Of a stretch of 64,000 nucleotides of DNA, positions 1 to 64,000 are shown piece by piece. Source of the stretch: Lytechinus variegatus (taxonomy: Eukaryota; Echinodermata; Echinoidea; Temnopleuroida; Toxopneustidae); the NCBI RefSeq assembly GCF_018143015.1, contig NC_054740.1:41061180-41125179 (forward strand), written 5' to 3'. The first letter of the stretch is position 1. Each line of letters opens with the position of its first letter. Under the pieces are notes generated by a model. It did not search any database, was not told the origin of the DNA, and saw only the letters and a list, made by a program, of their open reading frames with translations. The position numbers and the translations under genes are program-made.

Positions 1-2030
1 CGGTACAGGTCATTGCCTTTAAGGATACATTTCTGACGAAACAATTCCAAACCCGTATAAGCTCTAAAGGACATATTGCATATTATTCTCGGTACTTTTT
101 TTCTGAAGTAGCAAGACTTTATTGAGTCTTGTTTGAGAGGCATTACCCCATGCCAGAATGCCACAATTAAGATACGGTAGAATTAATGCATAATACAACA
201 TGGATAGCGCCTGTGCTGGAAGAACGTTTTTAAGCTTATTGATGACTCCATGAGTATTTCTTGACACAGTTTTGCAAGTATTGTTGATATGAGCATTTCG
301 CGTAAGCTTGTTATCAATAGTAAGACCTAAAAATTTTGTTGTTTGCACTTCTTTGATTTCAGTATTATCTAAAAGTATTTGTGCGGTAGATGTTTCAATG
401 AATGACTAAAAAGTATATAATTAGTTTTGTGCAGATTCAATGACACTTTGTTAACTTTAATCCAGCTTGTTACTTTATTAAATTGTGTATTCATAAATCA
501 TAGTGCTCACAAGTACATGTGGATCATGATGTGTATAGAAAACATTGGAATCATCAGCAAAGAGAAGAAATGAAAGAACATGAGACGAATTTTTCATATC
601 ATTAACATAAAGTATAAATAACAAAGGGCCAAGAATACTACCTTGTGGAATTCCAAATGAAACTGGCCTTGTTGGAGATTCTGATTCATTTACTGTAACA
701 AACTGGATTCTATCAGCAAGATAACTCCTAAACCGTTGTAAAGCTGTCCCTCTGTCCTGATACCGTAATTTGATAGCTTACATAACAGTATTTCATGATC
801 TGTTGTGTCAAACGCTTTTGAGAAGTCGAGGAATAATCCTACGGTATGATCAGAATTGTCAAAAGAAGTAGATATTTCATTTGTCAATGTCAATATAGCA
901 TGAGTTGTATTATTTTTTTTCTCTAAAACCGAATTGATTATCACGTATAATACTATATTTCTTAGGAAAAACAACTGTCCTTTTATAAATTATCCTTTCA
1001 AGAATTTTTGAGAACGAAGTTAATAAAGATATTGGGCGATAATTACTAGTAATTAATTGGTCTCCCTTCTTGAAAATGGGTTAAACTTTAGCTATTTTCA
1101 TCTTCTTTGGGATGTGGCCAAGCTGCAATGATAAATCAAATATAGGCCTATGGAGCAGAGGATCAGCAAGAGTATTTATAATGTTTTTCACAACTCTATT
1201 TGTAATGCCATCATAACCGGGTGTCTTTTCTGCTTTCAAATTAAATACAATCTCAATTAATTCCTCTGAACTGGAGTAAGAAATATTGAACTATCATTTT
1301 GTTTATCCAAAAAATCCTTAAACGAATTTTCTACAGGCATAATGTTTATCCAGTGTGGAAGCGCCGTGGTGTAGCGGTTCTGACTCTCGCCTTGTAATCA
1401 GAGGGTCGTGTATTCGAATCCCACCATGGCCTAGCGCCCTTTGGCAAGGCGTCATTCCACACTTTGACACTCTCACCCAGGTGCTAATTGGTATAGCGGG
1501 ATAGGAAACAACCGTCATTGTGGTTGGTTTAGCAATTAAGTTTGCGCCTAACAGGCTGCTTGGAATGCTATGAATCCAGTGACCGGGTATAATTGTGAAG
1601 CGCTTTGAACAGTCGTAGATTGATAAAGCGCTATATAAATGCCAATTATTATTATTATTATATATTTCCAGCTAACTTTGGTTCAATTTGAGAGAAATGT
1701 GAATTAAATTCATTTGCTATAGAATGAGTATCTTCAACCATATTTCCATCTACAAATAATCTATTAACAACACTAGATTTGTTAATTTTGTTCAGAGCCC
1801 CATTTATTGTTTTCCATGTATTTTTAAAGTCGTTTTTATATGATTGTAATTTTTCTGAATAAAACCTATTGCTATTCGATGAGTAGGTGTTAAGGTATTT
1901 TTATAAGACGTGTATCTATTCCGTGAAATATCATTTGGATTTGATATATAAGGAACATACAGATTATTTTTTTCCGATTGATAGACCTTAATATCAATTT
2001 TGAAACCCATGGTAGCTTTGGAACACGTTG
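1..2030 (-). mobile_element. Decayed non-LTR retrotransposon (LINE) fragment, interrupted by a SINE
   Basis: Reading the - strand from about 2010 down to 1 gives the parts of a LINE reverse transcriptase in the right order. A pre-RT region (about 2010-1690) comes first, then LFLDFSKAFDTTDHEIL (about 850-780), then GIPQGSILGPLLFILY (about 645-595), then LLFADD (about 560-540), and last a thumb region with LILPYLNCGILAWG (about 190-130). The FADD box and the thumb are typical of the CR1/Jockey group; the exact clade is inferred. Reading frames are broken between blocks, so the copy is dead. The SINE at 1352-1661 splits it, so the LINE is older than the SINE. The 3' end lies beyond the left edge of the window. 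Confidence 0.8.
1352..1661 (+). mobile_element. tRNA-derived SINE with (ATT)n tail
   Basis: A tRNA-like head (about 1360-1435) carries an A-box-like TGGTGTAGCGG and a B-box-like GGTCGTGTATTCGAATCC. Its anticodon-like loop CTTGTAA resembles threonine tRNA. The body runs to a tail ending GCGCTATATAAATGCC followed by ATT repeats at 1640-1661. The same tail ends the LINE at 26310-26560, which suggests that LINE family supplied the machinery. The head is not a working tRNA: it continues into the SINE body without a matched acceptor stem. Confidence 0.8.
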
Positions 2031-2048
2031 ATGGACCATCAAGTTATG

Positions 2049-2099
2049 TAAGGATTAGATGATATCATTCATAATATGAATGATATCATCTAATCCTTA
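2049..2099. repeat. Perfect 24-bp inverted repeat with 3-base spacer
   Basis: The arms 2049-2072 and 2076-2099 are exact reverse complements, starting TAAGGATTAGATGATATC, separated by AAT. No mismatch is visible. It lies at the edge of the decayed LINE. It could be a small foldback insertion or a replication-slippage hairpin. Confidence 0.85.
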
Positions 2100-4690
2100 T
2101 TTGTAGAATTCATGTCTAATTGCATAATCAAGTGAAGACGGAATATATAATGCTAGTCCACCTCCAATTTTATTTTACCCTATTGTTTATAACAATATCA
2201 TAATTCGGGAACAGGACTTTCTGGAAACAGGAATTTCATTTAATTGACGCATTTCCATCAATCTCAATTCTCAGAGCATCTTCAAAACACCATTATTTAG
2301 GCCATTTCATGTTTTACGTAATCTAACAATAAAAAACCCAATATTTCTGCGTCTTTGCCCTTATATAAACCAGGGGCGTCGATCCATTTTTCAGATGGGG
2401 GGGGGGCAAAATCATGAATCAACTTTCCAAAGGCAAAACAAACAAGCAAACTCACACACACACACCCACACACAACCGAATAGTGACACTCCTTTTTTGG
2501 CACCCGGAATATAAATCTTGAGAATTCGCTTAAAAATAATAAGAGCCCTGGTTTTGATGACATCAAAAATGAGTTAAGATGTCTTACATGGAATTGTGAA
2601 ATTGTGAACCACTCGTTCATATTTTCAATTTAACTTTCTCTTTTTTTTTTATTGTACCAGAACGAATAAAAATTGCGAAGGTTGTGCAAATTTAAAAAAA
2701 AGGGCGATACTAAAACTTTAAATGAATAAATTATGGACCTGTCTCGTTGTCTCTTTTTCAAAAATCTTAGAAAAGCTTAAATAAACAAGACCAAAATATT
2801 TTCGAAATTCCATCTTTCCATAAAGATCCTGAAGTTTTGCTATAATGAAGTCTTGAAAAATGTCAATTTGTGTATACATGCAAATTAACAAGTTGTCTTT
2901 GAATCTTCAAAAGAAAAATTATATGCTTTTTAGTGCTTCCAGTGTTATGCTTGTTGGATTTTTCACTTTGCCAATCAACTTTTTGTTAGGGTGGACTCGT
3001 CCTTTAAAACGGATTAGGAATAAAGGTGTCTTTAACACTGCATGGCGCACGCACGTTATGGACCAGAATAAACTAATATTTCTAATAAGTTTGCAATATG
3101 GGAATGGTTGAATAAAAATTGGCAAATGGAATATGGGGCTCGGGTCACAGAAAACTTACTGGAAATAAGCAGGAATAATGTGCTGTGGAAAAAGGCAGAA
3201 TTTTTAAAAGAATTTAAACAGTTATTCATAATACTTTCTGAGCCGGTGATGCTGTAGTATCCTGCACCAAATTTATGGAACTGGAGCCCGGAGGAGCGTT
3301 TCATCAACATTTTTGTCCGACAAGTTGACAGATCACGTTCTTTGATTCAAAGCTCATAGTATTGACTGAGAGGCACTGTCAGTATGGTCAGACGAAACAG
3401 GACTTGTTGGCCGTGGATCCCGGTCCTTAACTATTTTGTTTACCGAGGGCGCAATGCAGAATTATTTTGGACCTGAATTAAGTACTAAAATAAAAAATGT
3501 TCACAGTGCCTTTCATTTTCTTCTTATTTCCTGCAATTCTTGTTTGTAGAACTGAAGGTATCAAGCCCCCACCCCCGGCACTCCCCATCTCATGATTCAC
3601 CCCAGTGTGCAGGTGATAAGACAGTAGATAATTTTATTTATAGTTTTTTAAAAAAGAAAGCTATGTAGAGAACATCATGATAACGGTTATGATCGGAGAC
3701 ATAGTATCCACTCCTTTCCGGTAGTTTAATCTTCTAAATTAATATTAGTTGATCAGAATTATAAAGTCAAGTCGAATGAATTAGGGCCTATATTTTTTCA
3801 ACCAATTTTGAGCAAGCGCCATGAGCGCCCATGCAGCTAAGGCGGATACCGGCACTTTAGAGCAATGTTTTATACATAGCAATGTTATCCCGGCTTTCAC
3901 CCCCGCACTTTACCCATCATCATCATCAATTTGCTGATCAAAGCATGATCAGGAACTGTTTGATGTGTAAAGTAGTTCTCTGAGGAATATCCGTCAGTGG
4001 TGAAATGAGTTTAGAAATTTAAGAGAACTTTTGTTTGTTCGTTTTGTTTGTTTTATTTTATTTCTGCGTTCGCAATACATCATAAAAAATTATCAACATT
4101 GTTTGCAATTTATAAAATAATCCATAATGTTTACAACATAAACATAATACATAATTAAAAATATGGTTTGGGCATATACTTCACATTACATAATTAGAAA
4201 AAAAATGGTTTGGGCATAGGGCCTATACTTCACATTAGGATGATGATAAAAAGCAATATAAACAAATGAACGCAGGAGACCGCCATCGTTAGCGGTTAAG
4301 CTTGTAGTTGATGGCGGCTTCAGTAGCTTTAAACTTGACATGACATTATTTTGCAAAATTTTTTAAAAAGGTGCGTGTGAGCGATCGAGCGAAGCAAGCT
4401 GGCAAAAATTGGTCTTTTTAATTGTGATAGATTTTGACATATGTAGAAAATAATATCGTTCTTTACCCTTTTTCTCGATCCTTTTTTATTTTCGGGGGGG
4501 GGGGGGGTCTAACGTTACATGTACATGTATATGGCACAAGCTCCGCCCCCCCCCCCCTCCTGCTTATGCTTGCGGTACATAAAGATAGCAATAGTTTGGG
4601 GAATGTAAATTTCCCTCAGTTTAAAGCTACTGAAGTCATTCAATTTCATTGGCTGATAATGATATACTTGGATTGCTAGGAAATAGGGAT
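2100..4690. other. No gene seen; scattered repeat fragments
   Basis: This stretch upstream of NDUFC2 has no supported exon. It holds a CA-rich run (2455-2478), several poly-G or poly-C runs, and half of a TTAAAGG-ended element at about 2935-3013. The right half of that element reads AGTGTTATGCTTGTTG and then GGTGGACTCGTCCTTTAA, as in the full copies at 23799-24285 and 38880-39484. Confidence 0.5.
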
Positions 4691-4809
4691 TTAAAGTCAT
4701 GGGAAGCACCTGGGCCCTCCGCTGGGCCCTTGGGGGCCACCTGAGGGGGGGGTGCACTGGGGTACCGAACATCGGCCGATCGGCGCGGCGTGAATTCAGT
4801 AATTTCAAG

Positions 4810-4945
4810 ATGGCTGCACCTGTGGAGAAACGAGAAATTGCTGGACAGGTTAAAATATTCAACAAATACACGCTTATGTGCGCTGGTTATGGATTAGCAT
4901 CATCGTTTGTAAACAATGGATTACTCAGGAGACCGTTCCTCTCAG
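4810..4945 (+). CDS. NDUFC2: NDUFC2 coding exon 1
   Basis: Encodes residues 1-45 plus the first base of codon 46. It starts MAAPVEKREIAG and ends RRPFLS. The donor is G|GTAAAA at 4946. The frame stays open upstream to about 4699, but the ATG at 4810 gives the length expected for the family. Confidence 0.92.
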
Positions 4946-7900
4946 GTAAAATAATTGTAATTACCTGAATTGCCTGATAATCAAAATCGCATGATTTGTA
5001 GGATAAATATATAGCCTAGTCCCACTCATTCAGTATTAAGTACGGTAGGGATACCGGCAAGGCCAGGGAAGTTTTTGAAAGAATGTTCTTACCTACCTAG
5101 GGATACCTAGGGAAGTTTCTGAATAATGTTGTAACCCGCAAGTGAAAACCCGAACTGTACCGTCCCGTATAATCCAATAATTTGCAAGCGGGACCCGCTG
5201 ACCCGTCGGGTTTTAACCCGCAAGTCAATTTATCTTTGAAAAATGAAAAACATTATTTCTGCAATCCCCACACTATACCACTCTAGGCACCGTGCCTATT
5301 AAATTCCTGTGTAGAAAAAGTGAGTGCACGCGAATTAGAAGTTGGGTTTAAATTACTAGATCTAACATGGAACTCCATTAATAAATTTAATATATAATTG
5401 GTCCCTAGATACTACTTTTAGGATATAATGTATAAATAGTACTCGCCTGTTCTTTTCTTGGGGTATTGAAGCCTTTTTGTCCGGAACTTGCTCAACTTCT
5501 GCGGCAAAATCTGTCGCCATAGGGTTGTACACATCCTCGTCTTATACTAATTGTCATGTGACACAGCAATGTCGTTAGGCTTTTTGGCCTGTATTCAAGG
5601 CGTTCTATCCGCTATGATTTTATATTGAAGCAAATTCAGGCATAGGCCCCTGTCAAGTCAAAATCGATACAGGGATCGAGGAGGGGGGGTAGAGTAAAAA
5701 AAATTCCCAGTTACATGCGCAAACCCCTGTGTGGCAGGAGCGTGACGAGTAAAAAAAATAATAGAAAGAAAGAGTTCCAATTAATGTACAGCATATGGCA
5801 TGCGGGATATAAAGTTACTTTATATGTTCCAAGCGAGTGAAGCAAGTGATAAAAACCCTTCGTGCAAATCTAAATTCGAGACAGATATCTTACCTTACAC
5901 TTTTCCTAATTTTGGTTTCTTTAATTCCCTTCATTTCTTTTTTATCTTGGTTGTACATCGGGGGCCATGCACTGGGCCTAACCCTGATCGTGTACCCCCA
6001 GTGCTATATCAGCAGGTAGGTATTGATATCTCTGGATATTTAGCAATTTTAAAACTTATAGATGGCTACCATTTTTTATTAAATCGCGAGGGAAGAGCTA
6101 TAATTATCGAAAAACATTTCGGTATAAGATTTTTATTGTTTTGACCCCCCCCAAATAAAAAGAAGGAAAAACAATTATAAACTAAGTTATAATATACACC
6201 CCATTTACTGATTTCGCTTTTTCTTCTCTCTTTTTCCTCCTTTTTTTGAGGGGGGGGCTTTCGGGGGGAAGAACTCCATCCTAGCTACGCGCCTACCAAA
6301 GAAAGATGCGAGCGAGCAAAACTTTTGTCACTTAATACAAATATCAATTTTGTGATAGATTTTGACAAAACATTCGGGATGATTCTCACATGATTTTTTT
6401 TCCTTTGCTTTTTTATGGCCGGTTATTTCCCAGTCTTCCTTTTTTCTCCCCCTCTCTCTTTCTTTCTTTCTTTCTTTCTTTCTTCCTCCCTCCCTCCCTC
6501 CCTCCCTTTCTTCCTTCCTTCCTTCCTTTCTTCCATTTCTCTTATCCTGATTTTTTTTCCGGTGAAATCCACTGGGGATCAAGGGCCAGCCTGCATGCCC
6601 CTGCGGCGGTTTACGCCTCTGCCGTGGTATGATCTTAATTTTCATTATGATTCAAACTAGAGGTGAATCCATGATTTTCCAAATTAGGGGGGCCGGGGTG
6701 AATTTTCTCAAGTAAAATTTGACAACTCCCAAAAAAGGTTCTCACTAAAAAAAACCGGTCATTTTGTCTCACGTAAAGTTTGGCAAGTAAAAAAAAAATG
6801 GTCACTCAAAATGAAAGTAATTTTGTTCGCGTAATATTCGGCAAGCCCCCCCCCCAAAAAAAAAAATTAAATAAAATAAGAAAAGGGAAAGCCAGTTTGT
6901 GTACGTAATATTTGTTAACCCCCCCCCCCAAAAAAAAAAAGGTTTTAATTATAGAAATGATGGAAGGTAATTTTGTCTCGCGTAAAATTTGACAAATGAA
7001 AAAAAAAAGATTGTCACTAAAAAAAAATGAAGGTAATTTTTTTCCACTTAAAATTTGGCAAACCCCTCCCCTCCGAAAAAAAAAGGAAAATGGCTTTTAA
7101 CAAATAATGATCAAAGGTGAAAATATGACAAAGAAAAAAAAGGTTGTCACTGAATAATTGTAATAATATTAACAAATAGAGGTATATTAACCCAGGGTAT
7201 ACCACTCAGTTCCGAAAACTGTTCTCCCAGCGGGCCCTGCAATTATTTCCCCGGCTTTAGTAGCTGGGCTGAAAATGAAGGCCATTTTCTCCAACGTAAA
7301 ATTTTGCCAGGCCCCCCCCCCCAAAAAAAAACGGAAAATGGTTTTTAACTAATAATGATCAAAGGTCATTTTGTCTCGCGTAAAATTTGACAATTTTTTT
7401 TTAAAGTTGTCTCTAAAAAAAGAAGGTCATTTTTTTCCACCGTTATATTTGGCAAGCCCCCAACCCGATAAAAAAGTTTGTCCCTAAAAGTGATGTATAG
7501 AAAGTCATATTGTTAATTTGTTCCCAGTAAAATTTGACAAACAAAAGAAAAAGGCAAAAAGAGACAAGAATATGAACGAAATATCCCCATTACAAATAAT
7601 GCTGTGATTCTCATAAGGAGGGGGGTGGGGCACATAACTAGTATGAATAACATATTTTAATGCCAAAATATTTACTATAAATCTCAAAAGGGGGAACGAG
7701 CAGAAATACTCACCCCCACCCTTCCCCCCCCCCCCCTGATCCGTCACTGATTCCAAACAATAATGACTTTTATTTACAATACTGATGCTTTGAAATCAAG
7801 ATACTGAAGATTGATACGCTTAACATAAATTATGAACGTCTGACAAAAAGATAATCTACCGATCACATGACCGATCACCTGACCAGTATGCGTATCACTT

Positions 7901-10900
7901 CGGAGTTGATCACTCGTCGCAGCTGTGTGGAACGCTCACCGAAAATCAACAAAAAGGGCCTGAAATGTAAGTTTAATGATAATCTATTCTAATTTGAACT
8001 ATCTTTACAATGTTTCTTATCTCTGGCCACTAAATGAAAGTCATATCACTTAACTCCAATCTGTATTAAGGCGTACATTTACCAAAGTCTTGGGTTGGAA
8101 ATCAGAAAAGCATTGTCTAACCCATATTTTTGGGTAATGTCGCCTATGAGGTCCATACATGTTAATGTTTGGACCTCATTGGTACTAGGAGTGCACTATA
8201 CAGGCTCAAATCAGAAAAATATATGTCTACTACTACCTAGCCTAGAGTGAATTTACTTACAATTTGCAAATTCGCCTTTTATTCCGGAGAGAAAATGTTT
8301 TTTGGGTGACTTTGTACCACGAAATGGGTCCGCTCTGATCTCGAAATTGAAAGCATTACGCAATTAACGCCTCAGATCGGAGCTAGCGAGCCGCAGCTCA
8401 GCGCGCTAGCTAGCCCAGGCTGCCCAGCAAGGATCGGCAGACGGCAATGTTGTTTTTCAGTCCAGGTCGGTCGACAATGCGACTCACAACAATCATAATT
8501 ACTTTTATTCAATTCCATGGGACCTCGTCTATAAAGTAATCAAAATTGCAATAAATACCTGGATAATGATACAGTCAATTTTTTCTTCTCGTTTATCTCT
8601 ATATTATTTCCTTCTGTTTTTGTATTTCATTCGATAATATGGCCGCTAAAACTCGATGTTCAGTTTCCCGTCGCCCGCGTTATGAAATTTGGCCCGCGTT
8701 TGAAAATCAAATTCTGAAAATTAACTATTTGGATATCTAGATTCAAAACTGATTTAAAACATTAATATAAGCTTTTCAGTAAGACAATTACTTGTATATC
8801 TTGTAAATACTTGCAAATCTTTTCTTTCTTTCTTTTTTTGTGAATGCAATGACGCTGCATGCTCAACCATACCTCGAGGGATGTTCGTGCAGGCTCCACT
8901 CAACAACTGTAGAAGTGGTGGAGCCTGCACGAACATCGCTCGAGGTATGGTTGAGCTACCTCAATAAATCCCAAAGTCTAGTAAACTCGCGTTGGTGAGT
9001 TATCATACGGCCTAGTACTCATCCAAAATAACTTATCTTATTTGCTAATTATAACTTAAAAATCATTTGTTTTATTTTTCCAGGGGATGAGTTAAATATC
9101 AGACAAAAAAATCATCAAAGCTCAATCTGTTACAAGGCCGACGGGAGACTCACCCACGTACGCATTGGGGCTTGTGCTAGCTAGTCTGAGCTCTGTCTCT
9201 CTGCCAGAGCTCTGGGGGACAATTCGCTCTGTAAAGGCCTCAATGATGGTGATTTTCTGCTTCAGACAGAGTTTATATTTCGGGTATATTTTTCAAAACT
9301 GCCAATGAAGTTTGATGATTTCTTCATTGTCATGTATATTTAAGTTATCAATGAGTTTATTCTCACCAAATTTAGACTCCCCCATAGAGAAATACAATTT
9401 TCGTGGAGATCTGCGTTTTCAAAGAACTTCAGGAAAAGTAAGGGTATGTGGGCCTTTATTACATGGCCAAGTACTGGAATTAGATGGAGTAAAATTTAGA
9501 TATTAAATTCATTTATATCAAGTTCAACTCACAGTCTCACCCACACAAACACACCCACATCCAAGATTCTAGGCATGAAAAAAAACTTTAAAAATCATAC
9601 AATATTAATTAATTCCTCAAAATACAAAAAACGTAGCATTTGAAAAGAGCCCCTGAAATATTGCAAAAAAAAAATGAAAATGGAGCCCCCCCCAAAAAAA
9701 AATGATTAATTTTTCCCTGGCTTCAAGTTCCACAGAATAAAGTGCGTTAAAAGGTTACAAAAGGTCAAACTTTCATCTTCTGAAAAATAATGAAATCGGT
9801 TCCTCATGAGCTGGAAAAAATGGGACGGGAAACTCAACATCGAGTTTCATTGGCCCATGCGGTTGCTTTTGACTGCGCTGCATGCACGCACTGGCGCTGG
9901 CCTTTGAAAGAGAGCAACTCGATGTATTTATCATGTTGAACTGTCTCAGACTCAGTCCTGTTCACTATTCACAAGACAAAAATATGCTGGCATTTTTAAA
10001 AGGAAATATCCACGTCTCTAAAAGAATCTGCCACGTAAGAAGCACATGATCTTAACTCAATTTTCACTGTGAATGTTTTTATTATGCGTCGTTTATTCTC
10101 CCTTTTTTTCGCATGACGGTCTGCGGGTTTGAGATTGAACTCGGCCCAGCCCGCAACCCGCGATCGGAGGCATACCGGCAGGTTAACCCGTACCGCAACG
10201 GGTGCGGGTTACAACATTATTTCTGAATGTAGGCATGTTATGCCTCTGTATTCAGTTCTAGGTTTTTCCTCCTCAAGATGGCTGGCTCACTTCCGGGAAC
10301 AGGGCTTTCGTAGTCATATTTTATTGGCTCATTTTTCCAGCATCTATCCAGGGCAGCTTCAAAACTGTGCACACTTGGGGCAGTGACAACATCATTACTT
10401 AGGCTGTTCCATGTCTTACGTATTCTAACATAAAAAGAATTCCTATATTTTTGGGTCTTTGTCCTTGGTATGAACAATTTTTTACTGTGACCCCTGGTAT
10501 GTTCACTATATTTTTCTTCTAGATTAAGTTTTTCATTGATCATAACTATTAAAGTGTTTATATGTTTCAATCATATCACCCCTAACTCTTCGATACGCCA
10601 GAGTTGGGATTTTTAACCGTTTAAGTTGTTGTGGATAGGAAAGCTTCCTTAATTCAGGGACTAATTTTGTTGCCCTTCTTTCACTCACACAACATGCGAG
10701 GTTAGTAATACTAACCTCGCACAACGCCAACGCTTGTGGTTTCATAGTGGACTTTGACGTTTTCATTCATCACACGAATGTGAGGGAATGAAAAACGCCA
10801 AACATTTCAGTATTTCTCCACTTTGGAATTTTGTTTTAATGATTTAAGATTGTTTTAAAAATGAATTGGAAATTATTTATAAAAGTGTTTTTATCGCTTA

Positions 10901-13900
10901 CCTCCAAGTCTCAACCAGGATACTCCCTTCGATCCGTCCTTAATACTGCGGTGGAAAGTACGCAAACAACAATCGAAAAGCAATTTTTCGTATCGAACAT
11001 TCTCAATTCAAGTCGTCAGCGCATAATAGGAAATTGTACCAAAAATCAACAGGTTGCATCTCATGTATATACTTATTGGTAAAGTACGCCATCTTTTGAC
11101 AAGATGATGATGAAAGTGGATTGAACGAGCAAGAAAATAATGCTGATCACCTAGAATGCAGCTAGCTTGCAACACCGTAAAGGTACGTAAACAAAGGTAC
11201 GGTAGGCACTTAAGAACCAAGATTGAAAGGACACTCGTAAAATTACGTCACTCTCGCGATGAATATTCATTAGATCGTGGTCGTGCGTGTTCAATACAAA
11301 CTCTCTGCATGCATGCACTCAGTGTGTATTGAACACGCACGACCACGATCTAATGAATATTCATCGGCGAGAGTGTCATAATTTTACGAGTATCCTTTCA
11401 AACTTGGTTCTTAAGTGCCTGCCGGCTTTGAAATAATATCGCGCGCCCTCTTTAGGCAAAAGTTGATATCAACGCTGATCAAGAGGCATCTACGTGAAGA
11501 TCACAAAAAATGCTCTTATTTTATTAAAAAAAACAGCAAAGAGAATTCAACAAACGATTCATATGGTTCGGTAAGTGTCATAGCATAAATATAATGCTTA
11601 GCTACGATGTAAAGTCATAGTTATTTTAGTAAAAAGGGTGTGAAAGATTCGCATGCACCAGGTGCATATGAATCCTTCACACACGAGACGATTTGAAACC
11701 ATGAGTGCCCTTCTTTGTACGTTCTCTAATGCATGTATATGTTTCTTCAGTATAGGGTTCCACACAGCATGGGCATACTCAACTTGTGGTCGGACCAGCG
11801 ACTTATATAACAGTGCAAAGTTATTTTTGTCAAGATAAACAAAAGTTCGTCTGATCAAGCCCATAAGCCTGTTGGCCTTGTTTATTTTTGATTGCATGTG
11901 TTCTTCAAAGCTGAGTTTATCATCAATTACAACACCCAAGTCCCTTGGGAAATATTAGCGGTAAATTTTGTCGCCATAGACAGCTGTTCATCCATCTTTA
12001 TTTATAAATGGAGCGCTCTTTACGATAGTTGTTAATGCTGCGGAGAAATCGTTAGGCATTTTGGCCTGTGCTCAAGGCGTTCTTTCTGTTCTATTTTTTA
12101 TATTGGAGATTGTGCTTTTGTTGTTGCTTGTCAAAAAATTATCGGTCCCAACCCCCTTTAAAGCCTTCTTTTGCTTGTACAAAATTTTTGGTGCTCCCCT
12201 AATTTTGTTGGCTTCGTCCGAAAATAAATTGTGTTCTTTATTGTCTTTTATATACATTTTAGGAAAGAATCCCAAATTTTCAATTAATAAATTGTCTATG
12301 TAGTTATCCTGTTTATAAAAAAAATACTTAGAATCTGCGTTTCTCTTTATATGACTTTAGGCATTGTATATTTATTATAAAGGTTATAGGATAGAACCTG
12401 TCTAAATTGTATGCTCGCATAAGTCGGTAATTTCATATCCATTTTGTAATTGATATAAAAAAAGTCGGAAAACGTAATTTTTTTAGCTAGCGCGTCGATC
12501 TGGTATTATTTTATCTGTGAGATATATTTCAAATGACATTCTATTTTACGCTTCACAGCAATATATTAAACGTTGCAGCACGCGCTGCGCGCCCGCATAA
12601 ATTAATGATACTTATCTTGTTTATTGGATAGTTCTGGTTATCAGGTGAATGATTTAAATTACCGCTACACACTGAAACTGTTTTGCAAGTGAAAGGGGAT
12701 TTTTTTTAATAAGAAAAATTATTAAAAACTCAGAGGTTTTATTTGAACAAAATTAGAGTTAAGAAATTTTCGTATGCTTGATTTCTGTCGTCATAAACGA
12801 GCTGTTGCTCTATATATTCCAATTTTAATGATCTGTAATGACTCACCTTTTTCTTTTTGGAACGGGTATGAAGTTTTATTGATATATTGTAGGTACAATG
12901 AATGTCATTAGCATGTATTTATAGAAAATGACATTTCCTTTATTTTTTTAAACATTAATTGTTTCCGATTTGAAGGAAAACTGCTCGCATATAGGCCTAC
13001 GTCGTCACTCAATTATCACTTTTTTTAATTTTCTTTTGGTGAGGGATGGATTTTCCTTAATGCATACCAATTTCTTATTATTTTTATGCTATTTTCATAA
13101 TAAAGTTTAAATGAATTCAAATTTGCACTACTTATTTTATTCAAAGACAAAATAACAAAACAACATCTAGTCATCATCGTCATCACTAACGTCATTATCA
13201 TCATCATGGCCATTACAACCATCATTATCATTTTTTTACACTGACAGTTTCCATTAGACCTGTTAATTCATACCACTTGGCTCTTATTTAAATTTGCCAC
13301 CTTTATTTTGTCACACATGGAGATATAACTGAGAACAAGGTTATATTATAACCTTGTTCATTGAATGAGTGCCATGTGTGGCAAAATGAGGGTGGCAATG
13401 TTTGGCTTATTTTCTCTTTTTCTTTGGGGCAAATGCTTGATTTTTTTACACTGACAGTTTCCATTACATCTTTTATTCATACAACTTGGCTCTTATTTAA
13501 ATTCGATTCTTTAAATCATTTTTTTCTTAATTAAAAATAGAGATCAAAAAATGAAAATATTCTTGCCATATTACTTTCCACCAATAGAGGGCGTACACAA
13601 ATATATGCCCAAAATTCAAGTTTTTGAGCGCTCTGGTGAATGGAAAAATTATTCCCAATTACTAATGAAAAATAAATTAAAACGTGAGTGACATGGCAAT
13701 CGGAGAGGTTTAAGGGCTCATATCTTCAAACTTAAAGGTTATGAATCAATCATGACTACTATATTATATACAATGTAGGACTGGCATGGGCCACTACGAG
13801 TTTGATTTGAATTCAACAATTCGTTTAGTAGATATGATTAAAAAACGGTGCGTGAGTGACACGACAAATTTTGGACATGGGTTTCTGACCACTAACACAT

Positions 13901-16900
13901 ATGGTTGGATTCGTGCCCAAGTAGTTGTCATGGAGTACTGTGAGTACCAGTAAATGGACATAAATAGTGTACCTATCTAACACATATAGTAAAAATCAAT
14001 CAAACCTCTATGGAAAATGGTACCCTCCTATATACCGTGAGTGACACGACATCCAAAACGTGAGTGACACGACAAGTGCAAAACTACAACATTTATCTCA
14101 ACATTGAAAGTAGTTTTTGCATGATGTAGAAGAGTAAAATACCATTAACCAAAATTAAGCTCAATTACATAATAACTGCTTTCTTTTAAGTTCATAATAT
14201 GTCATCCTGATGTTTTATTCTTGGTTTATGGTCATATTTGCCCATCAACTCACATTCCCTATACCATACCACATTGTCACACTAGGGCTTCTACCACTCT
14301 CCTCTTTAGAGGAGGGGGCACTTGAAGGAGGTGTTATGAGGTCTTGGCATTGACATCAACTCAAACATTCTTTTTGTGGCCTGATATTATTCAAAACTTT
14401 AACTCTTTCTCCCTATCTGTATATGGAAGTTTACAAGTTTATACAATTCAGCATCCACAACGGATGGAATAATTTTTCCTTGTAAGAAAGATATTCTCAA
14501 TAGCCACTCACATCATCTGGCATGGTCTGGTAGCCAATGATGTCATGTATGACTCCCTTTTCTTGAAGTATTGGATTACAACATTATCCTCCTTTAATAT
14601 TTTAGGCATTGTCCAAATAGGACATGGCAGTTTATGTCTTTTTTGGTCCCAAACCACAATCATGTTGCTGCACACTTCAGATGGACTATCAGCAAATCGC
14701 CTTGAGAAAATTGGAAATTCAACTCAACAAGCATAGGTTTTCTCCTGAACACTGCTTGTATGTGGACCCTCCCAAGGCAGTACATGTAGGCACTGTACCA
14801 AAATTCAGAGCTATGCTTTTTGCTGGAATTTGTAAGCGCCTTTTCATTGCTAATTATTTGATCATATACCATACCACGGGAATCCAGGGAAAGCCACAAG
14901 GTGAAAGACGCAGTCAGTACCTGATTCTTGCAGTCTGCTACTATTACATAACAACTACAAGTCATTAGCCTTTCCTTTTCTAAGCCCTTGGATGTCACAC
15001 TAAAATCCAATTCAGCATCCCAACCAGGCTCCCTTTACACCTCAATAGCTTTTTCCCCTCGAGGTCCAGCTCTGTTCTTATCAGGGTACCCCCCCCAAAA
15101 AAAATTGATTTACTGGTACATGGCAACCCATCCAAAGTTGCTCAAATCAAAATGCGGTCTCGGTTGGGACTTGTTGGGACCTACATGAACATGCATCATT
15201 TTGTTGTAATGAATATGTGTAAATGCAAATCTGCTCTGAACACACATCGGCCCACTTACGGTAGTTTGCTGTTCAGACCCTACATGTAGTTAATCACTAG
15301 CGGTATGAATGGTGGCCGAACAAATAATGATTTTGAACTTGACATGTAGCTGCTTCAAGCAATATTCAAAATGTTCTATCAAATCTCAGTACATTCTCAC
15401 CTGAAATGTTTGTTTCTTGCAAATTTGTTTATTTCATGTCCTGGAATACAAGCTTTATGGCAAATGAAAAGGTTGATTTAATCAATCAGAAGGAAAAGAA
15501 AAATATTTTCTTTTCCGAATTTGAAAAAATGTTTGGTGTTCATGGTGATCTCTTATATCTTACCACTAAAATTTCTGCAAATTTAAAAAAAGGATCCATG
15601 ACTTTTCTAGCTGAGTATAACAAAGAAATAACATTACTCAAAACAAAGGTGAACTTTCTGCTTATTTCTGTAAATGGAGACAGAGAATGTTCGAGTAATA
15701 CCTATGACTTGAACCATCACCAACCCTTTATGCATTGTAAATATGTCCATTGCTTGAGTATAGTGGTTTTTCTCTTGATACATTCATAATTTTGTGTTGA
15801 TTATGTTGTTATATTCTTAATCACAGTACATTCACCAAAATATGAATTAGGATCCGAGTCTTCACACCAATGGAAAATTGTCAGGATTTTTTAAACCAAG
15901 GCAACCACGGAGAGGAGAGAAAATAGATGAACTCAATGTCAAATTCAATATTTCCATAAATAAAAAGGAGTAAAATTAGGAAGATGGAGGAAATTATTAG
16001 CCTAAAATAGGCCTAAATGATGTCAGGAACAACATTTTGACTGTATCCCTGGTAAAACGCTTCAAAAATTACTGGATGTCCTTTTTTATACACAATATAA
16101 TACCGTGAGTGACACGACATTGTGAGTGACACGACACAACTTAGACAGTTAATTATAGCTTTACCTTAACACATTGGACCAAGTTACTTTATATACAATA
16201 AGGTACAGATAAACTGTATTTGCTCCAGTACTGGGATAAATTAATTTTCAGAATACACAGCTCTAGAAAACTTTTTGTATTTAAAACGTGAGTGACACGA
16301 CAACCACTTTTGAAAACTTCGAAACCCAATTTTTTTCAGAAAAACACTTCACAGAATTTTTTTTTGCTTTTTAGGAGTTAGATACAATACACAGCTTGTA
16401 TCTTGCCAACAAATGTGCTTCTAATACAAATTTTATATTGTGATAGGCAATATGTGAATTTTAATGCAAAAATCAACATTTTGTAACATTTAATTTCCCT
16501 TGCATAAAATTCACTGTATCTCAAGACATAATTAATAATTTTATGTAAATGAAATGGAAAAATATACTTTAAGATGTCTAGTTTCAAAAAACATTGAAGC
16601 CTAATGATTTCTAGCAAGTTTTAATTTTCACCCCCATGTCCACTTTTGTTTGAAAATGACCACATGAAAAATAAATTACAACTTTATGGAATTAGTAATT
16701 TGGTCACAAAAGTGATATTTTAATGATTTTTTAAAGTGTGTGCTCTGTACAAAATTGGCATACCATAGTCCTAATGTACCTCTAGATTCCCCACAGGCAG
16801 GGTGGTAGCAGTGGACAAGTGCAGCCACCATTAGGGGACTTGCAATGCAAAATCCCCCCGTCGGGGCTCTTCAATTTTTGTCTTTAATGAATAAAAAGTT

Positions 16901-19900
16901 TGAAAGTTAACACAACCAAAATGCAAATTAATATTCCCTCTTGGCATTAACTGCCAAAAAACGGAGAAAAATTAAGTTAAAAGGAACAAAAACAGTGACT
17001 TACTTCGGCTGTCGCGCAAATTCACTTCCCCATTTTATCCTACCTTACTGTGTAATTGACCATACTCACGGGACTAGCGTGATTTATGGTCTAAATATTT
17101 ATCCAAATGAATCGTGAAAAGAGAAATTATGCACTTACCTGACATCTGGGCACAGACCACTCTAGGCAACACCGCAATACTTACCCGTGTTAATAAACTG
17201 AGACACCACTTACGCGCGTTTGGGCCGCCCTAGCTTAGAACTAAGTCTTATTGGCGAGAAGTTTTTAAATTCTACTGATAAAATATGTGTCATTGAAAAC
17301 TATGATAATGTTAAATCGGTACTCACCGGTTCTTTTATTGCATTTTCAGACCACTTCTCACGATTCTTGGAAAATATTCGCGATAAATCTTGTCGCCATA
17401 GACAGCTGTACATCCATCTTTATTTATAAATGGAGCGCCCCTTACGAGAGTCGTTAATGCCGCGGAAAAATTGTTAGGCATTTTGGCCTGTGGTCAAGGC
17501 GTTCTTCTGTTCTATTTTTTCTTTTATAGGTATGAGATCGAAATCACAACGACTATTCACACTATTCCATAATGATTCCGAAAGGAGGTGCAACATCCCC
17601 CACCCACATGGGCGCAAATCCCAGGGGGACACTTCCCCCTAACCCAAAATAGTAGGGGGCACATTATCAAATGTCTCCCTACTATTTTTGTTCTTTTATA
17701 TGTGATGGAAAGAAATAGGCCTACATCATTTAAATCGAAATAAAACATGTATTTTGGACGAGACGACCTTCTTTTGGGGGTGATAAACCTTTTCTTGCTT
17801 TTGTTTGTTTTTGTTGTGTTTTTTTTTTGCCTGTTTTCCAGCCCCTGGTCCCCTACCTTAGATTTCCGCCCTTGCCTCCCACTACTCTTGATATTGTTTG
17901 CGAATCTGTTTTGTAAATTAAAGGGGAATTTCACCCTGATAAAAAGATGATGAAAATATGAGAAAAATCATTTCAAAATATCGGTGAAGGTTTTATTTGA
18001 CAAAAAATGGAGTTAATAGAATTTAGAATGCTTGATTTGTGACGTCTATAACGAGCAGTTGCTCTATCCTAAATGAATTATAAAATGCCCAAATTTCCCA
18101 TTTTTAATGGTCTGTAACGACCCACTTTTTTTCTTTTTGAAACAAGTATGAAGTTATCTATTGATAAACTAAATGTACCATAAAAATCATTATCATGTAT
18201 TTCTTGACATTTCATTTACTTTTTTACAGGCCATAATTATATCTGATATAGCTGCTTGCAAAGGCCTACGCCATCACAAAAACAATCTTACCTTTAAAAA
18301 AAAAAAATTGGTGGGGGATGGAATTTCCTTGAACGCATGTATACCAATTTTTTATTTCTTTCAGCTATTTTCATAATAAACTTAAAATGAATTCAACGTT
18401 GCACTACTTAATTTTTTTCAAAGACACCAAATACCAAAATTACATCTCGTCATCATCATCACCGCTACCACTATCATTATCATCACCATCATCACCACAA
18501 CCATCATCATCACCAAGATAATTTTCATCATCAATCATCATTGCCATCATCATCTTTCTTTCTTTTTCCTTTATTTTTTCCCCCATCCCTTTTTTTTTCT
18601 TCCAATATTCCTCCTTTTTTTTAGAGCGGCACACCACCACGCTCCCTCACTGATTATCCGCCTCTATATGCTTGGTGTTGTATAAATTGGCGGATACCTC
18701 ATAAAATGAAATAAAAGAGAAAATAAGGAAAGGGAAAAAGTAAGAAGAAAAAGAAGATGAGAAGAAAAAAAGAAAGCCAAACAAACGAGACAAAACAATG
18801 TCAAAATTTCGTAATAGAGTCTTCTACGTCAGTTTAATAATGATGTTTTCATTGAAATGAGAACAAAAAAGAATTGAAACAATGAAGTAAAAAGGACTAC
18901 ATCATAGTGTAAAGAAATAGAGGGAAGCTCCGAGACAATAAACAGGTTGAAAAAGAAAAAAATAAGAAAACACAAAGCACTCCGAAAAAACACGAGCATA
19001 ATAACAAATTGGGAATAAGCGAGGACAAGCAGCTGAGGGACCCCCCCCTCAACTCTCTCTCTAGTTATCTATCTATCTATCAAACTCGATTATATAAGAG
19101 AAGAAGTTACTAATCAAAATATTACGAGCAAAAACACGAGCTGATATTTTTTTATAAATATTCAAAATTGATAGAGAGACGCAATCGAATCGTTCGATTG
19201 CGACAAATGATCTGAGAATTTAGTGTTTTTAGGAATTCATTAAAAACATAAAGTTGTATCCCAACATTAAAATATGGCAGGCGCAACGCATGAGCTCAAA
19301 GCTTTCTAGGCCTACACCGATAACAAAATTTGACATTTTAAGTATTTTTGGTAATCATGAAAAAGATTGATATTCATGAAAGAAAGCTCAAATCCCGAGG
19401 AGGAATATTTTTATGAATTGACTTTAAAAAAACTGTGGTAAGCCCCATTTAATATTTGATTATACATGTAAGTCGAATAAAACAGTAAAAGCTGAAAAAC
19501 GTTCGCGTGATATTCGGCAAGCCCCCCCAAAAAAAAAAAAAAAAAATAAAATAAGAAAAGGGAAAGTCATTTTGTCCACGTAATATTTGGCAACCCCCCC
19601 TCCAAAAAAAATAAAAAATGAAAGGTTTTAACTATAATAATGATCGAAGGTAATTTTGTCTCGCATAGAATTGGACAAATGAAAAAAAAGATTGTCACTA
19701 AAAAAATGAAGGTAATTTTGACCCACGGAAAATTTGGCAAGCCCCTCCCCCCAAAAAAAAATGAAAAAAAAGTTTTAACATGCAAAAAAAGGGCTAAAAA
19801 GAGAAAGAAGAGACAAGAATATGAACGAAATATCCCCACTACAAATAATGCTGTGATCATCATAAGGGAGGGGTCACATTACTAGTATGAACAACGTATT

Positions 19901-22900
19901 TAATTCTAAAATATTTACTGTAAATCTCAATAGGGGGATCGGGCAGAAATGCTCACCCCCCCCCCCCCAGTTCCGCCACTGATTCCAATCAATAATGACT
20001 TTTATCAACAATACTGATACTTTGAAATCAAGATACTGAAGATTGAAACGCTTAACATACATTATGAATGTCTGACATAAAGATAATCTACTGATCACCT
20101 GACCGATCAGCTGACCAGTTCGCATATCACTTCGGAGTTGATCACTCGTCGCAGCTGTGTGGAACGCTCACCGAAAATCAACAAAAAGGGCCTGAAATGT
20201 AAGTTTAATAATAATAATCCATTTTAATTTCAACTAATTTTATAAAGTATTAAATATCTCCCACCAAATGAAAGTCATATCGCATAACTCCAATTTGTAT
20301 TAAGGCGTAAATTTACCAAAGTCTAGGGTTTGAAATCAGAACGGCATTGTCCAACCCATATTTTGGGTAATGTCGCCTATGAGGTCCATACATGTTAATG
20401 TTTGGACCTCATTGGTACTAGGAGTGGGCACAGCCTGGAACCTCAAAAACAAGTTCTCTCCTACCCCCGTTTCGATCGGCCATTTTGTTGCAATTCTTAA
20501 CAAAAATGGCTGATCGAGACGGGGGTAGAAGGAGAGGACTTTTCGTTTTTTTAGGTTCCAGTCTGTGCCCAGATGTCAGGAAAACTGCCACTCGTTAGAC
20601 CTTCATCCATACAATCATGGTAAGTGCATAATTTCTCTTTTCACAATTTATTTGGAGAAATATTTAGACCATAAATCACGCTAGTCCCGTGAGTATGGTC
20701 AATTACAAGGTAAGGTCCTGGGCTCCCGCCCGCTACGCGGGCCAGAGTTCCCTGGGTTAGGCCATGGGTAGCCTGGAGGCGTCTGGGGAGTGAAAGTGAT
20801 ATACTGTACGTATGGTCACTCCCCACTGACGCCTGGGACCCCTACCTATATTCCCCCACGTACGGGAACAAAACCAGAAACTTTCGCCCCCGAGAATTCT
20901 ACTTTCCCTCTAAAGTCTAAAAGATCTAGCCCTAAACATGTCAATATCAACATCAAATCTTAACCTGAGGTTAAGTTTTTGAAATGACGTCATAAGTCAT
21001 AACTTAGAAAGTATATGGACCTAGTTAATAAAACTTGGCCATAAGGTTAATCAAGTATTACTGAACATCCTATGAGAGTTTCATGTCACAAGACCAAGGT
21101 CTAAGGTCATTTAGGGTCAATGAACTTAGACCATGTTGGAGGAATCGACATCGAAATCTTAACCTGAGGTTAAGTTTTTGAAATGTCATCATAATATATG
21201 GACCTAGTTCATGAAACTTGGATATAAGGTTAATCAAGTATCACTTAACATCCTGCATGAGTTTCAAGTCACATGACCAAGGTCAAAGGTCATTTAGGGT
21301 CAATGAACTTTGGCCGAATCGAGGTATCTGTTGAATTACCATCATAACTTTGAAAGTTAATTGGTCTAGTTCATTAAACTTGGACATTAGAGTAATCAAG
21401 TATCACTGAACATCCTGTGCGCGTTTCAGGTCACATGACCAAGGTCATAGGTCAATGAACTTTGGCCAAATTGGGTGTATCTGTTGAATTACCATCATAA
21501 CTTTGAAAGTTTATGGATCTGATTCATGAAACTTGTACATAAGAGTAATCAAGTATCACTGCACATCCTGTGCAAGTTTCAGGTCACATGATCAAGGTCA
21601 AAGGTCATTTAGGGTCAATGAACTTTGGCAGAATTGGGGGTATTTGTTGAATTACCATCATAACTTTAAAAATATGTTGGTCTAGTTCATAAAACTTGGA
21701 CATAAGAGTAATAAAGTATCACTGAACATCCTGTGCACATTTTAGGTCACATGACCAAGGTCAAAGGTCAATGAACTTTGGCAATAATGGGGGTATCTGT
21801 TGAATTACCATCATAACTTTAAAAGTATGTTGGTCTAGTTCATAAAACTTGGACATAAGAGTAATCAAGTATCACTGAATATCCTGTGCAAGTTTCAGGT
21901 AACATGATCAAGGTCAAAGGTCATGTGAGGTCATTGAACTTTGGCCACATTGGTTGTATTTGTTGAATTACCATCCTTTCTTTGGTCTAGTTCATAAAAC
22001 GTGGAAATAAGAGTAACCAAGTATCACTGAACATCTTGTGCGAGTTATAGTAGTTTTCAAAGTCTGCACTGGTGCTATGTTGAATCGCGTGATGCAGGTG
22101 AGATGGCCAGAGGCATTCCACTTGTTTTAATGAATTCTTCTTTAAAAATGAAATCAATATGGCAGAAATGGTGGAAATGAAGTTGGACCCCATGTACATG
22201 TTTTAGGGCTAGATCTTTTAGAGGGAAAGTAGAATTCTTGGGGCGAAAGTTTCTGGTTTTGTACCCGTACGTGGGGGAATATAGGTAGGGGTCCCAGGCG
22301 TCAGTGGGGAGTGACCATACGTACAGTATACAATGTATGACTTTCACTCCCCAGACGCCTCCAGGCTAGCAATGGGGGGCAGTGACAACTTCATCATCAT
22401 GTTCATTATTTAGGCTATTCTGATTCCCACTCATTCATTCATTCATTCAATGAACAAGGTTATGATATAATCTGGATAGGGTGTCTGAAGCCCCACTGAA
22501 AAATGTCAGCATAAAACAGGCTGATTTAGGGGAAAATATTAAATATGGCACATTTTTGGGGGAAGTTCAGGCTGCTAGAAAAATGTGATCTGAATTGATT
22601 ATTAACTTGTGTTTGGGCTTTGGCATGTATGGAAAGAGAAAATTCAGGGGCTTCTTTTGACAGTAAGGACAAGTCTATTTGATCATTATAAATATGGATT
22701 TAGAGATAACTTGCAAACCCTTATTTGTGTATGAGTTGAGATTGCCATTTCCCCATGTGTTTTCTATGGGAAAATGAAATGTCTGTTTTGCACATTTTTT
22801 TCCACTTTGTTGCAATTTTTCATTGTGATCTGATTTCCAAATCTTTATAGAAATCATACCATCAGAAAGAGCATAAAAAATCCTATTGGACTCTTTATGA

Positions 22901-25900
22901 ACAAGTTTTTGGCGTTAATGATGAATTTATAAAAGCTCTCGGAAGCTAAAAATTTTGAATTGTGTATGTCTATTTCTTAACTACACAGTCTATGGCAGAG
23001 AAATGCTGAAAATTGACCGAATTTCATTCTTCTTTTTTGCAGCCAATAATTGGATTTTTTTCAAAATGTTACATTTCCGTCAATGTGAAGGTCATTTCTC
23101 TTAAAATTCACAAAGAAAATGTGATATATTCTTGAAATTAGAAAAATATTTTTTTTTTCTCCAGACACCTACCTTGTTCTCAGTTACATCTCTATAGATG
23201 TGTGGCAAAATAAGGTTGACAATATTTGGCTAATTTTCTCTTTTTTTGGACAAAACTAGTTTTGAACAATGGCAAGGGGAGAAAAGAAACTTGTCGTGTA
23301 GTACATTTAAGAATGGATTTGGTCATTTCTAACACATAATGAATCAAGGACAAGTGGAACTTTGAATTCTCTTTTATTTAATTGATACAAAATGCAACCG
23401 AGGTTGAGATCAAATATGTCATGTAAATTAAGGAAGTTGCTTTCATAAAACAAAATATGAAAACCAGTTTCTTAATTTACATGACATATTTGATCTCAAC
23501 CTTGGATCTACTGTGTGTGCAGTTCAATAGCAGGTACATGTATGTTCATGTATCCTATGCACGCAAGTCCCCTGCCAGTGCGGGTCCCTGTAATTATGGG
23601 GATTGAGTTGAAGTCATTTTCATCCGTTATTTGGAAGTTGGAACCGTCCAATGTTTGGGGACCTTACTCTACAGAAGGTTCAGTTCTGGACGAGGGATCT
23701 TCTGTTCCTCTACGTCCAGCTCCTGGTGATAAATAATGACGTCTGAAGAATTAGCATGGTCCAGGGGAGGAACCTGTCTGCGTATAGACAAAAATTTCTT
23801 TAAAGGACAAGTCTACCCCCCAAAAAGTTGTTTTTAACAAAAGGAGAAAAATCAAACAAGCATCAAACGCTGAAAGTTTCATCAAAATTAGATGTGAAGT
23901 AACAAACTTATGACATTTTAAACTTTCGCTATTTTACAAAACAGATATATGCCCATACTGGTCTAAATGACGTCTTCCACTTACTATTTTTTTGTATTTT
24001 ATTATATGAAATATTCTAGTATTTTACTTATTGTAAAGTAAAATAACGATTAATTCCTCCCTGAACATGTGGAATTGGCATTGTTGAGGGACATCATCGA
24101 CTGTCTCATTTGCATGGCACTGAGTTGTGCCTATCATTATTTTGTGAAAGATTGCGAAACTTTAAAATGTCATGACTTTCTTTTTACATCCGATTAAGAT
24201 GAAAATTTCAGTGTTATGCTACATGTATTTTAAGTTTTCTCTCTATATTTAATCAACATTTTTCTGGGTTGGACTTGAACTTTAAGGTTGGTAGAAACTA
24301 GTCTACATTGGTAAACATCATTTTATTTTGTCATCACCAACCATGAAAGGTTTCTGTATCTTGTGATATATTAGTGGGTGGACTTACAGAAAATACAACC
24401 ACTCTCTGCCGAGTATTGTACATGTGGGCAAAAAGTGACCTGCTAGTCCAAAAATTGGCGGGCTCTATGTACCTCTGCAACAAAATGGGAATTAATAAAG
24501 TCAACGATTTTTTTTTAATGGAATTCTTTACTCATTTTTGTTTTAATTCCCAGTGTTCTCTACTTCTTATTGCATTAACTTTCCTACTACATGATAATGT
24601 GAGTGTTATACATGAATGTATTTATTTCCCCTTTTTTTATTTTTCTGTCTGTATCTCATTTCCTTTTCCTCTCTATCTCCCTCATCTGTCTGTTTGTCTG
24701 TCTGTCTCTCATTTCCTTTTTCATCTCTCTCTCCCTCATCTGTCTGTCTCTCATTTCCGTTTCATCTCTATCTCCCTCATCTGTCTGTTTGTCTGTCTCT
24801 CATTTCCTTTTCATCTCTCTCTCCCTCATCTGTCTGTCTGTCTCTCATTTCCTTTTCATCTCTATCTCCCTCATCTGTCTGTCTGTCTCTCATTTCCTTT
24901 TCATCTCTATCTCCCTCATCTGTCTGTTTGTCTGTCTCTCATTTCCGTTTCATCTCTATCTCCCTCATCTGTCTGTCTCTCATTTCCGTTTCATCTCTAT
25001 CTCCCTCATCTGTCTGTTTGTCTGTCTCTCATTTCCTTTTCATCTCTCTCTCTCTCCCTTCATCACTCTTACTCCCAATGCAGGTGGACATAGGCACATT
25101 GCTGCTTCTGTAATTGGTGGAGTGATAGGTTACTTCATTGGTCGTTTTGAAAGCAGAGCCCTAGCAGAGAAAGAATTCTACATCCAGGACTACGTAAACA
25201 GGCATCCAGAAGACTTCACAAAAGGTTAATACAATTTTTGTTAAATATTTAAAGGGAGTACCCAAGGCTGAAAATTATAAGAATTGAACAGGGAAGTAAA
25301 ATCAGACAAATAAAAGTTATGACCTATTAAAATTTTGCATTATTTTGATTCATTTCTCTGCATGTCTTCATGAATATGCAATGACTCCACCTATTCTTTT
25401 GTATTCTATTATTTGAATTATGATTATATTCAAATTTTGTCCTCCAAAAAACAGAAAAAATGGATTGACTCACTGCTGCAACTTATTTTCTTACATGGGA
25501 AACATATCATGCACAAATGATGAAAATATTAAATAATTCTGATTTCATGTAAGAACAGTGGGGATGTGACATCACCCCTGCTATAGTTTGTTATTCATGA
25601 CAGCCTGCCTATAACTGTTTTCACAAAATATTGTTAATTCTAAAATTCAATAACTTTGTTATTTGTTTTAGATTTAGATGAAATTTTGGCATTTTGCTCA
25701 GTGAATTCATCTTATTTCTCTTTATTGATTTTTAGTCCAGAGTACCTCGTCAATGACAACATCCCCAAATTACATGTTGATCATACAGTAGCTTGATACA
25801 TTGTTGCTGTGCAAGTGTTTTACTTAAAATCAGAGGGTCATGTATTCAAATCTCACTGAGACACTACTGTTGTTTTGGGAAGATGTTTTTTGCATTTAAA

Positions 25901-26620
25901 GCGGATTGACTGCTGTTTGCAGGAGTACCTGCGTAAGTTGACAAAGCAAGCAATGGGGCGATGACAAATGTTGATGAGGCACCCCAAAGGGATAATATTG
26001 AAAGCATCCCTCAAATTTTTATATCGCGGGTAATGCTAAGTTTTGCATGAAATTTGTTCCATGACATTTGCTCTGGCGACATTTGCTCCGCTGTCAATTC
26101 CACATGCTAATGGAATGACCAACTTCATCCCTGGATTAAACACCATACCCTACCCTAAACCTAACATAAAACTCTATTGCAACCCTAACCTATATCTTAG
26201 ATGATTGAATAAAGCCTGGAGCAGTTGTCGCCGGAGCAAATGTCGTGTCACCATGAAATTGATGCCTGAAATTTCACTCACACTTGTATTTTCTCTCTTT
26301 ATTTCCTCACCTGTAGCATATGGTGCACGAGCTTTCTCTGCCTAAGCACTTTCTCTCTGGAATAATTTGCCATTAAATTTAAGAATTATACAATCACTGG
26401 AGACCTTCAAATCCAAACTGAAATCTTATCTTTTCTAACAGTATTAGTTATTGGCACTTTGACACTCATCCAAACTTTCTCATTCTTTCTTTTCTTGTGC
26501 GCCTCGGAATAGAATATTTCTAGATAGATGGCGCTATATAAATGCCTATTATTATTATTACCTGCAGAGCAACCCAAGAAGTTATCAGAGATTACGCAAA
26601 GATGGCTGCCTGTCCGATGA
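4810..26620 (+). CDS. NDUFC2: NDUFC2, complex I subunit C2 (B14.5b), three coding exons
   Basis: The coding exons are 4810-4945, 25084-25224 and 26568-26620: 330 bases including TGA, 109 residues, against about 119 in human. NDUFC2 is an accessory subunit in the membrane arm of mitochondrial NADH:ubiquinone oxidoreductase. Recognition rests on two hydrophobic segments (about residues 20-38 and 51-67), GGHRH at 46-50 (human AGLHRQ region), HPEDF at 86-90, which is identical in human, and a C-terminal EQPKKLSEITQRWLPVR that aligns with the human end EEDKKTYGEIFEKFHPIR. Both introns are phase 1 with GT-AG ends. The ATG lies in CAAGATGGC, a YY1-like start context. Intron 1 is about 20.1 kb and intron 2 is 1343 bases. 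Candidate AATAAA polyadenylation signals lie about 1.1 kb downstream (near 27681 and 27709). Confidence 0.93.
5121..5225. repeat. ACCCG-rich repeat end, inverted partner at 10110-10230
   Basis: TTCTGAATAATGTTGTAACC followed by many AACCCG words occurs here. The reverse complement of the same string with a similar ACCCG-rich run occurs at about 10110-10230. The two ends face inward. They may be the termini of one nested element or of two separate elements. Confidence 0.45.
5430..5625 (-). pseudogene. First-exon-like segment, copy 1 (decayed)
   Basis: On the - strand this aligns with the copies at 11950-12110 and 17321-17520: a block with GGCCAAAA, then CCTAAC, then CTATGGCGACA. From the ATG at about 5521 it reads MATDFAAEVEQVPDKKASIP in an open frame of about 54 codons, but the upstream frame seen in the other copies is lost. 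The source gene is not recognised. It is in reverse orientation inside NDUFC2 intron 1. Confidence 0.4.
6440..6545. repeat. CTTT/CCCT microsatellite
   Basis: The run is composed of CTTT units, then CCCT units, then CTTC units. It creates long artefactual open frames on both strands that are not genes. Confidence 0.9.
6660..7510. repeat. Degenerate minisatellite, unit about 60-75 bases
   Basis: Repeats of GTCTCGCGTAAAATTTGGC followed by a C run, an A run and then AATGGTTTTAA return many times with decay. A shorter copy of the array lies at 19490-19790 in the same intron. A fragment of the SINE family seen whole at 61890-62130 is embedded at about 7185-7260. Confidence 0.7.
7740..8193. repeat. 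Duplicated intronic block, copy 1
   Basis: This matches 19975-20426 in the same orientation at roughly 90 percent by eye. It includes an 84-base stretch (about 7894-7977) that is identical in both copies and ends in GAAAT|GTAAGTTTAAT. The similarity stops abruptly after CTAGGAGTG (8193 here, 20426 in copy 2). A short hairpin (GAGGTCCA with TGGACCTC) is present in both. Confidence 0.8.
8861..8956. repeat. Near-perfect 39-bp inverted repeat (foldback)
   Basis: The arms 8861-8899 and 8918-8956 match at 38 of 39 positions, starting GCTCAACCATACCTCGAGG. The spacer is 18 bases. A second, outer inverted pair (about 8651-8674 and 9832-9855, AAACTCGATGTT then AGTTTCCCGTC) encloses it, so the two may be layers of one composite element of about 1.2 kb. 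Confidence 0.85.
10695..10721. repeat. Perfect 27-bp palindrome
   Basis: TGCGAGGTTAGTA and its exact reverse complement flank a single A. It sits close to the left end of the 1.02 kb insertion. Confidence 0.9.
11202..11424. repeat. Foldback element with arms of about 98 bp
   Basis: The left arm runs from GGCACTTAAGAACCAAG to GTGTTCAATACA and the right arm is its reverse complement with only a few differences. The loop is about 26 bases and contains GCATGCATGC. It is non-coding and lies inside the insertion at 10682-11705. Confidence 0.85.
11950..12115 (-). pseudogene. First-exon-like segment, copy 2 (broken)
   Basis: On the - strand an ATG opens MPNDFSAALTTIVKSAPFIN and then reaches a stop after KDG, where the copy at 17321-17520 continues. 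The upstream block CGCCTTGA..CAGGCCAAAATG is shared with that copy. The segment is non-functional as a coding exon here. Confidence 0.5.
12680..13165. mobile_element. About 480-bp interspersed repeat, copy 1
   Basis: This matches 17918-18440 along its length (AAAGGGGA start, GAGCTGTTGCTCTAT, AGGCCTACGTCGTCAC, TTTTCATAATAAA) and ends in TCATCATC repeats in both. No coding capacity is seen. It looks like a non-autonomous DNA element. Confidence 0.7.
13234..13503. repeat. Direct repeat flanking a palindrome
   Basis: About 60 bases beginning TTTTTACACTGACAGTTTCC occur at 13234-13298 and again at 13442-13503. Between them lies a perfect 27-base palindrome at 13333-13359 (GAACAAGGTTATA, T, TATAACCTTGTTC). 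Sequences outside the palindrome match the flanks of a longer element at about 22440-23170. Confidence 0.75.
13683..16303 (+). repeat. Seven dispersed copies of CGTGAGTGACACGACA
   Basis: Copies start at 13683 (variant GACATGGCAA), 13851, 14036, 14059, 16104, 16121 (first base changed) and 16287, all in the same orientation. Two pairs are spaced 17-23 bases apart; the rest lie in unrelated sequence. No exon or transposase is recognised between them (14076-16103), only unconvincing open frames around 14545-14968 and 15406-15789. Confidence 0.75.
17036..17157 (-). repeat. Inverted partner of 20562-20715
   Basis: The reverse complement reads GTCTGTGCCCAGATGTCAG, then GTAAGTGCATAATTT, and on to GTGAGTATGGTCAATTACA. 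This matches 20562-20715 except that the latter has 40 extra bases (20580-20619) placed exactly before GTAAGT. Both are inside NDUFC2 intron 1. Confidence 0.75.
17321..17520 (-). pseudogene. First-exon-like segment, copy 3 (best preserved)
   Basis: On the - strand an ATG at 17481 opens 48 codons, MPNNFSAALTTLVRGAPFIN then KDGCTAVYGDKIYREYF and so on, to a stop at 17337-17335. A consensus donor GTGAGT follows at 17326-17321. The conserved sequence upstream of the ATG is shared with the copies at 5430-5625 and 11950-12115. This looks like a copied promoter plus first exon. The stop just before the donor suggests a dead copy, or a frame I cannot assign. The source gene is not recognised. Confidence 0.45.
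17918..18440. mobile_element. About 520-bp interspersed repeat, copy 2
   Basis: Second member of the family at 12680-13165, beginning TTAAAGGGGAATTTCACC and running into a TCATCATC microsatellite (about 18440-18555). Confidence 0.7.
19490..20426. repeat. Duplicated intronic block, copy 2
   Basis: This holds a shortened version of the 6660-7510 minisatellite followed by the block matching 7740-8193. The two copies lie in direct orientation about 12.2 kb apart in the same intron. The 84-base identical stretch is at about 20126-20209. Confidence 0.8.
20426..20570. mobile_element. 145-bp foldback element (MITE-like)
   Basis: The arms of about 65-70 bases start GGGCACAG(C/A)CTGGAACCT and meet around a short loop near 20495-20505. 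It begins exactly where the duplicated block ends (20426), so an insertion may have set that boundary. Confidence 0.75.
20769..22368. mobile_element. 1.6 kb TIR element filled with DR1-like repeats
   Basis: The terminal inverted repeats are about 180 bases long (20769-20945 and 22195-22368), beginning TAGCCTGGAGGCGTCTGGGG. Between them are about seven tandem units of roughly 150-170 bases. Each unit carries AATTACCATCATAACTTT, CTAGTTCAT(A/G)AAACTTGGACAT, and a pair of AGGTCA words. Exact AAGGTCAAAGGTCA lies at 21279-21292, 21594-21607, 21757-21770 and 21910-21923, and a one-base variant near 21440. No transposase is visible. Confidence 0.8.
22440..23170. mobile_element. Probable non-autonomous element related to 13310-13400
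   Basis: The left flank ATTCAATGAACAAGGTTAT and the right flank ACCTTGTTCTCAGTTACAT match the two halves of the short palindromic copy at 13321-13370. Short inward-facing ends GGTGTCTG occur near 22480 and 23165. The interior has no gene. Confidence 0.5.
23398..23505. repeat. Inverted repeat, arms about 37 bp
   Basis: The arms 23398-23435 and 23469-23505 (CCGAGGTTGAGATCAAATAT and its reverse complement) enclose about 33 bases. Confidence 0.8.
23799..24285. mobile_element. TTAA-bounded MITE with long imperfect inverted repeats
   Basis: Starts TTAAAGGACAAGTCTACC and ends GGTTGGACTTGAACTTTAA. The halves are imperfect inverted repeats containing TCATCAAAATTAGATGT and its partner. It belongs to the same family as 38880-39484, with half copies at 2935-3013 and about 30585-30766. 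The TTAA ends suggest piggyBac-like mobilisation, which is inference. Confidence 0.75.
24652..25062 (+). repeat. CT-rich minisatellite adjoining the NDUFC2 exon 2 acceptor
   Basis: About nine units of roughly 44-52 bases: CTCATTTCC, TTTTCATCTCTATCTCCC, TCATCTGTCTGTCTGT. The array ends about 20 bases before the acceptor AG at 25082-25083, so it supplies the polypyrimidine tract of a 20 kb intron. It opens long frames in all three + frames, which are artefacts. Confidence 0.9.
25084..25224 (+). CDS. NDUFC2: NDUFC2 coding exon 2
   Basis: Encodes the rest of codon 46 to the first base of codon 93: the second membrane segment (IAASVIGGVIGYFIGRF) and the conserved HPEDF. The acceptor is CAG at 25081-25083, immediately after a long CT-rich minisatellite. 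The donor is AAAG|GTTAAT at 25225. A TTAAAGGG-ended repeat begins about 24 bases after the donor. Confidence 0.93.
25249..25748. mobile_element. TTAAAGGG-ended MITE in NDUFC2 intron 2
   Basis: Begins TTAAAGGGAGTACCCAAGG and ends near TCCAGAGTACC. The interior has the paired motifs GGGGATGTGACATCA and TGAATATGCAATGA typical of the relatives at 29234-29721 and 32329-32902. It starts only about 24 bases after the exon 2 donor. Confidence 0.6.
26046..26260. mobile_element. 215-bp inverted-repeat element with CCCTAACC-like core
   Basis: The ends are inverted copies of CATGACATTTGCTC(T/C)GGCGACA. The core has ACCCTACCCTAAACC-type runs. It is non-coding and lies in NDUFC2 intron 2. Confidence 0.65.
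26310..26560 (+). mobile_element. 3' end of a CR1/L2-like LINE, directly before NDUFC2 exon 3
   Basis: Translation gives AYGARAFSA, one stop, then LSLWNNLPLNLR and SLETFKSKLKSYLF, the usual C terminus of such reverse transcriptases. The 3' UTR follows, ending GGCGCTATATAAATGCC with ATT repeats to 26560. The tail stops seven bases before the exon 3 acceptor AG. The SINE at 1352-1661 has the same tail. Confidence 0.85.
26568..26620 (+). CDS. NDUFC2: NDUFC2 coding exon 3 with stop
   Basis: The acceptor CTGCAG ends at 26567. The exon completes codon 93 (GAG) and encodes QPKKLSEITQRWLPVR then TGA (26618-26620). It is too short to stand out as an ORF; it was found by phase and by its similarity to the human C terminus. 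Its acceptor lies directly after the ATT tail of a LINE 3' end. Confidence 0.9.
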
Positions 26621-27371
26621 GTCATTCTCCTGGGAGATCTATTGTGTGGATGCCATTGTGTTGTAAATAACTATTGATATAAGAAGATGTAGCCTCTAAA
26701 ATGTGTCTGACTTGACATGCTCTTGAGAGGAAAATGGAGTACATAAGGCCCACCTTATCAACATGGATATGGATGCCCATGTGTCCTCTGCATCAATGGT
26801 GCATTTTGGTGTATACATGCATTTCATTGTGACACAAGTACTTATAATCCTTCACATTCTTTGAAAAGACTGATAAGTTTGATCAAAATGGAATAACATT
26901 GCTGATTATTGCTTCCCTCACTGTAGTAGTGAATATAAGGGATGTTGCAAGAAAATATTTGCAATCAATTGCAAACTTCTGTTGCAATGTTATGATCGAT
27001 AGATCAATTTAGCTGTACAAAATCAGTTTACACACCTTTGCCAGAAGCAGATCAGCAATAGAAAATCTAAAATTAATTGCAAGACCTAATGATTGATTTG
27101 AGATTGAGAACCCTTTAATAGATTTGCAATTGATCTCTAATTTCTTGCAATGCCCCAAAAGTCCTTATCAGCTGTACCTTTTCTTCTCTTGACCTTGGTC
27201 TTGAAACACTTTTCAGTCTCAAACATTCATGAAATCAATACCAGCGCATCGCTGATAGAGCTCACCATCCATGAATTGGAAGGCATTACATTTGGTGAAC
27301 CCCCCTCTCTCTCTCAGAAGGGCAGAGCATTTTCTGACCCCCCTTTTTTTTCCTGTTAAAGGTGACCATCT

Positions 27372-27498
27372 GGGTCCGGTAACACAAATGTTAGCAATTA
27401 ATCATATGCTTGATTTTCATGATTAATTGTACATTGTACTCCATGCAGTTAATCGTTAAAATTTCTACGATGATTGCTTAGCTTTGTGATACGGACCC
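27372..27498. mobile_element. 127-bp MITE, family with ...AACACAAA ends, copy 1
   Basis: The ends are GGGTCCGGTAACACAAA and the inverse GTGATACGGACCC. It belongs to the same family as 30941-31074 and 32935-33068, all between the NDUFC2 and CCDC169 stop codons. Confidence 0.65.
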
Positions 27499-27952
27499 TT
27501 GGTGTATTAACACACTGTTTATTTTCTTCTTTTCTCTTGCTATCGTAGAATTTAAATGGGAACAGCCCTGTTACAGTACACAATGAATTGTTATAAGCTT
27601 TGAATTTCACAAACAGTGAGTTGAAATATTAGCTACTGCAATGTGGTATTTGATAGGCAGAGCAAAATCGCATTATCAGTAATAAAACAATTTGTGGAAA
27701 TCGCCCAGAAATAAAACCCAAGAATACCATATGTCCATTTCCATGAATGTTGTAGAGAACCCAATATGCACAGAAGAGATAAAGGAGAACAAAAAATCAA
27801 TTTGTATAATTTCTGTGGTTGCTTGCGAAAGGCAAGGTCGTGTTGGTTGGAATTAACCTTATGCTCTCAAGACATGTGATACAGAACATTAAATTTATTT
27901 ACTTGAATGAGAATATGGTAGTTTAGAAATATATTTTGTTTGGTTTGGTTCA

Positions 27953-28052
27953 TGGGTGTCAGCGCAGAAGATCTTCTTTTTTTTTGGGGGGGGGCGATGT
28001 AACAATAGATGCCCCCCCCCATGAATAAAAGGATAATCCTCTGCGCTGATCC
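27953..28052. mobile_element. About 100-bp foldback MITE
   Basis: Inverted ends GGGTGTCAGCGCAGA and TCTGCGCTGATCCC surround runs of G and C. It is non-coding. Confidence 0.6.
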
Positions 28053-28811
28053 CTTAAAAGTAAGACTGAGGTAGTACTGGCACTGGTGTTCGTTGAAAAG
28101 GATAAAAGAGAGACAGGGTGGCGGGAGTCAGGGGGGTCGGTCAGTTTTGTCATGTTTAAGATCAGGGGCCCCTTGTCATGAATACTTATCACTACCATAA
28201 CTTCGCCCATGAAAATCTTGATTTGGATTGGCTGCCATGGCCTTTTACCTTGGATGTTGAACAAAGTACTTTATAAAAGGGCCCTGGGGCCTGTTGCACA
28301 GAGTTGAAAAAAGAGCTAGTCCTTAATATGTGCATTTCATTCAAGTTGATTTCTGGATTTGTGATTGGTCAACTCATAACTCTACAACACGCCCCTGATC
28401 TGGCATTACGAGTCGTAATAGTTCAAACAGTTTGAGGTCAAGACAAAGACATTGACACACAAAAAATGCAGAATAACAAATTTCAGGGATAGTATTTTTA
28501 TTCCAACTATAGAAATATAAACAAATTGTGGTACAAGTTATTTGTTGAGAATCGAGAGTGGATTTCTGAGGAGCATTTCGTGAAACAAATAGTACAGGAT
28601 TTTCACTGACTATTCGTTATAAGCTACTGAAATCCTTGCATCTGATTGGCTCAGGACAAAACTGTCTGTAGAAATAATTAACAAGATGCTCCTTTAAATA
28701 TTCCGACTCTGAACAAAACTGGGTACAGTGTAGTTTTAAGTATGGTGTTGGTTCTGATTGCATTGTTGATTCTTACTCTAACACCAAATGTGGGTTTATG
28801 ATAATAACACA

Positions 28812-29094
28812 TTGGCCCGAATTCACAAAGGTGGTTTTTAAAACCCAAGGTTGAGTCCATGGTTTATGCAGATTCTCTGTATAAATTATTTTTACTTTAG
28901 CGCGTATCGGGCATGTGTATGAAAAATGTCCAATGCTGATGCGCGCTTTTGTCACAGTGCGACAAAATTGCGCATCAGCATTGGACATTTTTGGTACATG
29001 CTAAATTAAGCGTAATTTATACAGGAAATCTGCATAAACCATGGATTCAGCCTTGGGTTTTCAAAACTACATATACCTTTGTGAATTCAGGCCA
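28812..29094. mobile_element. 283-bp foldback element
   Basis: The ends are GGCCCGAATTCACAAAGG and its inverse. The arms are about 130 bases and include CCATGGTTTATGCAGAT and ATGTCCAATGCTGATGCG on both sides of a short loop near 28945-28965. Confidence 0.8.
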
Positions 29095-29233
29095 TTGTGG
29101 TTAGCTCAACATTTTGTGCGTTGTGTAGGTGCAGTGACTTAGGACCTCAATTGCATATTTCATGTTGGTGCTGTGTTTGGTGTTTGCCTGGTGTTAGTTA
29201 CCATAACATCATTCTTGAAATCACCCAGTGTGT

Positions 29234-29721
29234 GAAAGGGGTACATCAGGCTGAACATTATGATCTAAACATTTAGAGTAAATTCAGATAAACAAAAGAC
29301 TGAAAACTTCATTAAAATTGGATGAGGAAGTAGTCATATTCCAAAGTTTTGCCTTATTTTGGTACAACTGTTATATGCTAAAATGTGCAATAAGCAAGCT
29401 GATGTCATAATCGTCTGCCAATCAGTTGTTTTGTTTGATTTTATTATTTATTCAAATTTTGTACTCTAAGAATATGAAAATAGGAAGGACTTCTGATTTA
29501 CTGTGAAAGATGATCATTGCTGAAACTATATGAAGGGAGACATGTTTTACACACATGTTTGTATGAAATGATTATGATTTCAGGTAATAAAGTATACGTG
29601 ACAGACTACCTTATTTATATTTTTTATGAAACTTTCAGCATTTTGCTCATTGAATTTTACTCTATTTATTTGAGATATTATTTTCAGCCTGGAGTACTCG
29701 TACATACATGAACCCTTTTAA
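29234..29721. mobile_element. TTAAAGGG-type MITE
   Basis: The ends are AAAGGGGTACATCAGGCTG and CAGCCTGGAGTAC..CCCTTTTAA. The interior resembles 25249-25748 and 32329-32902. No gene is seen from 29722 to 30940 apart from a half MITE at about 30585-30766 and a long G run near 30159. Confidence 0.6.
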
Positions 29722-30940
29722 GACTAAATATTGTACGTATTATACACATACATAGATAGCTATTGCACTTCAATTTCATATAGTAATATATTCTACACAC
29801 AATTGCATCTTCAAATATACATCTTATATCTATAGGCATTCATCATTTCTAGATTATTGTGTCTTAAATAACTTGAGATTTTACGAAATTTGTATACTCA
29901 TGACCAATTTACATGCAATCACTTACAGGTTGAGCAGCATATTTTGTGGAATGACTGGTTTAATCCTCCCTAATCTCTTCAAGACTTCACAATACATGAA
30001 ATTCATGTTCTTGCATTTTAAATAGGACTTCTTCAACCAAATTATTGAGTATAATTGTTCAACATTAACTTATACATCATTTTTCAAGTCCTGACGAAAT
30101 TATATAACCTACAGGTAAATTACAGCTACAGACATGGCTGTGCTTGTACATGTATGTGGCGGGGGGGGGGGGGGGGGCTCATGCCCCAGAAATTAAAAAA
30201 AATGCTCAGTTAGCATATTCCACATTCTTACAAAAAACGCACACATTGTAAGTACCAGATCCCACACCTTCAATATAAAGATTTTAAAAAGATGCCCTTT
30301 TATATGTACATTAATGTATTTTAAATAGTTTATCCTATAGGAAACTATTCATACAAGTACCTACTTGTACAGTCCTACAGTCATGGCAACAGATTCTGGG
30401 AATACTTAATTGCCAATAGTATTTGTTTCCAATACTTAAGGGTAGGGTTTCACACGCCAATACTTGTTAAGGGGTGCATTTTCAGAATATGGAAAATACG
30501 TTTTTAGGGTGCTTTCCAAGACCCCATGGTCGCGCATGGTATCCACTCGTCAATGGAAGTGGCCCCTACCGGGATCACAAGCAAAGTCCCGACATTCATA
30601 TAAAAGGGGAAGACCACAACAACAAAAATTTGATTTGTGAAATTGAAATGTCACTACTTTCTTACTTTTACATCCTATTTTGATGACGTTTTCAGTGGTA
30701 AGCTTTTCCCACTTTTCTCTTGTAATCCAGATAAACTATTTGTTGGGGTGGATTTGCCCTTTAAACTTGCTTCATATTTCCAATGAGTTGTAATAGATGA
30801 AGAAATACATACCAAGAATATCACAATTTATACACTGAATTTTACATATATTCTCTTCTACAGAATGTAGTAGTCCTAGATAAACTTTCAATATTTGTGC
30901 CCTATGTTGTTTGAAATCCTTTATCCATGTTCAATGACAC

Positions 30941-31074
30941 CAGGGGCCCATAACACAAAGCTTAGCAATGATCATAGAACTTTTTTCTACGATCGATTCC
31001 ATTGACTACAATATACAACCAATCGTAAAATTAAGCGTACGATCAATCGCTAACCTTTGTGTTTCGCGACCCTG
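30941..31074. mobile_element. 134-bp MITE, copy 2
   Basis: The ends CAGGGGCCCATAACACAAAG and GTGTTTCGCGACCCTG are inverted. The interior has inverted GATC-containing arms (TTAGCAATGATC, GATCAATCGCTAA). Confidence 0.7.
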
Positions 31075-32328
31075 GAGACAGCTTCACATGACAGAGCCCC
31101 CCCTCCCTTCTTTAGGAAAATAAAATGCAACTTGTCTTGCAGTGTTGGTTAATTTACTCTAGCTTTAATGTGATATGTCAAAATAAGCCTTTATTATTCT
31201 GAACTCTGCTAGCATATGCTACATTTATATTCACTGTACAGGTTACACAATTCATCAGGTGTGTATAAATGAAGGCTTCTTCAGAGATGAATATAAATGA
31301 GAAGTAATTGGAAGTATTATCTGACATAAGCTACTTTTTTCACACAAGACATAGCCTACTTATCTACAGCCCGACGATATACCTGTATACAAACTTGCAT
31401 TCATCATTCTAGAAGACATATTACAACTGATAATGATAGGCAGTTATATAGTGCCATCCATGTAGAGATAATATATTATTTACACATGAAAAAAAAGATC
31501 AAATATTTCAGATACAATCATAATTAGTCAATTTCCAATGCCGACACATTCATAGGCAATTATTGAATTATATTTCATGTACTGCACAGACATTGAGATG
31601 TGACTGAGCAACAAATCTAACCCTTGTACATATATGGCATATATTTCATTTGAGGAAAGTAGAAATTTCACTGGAGATATGTAAAAATAGTTAAGGAGGT
31701 TATGAATACATGTTTTCAAAATGTTCCATTTACGGTGCAAATTGTGGCTTGTGCATTGTGACACGAGTTGTGGACAAAATACACTGTAAATGTACAAGAC
31801 CATGCCAGAAAGAGATCACTTTTTGCCCATACTACAGCTTAGACACGTAATTTGCAATGTGATCACAAATCTTGAGAAAATGGATAACTTTGTTCCATTC
31901 TGTTCTGTTCCTTCTTTATCTAGTGGGGGCGGGTGGCAATTTTTATTTATAAAATTCTCTTTTTTGCACCTTTGAATTTTCTGCTTTCTTTATGAGTTGC
32001 TATTACTAGGGTTATAATGGACCAACTTTAATCTCCAAATCAAATATTATTTGCTCGACCCTGAAAAGTAAATCTTTTGGACTGTTTCGCCAAAATAATT
32101 TTCAATGAGATATCATATATTCCTTTCAAATATATTCATGATTTGTGAACCAATAACAATTCTATGAACAATAAACACACAGCAGGTTAATGCATAACAA
32201 TATTTAAAATGCACTATAAAAAATGTTCTCATGGTTTAAAGCTGTCTTTAAACCTTTGACAGGCCAAAGTCGTAATTGGCATAACCTAATGATATACATT
32301 TGGGTGTGTGTTCAGCGACCTTTCATCA

Positions 32329-32902
32329 CTAAAGGGATGGTCCGGACTGAATACATAGAGTAGAATTCACTGAGCAAAATGCTGAAAATTTCATCAAAAG
32401 CGGATAACAAATAAAGTTATTGAAGTTTAAAATTCAGCAATATTTTGTGAAAACAGCTGTCATGAATATTCATTAGGTGGGCTGATGATGTCACATCCCC
32501 ACTTTCCGTTTTCTAATGTCATGACATAAAAATCATAATTTTTTCATTATTTCATACTTGTGTGAATAATATGTCTCCCTTATAATGAAATAAGTTGCAG
32601 CAATAAATATCTAATGCACTAAATCAGTTGTCAATCCAATTTTTCTAGTTCTTGGAGGAAAAATGTGAATAAACCTAATATCATATAATAAAATACAAAA
32701 TAACATGTGGGGATGTGACATCATCAGCCTACCTAATGAATATTCATAACGACTATTTTCACAAAATAATGCTAAACTTTAAAATTCCATAACTTTCTTA
32801 TTTGTTATCCGACTTGGATGAAATTTTTGGCATTTTTTGCTCAATGAATTCTACTCTATGTATTAAGCTATAAATACTTTCAGCCCGGACCATCCCTTTA
32901 AG
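32329..32902. mobile_element. 574-bp MITE with near-perfect terminal repeats
   Basis: Starts CTAAAGGGATGGTCCGG and ends CCGGACCATCCCTTTAAG. The two halves are imperfect inverted copies containing TGATGATGTCACATCCCC and its partner. It is non-coding. 31075-32328 shows no gene. Confidence 0.8.
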
Positions 32903-32934
32903 TACTTGCCTGAGTAAAAGCACTTTTCCAGACT

Positions 32935-33068
32935 AGGGTTCAGTAACATAAAGCTTAGTGATTGACTTTAGGACTGATTTTTTTACAATTGATTGCACTG
33001 ATTATTATGTATGATCGATCATAAAAATCAGTCCCATGATCGATCGCTGCATTTTATGTTACCGGCCC
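32935..33068. mobile_element. 134-bp MITE, copy 3
   Basis: The GGTTCAGTAACATAAAGC end pairs with ATTTTATGTTACCGGCCC. The interior contains ATGATCGATCAT palindromes. It is related to 27372-27498 and 30941-31074. Confidence 0.6.
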
Positions 33069-33294
33069 ATATCTTGCAAAATATGTTTTTCAGCTCTTCT
33101 AAGTCAAATTCTTTGGAACTCAATTTCTGTGGTTGGAAGTGAGTCAATCTAGGCAGAATTATCCATTATATAATTCTGGTTGTGAATACTAACCCAGATT
33201 TCATTGACTTTACGAGGCTTTGCAAGCACTACTTGGTTATGATAATGGGATAGTTGACCCTACTCTTGGTCTTCCCTTCACGTTCATTTCAATC

Positions 33295-33388
33295 TCATGC
33301 TGTGTCCAATTTAGGGAGTTTCTTAACGGCAGCGGTTTTCCTGATTGGCCCTCTCCTTGGATCAATGATCCTCTGATTGTCGGGTACA
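33295..33388 (-). CDS. CCDC169: CCDC169 coding exon 7 with stop
   Basis: The acceptor CCTCTAG is followed by one base completing Asn, then VPDNQRIIDPRRGPIRKTAA and VKKLPKLDTA, then TGA at 33297-33295. The RRGPIRK block matches human KRGPVKK. Confidence 0.85.
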
Positions 33389-36300
33389 CTAGAGGAAAAA
33401 TAGCAAAAATAAAAGGAAATAAATGAGCTGATATTTTACATTGGTCTTATACGTAGTGATGAATACCTTGCAACCTTTTGATTAGGATGAATGGCAATGA
33501 TATAGCCATAATATGATGGCGATTTTTATTAAAAGCAATATTATTGTCAGCTGCCATTGGGTATTGCATACCATCCAGGTACTGGATTCTGGTAATAAAG
33601 AGTTGTTTTAATAACAATGTATGACTACTATAACAAGTTTACTATCAACCAATCAAATCAAATGATTTTAGTAGCTTTAAACTAATACTGCAAATTCACA
33701 ATTTTTTGTGAAACTGGCCCCTGATGCAGTATCTATCCAGTTTTATGACAATTCATTTTTTTAATACATTGTCTCATCAAAGTCATTATCTCCAAATGTA
33801 CTTGATTCTGATGAAAGTCTTTTGCTGGAACTGTCACAGCAAATGAGTTCATGAAAACAGTCTGAAATATCATCTAAAATGAGCCATTTGATAAAATAAT
33901 GGAGTCTGTTGTGCAAACCCTTCACTCAAATTATATTCAAGGGGTCAGAATGCACAGTCTATAATGACTTGTACACTTAATATGGCCCTTGAAACAGCAA
34001 GTTTTAAATGTGCTAGTCTTTTGTGAAGACCTACTTGTTAATCAAAGTTTCAATCAGGGACTGTGCCTGCAGACTACACATAAATCACACACAGAGCGCT
34101 GCCACCGACCACAGCCCGCCGGACTACTATTTCCTCCAGGTCCGCAAGTACTTGTACGTCGTAAGTACCGCAGCACACCTAAGCGAACACTCACTCAACC
34201 GTCAACCTGCTCGAAACGTCACATCTACTCTCCTGCTCTTGCTACTACTCTATTCGCCGACTCAAGCCAGCCTTCTCTCACCTACTCAAGCCTGTCTACT
34301 TTTCAGCTTTCCACTCCTTTTGGTTTACAGTCCTTTTAAGGATGACACTTATTTCGAAAAGAATACTCTACTTTCAAATCTCCTTTCTCGCCTTTCCATT
34401 TCATCTCAATTTCTATCCACTTTTTTAAAATCTCAGTCACATGGTGTACTCTAAACCTCTTCCGCAATTTCAAATAATGTGTTTTCTATGGCTGAAAACA
34501 AGTTTAAAAGTCTGAATTCAGACTCTAGTCTGAAAAATGGCATCCTTGATTAATCTATTTGAGAAGTAGACCAGCTACTTGTAACCAAATGAACATAAAC
34601 CCCTTTCCATCATACTTACTTTCTACCAAGTCGTCTACTAGCCGGCGTACTGTTATAACTATCTCTTGGGGTACTCATGTTACTGCCCTTTTTCTGGCTT
34701 TGCTTGAACTTGTCTTCTTCCAATCGAGCCTAGTAATTAAACATGAAATAAATTAATTAGTTCCACAGGAAAGATGGTATGTAGAGTGCAAGACCTGCCT
34801 CCTACATTAAGACCAAAATCCTTGACAGGCAACAAAAATAAATTTTTCATTTTTTCTTTTTAGACATTCTACTTTGATCGTTTCTTTTTTCGTTTCTTTT
34901 TTTAATTTATTTTTAATTTTTTTGGTGGGGGAGGCTACTTTTTTTGCAACCTACTGCCTAAATCTGCAATATTGGATAAGCTTTAACATTGCAGTGAATG
35001 GGAATTTTTCACTAAAATTGATAATAAAAACATGGAGAAGGTTCAGAATAATATATCTAGCCAGACATGATTGACATGTACAAATATCTGCATGGTTACT
35101 ATGATACAAGTTTTTCTGTCTGAGAAATGGTGGTAAAACATGTGGTCATTCCTTAAAGCTAGAGAAAAGATATTCACGTCTTGATGTGTGTAAGTTTTTT
35201 TTGCTAACCGAGTGATTGACGTGTGGAACAGTCTCCCAGAAGATGTAGTTACTGCTTGTTCAGTGATTGCATTTAAGAATAGACTGGATAAGCATTGGAA
35301 GAAGATTGCCTTTGATTTTGAGTGATTTTCGATTCTCGTGTGTTCTCATGGAATTTTTTGCTGTCTACGATACATGTACCCCTGCCACCCCTCCCTGCCA
35401 ACATAAGCAGCACATCTAATTTTGATTGAAGGAGAGCAGCTATAGACATTCTACTTTGATCGTTTCTTTTTTTAATTTATTTTTAATTTTTGTCAGATAG
35501 GGGGAGGCTACTTTTTTGCAACCTACTGCCTAAATCTGCAATATTGGATAAGCTTTAACATTGCAGTGAATTGGAATTTTTCAGGACTCCTTGGAGCATT
35601 TTTAGGGCAAAATGTGCCTGAGCCCCCATATAAATTTTCCTTTTAGTTATTCAGTATGTAAATTAATTTTAATGTCAGATGGTTTCTGATTAAAATTTTG
35701 GCAAATATTTAAATGTACAAGGCCCTACTCAATAGTTTTATGTTAATGAGGAGAAATCTTATAATGGATACATCAGCCATCCTGGGCCCTCTTTGTGAGC
35801 AAATTATAACTTTAATATTACTGACATTTTCTTTGTAAAATTAAAATGAAATTAGGACATTGCTTAAAAAAAGGAGAAAATTTCAAGTTGCTAGACAGTG
35901 TACTGTTGCGCATGGGTGCTACATATCACAAGTTTTATTTCTTAATATCACTTTGGCCAAAACATCACTGAACCAACATGAAACTATGATTACACTATTA
36001 TTGTCTCATTGCATTCTGAAACACCTCATACTAACGTTGAAATATAAATTAACTTAATACTCACATTCCTTAGCTCTGTCACAAAGTTCTTCCTAGCTTC
36101 ATTAGCTTTATGGAAAGCCTGTATTGAAAGAAAGAAACAAAGACCATTCCAATATATCTAACATACATACAAACAGCAGTACAGACATAACAAGACTGGT
36201 GAGCTATCATAATGCAATACAAAAATGTTACAAGAGAGTGTATTCTAAAGGTTTTGATATTTCAAAATATAAAGTTTTCATAAACCCCACTGATCCTCTT

Positions 36301-39300
36301 TTACAACCCCTCTTTCCCCCATCCCCTGAAAAGTCTAACCAATATCTTTTATAAAAATTATTTGAATAAATTCCATACGAAGTGTGCAACCAATCCTTTT
36401 TTTTTAATAATATTGTGACTTGTAATGAGCCAAATCCACTCTGTAGAGTGGTCAATGTGCATAAAGAGCTAAGAGTTAAATAAAAGAGTTTTCAGAAGAT
36501 TTTTAAAAGTCTTGATAGAGGTGCATTTTTTAATGTCTTCAGGAGGGCTATTCCACAAAGTGGGGCAAGCATAAGCAAATGATCTTTTCCCCCAAGTTTT
36601 TGAAACTTTTGGAATAACAAGGTAGCCAGAAGTGGATGAGTGCGAAGACATGCTTGGTCTGTAGTAATGAAACTCCAACCCGACTGTATTGTGGTGCTGA
36701 TCAGTGAATGATATGAAAAGCAAGCAACAAAATCTTAAAAGATGATCTGATTTTTGATCGGGAGCCAATGCACCAAATTCAAGATGGGAGTGATATGTAT
36801 GAGATTGTTTATTTGACAAAGTGATGATGCGAGCAGCTGCATTCTGAAGCTTCTGAAGCTAATATATAGCTGAGCCTGGGGTAGATTGGACTTCTGTAAG
36901 CTTTGCTGGATCTGAAAATGGATTATGAAATCTGAAAATGCTTGTCACAGTGAACTTGCTAGAAAACCAACCATATTTTACCTTTGATTCTTGATCTAAT
37001 CTCCAGTTATAGTCCTTTAGCTGACTGTTTAGACTATTTTTCTCTCGTTCTAGTTCTTTCACCATTTTCCGTAAACTTGCCTGATTGTAAAAAGAGTATA
37101 GAAATTATGTTTGAACATTAGCCTACTTTAAACAATAAAAAATGTACAAATATATACTGTAAAATGACATGTTCTGGTTGCATGATCAGGGTAGCTGTGT
37201 TAGGTTTATAGTATACAGTGCTTAGAAAAAATGTATTAAGTGATAATTATCATCACAGTATCATCGTCATCATCATCATCACCATCATCACCATCACCAC
37301 TATCATCAGCATCAGCATTATCATCATCATCACCATCATCATCACCACCATCACCACTATCATCATCATAATCATCATCAGCAACATCAGCAACATCATC
37401 ATCATCAGCATCAACTCACCTCTGAGAGTTCATCGAAAGCCTTCAGTTCATCACTGAATCCATCTTTGGCGCTTTCCTTGGCCTTCTCAAGCTTGTCTTT
37501 GAGAAAGAGAAACTGCTTTTCAAGAAGAGCATTGAGTTCTTCCTGTGTCTCAAACTTTGTTTTCCATTCATTACCTGAATAAAGGTAAACAAATCTAATG
37601 GATCAATGATAAAAACTTCTTGAATTTGTCAATTTGAATTTACCCACATTGGAAAAAGAAAATCTTCAGCTCTCAACTGATACCTTTGTTGTGGTCAAGT
37701 GGATTAGTCTTCTGACTTTGAAACAGAGGGTCGTGGGTTTGAATCCAAGCCATGGCGTAATTTCTTCAGCAAGGAATTCACACAAGTTGTGCTGCACTCA
37801 TCCCAGGTGAGATGAATGGGTACCTGGCAGGAATTTATTCCTTGAAATGCAACCGTGCTTTAAAGGCTGCAGGGCTAAAGCCAGGGTAATAATGTCCAAG
37901 TCCTTTGGAAGCGCATAAGGACGTTATGACATAATGCGATATGCGCTATACAAGAACTGCATTATTATCATTACCACTGACACCACTCAGCGCATGAAAA
38001 GCCATTTGAACTGTAAAATTTTGCATGCTAGATATATGATACTTGAATAAAATTCACATTATCAACCCTTGAGTTACCAAAGCATTAACCAGGTTTAACA
38101 TTGACTAATTGTGTCATGCTTTCAGAAGGTATCAATGAAACCCAAACAAGGGGAGGGGTAGTGGAGAAGAAACACTTACCTTCATCCAAAATACAATCAT
38201 ATCTCTTTTCCAATTCCTCCATAGTTGTTTCCAGCTCTTGCATTGAATTCTCAAGCATGAGACTACAAAGGAAAAAATAACAAAGGCATAGCTCAAGTTT
38301 GTTGATGAAAATTATGTGGAAAAGAGTTCCATATGCACCCCCCACTAAAATTGATAATAAAGACATGGAGAAGGTTCAGAATAATATATCTAGCCAGACA
38401 TGATTGACCTGTACAAATATCTGCATGGTTACTATTATACAAGTTTTTCTGTCTGAGAAGTGGTGGTAAAACACATGGTCATTCCTTAAAGCTAGAGAAA
38501 AGATATTCATGTCTTGATGTGCGTAAGTTTTTCTTTGCTAACCGAGTGATAGATGTGTGGAACAGTCTCCCAGAAGATGTAGTTACTGCTTGTTCAGTGA
38601 TTGCATTTAAGAATAGACTGGAAAAGCATTGGAAGAAGATTGCCTTTGATTTTGAGTGATTTTCAATTCTCGTGTGTTCTCATGGAATTTTTTGCTGTCT
38701 ACGATACATGTACCCCTGCCACCCCTCCCTGCCAACATAAGTAGCACATCTAATTTTGTTTGAAGGAGAGCAGCTATAGACATTCTACTTTGATCGATTA
38801 ACAGGCTTCGTCGTACAACATCGTCGGAGTAAACTAAACTAAAATAGAACATATATGATGGGGGTGTGGAAACAAATAATTAAAGGTCAAGTCCACCTCA
38901 GAAAAAATGTTGATTTGAATCAATAGAGAAAAATCAGACAAGCACAATGCTGAAAATTTCATCAAAATCGGATGTAAAATAAGAAAGTTATGACATTTCA
39001 AAGTTTCGCTTATTTTCAACAAAATAGTTATATGAACGAGCCAGTTACATCCAAATAAGAGAGTTGATGACATCACTCACTCACTATTTCTTTTGTATTT
39101 TATGATGAAATATTGTTATTTTCTCGTCATTGTCATGTGAAATGAAGTTTCATTCCTCCCTGAACACGTGGAATTCCATTATTTTAACATTTTGTGCTTC
39201 AGGCAAGGAGGTCCTAATCGTCAAATTCGTAAAAATTGAAATATTGTTAAAATTCAAACAATAAAAAAACAAAAGAAATAGTGAGTTAGTGACATCATCG

Positions 39301-42300
39301 ACTCTCTTATTTGGATGTAACTGGCTCGTTCATATAACTATTTTGTTGAAAATAAGCGAAACTTTAAAATGCCATAACTTTCTTATTTTACATCCGATTT
39401 TGATGAAAATTTCAGTGTTATGCTTGTTGAATTTTTCTCTTTTTATTCAAATAAAGTTTTTGTTGGGGTGGACTTGTATTTTAATACCAAGAAATCAGAC
39501 TTTTAGAAAAGCCTGGATTTTGAGTGACACTACAGTCTACACAAAACATATGGCGTTGTATGTCTTCCCAAAAGCTGATTCCGCGTTTGCTATCTTTCGC
39601 ATCCCGTGATCCTCTGGCTCTGCGTTGACAGATGCCCTCACGCGACAAACCCTATTTGCGATACTATAGACTAGTGACTATTCATTGAATTTCTGAATTT
39701 AACTGCAGCGCCAATGTCACATTCATATCACAGGTTAACAGGGGCCTGTTGCATGACGAGATGAGCGATACGTAGGAACGTCCTAGGACCATTCTTCCGA
39801 AATAGGAAGATTGGCGACAAATCAGCGTTTTCCGTTTCACGAAGGCAATTTTGTCTTCCAAGTCCGCGACATCGTTTGATATCGATAGTATCGGAAAAAT
39901 ATTTAGTCTACATCGTCACCTGAACCTTTTATTTAGGAATGACTACTTTTTATAAAATCATTTCAATAAAAGGAGATCAAATGATGTTTTATTTATTACT
40001 GATTGTAGAATTGATGTACGGAGCTTACTTTATGAGGTAAAAAGAGAAAAAACTTTAAAGATTCACAAACATAACTGAATAAAATCGAATATTTCATTAT
40101 TTCCCTTATAATTTAGAACACAATGTCTTTTTAGAGACACCTTTCATTGATATTTCAACGAAAGAGATCCTTGTCCGATATAAAAATTGATTTAACTAAG
40201 TAATTTCAACATTTTATTAATTCAATATTCTGTATTTTTATAGAATACTTATATTTAATTATAATATTGCAAATTATGCGTTAATATGTTATTTGTTGAG
40301 GTAAAAATAGGGTTTGAATGGAGTAAACAAAATCAACAATGTCTGATTGTATGAGACTAAAAGGGAAAATATGAGAGGCTGCATGTGAAAAATCTAATTT
40401 ATTTATTTTATTTGTCAGATATAACGCAAGAAATACAAATGTGAGTATAAACCCAGGACCAAAATCCAGTTAAAACCAATTAGAGCAAAACCAATTGAAA
40501 CCAGTTGGCCAACTGGTTTCAATAGGGAAATTGGAACAACTGGTTCCAGTTGAAAACCAGTTGCCAATTGGTTCCAGTTAAAACCAATTGGGCAACTGGA
40601 ACCAGTTGGCAATTGGTTTCAATTGTTTCAATTTCCCTATTGAAACCAATTGAAGGCAACTGGTTTCAATTGGTTCCAGTTGAAACCAATTGGAGGCAAC
40701 TGGTTTCAACTGGAACCAGTTGGAGGCAACTGGTTTCAACTGGAACCAGTTGAAACCAATTGGTTTCCAACTGGATCCAATTGGAACTTCCAGTTGGAAT
40801 GATCTTAATTAGTTACAAATTAATTAGCATTTGCACTAACTATTGCTCATGCCAACACAGAAGCAGTGTTATTTGTCTATTAATACCAATGTAAAGGGCA
40901 TTGATAAAATACAGACTTTCATATGTGTATAATTGTAGGGGAGATCTTCAAATATATGTATTTTTATTTAATGTAATTTGGTAACAGTTAGTGGTGTACT
41001 AATTATCTTTTAATCTGTTTTAATTATAATCTATGGTATTTATGAACATGGCTTTCACTGCTAAGTATTCTAAACACTTATCTGAAAAAAGTGTGGTACT
41101 TCAAATTGAAAAAAATTAAATAGATACATTGTAAATTATGATGAATCTCATAAAACATTAATCTGTGCACACTGGCAGAAATATGCAAATTAACTGGTTT
41201 CAATTGGATCCAGTTGGGCAACTGGAAAATTTCCAATTGGAAACCAATTGGAAATCATTTCCAGTTACCCAACTGGATCCAGTTAGGATTTCCAGTTACC
41301 CAACTGGTTCCAATTAGAATTCATTTCCAGTTACCCATCTTTCCAGTTAGAAATCATCTCCAGTTACCCAATTGGTTCCATCTAGGATTTCCAGTTACCC
41401 AACTGGTTCCAGTTAGAAATCATTTCCAGATGGAAGTTATTTCCAGTTACCCAACTGGTTCCAGTTAGGATTTCCAGTTGCCCAACTGGTTCCAGTTAGG
41501 ATTTCCAGTTACCCAACTGATCCAGTTAGAAATCATTTCCAGTTGGAAGTCATATCCAGTTAGCCAACTGGTTCCAGTTGGGATTTCCAGTTGCCCAACT
41601 GGTTCCAGTTAGGATTTCCAGTTGCCCAACTGGTTCCAGTTAGGATTTCCAGTTGCCCAACTGGTTCCAGTTAGGATTTCCAGTTACCCAACTGGATCCA
41701 GTTAGAAATCATTTCCAGTTGGAAGTCATATCCAGTTACCCAACTGGTTCCAGTTACGATTTCCAGTTGCCCAACTGGTTTCAATTGGTTTCAACTGGAA
41801 ATTGTTAAATTCCAGTTAAAACCAATTGAAACCAATTGAAACCAATTGAAACCAGTTGGAAATCCAACTGGTTTCAATTGGATTTTGGTCCTGGGAACAT
41901 ACCTCAGTTGCATGATGAGTAACCGAAGTTACTGCAAACATGGCCAAGTGAATAAAGTAGTGCTTTGCAATAATAATTAAAACATAGAAAAAGTTGTGCA
42001 ATCCGCAATGGAGAAAATACTATTAACAGAAATAATGCTAAAAATTACAACGATCAAAAACGTTGGTCATATTTAAAGTTGACCACTTAATTTATGGAAG
42101 TTTATGATATAAGAATATAAGGTTTAAGAATATACAAAATATATATGTTCAACATTTCAAAGTTCAGGAGTAGGAGAGAAGAGACTACCGTGATTCTTTT
42201 AACATGACATAGGAGCCTAAAGGGGCCTACCCTACGATTTAAAATGTGCCTCTTCGTATGGATTTTCCATAAAATTTTATTTGATGAACTTAATTCATTT

Positions 42301-45300
42301 GTAACGATTGTGATGGAATCGTTAGCTAAGCCTAATCTGTATCTTGAATTTTATTAGCTATTTTGATACTGCAGATTTTTGTTTTGTTTCTGATGTCTCT
42401 GATGTGTGATGTCAGTGCCCAGTGTGTTGTGCTTGAAATATCTCTTTCAAATTTCACATTTTTGTAGTAAGATCTTGGAAATAATCATCTAATCCCATAT
42501 TCTAGATCACAATCAAGGACTCAAGACACCCAAGGATTACTTTTGATTAATTGTTGGAAAAGGATTGCAGTGATTTTCATGGATGATTTCTCCACCCAGA
42601 GGCTCTGTTTTGAATGACACAGTGTCATGTATGTCCCATATATAGGATTTCATGTTGGACAACTTGGTGTCCTGTACAGGTACCAGTGAATACACAGCTT
42701 ACTGCAGCAAAGGTCTCTTTGTATGTATTGCCTCATGATTATACTACTTGTATGTTTAGCTGATGCTTGTTGATGTTGACATTGCTTATAAATGCTGAAG
42801 TGGAACTTTGTAGTTACACTTTGTAGATTTACAGATCGTGGACACTGAAAGCTTACCTTGCATGGACATGGGAAAAATTTGCTGAGTCATTCCATCCATA
42901 TTGGGTTTAGGACTCGTTCATTTTTATGATATGAATATTTAACACTACACATGTAGTCATCATGCCTAGTGCTCTACTAGATTACCTTTGTTGGTTCTTC
43001 CTAATAGCTTCTGTTATCAACATTCATGTACAGCAAAGTCAATCCAGATCTGACTCTTGCAAAAATGGACCATCCAAAGCAAAGAATTATGATAATCCAG
43101 AATGGACAAAGCTTTATCTGAATCTTAACCAAAGCAGCAGTAGCAGTAGCTTCTTGAATGGTAGCGATGCTATTTCTCTACAGGATTCTTTACTCATATC
43201 AACACTTGGTGGTAAGCGTATGAGGAATTATTGTCAAAATCCTATGCATCGTAAGAGGCATACTCTTCTCTACTTGAGCTTTATACTACTATCAAATGCA
43301 GCTGACATTGAATCAAATCCAGGGCCTAGAGTACCGAAATACCCATGCCAGTTATGTTCACGTGCTGTAACCTGGAGACAACGTGGTGTAGCTTGTGACG
43401 ACTGCGATCAGTGGTACCACGTTGACTGCATGGGGATGTCGACGCAGGTCTATGAAGCATTGAACAGTGTGTCCTGGCATTGCATCAGATGTGGGATGCC
43501 CCAGTTCTCGTCCAGTCTCTTTAATTCGACAAGTATAGAGGTCAGCAATTCATTTGATGTCCTAGGATCATCAAATGATGTTACTACAAGTAGTACTATA
43601 GAAACAAACCATACACGCAGCTTGTCATTTTCAGAAGACGGCCTGGGATCACCGCAACGGGCATCTACTCCAGTCAGACCAAGAAGGTCTTCATCATTGC
43701 CACCTAACGGGAGGTCATCTTCAGAACAAGGCAGAAATAAAAGGCAGCACATCAAACCTAGAAATATGAAAGTTCTCAATATTAACTTTCAAAGCATCAG
43801 AAATAAGAAGGAAGAATTGGCTGTACTCATTGAGACAACAGAACCTTCTGTTATTATTGGTACAGAAACCTGGCTCAACCCTACCATCAAGAGTTCAGAG
43901 ATCTTTCCTTCCAATTTTGAAGTGATTCGCAAAGATAGGGCGGATAGCTATGGCGGAGTTCTGCTGGCAATAAGGAATGATCTCATATACGATGTCATAG
44001 ATACTACAGGGACTGGTGAACAAGTCTTCGTGAAGCTCTCATTCGGGGCTAACGTCAAGCTGATAATTGGAGCTTTGTATCGTCCCCCAAACAGTGACAT
44101 TAACTATCTCAATGATCTTTGTTCTATTGTTGAGAATGTTGCATCCAAAAACAAGAAAGCAGCTTTGTGGATTGGTGGTGATCTGAACCTTCCAGATATT
44201 GATTGGACGAACCTCAGCGTCAGCAGTCATAACTACCCAGCCAGCATGAACAACAGATTGTTAAACATGACTCATGACTGCGCTCTTCAACAGATGGTGA
44301 CTTTTCCCACACGTTTGCAGAGCACTTTGGACTTGTTTCTGACGAACCGACCATCTCTGGTCAACAAGTGCTCTCCACTACCAGGGCTTGGAGACCATGA
44401 TATTGTCAGTGTTGACACAAATGTAACAGCTAAGAGGCGAAAACCAGTGAAGAGGTTAATGCATATATGGAAGAATGCTAACCTGAGTGAAATGAAGAGA
44501 GAATGTGGCTTGTACCAACAGCGCTTCATAAAGATGCACGACGAAAAGAGTTCAGTCATCAACATGTGGGAGGAAATCAAGACCTTTTTGCAGGACTTGC
44601 TACAAAAGCATGTACCATCTAAGATGACCTCAAGTCGGTTTAATCAGCCATGGATCAATTCTTCAGTCAAGCGGCTTTCCAGAAGGAAGAAACGTGCCTT
44701 CAAACGGGCACGGTGTACCGGGCAGCAGAGAGATTTCCATAAATATCAAAAACTTAAAAAGTCTTCACAGGTGGTATGTAAACAAGCATACAGTGATTAC
44801 ATTAATCACATGATAAATCCAGACTTGTCCTCAAATCCCAAGCGCTTTTGGAGCTTTATTAACAGCAAGAGGAATGATAACACTGGAGTAGCACCTCTGA
44901 AAGCTCAAAGTGGAAGGACTATTACAGACAGCACGAGGAAGGCTCACATCTTGAATGATCAGTTTACTTCTGTCTTCAACAAGGATGAAAACATGACCAC
45001 CATCAAAGACAAGGGACAAAGCCCGTATCCAGACATGGAACAAATCAACATTAGTCCTGATGGAGTGTACAAGCTGCTATCAACACTGCAGATACACAAA
45101 GCAACAGGTCCAGACGGCTTGCAAGCGAGACTTTTGAAGGAACTTGCGACAGAACTCACGCCTATCCTCACTATTCTCTTTCAAGCATCTGTTGACCAAG
45201 GCATTATTCCGGATGACTGGAAAAGAGCTAATGTAGTTCCTGTCTTCAAGAAGGGAGAGAGAAACAGAGCAGAAAACTACAGGCCAATCTCGCTGACCTC

Positions 45301-47764
45301 TATTGTGTGCAAGACCCTGGAACACATTGTGTGCAGTAGCATTCTTGACCACCTGGATAGCCATAACATTTTATGTGACGCCCAGCATGGCTTTCGCAAG
45401 AAGCGCTCCTGTACATCTCAGCTCTTACATGCTGTTCAGGACCTTTCCCAGGGTATTGATGATGGCGATCAGCTTGATGTGATTCTACTGGACTTGTCAA
45501 AAGCCTTTGACAAGGTTCCCCATGGTAGATTGATGTACAAAGTCAACTATTATGGAGTCAGAGGCAATATTCACTCATGGATTGAACATCTACTCAGCAA
45601 CCGCTCCCAGAGGGTTCTTATTGAAGGAGTTACTTCTCATGAAGCCCCCGTTCTCTCAGGAGTGCCGCAAGGTAGCGTGGTCGGACCCCTACTCTTCCTC
45701 CTCTTCATTAATGACCTCCCCGAATATGTATCATCACAGTCTACGGTGCGCCTCTTTGCTGACGACTGCATCTTGTACAGAAAGGTCAAGACAGAAGAGG
45801 ACACTAAACAGCTTCAGAGGGACCTGGATGCTCTTCAAGTATGGGAAGATGACTGGCTCATGCAATTTCACCCGCAAAAATGCCAAGTTATGCATGTTAC
45901 CAATAAGAGGGTAGTTTTCAAGAGTTCGACACCATATTGCATTCATGGAATACCCCTGGTGGAGACTGATAAAGCAAAATACCTTGGTGTAAACTTCCAG
46001 GATAACCTTAAGTGGAATCACCATGTAGACAAAACAACTAAGTCTGCCAACTCAGTCAGCAGCTTCCTGCAGAGAAATATCAGAGACTGTCCTCTCAAGA
46101 CGAAAGTGTTGTGCTACAAAGCACTTGTCCTTCCAGTACTGGAGTATGCTGCTGTGGTGTGGGACCCATTTACCCAGAGGAACATCTCAAAACTGGAAAT
46201 GGTACAACGCCGTTACGCCCGCTTTGCTTTAGGAGACTTTCGACGTACCAGCAGTGTATCAGATATGCTAAAGCAACTCCAGTGGGCTACTCTTCAGGAA
46301 AGAAGGGCACAACAGCGAGCTAGCATGGTCTACTGCATCATCAATAAGCTTATTGACATCCCGGATGACCACTTTATTCCATCAACTGGTCCATGTACAC
46401 GTGGAAATCCTGATAAGTTCCAAATTCCATATGCCAGAACACAAGTATATCAAAAGACATTCTTTCCTGATGCTATCAGAATATGGAACTCACTCCCAGC
46501 AAAGATAGTTCACAGCACCTCCCTCGCATCTTTCAAGCAGGAGGTGCAGCAAAGGAGGCTTCGTTAAGACCTCTTCTGTTTTTAGCCGCACATAGTTTTG
46601 TAGAGATTTTTACTTGCACTATTCATCTGGGCACTTGACAAGCACAAGTACGATAATATGCCAACGGCAGTCTGTACTTTACAGGAAGAAGAAGAAGAAG
46701 TTTCACTGTTTCATATCTCTAGTTATCCGAAATCCAAGAATTAATTTTCATTGATTAAAATTAATCTCATCAATAAATAATAATCATAATGAAAATTGAA
46801 TAAAAATAAATAAATGATTTAGCATGTTTAACATCCTAGTTTTGTATCGTGTTTTTTTTTCTTTGTTTTTGCTTAAAGTTATAAACATGTTTTGTTTCCT
46901 TACATAATTTCTTTTAAAGAATTTTGTTTTCATGTTGTTTAACTATCTATAAATGAGAAAGCATGATGGGTCAGAGAGATAGTGCTGCCCATTTCGATAG
47001 TTCAAGTTCATTTTTTTTAATGGAAAAGGGGTGGGGATAGGACGGAGGGAGAATAAAAGAAAACATATTTTTTAAAAATATTTGGGCCTACATTGCCCCG
47101 GAGAAGTTAAAATGACATCCGTTTTTGGTAGTCTTGTCGACGTGAAATCGATGACAACTAGACCCCATAACTGGCGCCATCCCAGATAAAATGCATCATC
47201 ATCAACCCCCTAAAAAATATGTTTAAAGGTGATATGTCAGTGTGGCTTGCCGTAAACGCATTTTCTCTCAATGCCGACGGTGGCGGGCGGTGTGCAAAGA
47301 AGATCATGCCTACGTAGGACATGTCTGGAGGTGTCTTTCCAAGGACCATTCTTCGTATCGCCCAAATAGGCTTTGTGAAACAGTTGAGCGATATCTCGTT
47401 CTTACGTAGAATGTTCTACAAAAAAGTCAAGACCATTTCATGCAACAGGCCCCAGCTTACCAGCCTAGTGAGGAAAACTAAAGACAATGTCACACATAAG
47501 ATACCCACTCACTCACGTTCACTGAGCTGACTCCGTCAACGTCAAGTCTCAAGACAAGCCGCGCGTCGCAATCGCATGCATGCGCATCTCTCGACTCAGT
47601 CACATCCTCTGCAATTGACAGCATAAAATTACACATGTGGGACTGATCATAAAAAAAATTGTTGCAAATTCGTACCTCATCTGTTTCTCTTGCTCGATTT
47701 CTGCCCGAATTTTGTCGATATCAGTGCCATCTGCTGATGGTTCTCTTCCTCTCTTATTTGCCAT
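33295..47764 (-). CDS. CCDC169: CCDC169-like coiled-coil protein, seven coding exons
   Basis: The coding exons on the - strand are 47764-47676, 38262-38180, 37574-37420, 37080-36982, 36118-36065, 34729-34620 and 33388-33295. They add to 684 bases including TGA, 227 residues, close to human CCDC169 (about 214). Every junction is GT-AG and every phase agrees. The identification is from recalled family sequence: NEWKTKFETQEELNALLEKQ (human EWKTRYETQLELNDELEKQ), VKELEREKNSLNSQLKDY, LDQESKAFHKANEARKNF, and a basic C terminus RRGPIRKTAAVKKLP (human KRGPVKK). Residues 20-160 are predicted coiled coil by composition. The cellular role is poorly defined; expression in human is biased to testis. A palindromic CRE lies about 120 bases upstream of the ATG. 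Intron 1 (about 9.4 kb) carries a full LINE ORF in the opposite orientation. Confidence 0.86.
34620..34729 (-). CDS. CCDC169: CCDC169 coding exon 6
   Basis: The acceptor TTACTAG opens ARLEEDKFKQSQKKGSNMST and on to SRRLGR plus two bases. The donor is AA|GTAAGT. The sequence is less conserved here, as in the family. Its phase 2 end is exactly what exon 7 needs. Confidence 0.82.
34861..35580 (+). mobile_element. LINE C-terminal fragments in tandem
   Basis: A + strand LINE end (about 35016-35330) reads DMIDMYKYLHGYYDTSFSV and then IDVWNSLPEDVVTACS with frame breaks. The 3' UTR block CTACTTTGATCG..GGCTACTTTTTTGCAACC occurs both before it (34861-34990) and after it (35440-35580), so two LINE 3' ends are stacked. 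A sister copy is at 38345-38800. Confidence 0.75.
36065..36118 (-). CDS. CCDC169: CCDC169 coding exon 5
   Basis: 18 codons, AFHKANEARKNFVTELRN, matching the human AYQKINNERRTYLAEM segment. The acceptor is ATACAG and the donor AAT|GTGAGT. It was found by phase and similarity because it is too short to stand out. Confidence 0.88.
36470..36820 (-). mobile_element. LINE reverse transcriptase C-terminal fragment
   Basis: The - strand reads KTWGKRSFAYACPTLWNSPP and then EDIKKCTSIKTFKNLLKTLL, a typical non-LTR RT C terminus. It lies in CCDC169 intron 4 in the same orientation as the host gene. Confidence 0.75.
36982..37080 (-). CDS. CCDC169: CCDC169 coding exon 4
   Basis: 33 codons in phase 0 at both ends: ASLRKMVKELEREKNSLNSQ then LKDYNWRLDQESK. 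The acceptor is CAATCAG and the donor AAG|GTAAAA. Confidence 0.9.
37240..37415. repeat. (TCA)n microsatellite
   Basis: Imperfect TCA/TCG/CCA triplets run up to within about ten bases of the CCDC169 exon 3 donor. Confidence 0.9.
37420..37574 (-). CDS. CCDC169: CCDC169 coding exon 3
   Basis: The acceptor TTCAG opens GNEWKTKFETQEELNALLEK and on to KAFDELSE. This is the best-conserved family block. The donor is GAG|GTGAGT. A GAT/ATC microsatellite begins within about ten bases of this donor. Confidence 0.9.
37690..37975 (+). mobile_element. tRNA-derived SINE, second family
   Basis: The tRNA-like head has GTGGATTAGTCTTCTGAC and a B-box-like GGTCGTGGGTTTGAATCC. The body contains GGGTACCTGGCAGG and the tail ATGCGCTATACAAGAACTGC. 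An inverted relative lies at 61890-62130 and a fragment at 7185-7260. Confidence 0.8.
38180..38262 (-). CDS. CCDC169: CCDC169 coding exon 2
   Basis: Follows TTTGTAG and encodes SLMLENSMQELETTMEELEK then RYDCILDE, ending in the first base of the next codon. The donor is G|GTAAGT. The heptad pattern is clear. Confidence 0.88.
38345..38800 (+). mobile_element. LINE C-terminal fragment
   Basis: Near-identical sister of 35016-35460, starting at CTAAAATTGATAATAA and ending AGACATTCTACTTTGATCG. It encodes pieces such as RVIDVWNSLPEDVVTAC and FKNRLEKHWKKIAFDFE. It lies in CCDC169 intron 1 about 80 bases upstream of the exon 2 acceptor. Confidence 0.8.
38880..39484. mobile_element. 605-bp TTAA-bounded MITE with long inverted arms
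   Basis: Starts TTAAAGGTCAAGTCCACC and ends GGTGGACTTGTATTTTAA. The arms of about 230 bases (38880-39115 and 39250-39484) include TCATCAAAATCGGATGTAAA and CGAGCCAGTTACATCCAA. It is the best copy of the family in this window. Confidence 0.85.
40452..41895. mobile_element. 1.44 kb TIR element built of CAACTGG/CCAGTTG words
   Basis: The termini are inverted copies of CCCAGGACCAAAATCCA. The outer parts (40452-40800 and 41190-41895) consist almost only of permutations of AACCAGTTGG, CAATTGG and GGATTTCCAGTT, so nearly every stretch can pair with another. The centre (about 40800-41190) is ordinary AT-rich sequence. No transposase is visible. The phrase CAACTGGTTCCAGTTAGG recurs at least eight times with a period of about 31 bases in the right half. 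Confidence 0.85.
41896..42961 (+). other. No gene seen; possible LINE 5' UTR
   Basis: The sequence between the CAACTGG element and the LINE start codon has no supported exon. Part of it is probably the 5' UTR of the LINE, but the element's left border cannot be placed without another copy. Confidence 0.3.
42500..46702 (+). mobile_element. Apparently young CR1-like LINE (5' border uncertain)
   Basis: Includes the 1201-codon ORF, a short 3' UTR (46568-46683) and a terminal GAA-type microsatellite (about 46684-46702). Short simple-repeat tails instead of poly(A) are usual for the CR1 group. The left border is a guess. The unrelated LINE tails at 1352-1661 and 26310-26560 use ATT, so this is a different family. 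Confidence 0.7.
42962..46567 (+). CDS. CR1-type LINE polyprotein: 2A-like motif, PHD finger, APE endonuclease, reverse transcriptase
   Basis: One uninterrupted frame of 1201 codons. Residues 1-25 look like a signal peptide. Residues 101-122 are a hydrophobic run ending DIESNPGP, the consensus of 2A ribosome-skipping peptides, with the break expected between Gly121 and Pro122. Residues 128-177 form a PHD-like zinc finger (C129, C132, C145, C148, H153, C156, C174, C177). Residues 268-480 are an APE-type endonuclease (NINFQSIRN, GTETWL, YRPPN, GGDLNLPDIDW, GDHD). Residues 700-980 are reverse transcriptase (YRPISL, DLSKAFDKVPH, VPQGSVVGPLLF, LFADD). The C terminus has the usual IRIWNSLP. The product should nick target DNA and copy the LINE RNA. 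The intact frame suggests a young copy. It lies antisense to CCDC169 in its first intron. Confidence 0.93.
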   Translation: MPSALLDYLCWFFLIASVINIHVQQSQSRSDSCKNGPSKAKNYDNPEWTKLYLNLNQSSSSSSFLNGSDAISLQDSLLISTLGGKRMRNYCQNPMHRKRHTLLYLSFILLSNAADIESNPGPRVPKYPCQLCSRAVTWRQRGVACDDCDQWYHVDCMGMSTQVYEALNSVSWHCIRCGMPQFSSSLFNSTSIEVSNSFDVLGSSNDVTTSSTIETNHTRSLSFSEDGLGSPQRASTPVRPRRSSSLPPNGRSSSEQGRNKRQHIKPRNMKVLNINFQSIRNKKEELAVLIETTEPSVIIGTETWLNPTIKSSEIFPSNFEVIRKDRADSYGGVLLAIRNDLIYDVIDTTGTGEQVFVKLSFGANVKLIIGALYRPPNSDINYLNDLCSIVENVASKNKKAALWIGGDLNLPDIDWTNLSVSSHNYPASMNNRLLNMTHDCALQQMVTFPTRLQSTLDLFLTNRPSLVNKCSPLPGLGDHDIVSVDTNVTAKRRKPVKRLMHIWKNANLSEMKRECGLYQQRFIKMHDEKSSVINMWEEIKTFLQDLLQKHVPSKMTSSRFNQPWINSSVKRLSRRKKRAFKRARCTGQQRDFHKYQKLKKSSQVVCKQAYSDYINHMINPDLSSNPKRFWSFINSKRNDNTGVAPLKAQSGRTITDSTRKAHILNDQFTSVFNKDENMTTIKDKGQSPYPDMEQINISPDGVYKLLSTLQIHKATGPDGLQARLLKELATELTPILTILFQASVDQGIIPDDWKRANVVPVFKKGERNRAENYRPISLTSIVCKTLEHIVCSSILDHLDSHNILCDAQHGFRKKRSCTSQLLHAVQDLSQGIDDGDQLDVILLDLSKAFDKVPHGRLMYKVNYYGVRGNIHSWIEHLLSNRSQRVLIEGVTSHEAPVLSGVPQGSVVGPLLFLLFINDLPEYVSSQSTVRLFADDCILYRKVKTEEDTKQLQRDLDALQVWEDDWLMQFHPQKCQVMHVTNKRVVFKSSTPYCIHGIPLVETDKAKYLGVNFQDNLKWNHHVDKTTKSANSVSSFLQRNIRDCPLKTKVLCYKALVLPVLEYAAVVWDPFTQRNISKLEMVQRRYARFALGDFRRTSSVSDMLKQLQWATLQERRAQQRASMVYCIINKLIDIPDDHFIPSTGPCTRGNPDKFQIPYARTQVYQKTFFPDAIRIWNSLPAKIVHSTSLASFKQEVQQRRLR
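47676..47764 (-). CDS. CCDC169: CCDC169 coding exon 1
   Basis: Encodes MANKRGREPSADGTDIDKIR and then AEIEQEKQM (29 codons plus AG). The donor is ATGAG|GTACG. The upstream base context GATCCACC before the ATG favours this start. Confidence 0.83.
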
Positions 47765-47879
47765 GGTGGATCAATCAAGAATTTAAAGAAACATCATCAG
47801 AGTAAAATATAACACCATCGTATAGGCAAATTTTTTGCACGAAAAATCTTGTTGTCAAGCGAAAGCTTCCCTTGACAAT

Positions 47880-47897
47880 GATGATGACGTCATCATC
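47880..47897. promoter_or_regulatory. Palindromic CRE upstream of CCDC169
   Basis: GATGATGACGTCATCATC is an 18-base perfect palindrome centred on the full CREB/CREM site TGACGTCA (47885-47892), about 121 bases before the CCDC169 ATG. The spacing suits a proximal promoter. Function is inferred. Confidence 0.55.
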
Positions 47898-47999
47898 AGC
47901 AGGCAGCTAGCTAGCTAGCAGCATGCCCAGTTCGAGCTGATCGAGATGCTGATCGAGATCGAGATGCATGTAGAAGCATGACAACTAGGAGATTTTTTA

Positions 48000-49640
48000 A
48001 AAACTGTGAGATAAATCTCCAGTCATATGCTAAAAGGATGGCTTATTATTCAGATAGGGGACCTCAACTGGACCATGCCTCCCCCCCCGAAAAAACAAAT
48101 CACGACCAAGAAAAAGGTAGCTAACTTAAAGTAAATAATGTCAAAATCTATCCTCCCCGATCCCCCCCCCCCAAAAAAAAAAATAAAATAAAACTGAAAG
48201 AAGAGATTTGTATAATTAAAAATTTCAAAATCTTTGCTCGCCTAATTCGCTCTCATTTTTCTGAACTGTTGCTCCATCCCCATATCTGGGCCCCTAAAAA
48301 TCTTTGGTTCATTACACTTCTGAGAACAAAACAAATATACACGCAGATATTTTCTTGAGGATGAATTTACGATAAATCTTATCTCATCTTGTGTTTTTCG
48401 TTTCTCAACAAGAAGAAATCTAGTTGACTCAATTTTGTCCCAACTTGAAATTCAGAGTTACTTAAATATAAAGGGTTACTACTTCGGCCGGGCTAAAAAT
48501 AATGATATTTTAATATAAAGTATATTGACCTAAAGGCTGAACATATATCAAAAGTTCGCCGTCGCTACCAGCAAGGTATATAAAGAAGGGGCTTTTTTTA
48601 TCTTTTCTACTTCAATTTCATCTTTAAATCCCTTTTTTTTGGGGGGGGCACCCCGAGCCCCTGCCCATCTGTATGCCACTGTTCAAATGCACCATAACCT
48701 TTGTAGCATGCAATGATTTGGGGAAAAAATACATGCCCTCCCATACTTTGGTTGATTTTTTTTTGTTTTTTGCTTAAAGAAGGAATATTGAAAGCTAAAA
48801 GAGAACATATTAAAAAGAAACAACAGAACAATTCAAGCAAATAAACCGGTTTTTAAGAATGAATTTTGACCGTATAATTCGAAACTCTATGGCATAGATA
48901 TTAAAAAAGATAAGACGAAGTCTGCTGATTTGCAAAAAGTCCGATCATCGGTTTATGCCATTTTGGTGCAAGCCTCAGTTTCTAACCCCAGACAAAAACA
49001 TTCCGTGTGTGCTCAAGCATGAACGAAACTATTTCTTTTAATGGCATTCGAAAGATAAGACTTCAGAACACCAATTAACACCCAAATATAGATATCATGG
49101 TTTGAAACAAAAATTTTTATAGACTTTTCAAATCTGTCCCGTTTTTTTTATACGCACTGTATAGGTGATTTTGTCGTAGCCTGTTCAAGTGGGGGGGGGG
49201 GTCTCGATTTTGCCGACAGATATGGTACCGATTCATTCGTGTTTCTCATTCCCCTCAGTCACATTGTCTTCCGAGTCAGGGGCAGGTCAAGCTTTCATCA
49301 GTAGGTGGCATGTTTTCATTCACATTTTCCCCGATCTCCCTAAAAAATGATAGTCTGATTTTTTAGTGGTTAAGGCTACAGTTTTACCTTAAGCCTCATT
49401 CTTACAAATAAGATAAGGTATCTCATATATCAAGAAAGTCTTTGATGTGTAATTGTGATTAGAGCAACAAAAAACAGAAGAATATTCTGAGCATTTTTTT
49501 TGTATTCATCATAAAGATGCGTATAACTAAACGATTCCTGCAAACTCGAAGCGCATGCAACCTGAAATTTTTAATAGCTGAAGTGCAAAAGTACATGCTA
49601 TGAGGACTGTAAGGACTGTATGCAGTATCTCATGAATAAA
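48000..49640. other. No gene seen
   Basis: AT-rich sequence with poly-C/poly-A runs and no supported exon, RNA gene or complete element. Confidence 0.5.
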
Positions 49641-50310
49641 ATAACAAATAGTGTGAGCGCGAAGCGCGAGCTTAATTCTTTTTACATTTCGATCTGAAAA
49701 CTAGACATGTTAGCAATTTTGCATACATGAACAAGATGGTTATCTGCTAATCAAACAATTCTTGCGAGAGCGAGGCGCGAGTTGAAATTTTGATGTATAA
49801 TATCCGTACGTGAAAACGGACATTCTCGGCATTTTTGTAATCTTAAACACGATACCATTAGTGTACCTACGGGGTGACAGAGGGGGCAGACTGCCCACCC
49901 CCCTGACGAGTCACAACCCAGGCAAGGGACGTATCCCTGCCCCCCCCCTGACGAGTCACAACTAATCCCTGGCCCGCTCCTTTGAACTTGAAGACCTTTT
50001 TTTTCTTTTCTTTTGCTTGTCAATTTTTTTCTGGTACGAAATGTGGTTGATCGACGACCTGTTTTTTTTTCCATTTTTTGGCTTTAAATTTTTTTGGCGG
50101 ACGAATTTGCCCGCCCTGTGGAAAATCCTAGGTACGCCACTGTATCTAACTAAACATTTTGTTCCAGCGCGAAGAGCGAGCTGGAAACTTTAAGTGACCT
50201 GCAAAATTAAGTACCTGCAAGTGACTGTTAGCAGTACGTGAAAATAAGATGAATATTTACCAATGAAAATAATGCGAGCGCGAAGCGTGAACTGTTTTTG
50301 TATTTTGATA
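49640..50310 (+). repeat. Array of GAGCGCGAAGCGCGAGC words, period about 100 bp
   Basis: Four decayed copies of GAGCGCGAAGCGCGAGC (about 49656, 49767, 50166, 50276) are separated by AT-rich sequence with ATTTTGATAT and TGAAAACTAGACATG. About 300 unrelated bases (about 49850-50155), including a repeated CCCCTGACGAGTCACAAC, interrupt the array. It is the reverse-strand relative of 55140-55780. Confidence 0.7.
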
Positions 50311-51047
50311 TTTGGAACTGAAAACTAGATATGCGTATGTAGCATTCTGTTCATGTCATCAAGTGCTCTAATATTAAAGGTCTTATACTAATCAAAATTC
50401 GTATATTTTCAAGCTCGGTCGCTACATGCTCTTCCGCAAAACAACATCTAAATGCAAAACACATTTATGGTCTATTCACTCTATTGCAAGTCAATGATCC
50501 CATTCAGTAAACTAAAAATGGAATGCCAAGTAAACTTATTTTTCCAAAATAACCTCCCTACTTCACCAAACATGAATACTAAACGTGCTCATATTCTGGT
50601 GGGGGCCCTTGGGGCCCGGGGCCCCGGGTAGGCGGAAAAGGAGGGCTAAAAATAAGAAGAAAAAGGGAGAGAAAGAAGAAGAGAAAGATAAAAAAATGTG
50701 GGAAAGAAAGAGAGAAAGGGGAAAAAGAAGAGGAAAGGGGGCGCTGAATTGATATTCGACCTGTGGGGGGTGCCATATTGATGTTCAATCTAGAGGGCGC
50801 AGAATTGATGTTTGAACAATATAAGCGGCCGCCGAATTGATGTTCGACATAGGGGAGCCAATGTGATTTTCAACCTTTTCAACAATCACTGATATTCACA
50901 TTTCTGACATATATTCTAGTCAGAAATAACTTTTTTCTAGTAAAATATGACTAGAAAATAGTCAAATATGACTAGAATAACAGTTGCTCCCAGCTGACCC
51001 TAATAACCAGTCATTTTTTTGACTGATTTGTTTTTAGAGTGTATAGC

Positions 51048-51195
51048 AGGGGCCGCGGAACGGTTTTCAAAATGGGGGGGGGGCTGACCATGCTAAAAAT
51101 CACAATCATATGGTCATTTTTACGTTTTTTTACACGGTTTTGGAAAAAAAATGGGGGGCTGAAGCCCCCCCCCCCCCGGTTCCGCGACCCCTGAG
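51048..51195. mobile_element. 148-bp foldback MITE
   Basis: The ends CAGGGGCCGCGGAAC and GTTCCGCGACCCCTG are inverted copies with one mismatch. The interior has inverted G and C runs. An AATTC microsatellite (51236-51275) follows. Confidence 0.75.
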
Positions 51196-51892
51196 TAGGA
51201 CGTCGTCGGCAAAGGAAAGCGATCCATACGACGTCAATTCAATTCAATGTTCAATTCAATTCAATTCAATTCAAACCATTGGTGACTATTATATGACATT
51301 ATTAATATAGATTAGTCACCCATCCACCTGTTATAATTATTAGTAGGTCCTACAAAATTAAACATCTTCGTGGAATAACACCTTAGTACAAGTAGACAAA
51401 TTAAATATCACGCGTGCTAAATGATTGTTCGTGGAAAATGGCACACCAGATAACGGCTACTAGTTTTTGCATACATGTAGAACTTTCTAAAATCTTCGTC
51501 AAATAACAATTTAAATATGAGATTACATAGTTGTAAAGAACGCGTGTGATAAATAATTGTACATTGTAAGGACAAAATTGGACGGTGTATACTGTTTTTA
51601 CTATTAACTTCTAGGTATATATTTTTATTAATATCTTTCTAAATATATTCCACCTCTCCTATAATATTTCTCGTCCTTCTTATTCTTTTGTTTTGTATTT
51701 TTCTATGTTTATTATTAATAAGAATTTTAAATCCTTCTTTCATGTCTTGTGTGTGTGAAAAAAGAAACACCCTAACTGTCAAAACGGTGAGTGGCATATA
51801 AAAAACACAATAGTTCCAAGGTATTATCTGGACAATTAACATTTGGGTCATTCAATGCAATCAATCATAGAAAAATGTTCTTCGATCATTGC

Positions 51893-53513
51893 TAAAGGCC
51901 CTATCTCACCAACGGAGACGTCGCTGCGACAGTCTCCAACTTATCAGTCGCTGCAGTCGCGGAGACGTCTCGGAGACAAAAATGGCTTGCGCTCTCACCA
52001 AGGAGACGTCTCTGCGTTGTCTCAGAGACGTCTCCAGAGCAGGTGACAAGCACTAGCCCGACAGTCGCGGCGATGTTGCGGGAAAGTCTCCAAGTAGTCG
52101 CTGCGACGTCCTTGAGACATTTCTTAATTGCAAGCGAGTCTCCGAGACGTTTCAGGCAGTCTCGGCGACGTCTCCGAGATGTTTCCGGGCAGTCGCGGTG
52201 ACTTGGCTGGTAGTTTGCCAGGGTCTCCGAAAGGTTGCTGAGACGTCGCTGAGACGTATCCGAGACTTCCTCCTGCCTATGTATACAAAAATCGGCCATT
52301 ATCTGCTGCTGTTCTTGTTTCCAGTCAAACTGTTTGGCCTCTTTGGCCATGTTGGCATCGAAAGCTTCCTCGACAGCAACAGCTGCTTCAAAAACTTGTT
52401 CCTTTTTCTTGGGACTTCCACTTGCCTTGGGTGGCATGCTGGAAGGAGTGGTGGCAGCAACAATTTCAAAATAGGATCGATGGAACGTTTGAAAGATCAT
52501 ACACCTGACTTGGAGCAGGAGGAGGGATATCAGCACGCGTTCAGTCACGTGGTTTCTGAAGTGGGTCAAACAGTGTGAAGAAGTGTCGCGGAGACGTCTC
52601 CGCAATGTATTGTAATTTTTTGGGTCTCCAGCAGGTCTTCGCGATGTCTCTGAGACGTCTCTGAGACATCGCCGAGACATCGCGGCGACGTCTCAGCAGT
52701 CGCGGATATCATTAGTCTCCGAGACGTCGCAGCAACTGATGGAGACTTCTCGGAGACGTCGCGGAGACTAGAAACAGTCTCCAAAAATATTAAACATGTT
52801 TAATCTTCTTGCGACTCCTCGGAGACTCTGTAATTTTCATGAGACGTCTCAGAGATGTCGCGGAGACGTCTCTGCAACTAGCAAAATTTGTAGTCGCGAA
52901 CTAGTTTCAAGCCCAGTGAGATACCTAGTTTCAGGCCCAGTGAGATACCCCCAGGGGGTATCTCACTGGGCTTGAAACTAGTTCGCGACTACAAATTTTG
53001 CTAGTTGCAGAGACGTCTCCGCGACATCTCTGAGACGTCTCATGAAAATTACAGAGTCTCCGAGGAGTCGCAAGAAGATTAAACATGTTTAATATTTTTG
53101 GAGACTGTTTCTAGTCTCCGAGAAGTCTCCATCAGTTGCTGCGACGTCTCGGAGACTAATGATATATGCGACTGCTGAGACGTCGCCGCGATGTCTCCGC
53201 GATGTCTCAGAGACGTCTCAGAGACATCGCGAAGACCTGCTGGAGACCAAAAAAAATTATAATACATTGCGGAGACGTCTCCGCGACACTTCTTCACACT
53301 GTTTGACCCACTTCAGAAACCACGTGACTGAACGCGTGCTGATATCCCTCCTCCTGCTCCAAGTCAGGTGTATGATCTTTCAAACGTTCCATCGAGACGT
53401 CTCCTTGGTGAGAGCGCAAGCCATTTTTGTCTCCGAGACGTCTCCGCGACTGCAGCGACTGATAAGTTGGAGACTGTCGCGGCGACGTCTCCGTTGGTGA
53501 GATAGGGCCTTTA
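51893..53513. mobile_element. 1.62 kb foldback element built of GAGACGTC words
   Basis: The termini are inverted copies of TAAAGGCCCTATCTCACC followed by AACGGAGACGTCG. Much of the element consists of GGAGACGTCTC-type palindromes. The inner arms (about 52478-52945 and 52950-53397) are almost perfect inverted copies meeting at the palindrome GATACCCCCAGGGGGTATC (near 52936-52960). The left side has about 470 extra bases (about 52010-52478) that the right lacks; the junction in the right arm falls within a GAGACGTCTC word. No transposase is recognised. Confidence 0.85.
52262..52437 (-). CDS. Non-repetitive coding stretch inside the GAGACGTC element
   Basis: On the - strand an ATG at 52437 opens MPPKASGSPKKKEQVFEAAV, then EEAFDANMAKEAKQFDWKQE and QQQIMADFCIHRQEEV (about 59 codons). 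The frame then runs on into the GAGACGTC repeats, so it has no stop of its own here. Charged, ordinary protein-like composition contrasts with the repeats around it. KQFDWKQEQQQIMADF recalls the start of SANT/MADF-type DNA-binding domains of transposon proteins, but that is a weak guess. It may be a captured exon or a relic of the parent transposon. Not a confirmed gene. Confidence 0.4.
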
Positions 53514-54115
53514 AGCTTTATGTTGCAAATGTTGCAAGCCCCAGGTGTGTTGCTATGTCAGTGCATGATTAATGTTTGTAAAGAATACTTGAAAAACATT
53601 GTCATGAATAGCATATAAAAATCTACATTTCTAGAAGTACATTTATAGTGTTTGGTAAAACGATGTCTACAAACATTTTCGCCGCTCCTTTCTTGGCAGC
53701 TTTATCAACGGTCTCATTGCCGTTAACATAACAGTGTGAGGGAATCCATTCAAAATTAATACAAATATCTTACAAACTGAGTTTATGAATTCTAAATAAA
53801 ATTTCATTAAAAATAGTGCATTATATGAAATATGAATCAATCATATTTAGTGCTGACAAAGAGTCGCCAAAATTACAACTGAACTTTATCAGAGGAGTCT
53901 AACCATGGCCATTAAAATGGCCATGAGTTCCGCTGTCGTGATATTTACATCGGATAACCTGAAATACTTATTTATTTTATATTGAGGAACATAAAATGCT
54001 GCCCCCGTTCTAAAATTTTCCAGTTTGGATCTATCAGTTTAATGTAAATCAGGCGCGGATCCAGGAGGGGGCCGAGCCGACCCCTATTTTTTTTTGACAA
54101 CCTGCAGAATAAAGT

Positions 54116-54985
54116 GTAGGGGAAGGCGGGGTAAGTTGAGCATAGGGGCAAGTTGAGCCACCAGCCCCAGGCCAATAATGAATGAGTCAGACATTGTGGT
54201 GGTGTCATGTATTGATGACCCATAGCATAACCCCTAACCCCACCACATTGTTTCCAACTTTGAAACAAAAACTAGTTTTTTAGAGGGAAAAATATGAATT
54301 TCAGCCAAAAAAGTAAAAAAGAGTGTGAAATAGATAAGTGCTTTATAAACACACATGTCTTTAAATATAATACAGACATGATAACAACATTATTAGTCCA
54401 TGTATGGATCTTCATTCTTGTCATTGTCTTTTATATGATGGATGCATAATAAATGTGTGGATACAAAATTATCGCACTAAGTTCGGACTGGGGTAAGTTG
54501 AGCCAAACAGCATGGGGCAAGTAGAGCCATGGGAATTCCTAATTTCCTATGGTAATGTATCTTAAAAAAAAAACCATAAAAATCAATTGAAATGCAGGCT
54601 GAAAGGAGCAAACTTACATGACTGCTCTTTTCCTTTTACAGGATGTTAGTATTTATAGAGAATTAGCAAGTGAAAAGACTTTAAACAAAAAATTGACATG
54701 CTGGTTCTCCCCCATACATTTTGTACATAGTTTTTGTGGCTCAACTTACCCCAGAAGGTGGCTCAAACTTACCCCATATATGGGGCAAGTTGAGCCATTT
54801 GACATCGTTTTTTTCAAAGGTCACGATGACTTTCAGTGTGGGGATAGAAAATTATATAAAGGTGGAAAATATTTCAGAAGAATTAAATTTCAAGGCAAGG
54901 TACTTATTTCGACAAGATTATTAATCATATCAATTCTAACATGCAAAAAGCAAAAACTGTCACAACTTACCCCGCCTTCCCCTAC
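54116..54985. mobile_element. 870-bp TIR element with reiterated GGGGTAAGTTGAGCC
   Basis: Inverted ends GTAGGGGAAGGCGGGGTAAG. The terminal word recurs inside in both orientations, with small variants near 54131, 54147, 54491, 54513, 54737 (-), 54758 (-) and 54781, and at the right end. The rest is unique AT-rich sequence. It lies inside the element at 54050-55969. Confidence 0.85.
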
Positions 54986-55139
54986 TGTTTATCTTGATAG
55001 AAACTATATACGAAAAACAGAAAGAAAAGTAAGAAAGAGGTATTATACCCATGATGTGTAATTTAGAGCCTCGTAACGGCCAGCCCGAGCCCGAAAGGAA
55101 ACAAGAAAAAGGTGAGGGGAAGAATTGGAAAATAGACTT

Positions 55140-55780
55140 TTTATAAAAATGTTCGCTCGCGCTTGCATTGCCTGTGTAATGACTCCCATTCAAGAGGATT
55201 AAATGACACTTCACATGTCCAGTTCTGAAATAAATTTGCACACAATATTTTAGCTCGGACATCAAGCTTTCATTATTTTTTTTTATTTACACAAAATGTT
55301 CAGCTCGCGCTGCGCGTTTGCATTGTTTGATTTGTGAGATACCTATCCTCTTTGGATTTTTTTTTCCAAAATTTGTCCAAATGCTCCTTTATCATGTCAG
55401 TATATAAAAAATTTAGCTCGTGTTTCGCGCTCGCATCTAATTGTTTGAGACACACAGCTTGTTCTTTATTTAAATAAACATGCGCCTACAATGTCCAGTT
55501 TTCAGGTCGGAAATGCCAAAATTTTGAGCTCGCGCTTCGCACTCTCATGATTTAATTGGTGATAACTTGTATCCTCTTCATTAATCACTAAAACAGTCCT
55601 AATTGGGTCTCTTTTCACGTTACTATAATCAAATTTCGGCTCGCGCTTCGTGCTCACATTGTTTAGTTAGATACTTATCTTTGTTCATGGTTATAAAACT
55701 GATCAGAATCTTCAGTTCTGAGGACATAAAATTTCAAATAATTTTAGATTGCGCTTCGCGCTCTCATTATATATTAAGAC
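55140..55780 (+). repeat. Array of AGCTCGCGCTTCGCGCTC words, period about 100 bp
   Basis: Six copies (about 55151, 55302, 55418, 55529, 55638, 55750), each following AAAATTT and followed by TCATTG-like sequence and a TATC stretch. It has the same word and spacing as 49640-50310 on the other strand. Confidence 0.8.
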
Positions 55781-56274
55781 CACATGAGATAGCTTATCTT
55801 GTTTGTAACAATAAAAACTAACATATACTTGAAACTTCAATCTTTACTTAGGACTACCCCCTGAAAAACCAAAAAAAAAAAAAAATCAGATTAAAGCGGC
55901 CAGTCGAGAAAAGTTTTGCTGAAAATATTTTTCGGCCCCCTATATTGGCGAAAGCTGGATCCGCCCCTGTAAATAATCATTCCACACAACTCCAATTCTT
56001 TCTAGAACGTTAGATTTCATCTCGGCCGTTGTTAGCATAGGCCCCTTTTTAAATCTTACGATGAACATTAAAACCCTGACCGGTGTAAAAACAGTCATGA
56101 TATCAAAAGAAAGGTATAATGATTCATAGAATACAAATATACTAAAAATATTACATATATCTCATTCCATTAGTTAAAATTATTAAATAAAAATCAAAGA
56201 AAGCGCTCCTCAAAAGAACGCTTCGATTGAGCACCCCCACGTCGCCTGGAAATGATGACGTCACCGTCACGTTG

Positions 56275-56685
56275 TGTCTGGAAGGTTGTGATTCCATAGG
56301 TTTGTGTACAAAAGCATTGGATATTTTCTTTCATTTCCATGTTATGATCCATTTTTTTTTGTTTTCAGATGAAAATGGCACTCAAAATTATTCTTATTGG
56401 GCCTAAATTGCTATGTCAGGAAAAGTTGTTATACATAATCTAAATGCAGATAGAATTGAAATCTGCGCCAAATAAGCAGGAAATAAAATATGGCAAAAAC
56501 TAATTCAAAACTGTAGATTTTATAAATTCAAGCTTGTGGGAAGAAATATATGTGATATTCCTCTGTGAAATAGAAGTAAAGAGAATGAAATGCGTTATCT
56601 GGAAAGCAAAAAAAAAAAAAAAAATCACCCAGTTTTTCTGTGTACAAACCTATGGAATCACGACGATTCTTTCCAGGGTGACCAG
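56275..56685. mobile_element. About 410-bp inverted-repeat element
   Basis: TCTGGAAGGTTGTGATTCC followed by ATAGGTTTGTGTACA at the left is matched by its inverse at 56637-56680. It is non-coding. A TGATGACGTCAC motif lies just outside the left end. Confidence 0.65.
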
Positions 56686-57479
56686 ATTTCACAAAATGAA
56701 ATACGGGACATCAATCGACAAACTAATTTCAACAAAGAAGGCCACACACATGCAGCGTTAGACTTGTGAAATAAAATATAAAGCATTCAGGGAAGGGAGG
56801 ATGAACGAAAGAATGAAGGAGAGAAAGAAAAGAGATTAATTGAGAAGGAAAGAAAATGAAGGAAAAAAATTGGGAAAAAACCTTCTTTCACAACATTTGT
56901 ACATAATATCAACATCATACAAAATACTTTTTACATCTTAAGTACTTCGATTGTCACGCACACTTAAAATCTACAAAGATGAGATCATATTAAAAAGAAA
57001 AAGTATATATACATGTACATGTATGTCATGAAAGAGGAGGAGACCTTCAAGAAGCTGAGCTTGTCAAAGCAAGGTCCTCCAAAAGAGAATACATGGCATG
57101 AAATTTTAACTAGAGTAAATGTATTAAAGATAAAAGATATTAGAGGTAAAATTTACCCAGAAAAAACAAAACAAAACTAAAATTGTGTGAGAGTGAGGGA
57201 TTATTACAAATGAGATTTTGATATCTACACTGAGTAGGGAATGGGTAAGCAGGGGGATGCCAAAGGATGGAGAGGGAGAGAAAATTGAACACAAAACAAA
57301 ACAAAGGAACAAGAAAAGTGATAGGCTTAGAAAGGTCCCTTGCCTAGTTCCAGGAAGGGGTTAGGAAGATTGAAAGAAAAGGAGTGAGATAGAGAAAGGG
57401 AAAACAGACATAGTCACAAGAGGAAAGTTTGATAAATGAATATTGAAGGACAAGTCTGGAAAAAGAGGGGATAGACAAA

Positions 57480-58065
57480 TGAGCTAAGAAAATAGTAATA
57501 AAACTTAAACAGGTCATATGACATCGTATTTACATTAAATATTATCAACATAATTATTCAGTAAAAGCAATTTCAGTTTGCGTTTAAAAACAGAGACACT
57601 GACAGAACAAGTTACATCAATAGGAAGCGAATTCCATTACCTAATAGGACCAGTATAAGCGAGAGTTTTTAGAGCCAAGGCGATTCCCCGTGGCATATGT
57701 AGTGCAGTTGTCTGTCTAGTATTATAACTGTGAACTTGATTGTTCTTTCTAAACATTTGCACTAATGCATTCGGGAGTGTACCACTACATGATCGTACAT
57801 GAGTGGAGTAAACCCAACTGTAGAAGATAGATTCTTCTACCTTTAATAGTTTATTATTATAGAACAAAACATTAGTGTGTGCACGGTAATCTGAATTCTC
57901 ATCACCTTTTTTGAGTGACAAGTATCTTTCCTAGTTGGGTTTTTAAATATTTTCCCCATGCCAAAACTCCGTAATGAAGATAAGGCAAAATCAGAGTTGA
58001 ATAAAAAATAAGCAAAATTTCTTTTGGGACAAAACGGTTTGTAAACAAAACACGGGGCAGTCCCT
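57480..58065 (-). mobile_element. 5'-truncated LINE fragment beside the third gene's promoter
   Basis: The - strand reads FVPKEILLIFYSTLILPYLH and then YGVLAWGKYL and HSYNTRQ..LPRGIALALKT-like blocks ending with a terminal WNSLP region near 57640-57600. It is related to the LINE at 1-2030. Its broken 5' edge lies about 50 bases from the ZNF143-like motif of the next gene. From 56686 to 57480 no gene is seen. Confidence 0.75.
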
Positions 58066-58113
58066 GAAATCTATTTCTATACAAAACGTCACATTGCGGA
58101 CGTCGCACCCTCT

Positions 58114-58145
58114 ACCCACAATGCATGTAACAATTCAAGATGGCG
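58114..58145 (+). promoter_or_regulatory. ZNF143-like and YY1-like sites of the third gene
   Basis: ACCCACAATGCAT (58114-58126) fits the ZNF143/Staf core, and CAAGATGGCG (58136-58145) fits YY1. This pair is common in housekeeping promoters. The ATG inside the YY1 site opens a nine-codon upstream frame (58140-58166, ending TGA) before the main start at 58330. Confidence 0.5.
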
Positions 58146-58329
58146 ACTTACATGGCAGCAGGTTGAATGAATAGAGGAACAAAACAACTTGAGGAAATCT
58201 TCTTCCAAATTGTTTCCGTGTTATATTGTGCCATATATAGACGTCTAAGAATTTTAGCATCCATTTCGGGTGCTTAGTGGTACTAAAGAGTTGTTGGATT
58301 TGCAAGGAAACGCAAAATATCGGCTGGAC

Positions 58330-58490
58330 ATGGCAACTTTAGGCGTGGGAAAATCATCGCATCCACATCCACACACAGTGCAACTGCAAGGAAAGGATAA
58401 GGGATTTCGATCACAGGGATTTTTGACCGGCCGGGAATCGGCGAAAGCAATATTCCACGAGTTGTATGCTGTTGCAGACGAAAATACAGG
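58330..58490 (+). CDS. Unrecognised gene, coding exon 1
   Basis: Composition and codon use look protein-coding (HPHTVQLQ, QGFLTGRESAKAIFHELY), unlike the surrounding repeats. It sits about 190 bases downstream of a housekeeping-type promoter. Confidence 0.65.
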
Positions 58491-61400
58491 GTAACATTCT
58501 TTGTATTAATTACATTAAAAGATGAAGTTTGGCAATATTAAAACTTTGATGTAAAATGATAAGTAAAAAATACTTCAAGTTCAACAGTAGAGGCTCACGG
58601 ACAATATGGGAGACTCTCTCAGTCCAATGTGGGAAATAATCTCCCAAATTAGAGACTTGCTTTGCAAAAGAACAAAAGAAACAACACCAACAAAAGCGTA
58701 ACTTTTTCCACCCCAAGTTTTGTGTCACTGAGGTCAGAACTCCCAGAAGCCCATTTGTTTTGTGTGTGGATGACAACAAAAATCCTTATCAAAAGAAAAG
58801 TAGATGGTGAATTTTTAAAGTAGACAGTGAAAAGGGGTAATTTTTCATGAGGAATCTGCTTATCACATTTTTATTTGCAGCCAAGGTAATCCTTTTAAAG
58901 CAAATGTAAACAAAGGAAATTGATCACCCAAACTGGATCTGGAGACAGTCTCTGAAATTGGATACCCAAATTCTTTACAAAAGTCTCTGATATTGGAGAT
59001 AATCTCTCTCATGGGAGACAGTCTCCAATATTGACAGTGCGCCTCTACTGTTCAATTAAAATTAAAAAGCAGCAAAATTGTATTTTGCCTTGGCTTTTCC
59101 TTGGGTCTTGTGATGAACTTGAGGAAGGGCAGGTTAGATATTAATAGTTTGATGAAAATAATATGCCTATGGAACTATAGAATTGTGTGATGTCACATGC
59201 GAACAGCCTCCCAGCCAATGCACCAAGTCCCATATCATTATCAATCCATTGGCATTTGTTTAACAGTTATGATGAATAAAAATATTTTTCTCGTATTTAT
59301 ATGGGGTATGATTACTAATACTATGAACATGATGAAACGATGTGTCTGATGATAAATACATGTATGATGGGGTGACCATAATTTGCGCACATTTTAAAAA
59401 TCATCATGAAGTTGATTTTCATTCAAAAATTTCTCACAGTTCACACAAAATTAATCAAAATCATAAATACCAGACGGAAGGCAAGATCCCAAAGTCAAAT
59501 GTGCTTGACGGAATTATAAAGTAGGTCAAGGGTTTTGCTCGTATCGCGATCTCAAAATTCCATGGCGATCGATTATTGCGCGCTCAGCTGAAAAAGTGTC
59601 ACAAGAAAGTGAGACCTTAATTTGGGCACGGTCGTTTTGCACAGCTTTAGGAAAGAAATCAAGCTGACAAAGGTAAGATACTTATATCACATGGAGGTTA
59701 AAATGCCATAGATTCGGTTGGTATCACATTTTACTTACTTAATTGGGGACCTCAGCTTGCAAAATGGCGATTTCTTGATGCTTGTCGAGGAGATCTATCA
59801 GATTTTCTTGGAGCTGACGCAAAAGGTAACAAAATTTGCTGATGTTTTGCCAATATTTTCATTAATAGAGACTTTACCTTAAGGAAAATTACTACATCGG
59901 GTAATTTGAAGTCGCTCTTTCTGCTGGTGATATCTGTTTTTCAAGATATTAATTAGGTATTGAGATATTAGACCGTGCGCAAACTTAGGTAACGCGCGAA
60001 ATTAGGTTACACTACCAGTGTACATGTATAGATGATTCACCTCACAAATAAATTCACTTTAACTACATGTACATGTATAGAATTTGTAAGAAAATTACCT
60101 TTTGTAGAAACTGGACAATCTGCTTGTCTGTGATGTCACAAAATCAAAACTTAAAAATGTAAACTCCATTATTCTTTGACAAATTTTCATCAAATCTTCG
60201 CTAAATATTTTTCTGTAATATTTGTGCCTTTATTCATTGAAACCAAGTACTGGTCAGGGTGAACTTCCCCTACATGTACATAGGCAATTGTTTTTGTTTT
60301 CAGTTTGGTCTTTTGTATCTGAGTTTTTTATACTTTGACAGTTTGACTTTTGGCGTTTTAATAATCTTTTCCATTTCATTCAAACTTCAGCCCCCAAATT
60401 GTGTTTTTTTTTTGAAAAAATGCAATTTATCACCTTTTTATTCACAATTTTTTTTTAAATGGTTATGGTTTAAGTGTGCTAATGTTTTCTTTCCTTGTGT
60501 TGATCCCGATGTCATCTCGGCAGTTAGAGATGGCTTGGTTTGAATTTCTCTCACTCAAGGATTTCGTTGTTGGGTATATTTATTTTTAGCTGCAGGCTTC
60601 TTGATCACAATTGTTAGTATGCACATGTTGCATATGGATTATAATAAATGACTTCAGTTAATTGAATTGAATTCAATTTAATTGAAAATTAAAATGAAAG
60701 ATACTTGTAGACTTGGAAACTCAACTGCAGACCTCTGCATTTTTCCAGTAGGCCTACTTCCGGCAATTGTAAATATTTTGGGGGTTTGTATCATGTTTTG
60801 AGAACAAGGTCAGATGGTGATATCGGTCACAGATAAGAGTCAAGTAGGTCAAAACATTATATTTTTGCTTCAAGGACATAAATCAATTTTAGCTGGTCCA
60901 GGTCGAGCTCTGATCCTGACAAGATTTATGAGCCTGGTTCGGACCGAGTTGAATGCCATGCGTCATCAGTATTCTAAAGAACATTAGGCTACCCAAGAAG
61001 AAAACTGAATCAAAACCCTACTGAAACAAAAATCCTCTTGTTTAAAAAAATCCCACTTGATTTAGTTTTAGAGTCTTATTAATACAGGTTCTTAAATTTC
61101 TAGAAAAAAAATCAAATCATGAAGATTCTGCACCTGAAAGTCATGACCCCACCTGAGACTTGGTACCCTTCGAGGTTAACCCATCCTATTTCTTGGAGTG
61201 AGTTGTGACTATGGATGAGACTTGGGTTCATCATTATCACCCTGAGACCAAGGAGCAGTGGAAACATCCCATTTCATCAACCCCAAAGAAAGTCAACTCA
61301 AATGTTTCAATTTTTCATTAGACTATATTAATACAGGAACCTGTAATCAATAAGATCCCAAATAGCTTTGAACAAGAAATTTGTTGGGTAGGTTTATGAT

Positions 61401-63567
61401 ATAGAAATGTGAAAGGATTTATGGACCAAATCCTTATAGGCTCAAATCCTTTCAGTCATCCCTTGCTATCTAATAAATTTGAATCAAATTTTGATCTCTT
61501 TGCCACGTATCTTTATAAAATAAGGATGGAAGAATTATCCTTGAGGTATGCCCCCACCCCAGCAGGTTAATGAAGTTACATGTGTATGTATCAGACCCAC
61601 TTTTCGATGCTGGGGATGGGGGATGGGGGGGGGGGGCACCAGATGATTCGAATGAGCTTCTCAAGACAGATTTTATCTTACGAGCAACTTAACAATGTTA
61701 TCCAAGCTTTGTTAATTGATTATAACATTTTATCTAGGGAGAATCATACATGTATAATGGTGTAAGAGATCCCATGTGATTTGAAAAGTGAAATTGACTT
61801 ATAAAATGCAAATAATATTAATAATAATGATATACATGTATAATATAGATATATTTACCCAGGGAAACCACTTCAGTTCTGAAAACTGTTCTCCCAGCAG
61901 GCCCTGCTATTATTACATACTTATTAACCCGGCCTTAGCTGGGCAGCCTAGGCGCTCAAGCATTCAAGGAATTTCTTCCAACCAGGTACCCATTCACTAC
62001 ACCTGGGTTGAGTGCAGGACAATGTTGTGGATAAATTTCTTGCTGAAGGAAATTACGCCATGGCTGGGATTAGAACCCACGACCCTCAGTTTCAAAGTCA
62101 GAAGACTAATCCACAGGGCCAAAATGCTCCACAAATCATATCAAAACTCTGATAAATACAAAGCACAAGAATACTTGTACGTTTTATGCATATTCATTGG
62201 TTGGGAGCCGAAAAAAAAACCAAGTGGGCTTTAAAAATACTGTAGGACATTATTGTACTTATCACTGACTTGATTTGCCTGACAGTCCCTGACATCACAC
62301 AAGGTGAACAAAATGCAATTTCTTCAACGAATTGGGTCTCATTGGTTCAAATAGTCAAACAGATTTCTCTGGTCCCAATGGAGTTGACGTCTGCAGATTC
62401 ACCTGTTGGAACAGAGACGCAGATGAGCAGTATTGTACTTGTAGGTCATAAGGATTTCACCATCGCCAAGTTGATGCTTCTACATAAGAGCATTCCAAGG
62501 AGCAGACATTTGGAGGACAAGCAATGAAATTAAAACCAGTGCATCTAAGGGTGTGTTCAATGTCGGTTTCAAAATTTAAGCGGCAACATGAATCATGATT
62601 GAAAACGTGATTACAAAACGTGGATATACATGTAATGAGAAACAAAGGGTGTGTTCAATGTCCTCCATTCCTGGACATTAAAAAAACATCTTTCAAATCA
62701 AAATCTGGAGGAAAATTTTTTAAATTTCGATAAAGATGCATTTATAAATGCGATCACCTCAGATTTTACATCCTCCAGAATTGGGAATGCAACATTGAAC
62801 ACACTTGAGTTTTGAAATATGTCTTTATATTTGCTCTTTCCGTGGAAGCCTACACAAGCAGGTGCCAAATTGACCTTTCTTGTGATGGGTCAAACTGCGC
62901 AATAATGCTGTGCTACATTGTAAGCTAACAAAAGCAGGAAATTTAAAGACAATCAACAGAATTATAAATTGCTTTATATTTTCGAGACTGAACAGTGCAC
63001 CGCTGGTCATGTTTGTGTTCTGTGCTTTGTAATTGAGTTTTCAATCATGATTCAGGTTGCTGTTTGAATTTGAAACTCAACATTGAACACACCCTATATA
63101 TTTGTATCTCCATGATGTAACCATGATAAATTATTTTTATGGCCTGGTCGATAGGTACCCGAATGCCCTCCATACGTGATGTACATGTACACTGTATGAC
63201 ATCATTCGAAACTACTCTGTACTGTGTAGATTACCACAATAATGCTCAGTTTGTAAAATGTTCACATAAATTTGTTACTTTGAATCAATTTTTTGGTACA
63301 GTACACTGTATATTCAGTATTTTTGCTTTTTCCCTGTTTTATTTTTCCCTGTTTATTTTTGTTTAATATGAATCCCCAACGTTAACTGTATTTTAATGTT
63401 GGTCTTAATTTTATAAAATTGAGGGAATCTCCAATACACGAAACATATTTTTTGTATGTTTGTTCTGAACATGAATTGTATTTTGTTCACTCTCTTTCTA
63501 TAGGAGGAAATCCCCAACTAATGACAAGAAAAAGAAGAAGAATGAAAAGAAGGGATCAGATCAAAAG
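58330..63567 (+). CDS. 5' part of an unrecognised gene (two coding exons, continues past the window)
   Basis: Exon 1 is 58330-58490 (53 codons plus GG, donor GG|GTAACA) and exon 2 is 63504-63567 (acceptor TTCTATAG, donor AAG|GTAAGT). The phases join, giving MATLGVGKSSHPHPHTVQLQ, GKDKGFRSQGFLTGRESAKA, IFHELYAVADENTG, then a basic tract RKSPTNDKKKKKNEKKGSDQ K. The start has a good context (GACATGG) and is the first in-frame ATG. The protein is hydrophilic so far, with no signal peptide and no membrane segment; the Lys-rich stretch could be a nuclear signal or a linker. I do not recognise the family. The intron is about 5.0 kb and full of TIR elements. Confidence 0.6.
58580..59055. mobile_element. 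476-bp TIR element with GGAGA/TCTCC words
   Basis: The ends TTCAACAGTAGAGGC and GCGCCTCTACTGTTCAA are inverted. Inside, TTGGAGACAGTCTC-like words recur in both orientations (about 58608, 58628, 58940, 58995, 59013, 59020). It lies in intron 1 of the third gene. Confidence 0.7.
59371..60012. mobile_element. Probable 640-bp TIR element with TAATTTGCGCAC words
   Basis: GGTGACCATAATTTGCGCAC at the left is matched inversely by GAAATTAGGTTACAC and GTGCGCAAACTTAGG at the right. A further TAATTTGGGCACGGTC lies near 59618. The match is short, so the borders are approximate. Confidence 0.45.
60013..61190. other. No gene seen
   Basis: AT-rich intronic sequence with several T runs. Part of it (about 60100-60260) resembles the right half of a TTAAAGG-type MITE (ATTTTCATCAAATCTTCG, GGTCAGGGTGAACTT). 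Confidence 0.4.
61193..61305 (+). pseudogene. Mariner-family transposase fragment
   Basis: Translation gives VVTMDETWVHHYHPETKEQW and then KHPISSTPKKVNS, matching the mariner transposase segment around the first catalytic aspartate (usual VTGDETWVHHY). Only about 35 codons are kept and no terminal repeats are recognised. It is a dead relic in the intron of the third gene. Confidence 0.8.
61890..62130 (-). mobile_element. tRNA-derived SINE, second family
   Basis: The reverse complement starts GGATTAGTCTTCTGAC and GGTCGTGGGTTCTAATCC and runs through GGGTACCTGGTTGG, as in 37690-37975. The 3' part GCAGGGCCTGCTGGGAGAAC is shared with the fragment at 7185-7260. Confidence 0.8.
62548..63095. mobile_element. 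TIR element with a second copy of its terminus nested inside
   Basis: The outer ends AGGGTGTGTTCAATGT (62548) and ACATTGAACACACCCT (63095) are inverted, with similarity continuing for about 70 bases (CATGAATCATGATTGAAAA on both sides). An inner element with the same termini lies at about 62646-62804 (GTCCTCCATTCCTGG..CCAGAATTGGGAATG). It is non-coding. 63096-63503 shows no gene. Confidence 0.75.
63504..63567 (+). CDS. Unrecognised gene, coding exon 2
   Basis: Follows a strong polypyrimidine tract (CACTCTCTTTCTATAG) and ends at a consensus donor. Only the frame that continues exon 1 is open across it with lysine-rich content and phase 0 at the end; the zero-phase reading hits a stop. Confidence 0.6.
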
Positions 63568-64000
63568 GTAAGTCATTTTTTTTTATCTTTGCAGTTTTTA
63601 TTCATCATAAAAACAATCAAAATATACAAAACATGTCGTTGCACTTCAATCAAATAGAACATTGATACAAACTGTGTATAAGTACATAAAAAATATCCTA
63701 AATAAATTGTTCTGTACTCAGAATAATTAAACTTGTACCCCAGTCCTGCCGACAGGACGATCCATTAACCGAAAAGAAAAGGGGTACGGTATTACCTGTT
63801 GGTCCAGGGTTGTCCTGGCGGCATCACCAGGGTATAACGCAACCAAAAAAATATGGCATGTTCATGTATTTACATGACCAAACATATGACATAAGAAAAG
63901 ACACCACTACAACATGAACACAAGATAAAACAAATTCACAAAAAGACGATTGATAAAAATTCAAATGATGTGGTTACAATTTATGGAATGGAAAAATATT

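Follow-up and report, generated by a model that had tools for sequence, protein, structure and literature searches.

Do several unrelated elements with inverted ends, crowded into one stretch of an animal genome, each repeat a short word of their own, and if so, what might the words be for? The question is raised by a 64-kb window of the Lytechinus variegatus genome (NC_054740.1, positions 41,061,180-41,125,179; the window is the whole stretch analysed, and all element coordinates are window positions). An earlier note had ascribed one plan to six elements in it, here called A to F: inverted ends, many internal copies of a word and no visible transposase. We found word iteration to be graded, plain in A and B, moderate in C and D and weak in E, while B proved to be a pair of copies and F two repeats, so the plan does not cover all six. 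A to D each represent a family present in many copies, with ends and target duplications that could be delimited. As the note had it, the words differ between elements, and the families differ also in target duplication, which is TTA/TAA in B, 2 bp in A, TA in C and 5 bp in D and E. The ends it had given for A, C, D and E were correct to a few bases.

The genome searched comprised 869.6 Mb in 33 contigs. In each DNA search the best 40 candidates were scored and the loci described are the best of those, which biases the sample towards young copies. Word counts were compared with shuffled sequence and with 104 overlapping 1-kb control windows outside the elements. The top 7-mer count was 3-7 in 102 of these control windows, and the remaining two overlap a tandem array at 24646-25056.

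Element A (40452-41895, forward strand) is non-coding, with ends CCCAGGACCAAAATCC and a 2-bp target duplication, AA, as delimited by its end pattern and tabulated copies. The 30-base end pattern has 362 exact matches genome-wide, with none for the reversed-pattern control, and the 2-bp duplication is exact in 10 of 14 tabulated copies (the four misses are two copies with insertions, one with an unread flank and one other). CAACTGG occurs 42 times on both strands of A, where the largest count for any 7-mer in 300 shuffles was 7. The words lie in a left array (40466-40800; CAACTGG and CAATTGG in both orientations) and a right array (41195-41880), which TRF resolves partly into 31-bp and 17-bp tandem units and which varies most in length between copies. 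Among 12 copies of 1045-1819 bp, the middle is constant at 360-363 bp and holds a single half-word, the left array holds 24-38 and the right array 27-84 over a length of 392-1059 bp. The note had proposed to check whether word number varies within a family; in A it does so, inside the arrays only. With arrays of at most 1059 bp in these 12 copies, plain satellite DNA was rejected as an account of A. No transposase was seen for A: the two long end-pairs opened (L087 and L088) are A copies with insertions whose longest frame is 125 aa, and three frames scanned for a TNP2-type transposase gave no Pfam match at 0.1.

Element B, formerly placed at 51893-53513 as one element, consists of two copies of one family set tail to tail. 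The longer copy (51896-52952, forward strand; ~1.06 kb) has word-rich ends flanking a remnant in which a reading frame runs on the reverse strand, and is matched over nearly its full length by two other loci (L010 and L011). The shorter copy (53510-52953, reverse strand; ~0.56 kb) is inverted, its right end flush with that of the longer copy. On these grounds we rejected a single foldback element, which would have long inverted ends with internal repeats. Counting the window, 4 of the 29 distinct B loci examined contain a second B copy, whole or partial. Sea urchin TU foldback elements, which have repeated inverted ends, may be a further parallel to the elements described here. The word GACGTCTC occurs 13 times in the longer copy against a shuffle maximum of 3; the B words are GAGACGTC-type sites. 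An exact 3-bp target duplication was detected by script in 17 of 27 copies (16 TTA or TAA, 1 TCA), as is characteristic of PIF/Harbinger elements, and L016 and L018, which the script missed, have TTA on both sides by eye. These two loci share the same flanks and so represent one insertion present twice. The absence of a visible transposase, previously asserted for all the elements, does not hold for this family, since in L016, L018 and L020 the B ends enclose a fragment of a PIF/Harbinger transposase. Their DDE_Tnp_4 matches (E = 2.5e-11, 9.7e-12 and 1.1e-10, respectively) are above the curated cut-off and cover only 71-87 of 158 profile positions. L018 also has a MADF_DNA_bdg match that falls under the cut-off (E = 0.036). 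Each of the three relatives has 39-41 words and none in its coding middle; in L018 there are 20 in the left 420 bp, none in the middle 1240 bp and 19 in the right 392 bp.

Element C (54119-54982, forward strand; ends GGGGAAGGCGGGGTAAGTTG) lies within D and is flanked by TA at 54117-54118 and 54983-54984. Its ends have 3263 exact matches (control, none), TA stands on both sides in all 30 copies listed, as in Tc1/mariner-like elements, and 7 of 8 D copies have the empty site with TA and without C. The C consensus contains seven copies of GGGGTAAGTTGAGCC with at most two mismatches, and its word counts were reached by none of 200 shuffles at 6, 8, 10 or 12 letters. In the window copy, the top 7-mer was reached by one of 300 shuffles and the top 8-mer by none; its top 7-mer count of 6 is within the control-window range. 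The copy is within the controls at 7, 8 and 12 letters and at 10 letters only does it exceed all control windows except the two with the array. The note had held that the word is in several cases the terminal word itself, and this applies to C, the only family whose internal word lies within the terminal inverted repeat. Words start ~15-20 bp inside the ends in A and B and ~24 bp inside in E, and the D core is absent from the D ends. No transposase was seen for C either; the one long end-pair opened (L093) proved to be a copy of C carrying 2.1 kb of inserted sequence, and two frames scanned in it gave no Pfam match at 0.1.

Element D (54050-55969, forward strand; ends CAGGCGCGGATCCAG and CTGGATCCGCCCCTG; 5-bp target duplication TAAAT) is split by C. 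The duplication is exact in 6 of 9 copies, and no 8-bp match of the kind expected of hAT elements was present among the flanks printed. Its internal array (55150-55770, forward strand) consists of ~110-bp units with the 21-bp core GCTCGCGCTTCGCGCTCGCAT, and a second array of this core in the window (49651-50292, reverse strand) is split by another insertion. Counts in the D consensus were reached by none of 200 shuffles at 6, 8, 10 or 12 letters, and the core occurs six times with 0-2 mismatches and a seventh time with 6. The window copy has five cores within 5 mismatches; its top 7-mer was reached by one and its top 8-mer by 20 of 300 shuffles, and it is within the controls at 7, 8, 10 and 12 letters (top 7-mer count, 6). 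Among six consensus units, identity is 0.94 in the core, which was selected as the best-kept part of the unit, versus 0.51 in the rest, and the 21-column windows of highest identity coincide with the core. Bases 1-18 of the core are identical when read backwards on one strand. The exact core is found at 11,556 places in the genome. Among the 100 places listed, several different spacings occur and all 45 neighbours within 3 kb share one orientation. No cluster of more than five exact cores was present among these first 100 places, and plain satellite was rejected for D as well; the words of B and C were seen in scattered copies that have ends of their own. Because the core is exact at so many places, keeps a single orientation in clusters and was retained while the units diverged, it might conceivably be a constrained putative binding site shared across a group of non-coding elements that is both large and diverged, a suggestion that we make with considerable doubt.

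Element E (58585-59050, forward strand; ends CAGTAGAGGCGCAC; 5-bp target duplication TTCAA) has weak GGAGAC words. Its top 7-letter word was reached by 161 of 300 shuffles, and GGAGAC occurs six times in the consensus (shuffle maximum 5 in 200), where CAAAAG is commoner (7). The duplication is exact in 8 of 11 copies, again with no 8-bp, hAT-type match among the flanks printed. Element F, taken earlier as one element at 20769-22368, is a composite of two unrelated repeats, one nested in the other, because the core is found without the ends and the ends without the core. The outer element with inverted ends (CCTGGAGGCGTCTGGGGAGTG...; 20772-22365, forward strand) and the core, an AGGTCA-rich tandem array of ~153-bp units (20947-22127, forward strand), are separate families. 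Besides the window itself, all 39 scored hits of the core match the core only (best 40 of 8804 candidates), and the ends pair without the core, 306-503 bp apart, in at least five places (best 40 of 1498 candidates). The AGGTCA array comes near to a plain satellite.

The note had regarded such elements as outside any recognised class. Transposons were already known to have this trait, which we report here from other families. It is not a new general principle, and passages in five papers describe it (PMC2613891, PMC10368747, PMC3688188, PMC2213677, PMC3573991). A literature search with six word strings returned no related report, its one match, for the B-like string, being an unrelated paper. 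En/Spm (CACTA) has TNPA-recognised subterminal repeats (PMC2613891). In A, arrays in both orientations likewise occupy the two ends around a unique middle, and the target duplication is short, within the 2-3 bp of CACTA/EnSpm; A differs in its terminus (CCCAG in 7 of 8 copies, CCCCG in the other; not CACTA), its 2-bp duplication and the lack of a visible transposase. B resembles MtPH-A6-4 of Medicago truncatula, from a PIF/Harbinger subfamily with variable subterminal tandem repeats, in its TTA/TAA duplication, internally deleted derivatives and subterminal repeats that vary in number and, in some copies, stand at both ends in opposite orientations; in the plant element a 12-bp motif occurs three times in each 60-bp tandem unit, whereas B is an animal element with dispersed 8-10-bp words (PMC2213677). 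D and E share CAG-type ends with the hAT elements Hermes, Ac and Tol2, for which subterminal repeats and BED domains are described, and E shares words as quasi-palindromes near the end, but both have 5-bp rather than 8-bp duplications (PMC10368747). Galileo and Foldback, of the P superfamily in Drosophila, have long ends that vary in length, are repeated internally and contain additional transposase sites, while the B foldback is a pair of copies (PMC3573991, PMC3688188).

Taken together, A, B, C and D are probably non-autonomous cut-and-paste transposons with a repeated subterminal or internal word, and the words most likely act as places where the transposase of the family, or an accessory DNA-binding protein, docks, which would raise affinity and help to pair the ends. 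We infer binding, selection for word number and mobilisation in trans from sequence; selection for many binding sites had been among the causes put forward, and a binding-site reading appears to fit best. The arrays seem to expand by tandem duplication, as in the right array of A and the D units. This may happen when gaps left by excision are repaired, as PMC2213677 proposes for its Harbinger repeats. The B foldback and F, in turn, are cases of one repeat beside or inside another.

Alternatively, the arrays could be functionless products of tandem duplication, slippage or gap repair in non-coding transposons, spread via array-bearing masters. We consider this unlikely, at roughly a quarter of our belief. 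The tandem units and freely varying length of the A right array are consistent with it, as are word flanks whose identity exceeds chance in A (0.37-0.39 vs 0.26-0.27), B (0.36), D (0.44) and E (0.46). A copy-variation test of five families supported constraint on words in C only, where 30 copies show less variation in the words than at other sites (ratio 0.43; 0.030, as 3% of circular shifts gave a value this low); constraint was not detectable in A, D and E (0.157, 0.298 and 0.453) or in B, which went in the opposite direction (ratio 1.49). Against passive arrays, the flanks of C words have an identity of 0.23 between copies versus 0.27 at random, which would mean that the copying did not extend to a larger unit; in B, the words crowd both ends and leave the coding middle free; and the D core was kept while the rest of its unit diverged. 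PMC10368747 also reports repeats that are not used, with Hermes data speaking against use of inner repeats, and these data, together with the overlap with control windows, lower our support for docking sites and raise that for passive arrays.

It is improbable that the words instead bind host factors, such as nuclear receptors in the case of AGGTCA or some factor in the case of the D core, and so aid element expression or targeting. The abundance of the exact D core would suit such factors, as would the F core, which we take to resemble nuclear-receptor half-sites, but that core is a separate repeat. Hairpin-driven template switching, put forward in the note as a possible cause, would amplify palindromic words and make foldback elements. 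It is very improbable despite palindromic or inverted paired words in A, B and E and B arms that are 97-99% complementary, since those arms belong to two length forms of one family and the listed D cores keep one orientation; for the B foldback we rejected it.

Docking sites remain the reading that we prefer, and multiple binding sites have been described as a convergent trait of different superfamilies (PMC3573991). A single 64-kb stretch of an animal genome contains several families that differ in target duplication and share the repeated-word trait. The copies of A form a natural series in word number, and the transposase-bearing relatives of B have words at both ends and none in their genes. 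With such natural replicates, the published proposal that multiple binding sites arose convergently can be put to the test.

For each of the elements A to F (window coordinates: contig C1, 41061180-41125179; genome of 869.6 Mb in 33 contigs), ends were located, genome copies were gathered and target duplications were read. Word counts were judged against shuffles and control windows, and transposase-bearing relatives were searched for. The earlier note proposed that six unrelated TIR elements follow one plan, each reiterating its own word; such iteration is real in A and B, moderate in C and D and weak in E, while F did not hold up as a single element.

Word counts in the window copies of A (40452-41895) and B (51896-53510) are far above chance. 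CAACTGG occurs 42 times in A against a largest shuffle maximum of 7, and GACGTCTC occurs 13 times in the longer B copy against a maximum of 3 (300 shuffles each). Controls were taken from the parts of the 64-kb window that the elements do not occupy, as 104 overlapping windows of 1 kb. The top 7-mer count was 3-7 in 102 of these; the remaining two overlap a tandem array at 24646-25056, with a unit of ~49 bp in which TGTCTGTC and TCTC are frequent. A and B exceed all 102 controls at 7, 8 and 10 letters, as does A at 12, where the top count of the longer B copy (4) is matched by one control window. The window copy of C (54119-54982) has counts of 6, 5, 5 and 3 at 7, 8, 10 and 12 letters, above controls only at 10, the two array windows apart; its top 7-mer was reached by 1/300 shuffles and its top 8-mer by 0/300. 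The corresponding counts for D (54050-55969) are 6, 4, 3 and 2, above controls at no length, with the top 7-mer and 8-mer reached by 1 and 20 of 300 shuffles. The case for word iteration in D comes from long inexact words and the family consensus. In the family consensus of A, C and D, the counts at 6, 8, 10 and 12 letters were reached by 0/200 shuffles. For E (58585-59050), 161 of 300 shuffles reached the top 7-mer of the window copy. The top hexamer of the E consensus is CAAAAG (7 occurrences, reached by 0/200 shuffles), GGAGAC is second (6; maximum 5 in 200 shuffles), and the top 8-, 10- and 12-mers were reached by 8, 53 and 8 of 200 shuffles. Words in E are few; its ends have 641 exact matches genome-wide (control 0), and 5-bp target duplications were found in 8/11 copies.

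The stretch termed F (20769-22368) is not one element, as its AGGTCA core occurs without the ends and the ends pair without the core. When the whole query was used, ends were present in the window copy alone among 40 scored of 8804 candidates, the other 39 matches being confined to positions 185-1397 of 1615. Searched alone, the end picks out a separate family, in which ends face each other at distances of 306-503 bp in at least 5 places (40 of 1498 candidates scored). Thus, F is an AGGTCA array flanked on both sides by the ends of a TIR element unrelated to it. Each outer end (20772-20850 and 22287-22365) has its own inverted pair, GGCGTC..GGGGAGTG / CACTCCCC..GACGCC, and is therefore itself hairpin-like. 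Other inverted repeats in the window are a ~225-bp palindrome at 11200-11424, with no central spacer and arms 91-93% complementary, and a repeat at 38904-39461 with 198-bp arms, 90% complementary and 162 bp apart.

The ends of A are CCCAGGACCAAAATCC, and a 30-base end pattern has 362 exact matches genome-wide (reversed control 0). Flanks of 2 bp are identical in 10/14 copies; of the four mismatches, two copies carry insertions and one has an unread flank. Word number within the family, which the earlier note had asked to be checked, was followed in 12 copies of A of 1045-1819 bp, four of which were chosen for unusual length. The middle is constant (360-363 bp, one half-word in each copy). Array length differs between copies, at 270-423 bp (24-38 half-words) on the left and 392-1059 bp (27-84 half-words) on the right, so it is in the arrays alone that word number varies. 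The flanks of the words are more similar (0.37-0.39) than chance (0.26-0.27) and the right array contains 31-bp and 17-bp tandem units, so much of the array was probably made by tandem duplication. Two long end-pairs among the first 100 of the 362 end places (L087, L088) are A copies with insertions, in which the longest frame was 125 aa and three frames scanned for a transposase partner gave no Pfam match.

C has ends with 3263 exact matches genome-wide (control 0), TA on both sides in 30/30 copies and a mean identity among copies of 98.3% (n=30). It sits inside D, and 7/8 D copies have an empty site with TA. Its word occurs seven times with at most two mismatches. The word flanks are no more alike than random (mean similarity 0.23 vs 0.27), one identical pair being taken as the element's two ends; thus, the words were not copied within a larger unit. 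A long C pair among the first 100 of the 3263 places proved to be a C copy into which 2.1 kb had been inserted, and two of its frames scanned for a partner had no Pfam match.

D shows 5-bp target duplications in 6/9 copies. Among six units of its consensus array, a 21-bp core has an identity of 0.94 and the remainder 0.51, a contrast in which alignment inflates the 0.51 and the core had been singled out for being the best conserved stretch. Exact copies of this core lie at 11,556 genome places against 90 for the reversed control, a figure expected in part from the mirror symmetry of the first 18 bases. In the first 100 of the core places, neighbours less than 3 kb apart share orientation in 45/45 cases, clusters hold at most five exact cores, and spacings fall into several classes (109-112, 195-196, 207-227, 332, 340-356 and more). 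Two arrays with other spacing align to the D array at 70-74% identity over long stretches, cores included; having been chosen for exact cores, they are by themselves no proof of core retention. A second array of D-type cores lies at 49651-50292 on the minus strand, split by a ~280-bp insertion.

To delimit the B family, segments of the window element were compared by BLAST with 30 loci, of which 29 are distinct (L012 being the same place as L009). Its left end is AGGCCCTATCTCAC and its right end, in reverse complement, AGGGGGTATCTCAC; copies are either short (548-583 bp) or longer (1.0-2.1 kb), and the one at L013 is without the left end. Target duplications match exactly in 17/27 copies by script, and those of L016 and L018 match by eye. 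In the window, a longer copy (51896-52952) abuts an inverted short copy (53510-52953) at CCCCC|AGGGGG with no target duplication between them. A second copy, whole or partial, is present at 4/29 distinct loci (L009, L020, L022, L024); at L024, one copy is inserted at TAA within the other's own end, a self-insertion. At L016, L018 and L020, a frame between B ends matches DDE_Tnp_4 (E 9.7e-12, 2.5e-11 and 1.1e-10, respectively) over 71-87 of 158 profile positions. A reverse-strand frame at L018, the one locus examined, has a sub-threshold MADF match (0.036). Since the flanks of L016 and L018 are identical, these loci, ~3 Mb apart in opposite orientation on contig C4, represent one insertion present twice in a duplicated segment. 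GAGAC/GTCTC words per kb number 54.8 in the left end, 0 in the middle and 45.0 in the right end of L016; the same three values are 47.6, 0 and 48.5 in L018 and 50.0, 0 and 47.5 in L020. The longer window copy retains the start of the reverse-strand frame and therefore looks like a deletion derivative. With the L018 fragment as protein query, 141 matches were obtained (105 scored out of 449 candidates). Identity is 92-100% in the first six of these, 86-89% in three further partial matches and 40-59% in the rest.

Constraint was assessed by comparing word sites with other sites among copies, excluding CpG, homopolymer and gap-near sites. Ratios (and fractions of circular shifts as low) were 0.63 (0.157) for A, 1.49 (0.774) for B, 0.43 (0.030) for C, 0.82 (0.298) for D and 0.86 (0.453) for E. 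After five tests, C alone weakly favours word constraint.

Repeats of this kind have been published. In one Harbinger subfamily, 60-bp subterminal repeats occur at one or both ends in variable numbers (2-35), and gap repair is proposed as the source of the variation (PMC2213677). Spm/En subterminal repeats are recognised by TNPA (PMC2613891). In hAT elements, subterminal repeats and BED domains are described, some of the repeats being unbound or unlikely to be needed (PMC10368747). Thus, the repeated-word trait and its favoured binding-site explanation are already known. Most likely, the words are repeated binding sites, subterminal or internal, that belong to several transposon families of an ordinary kind.
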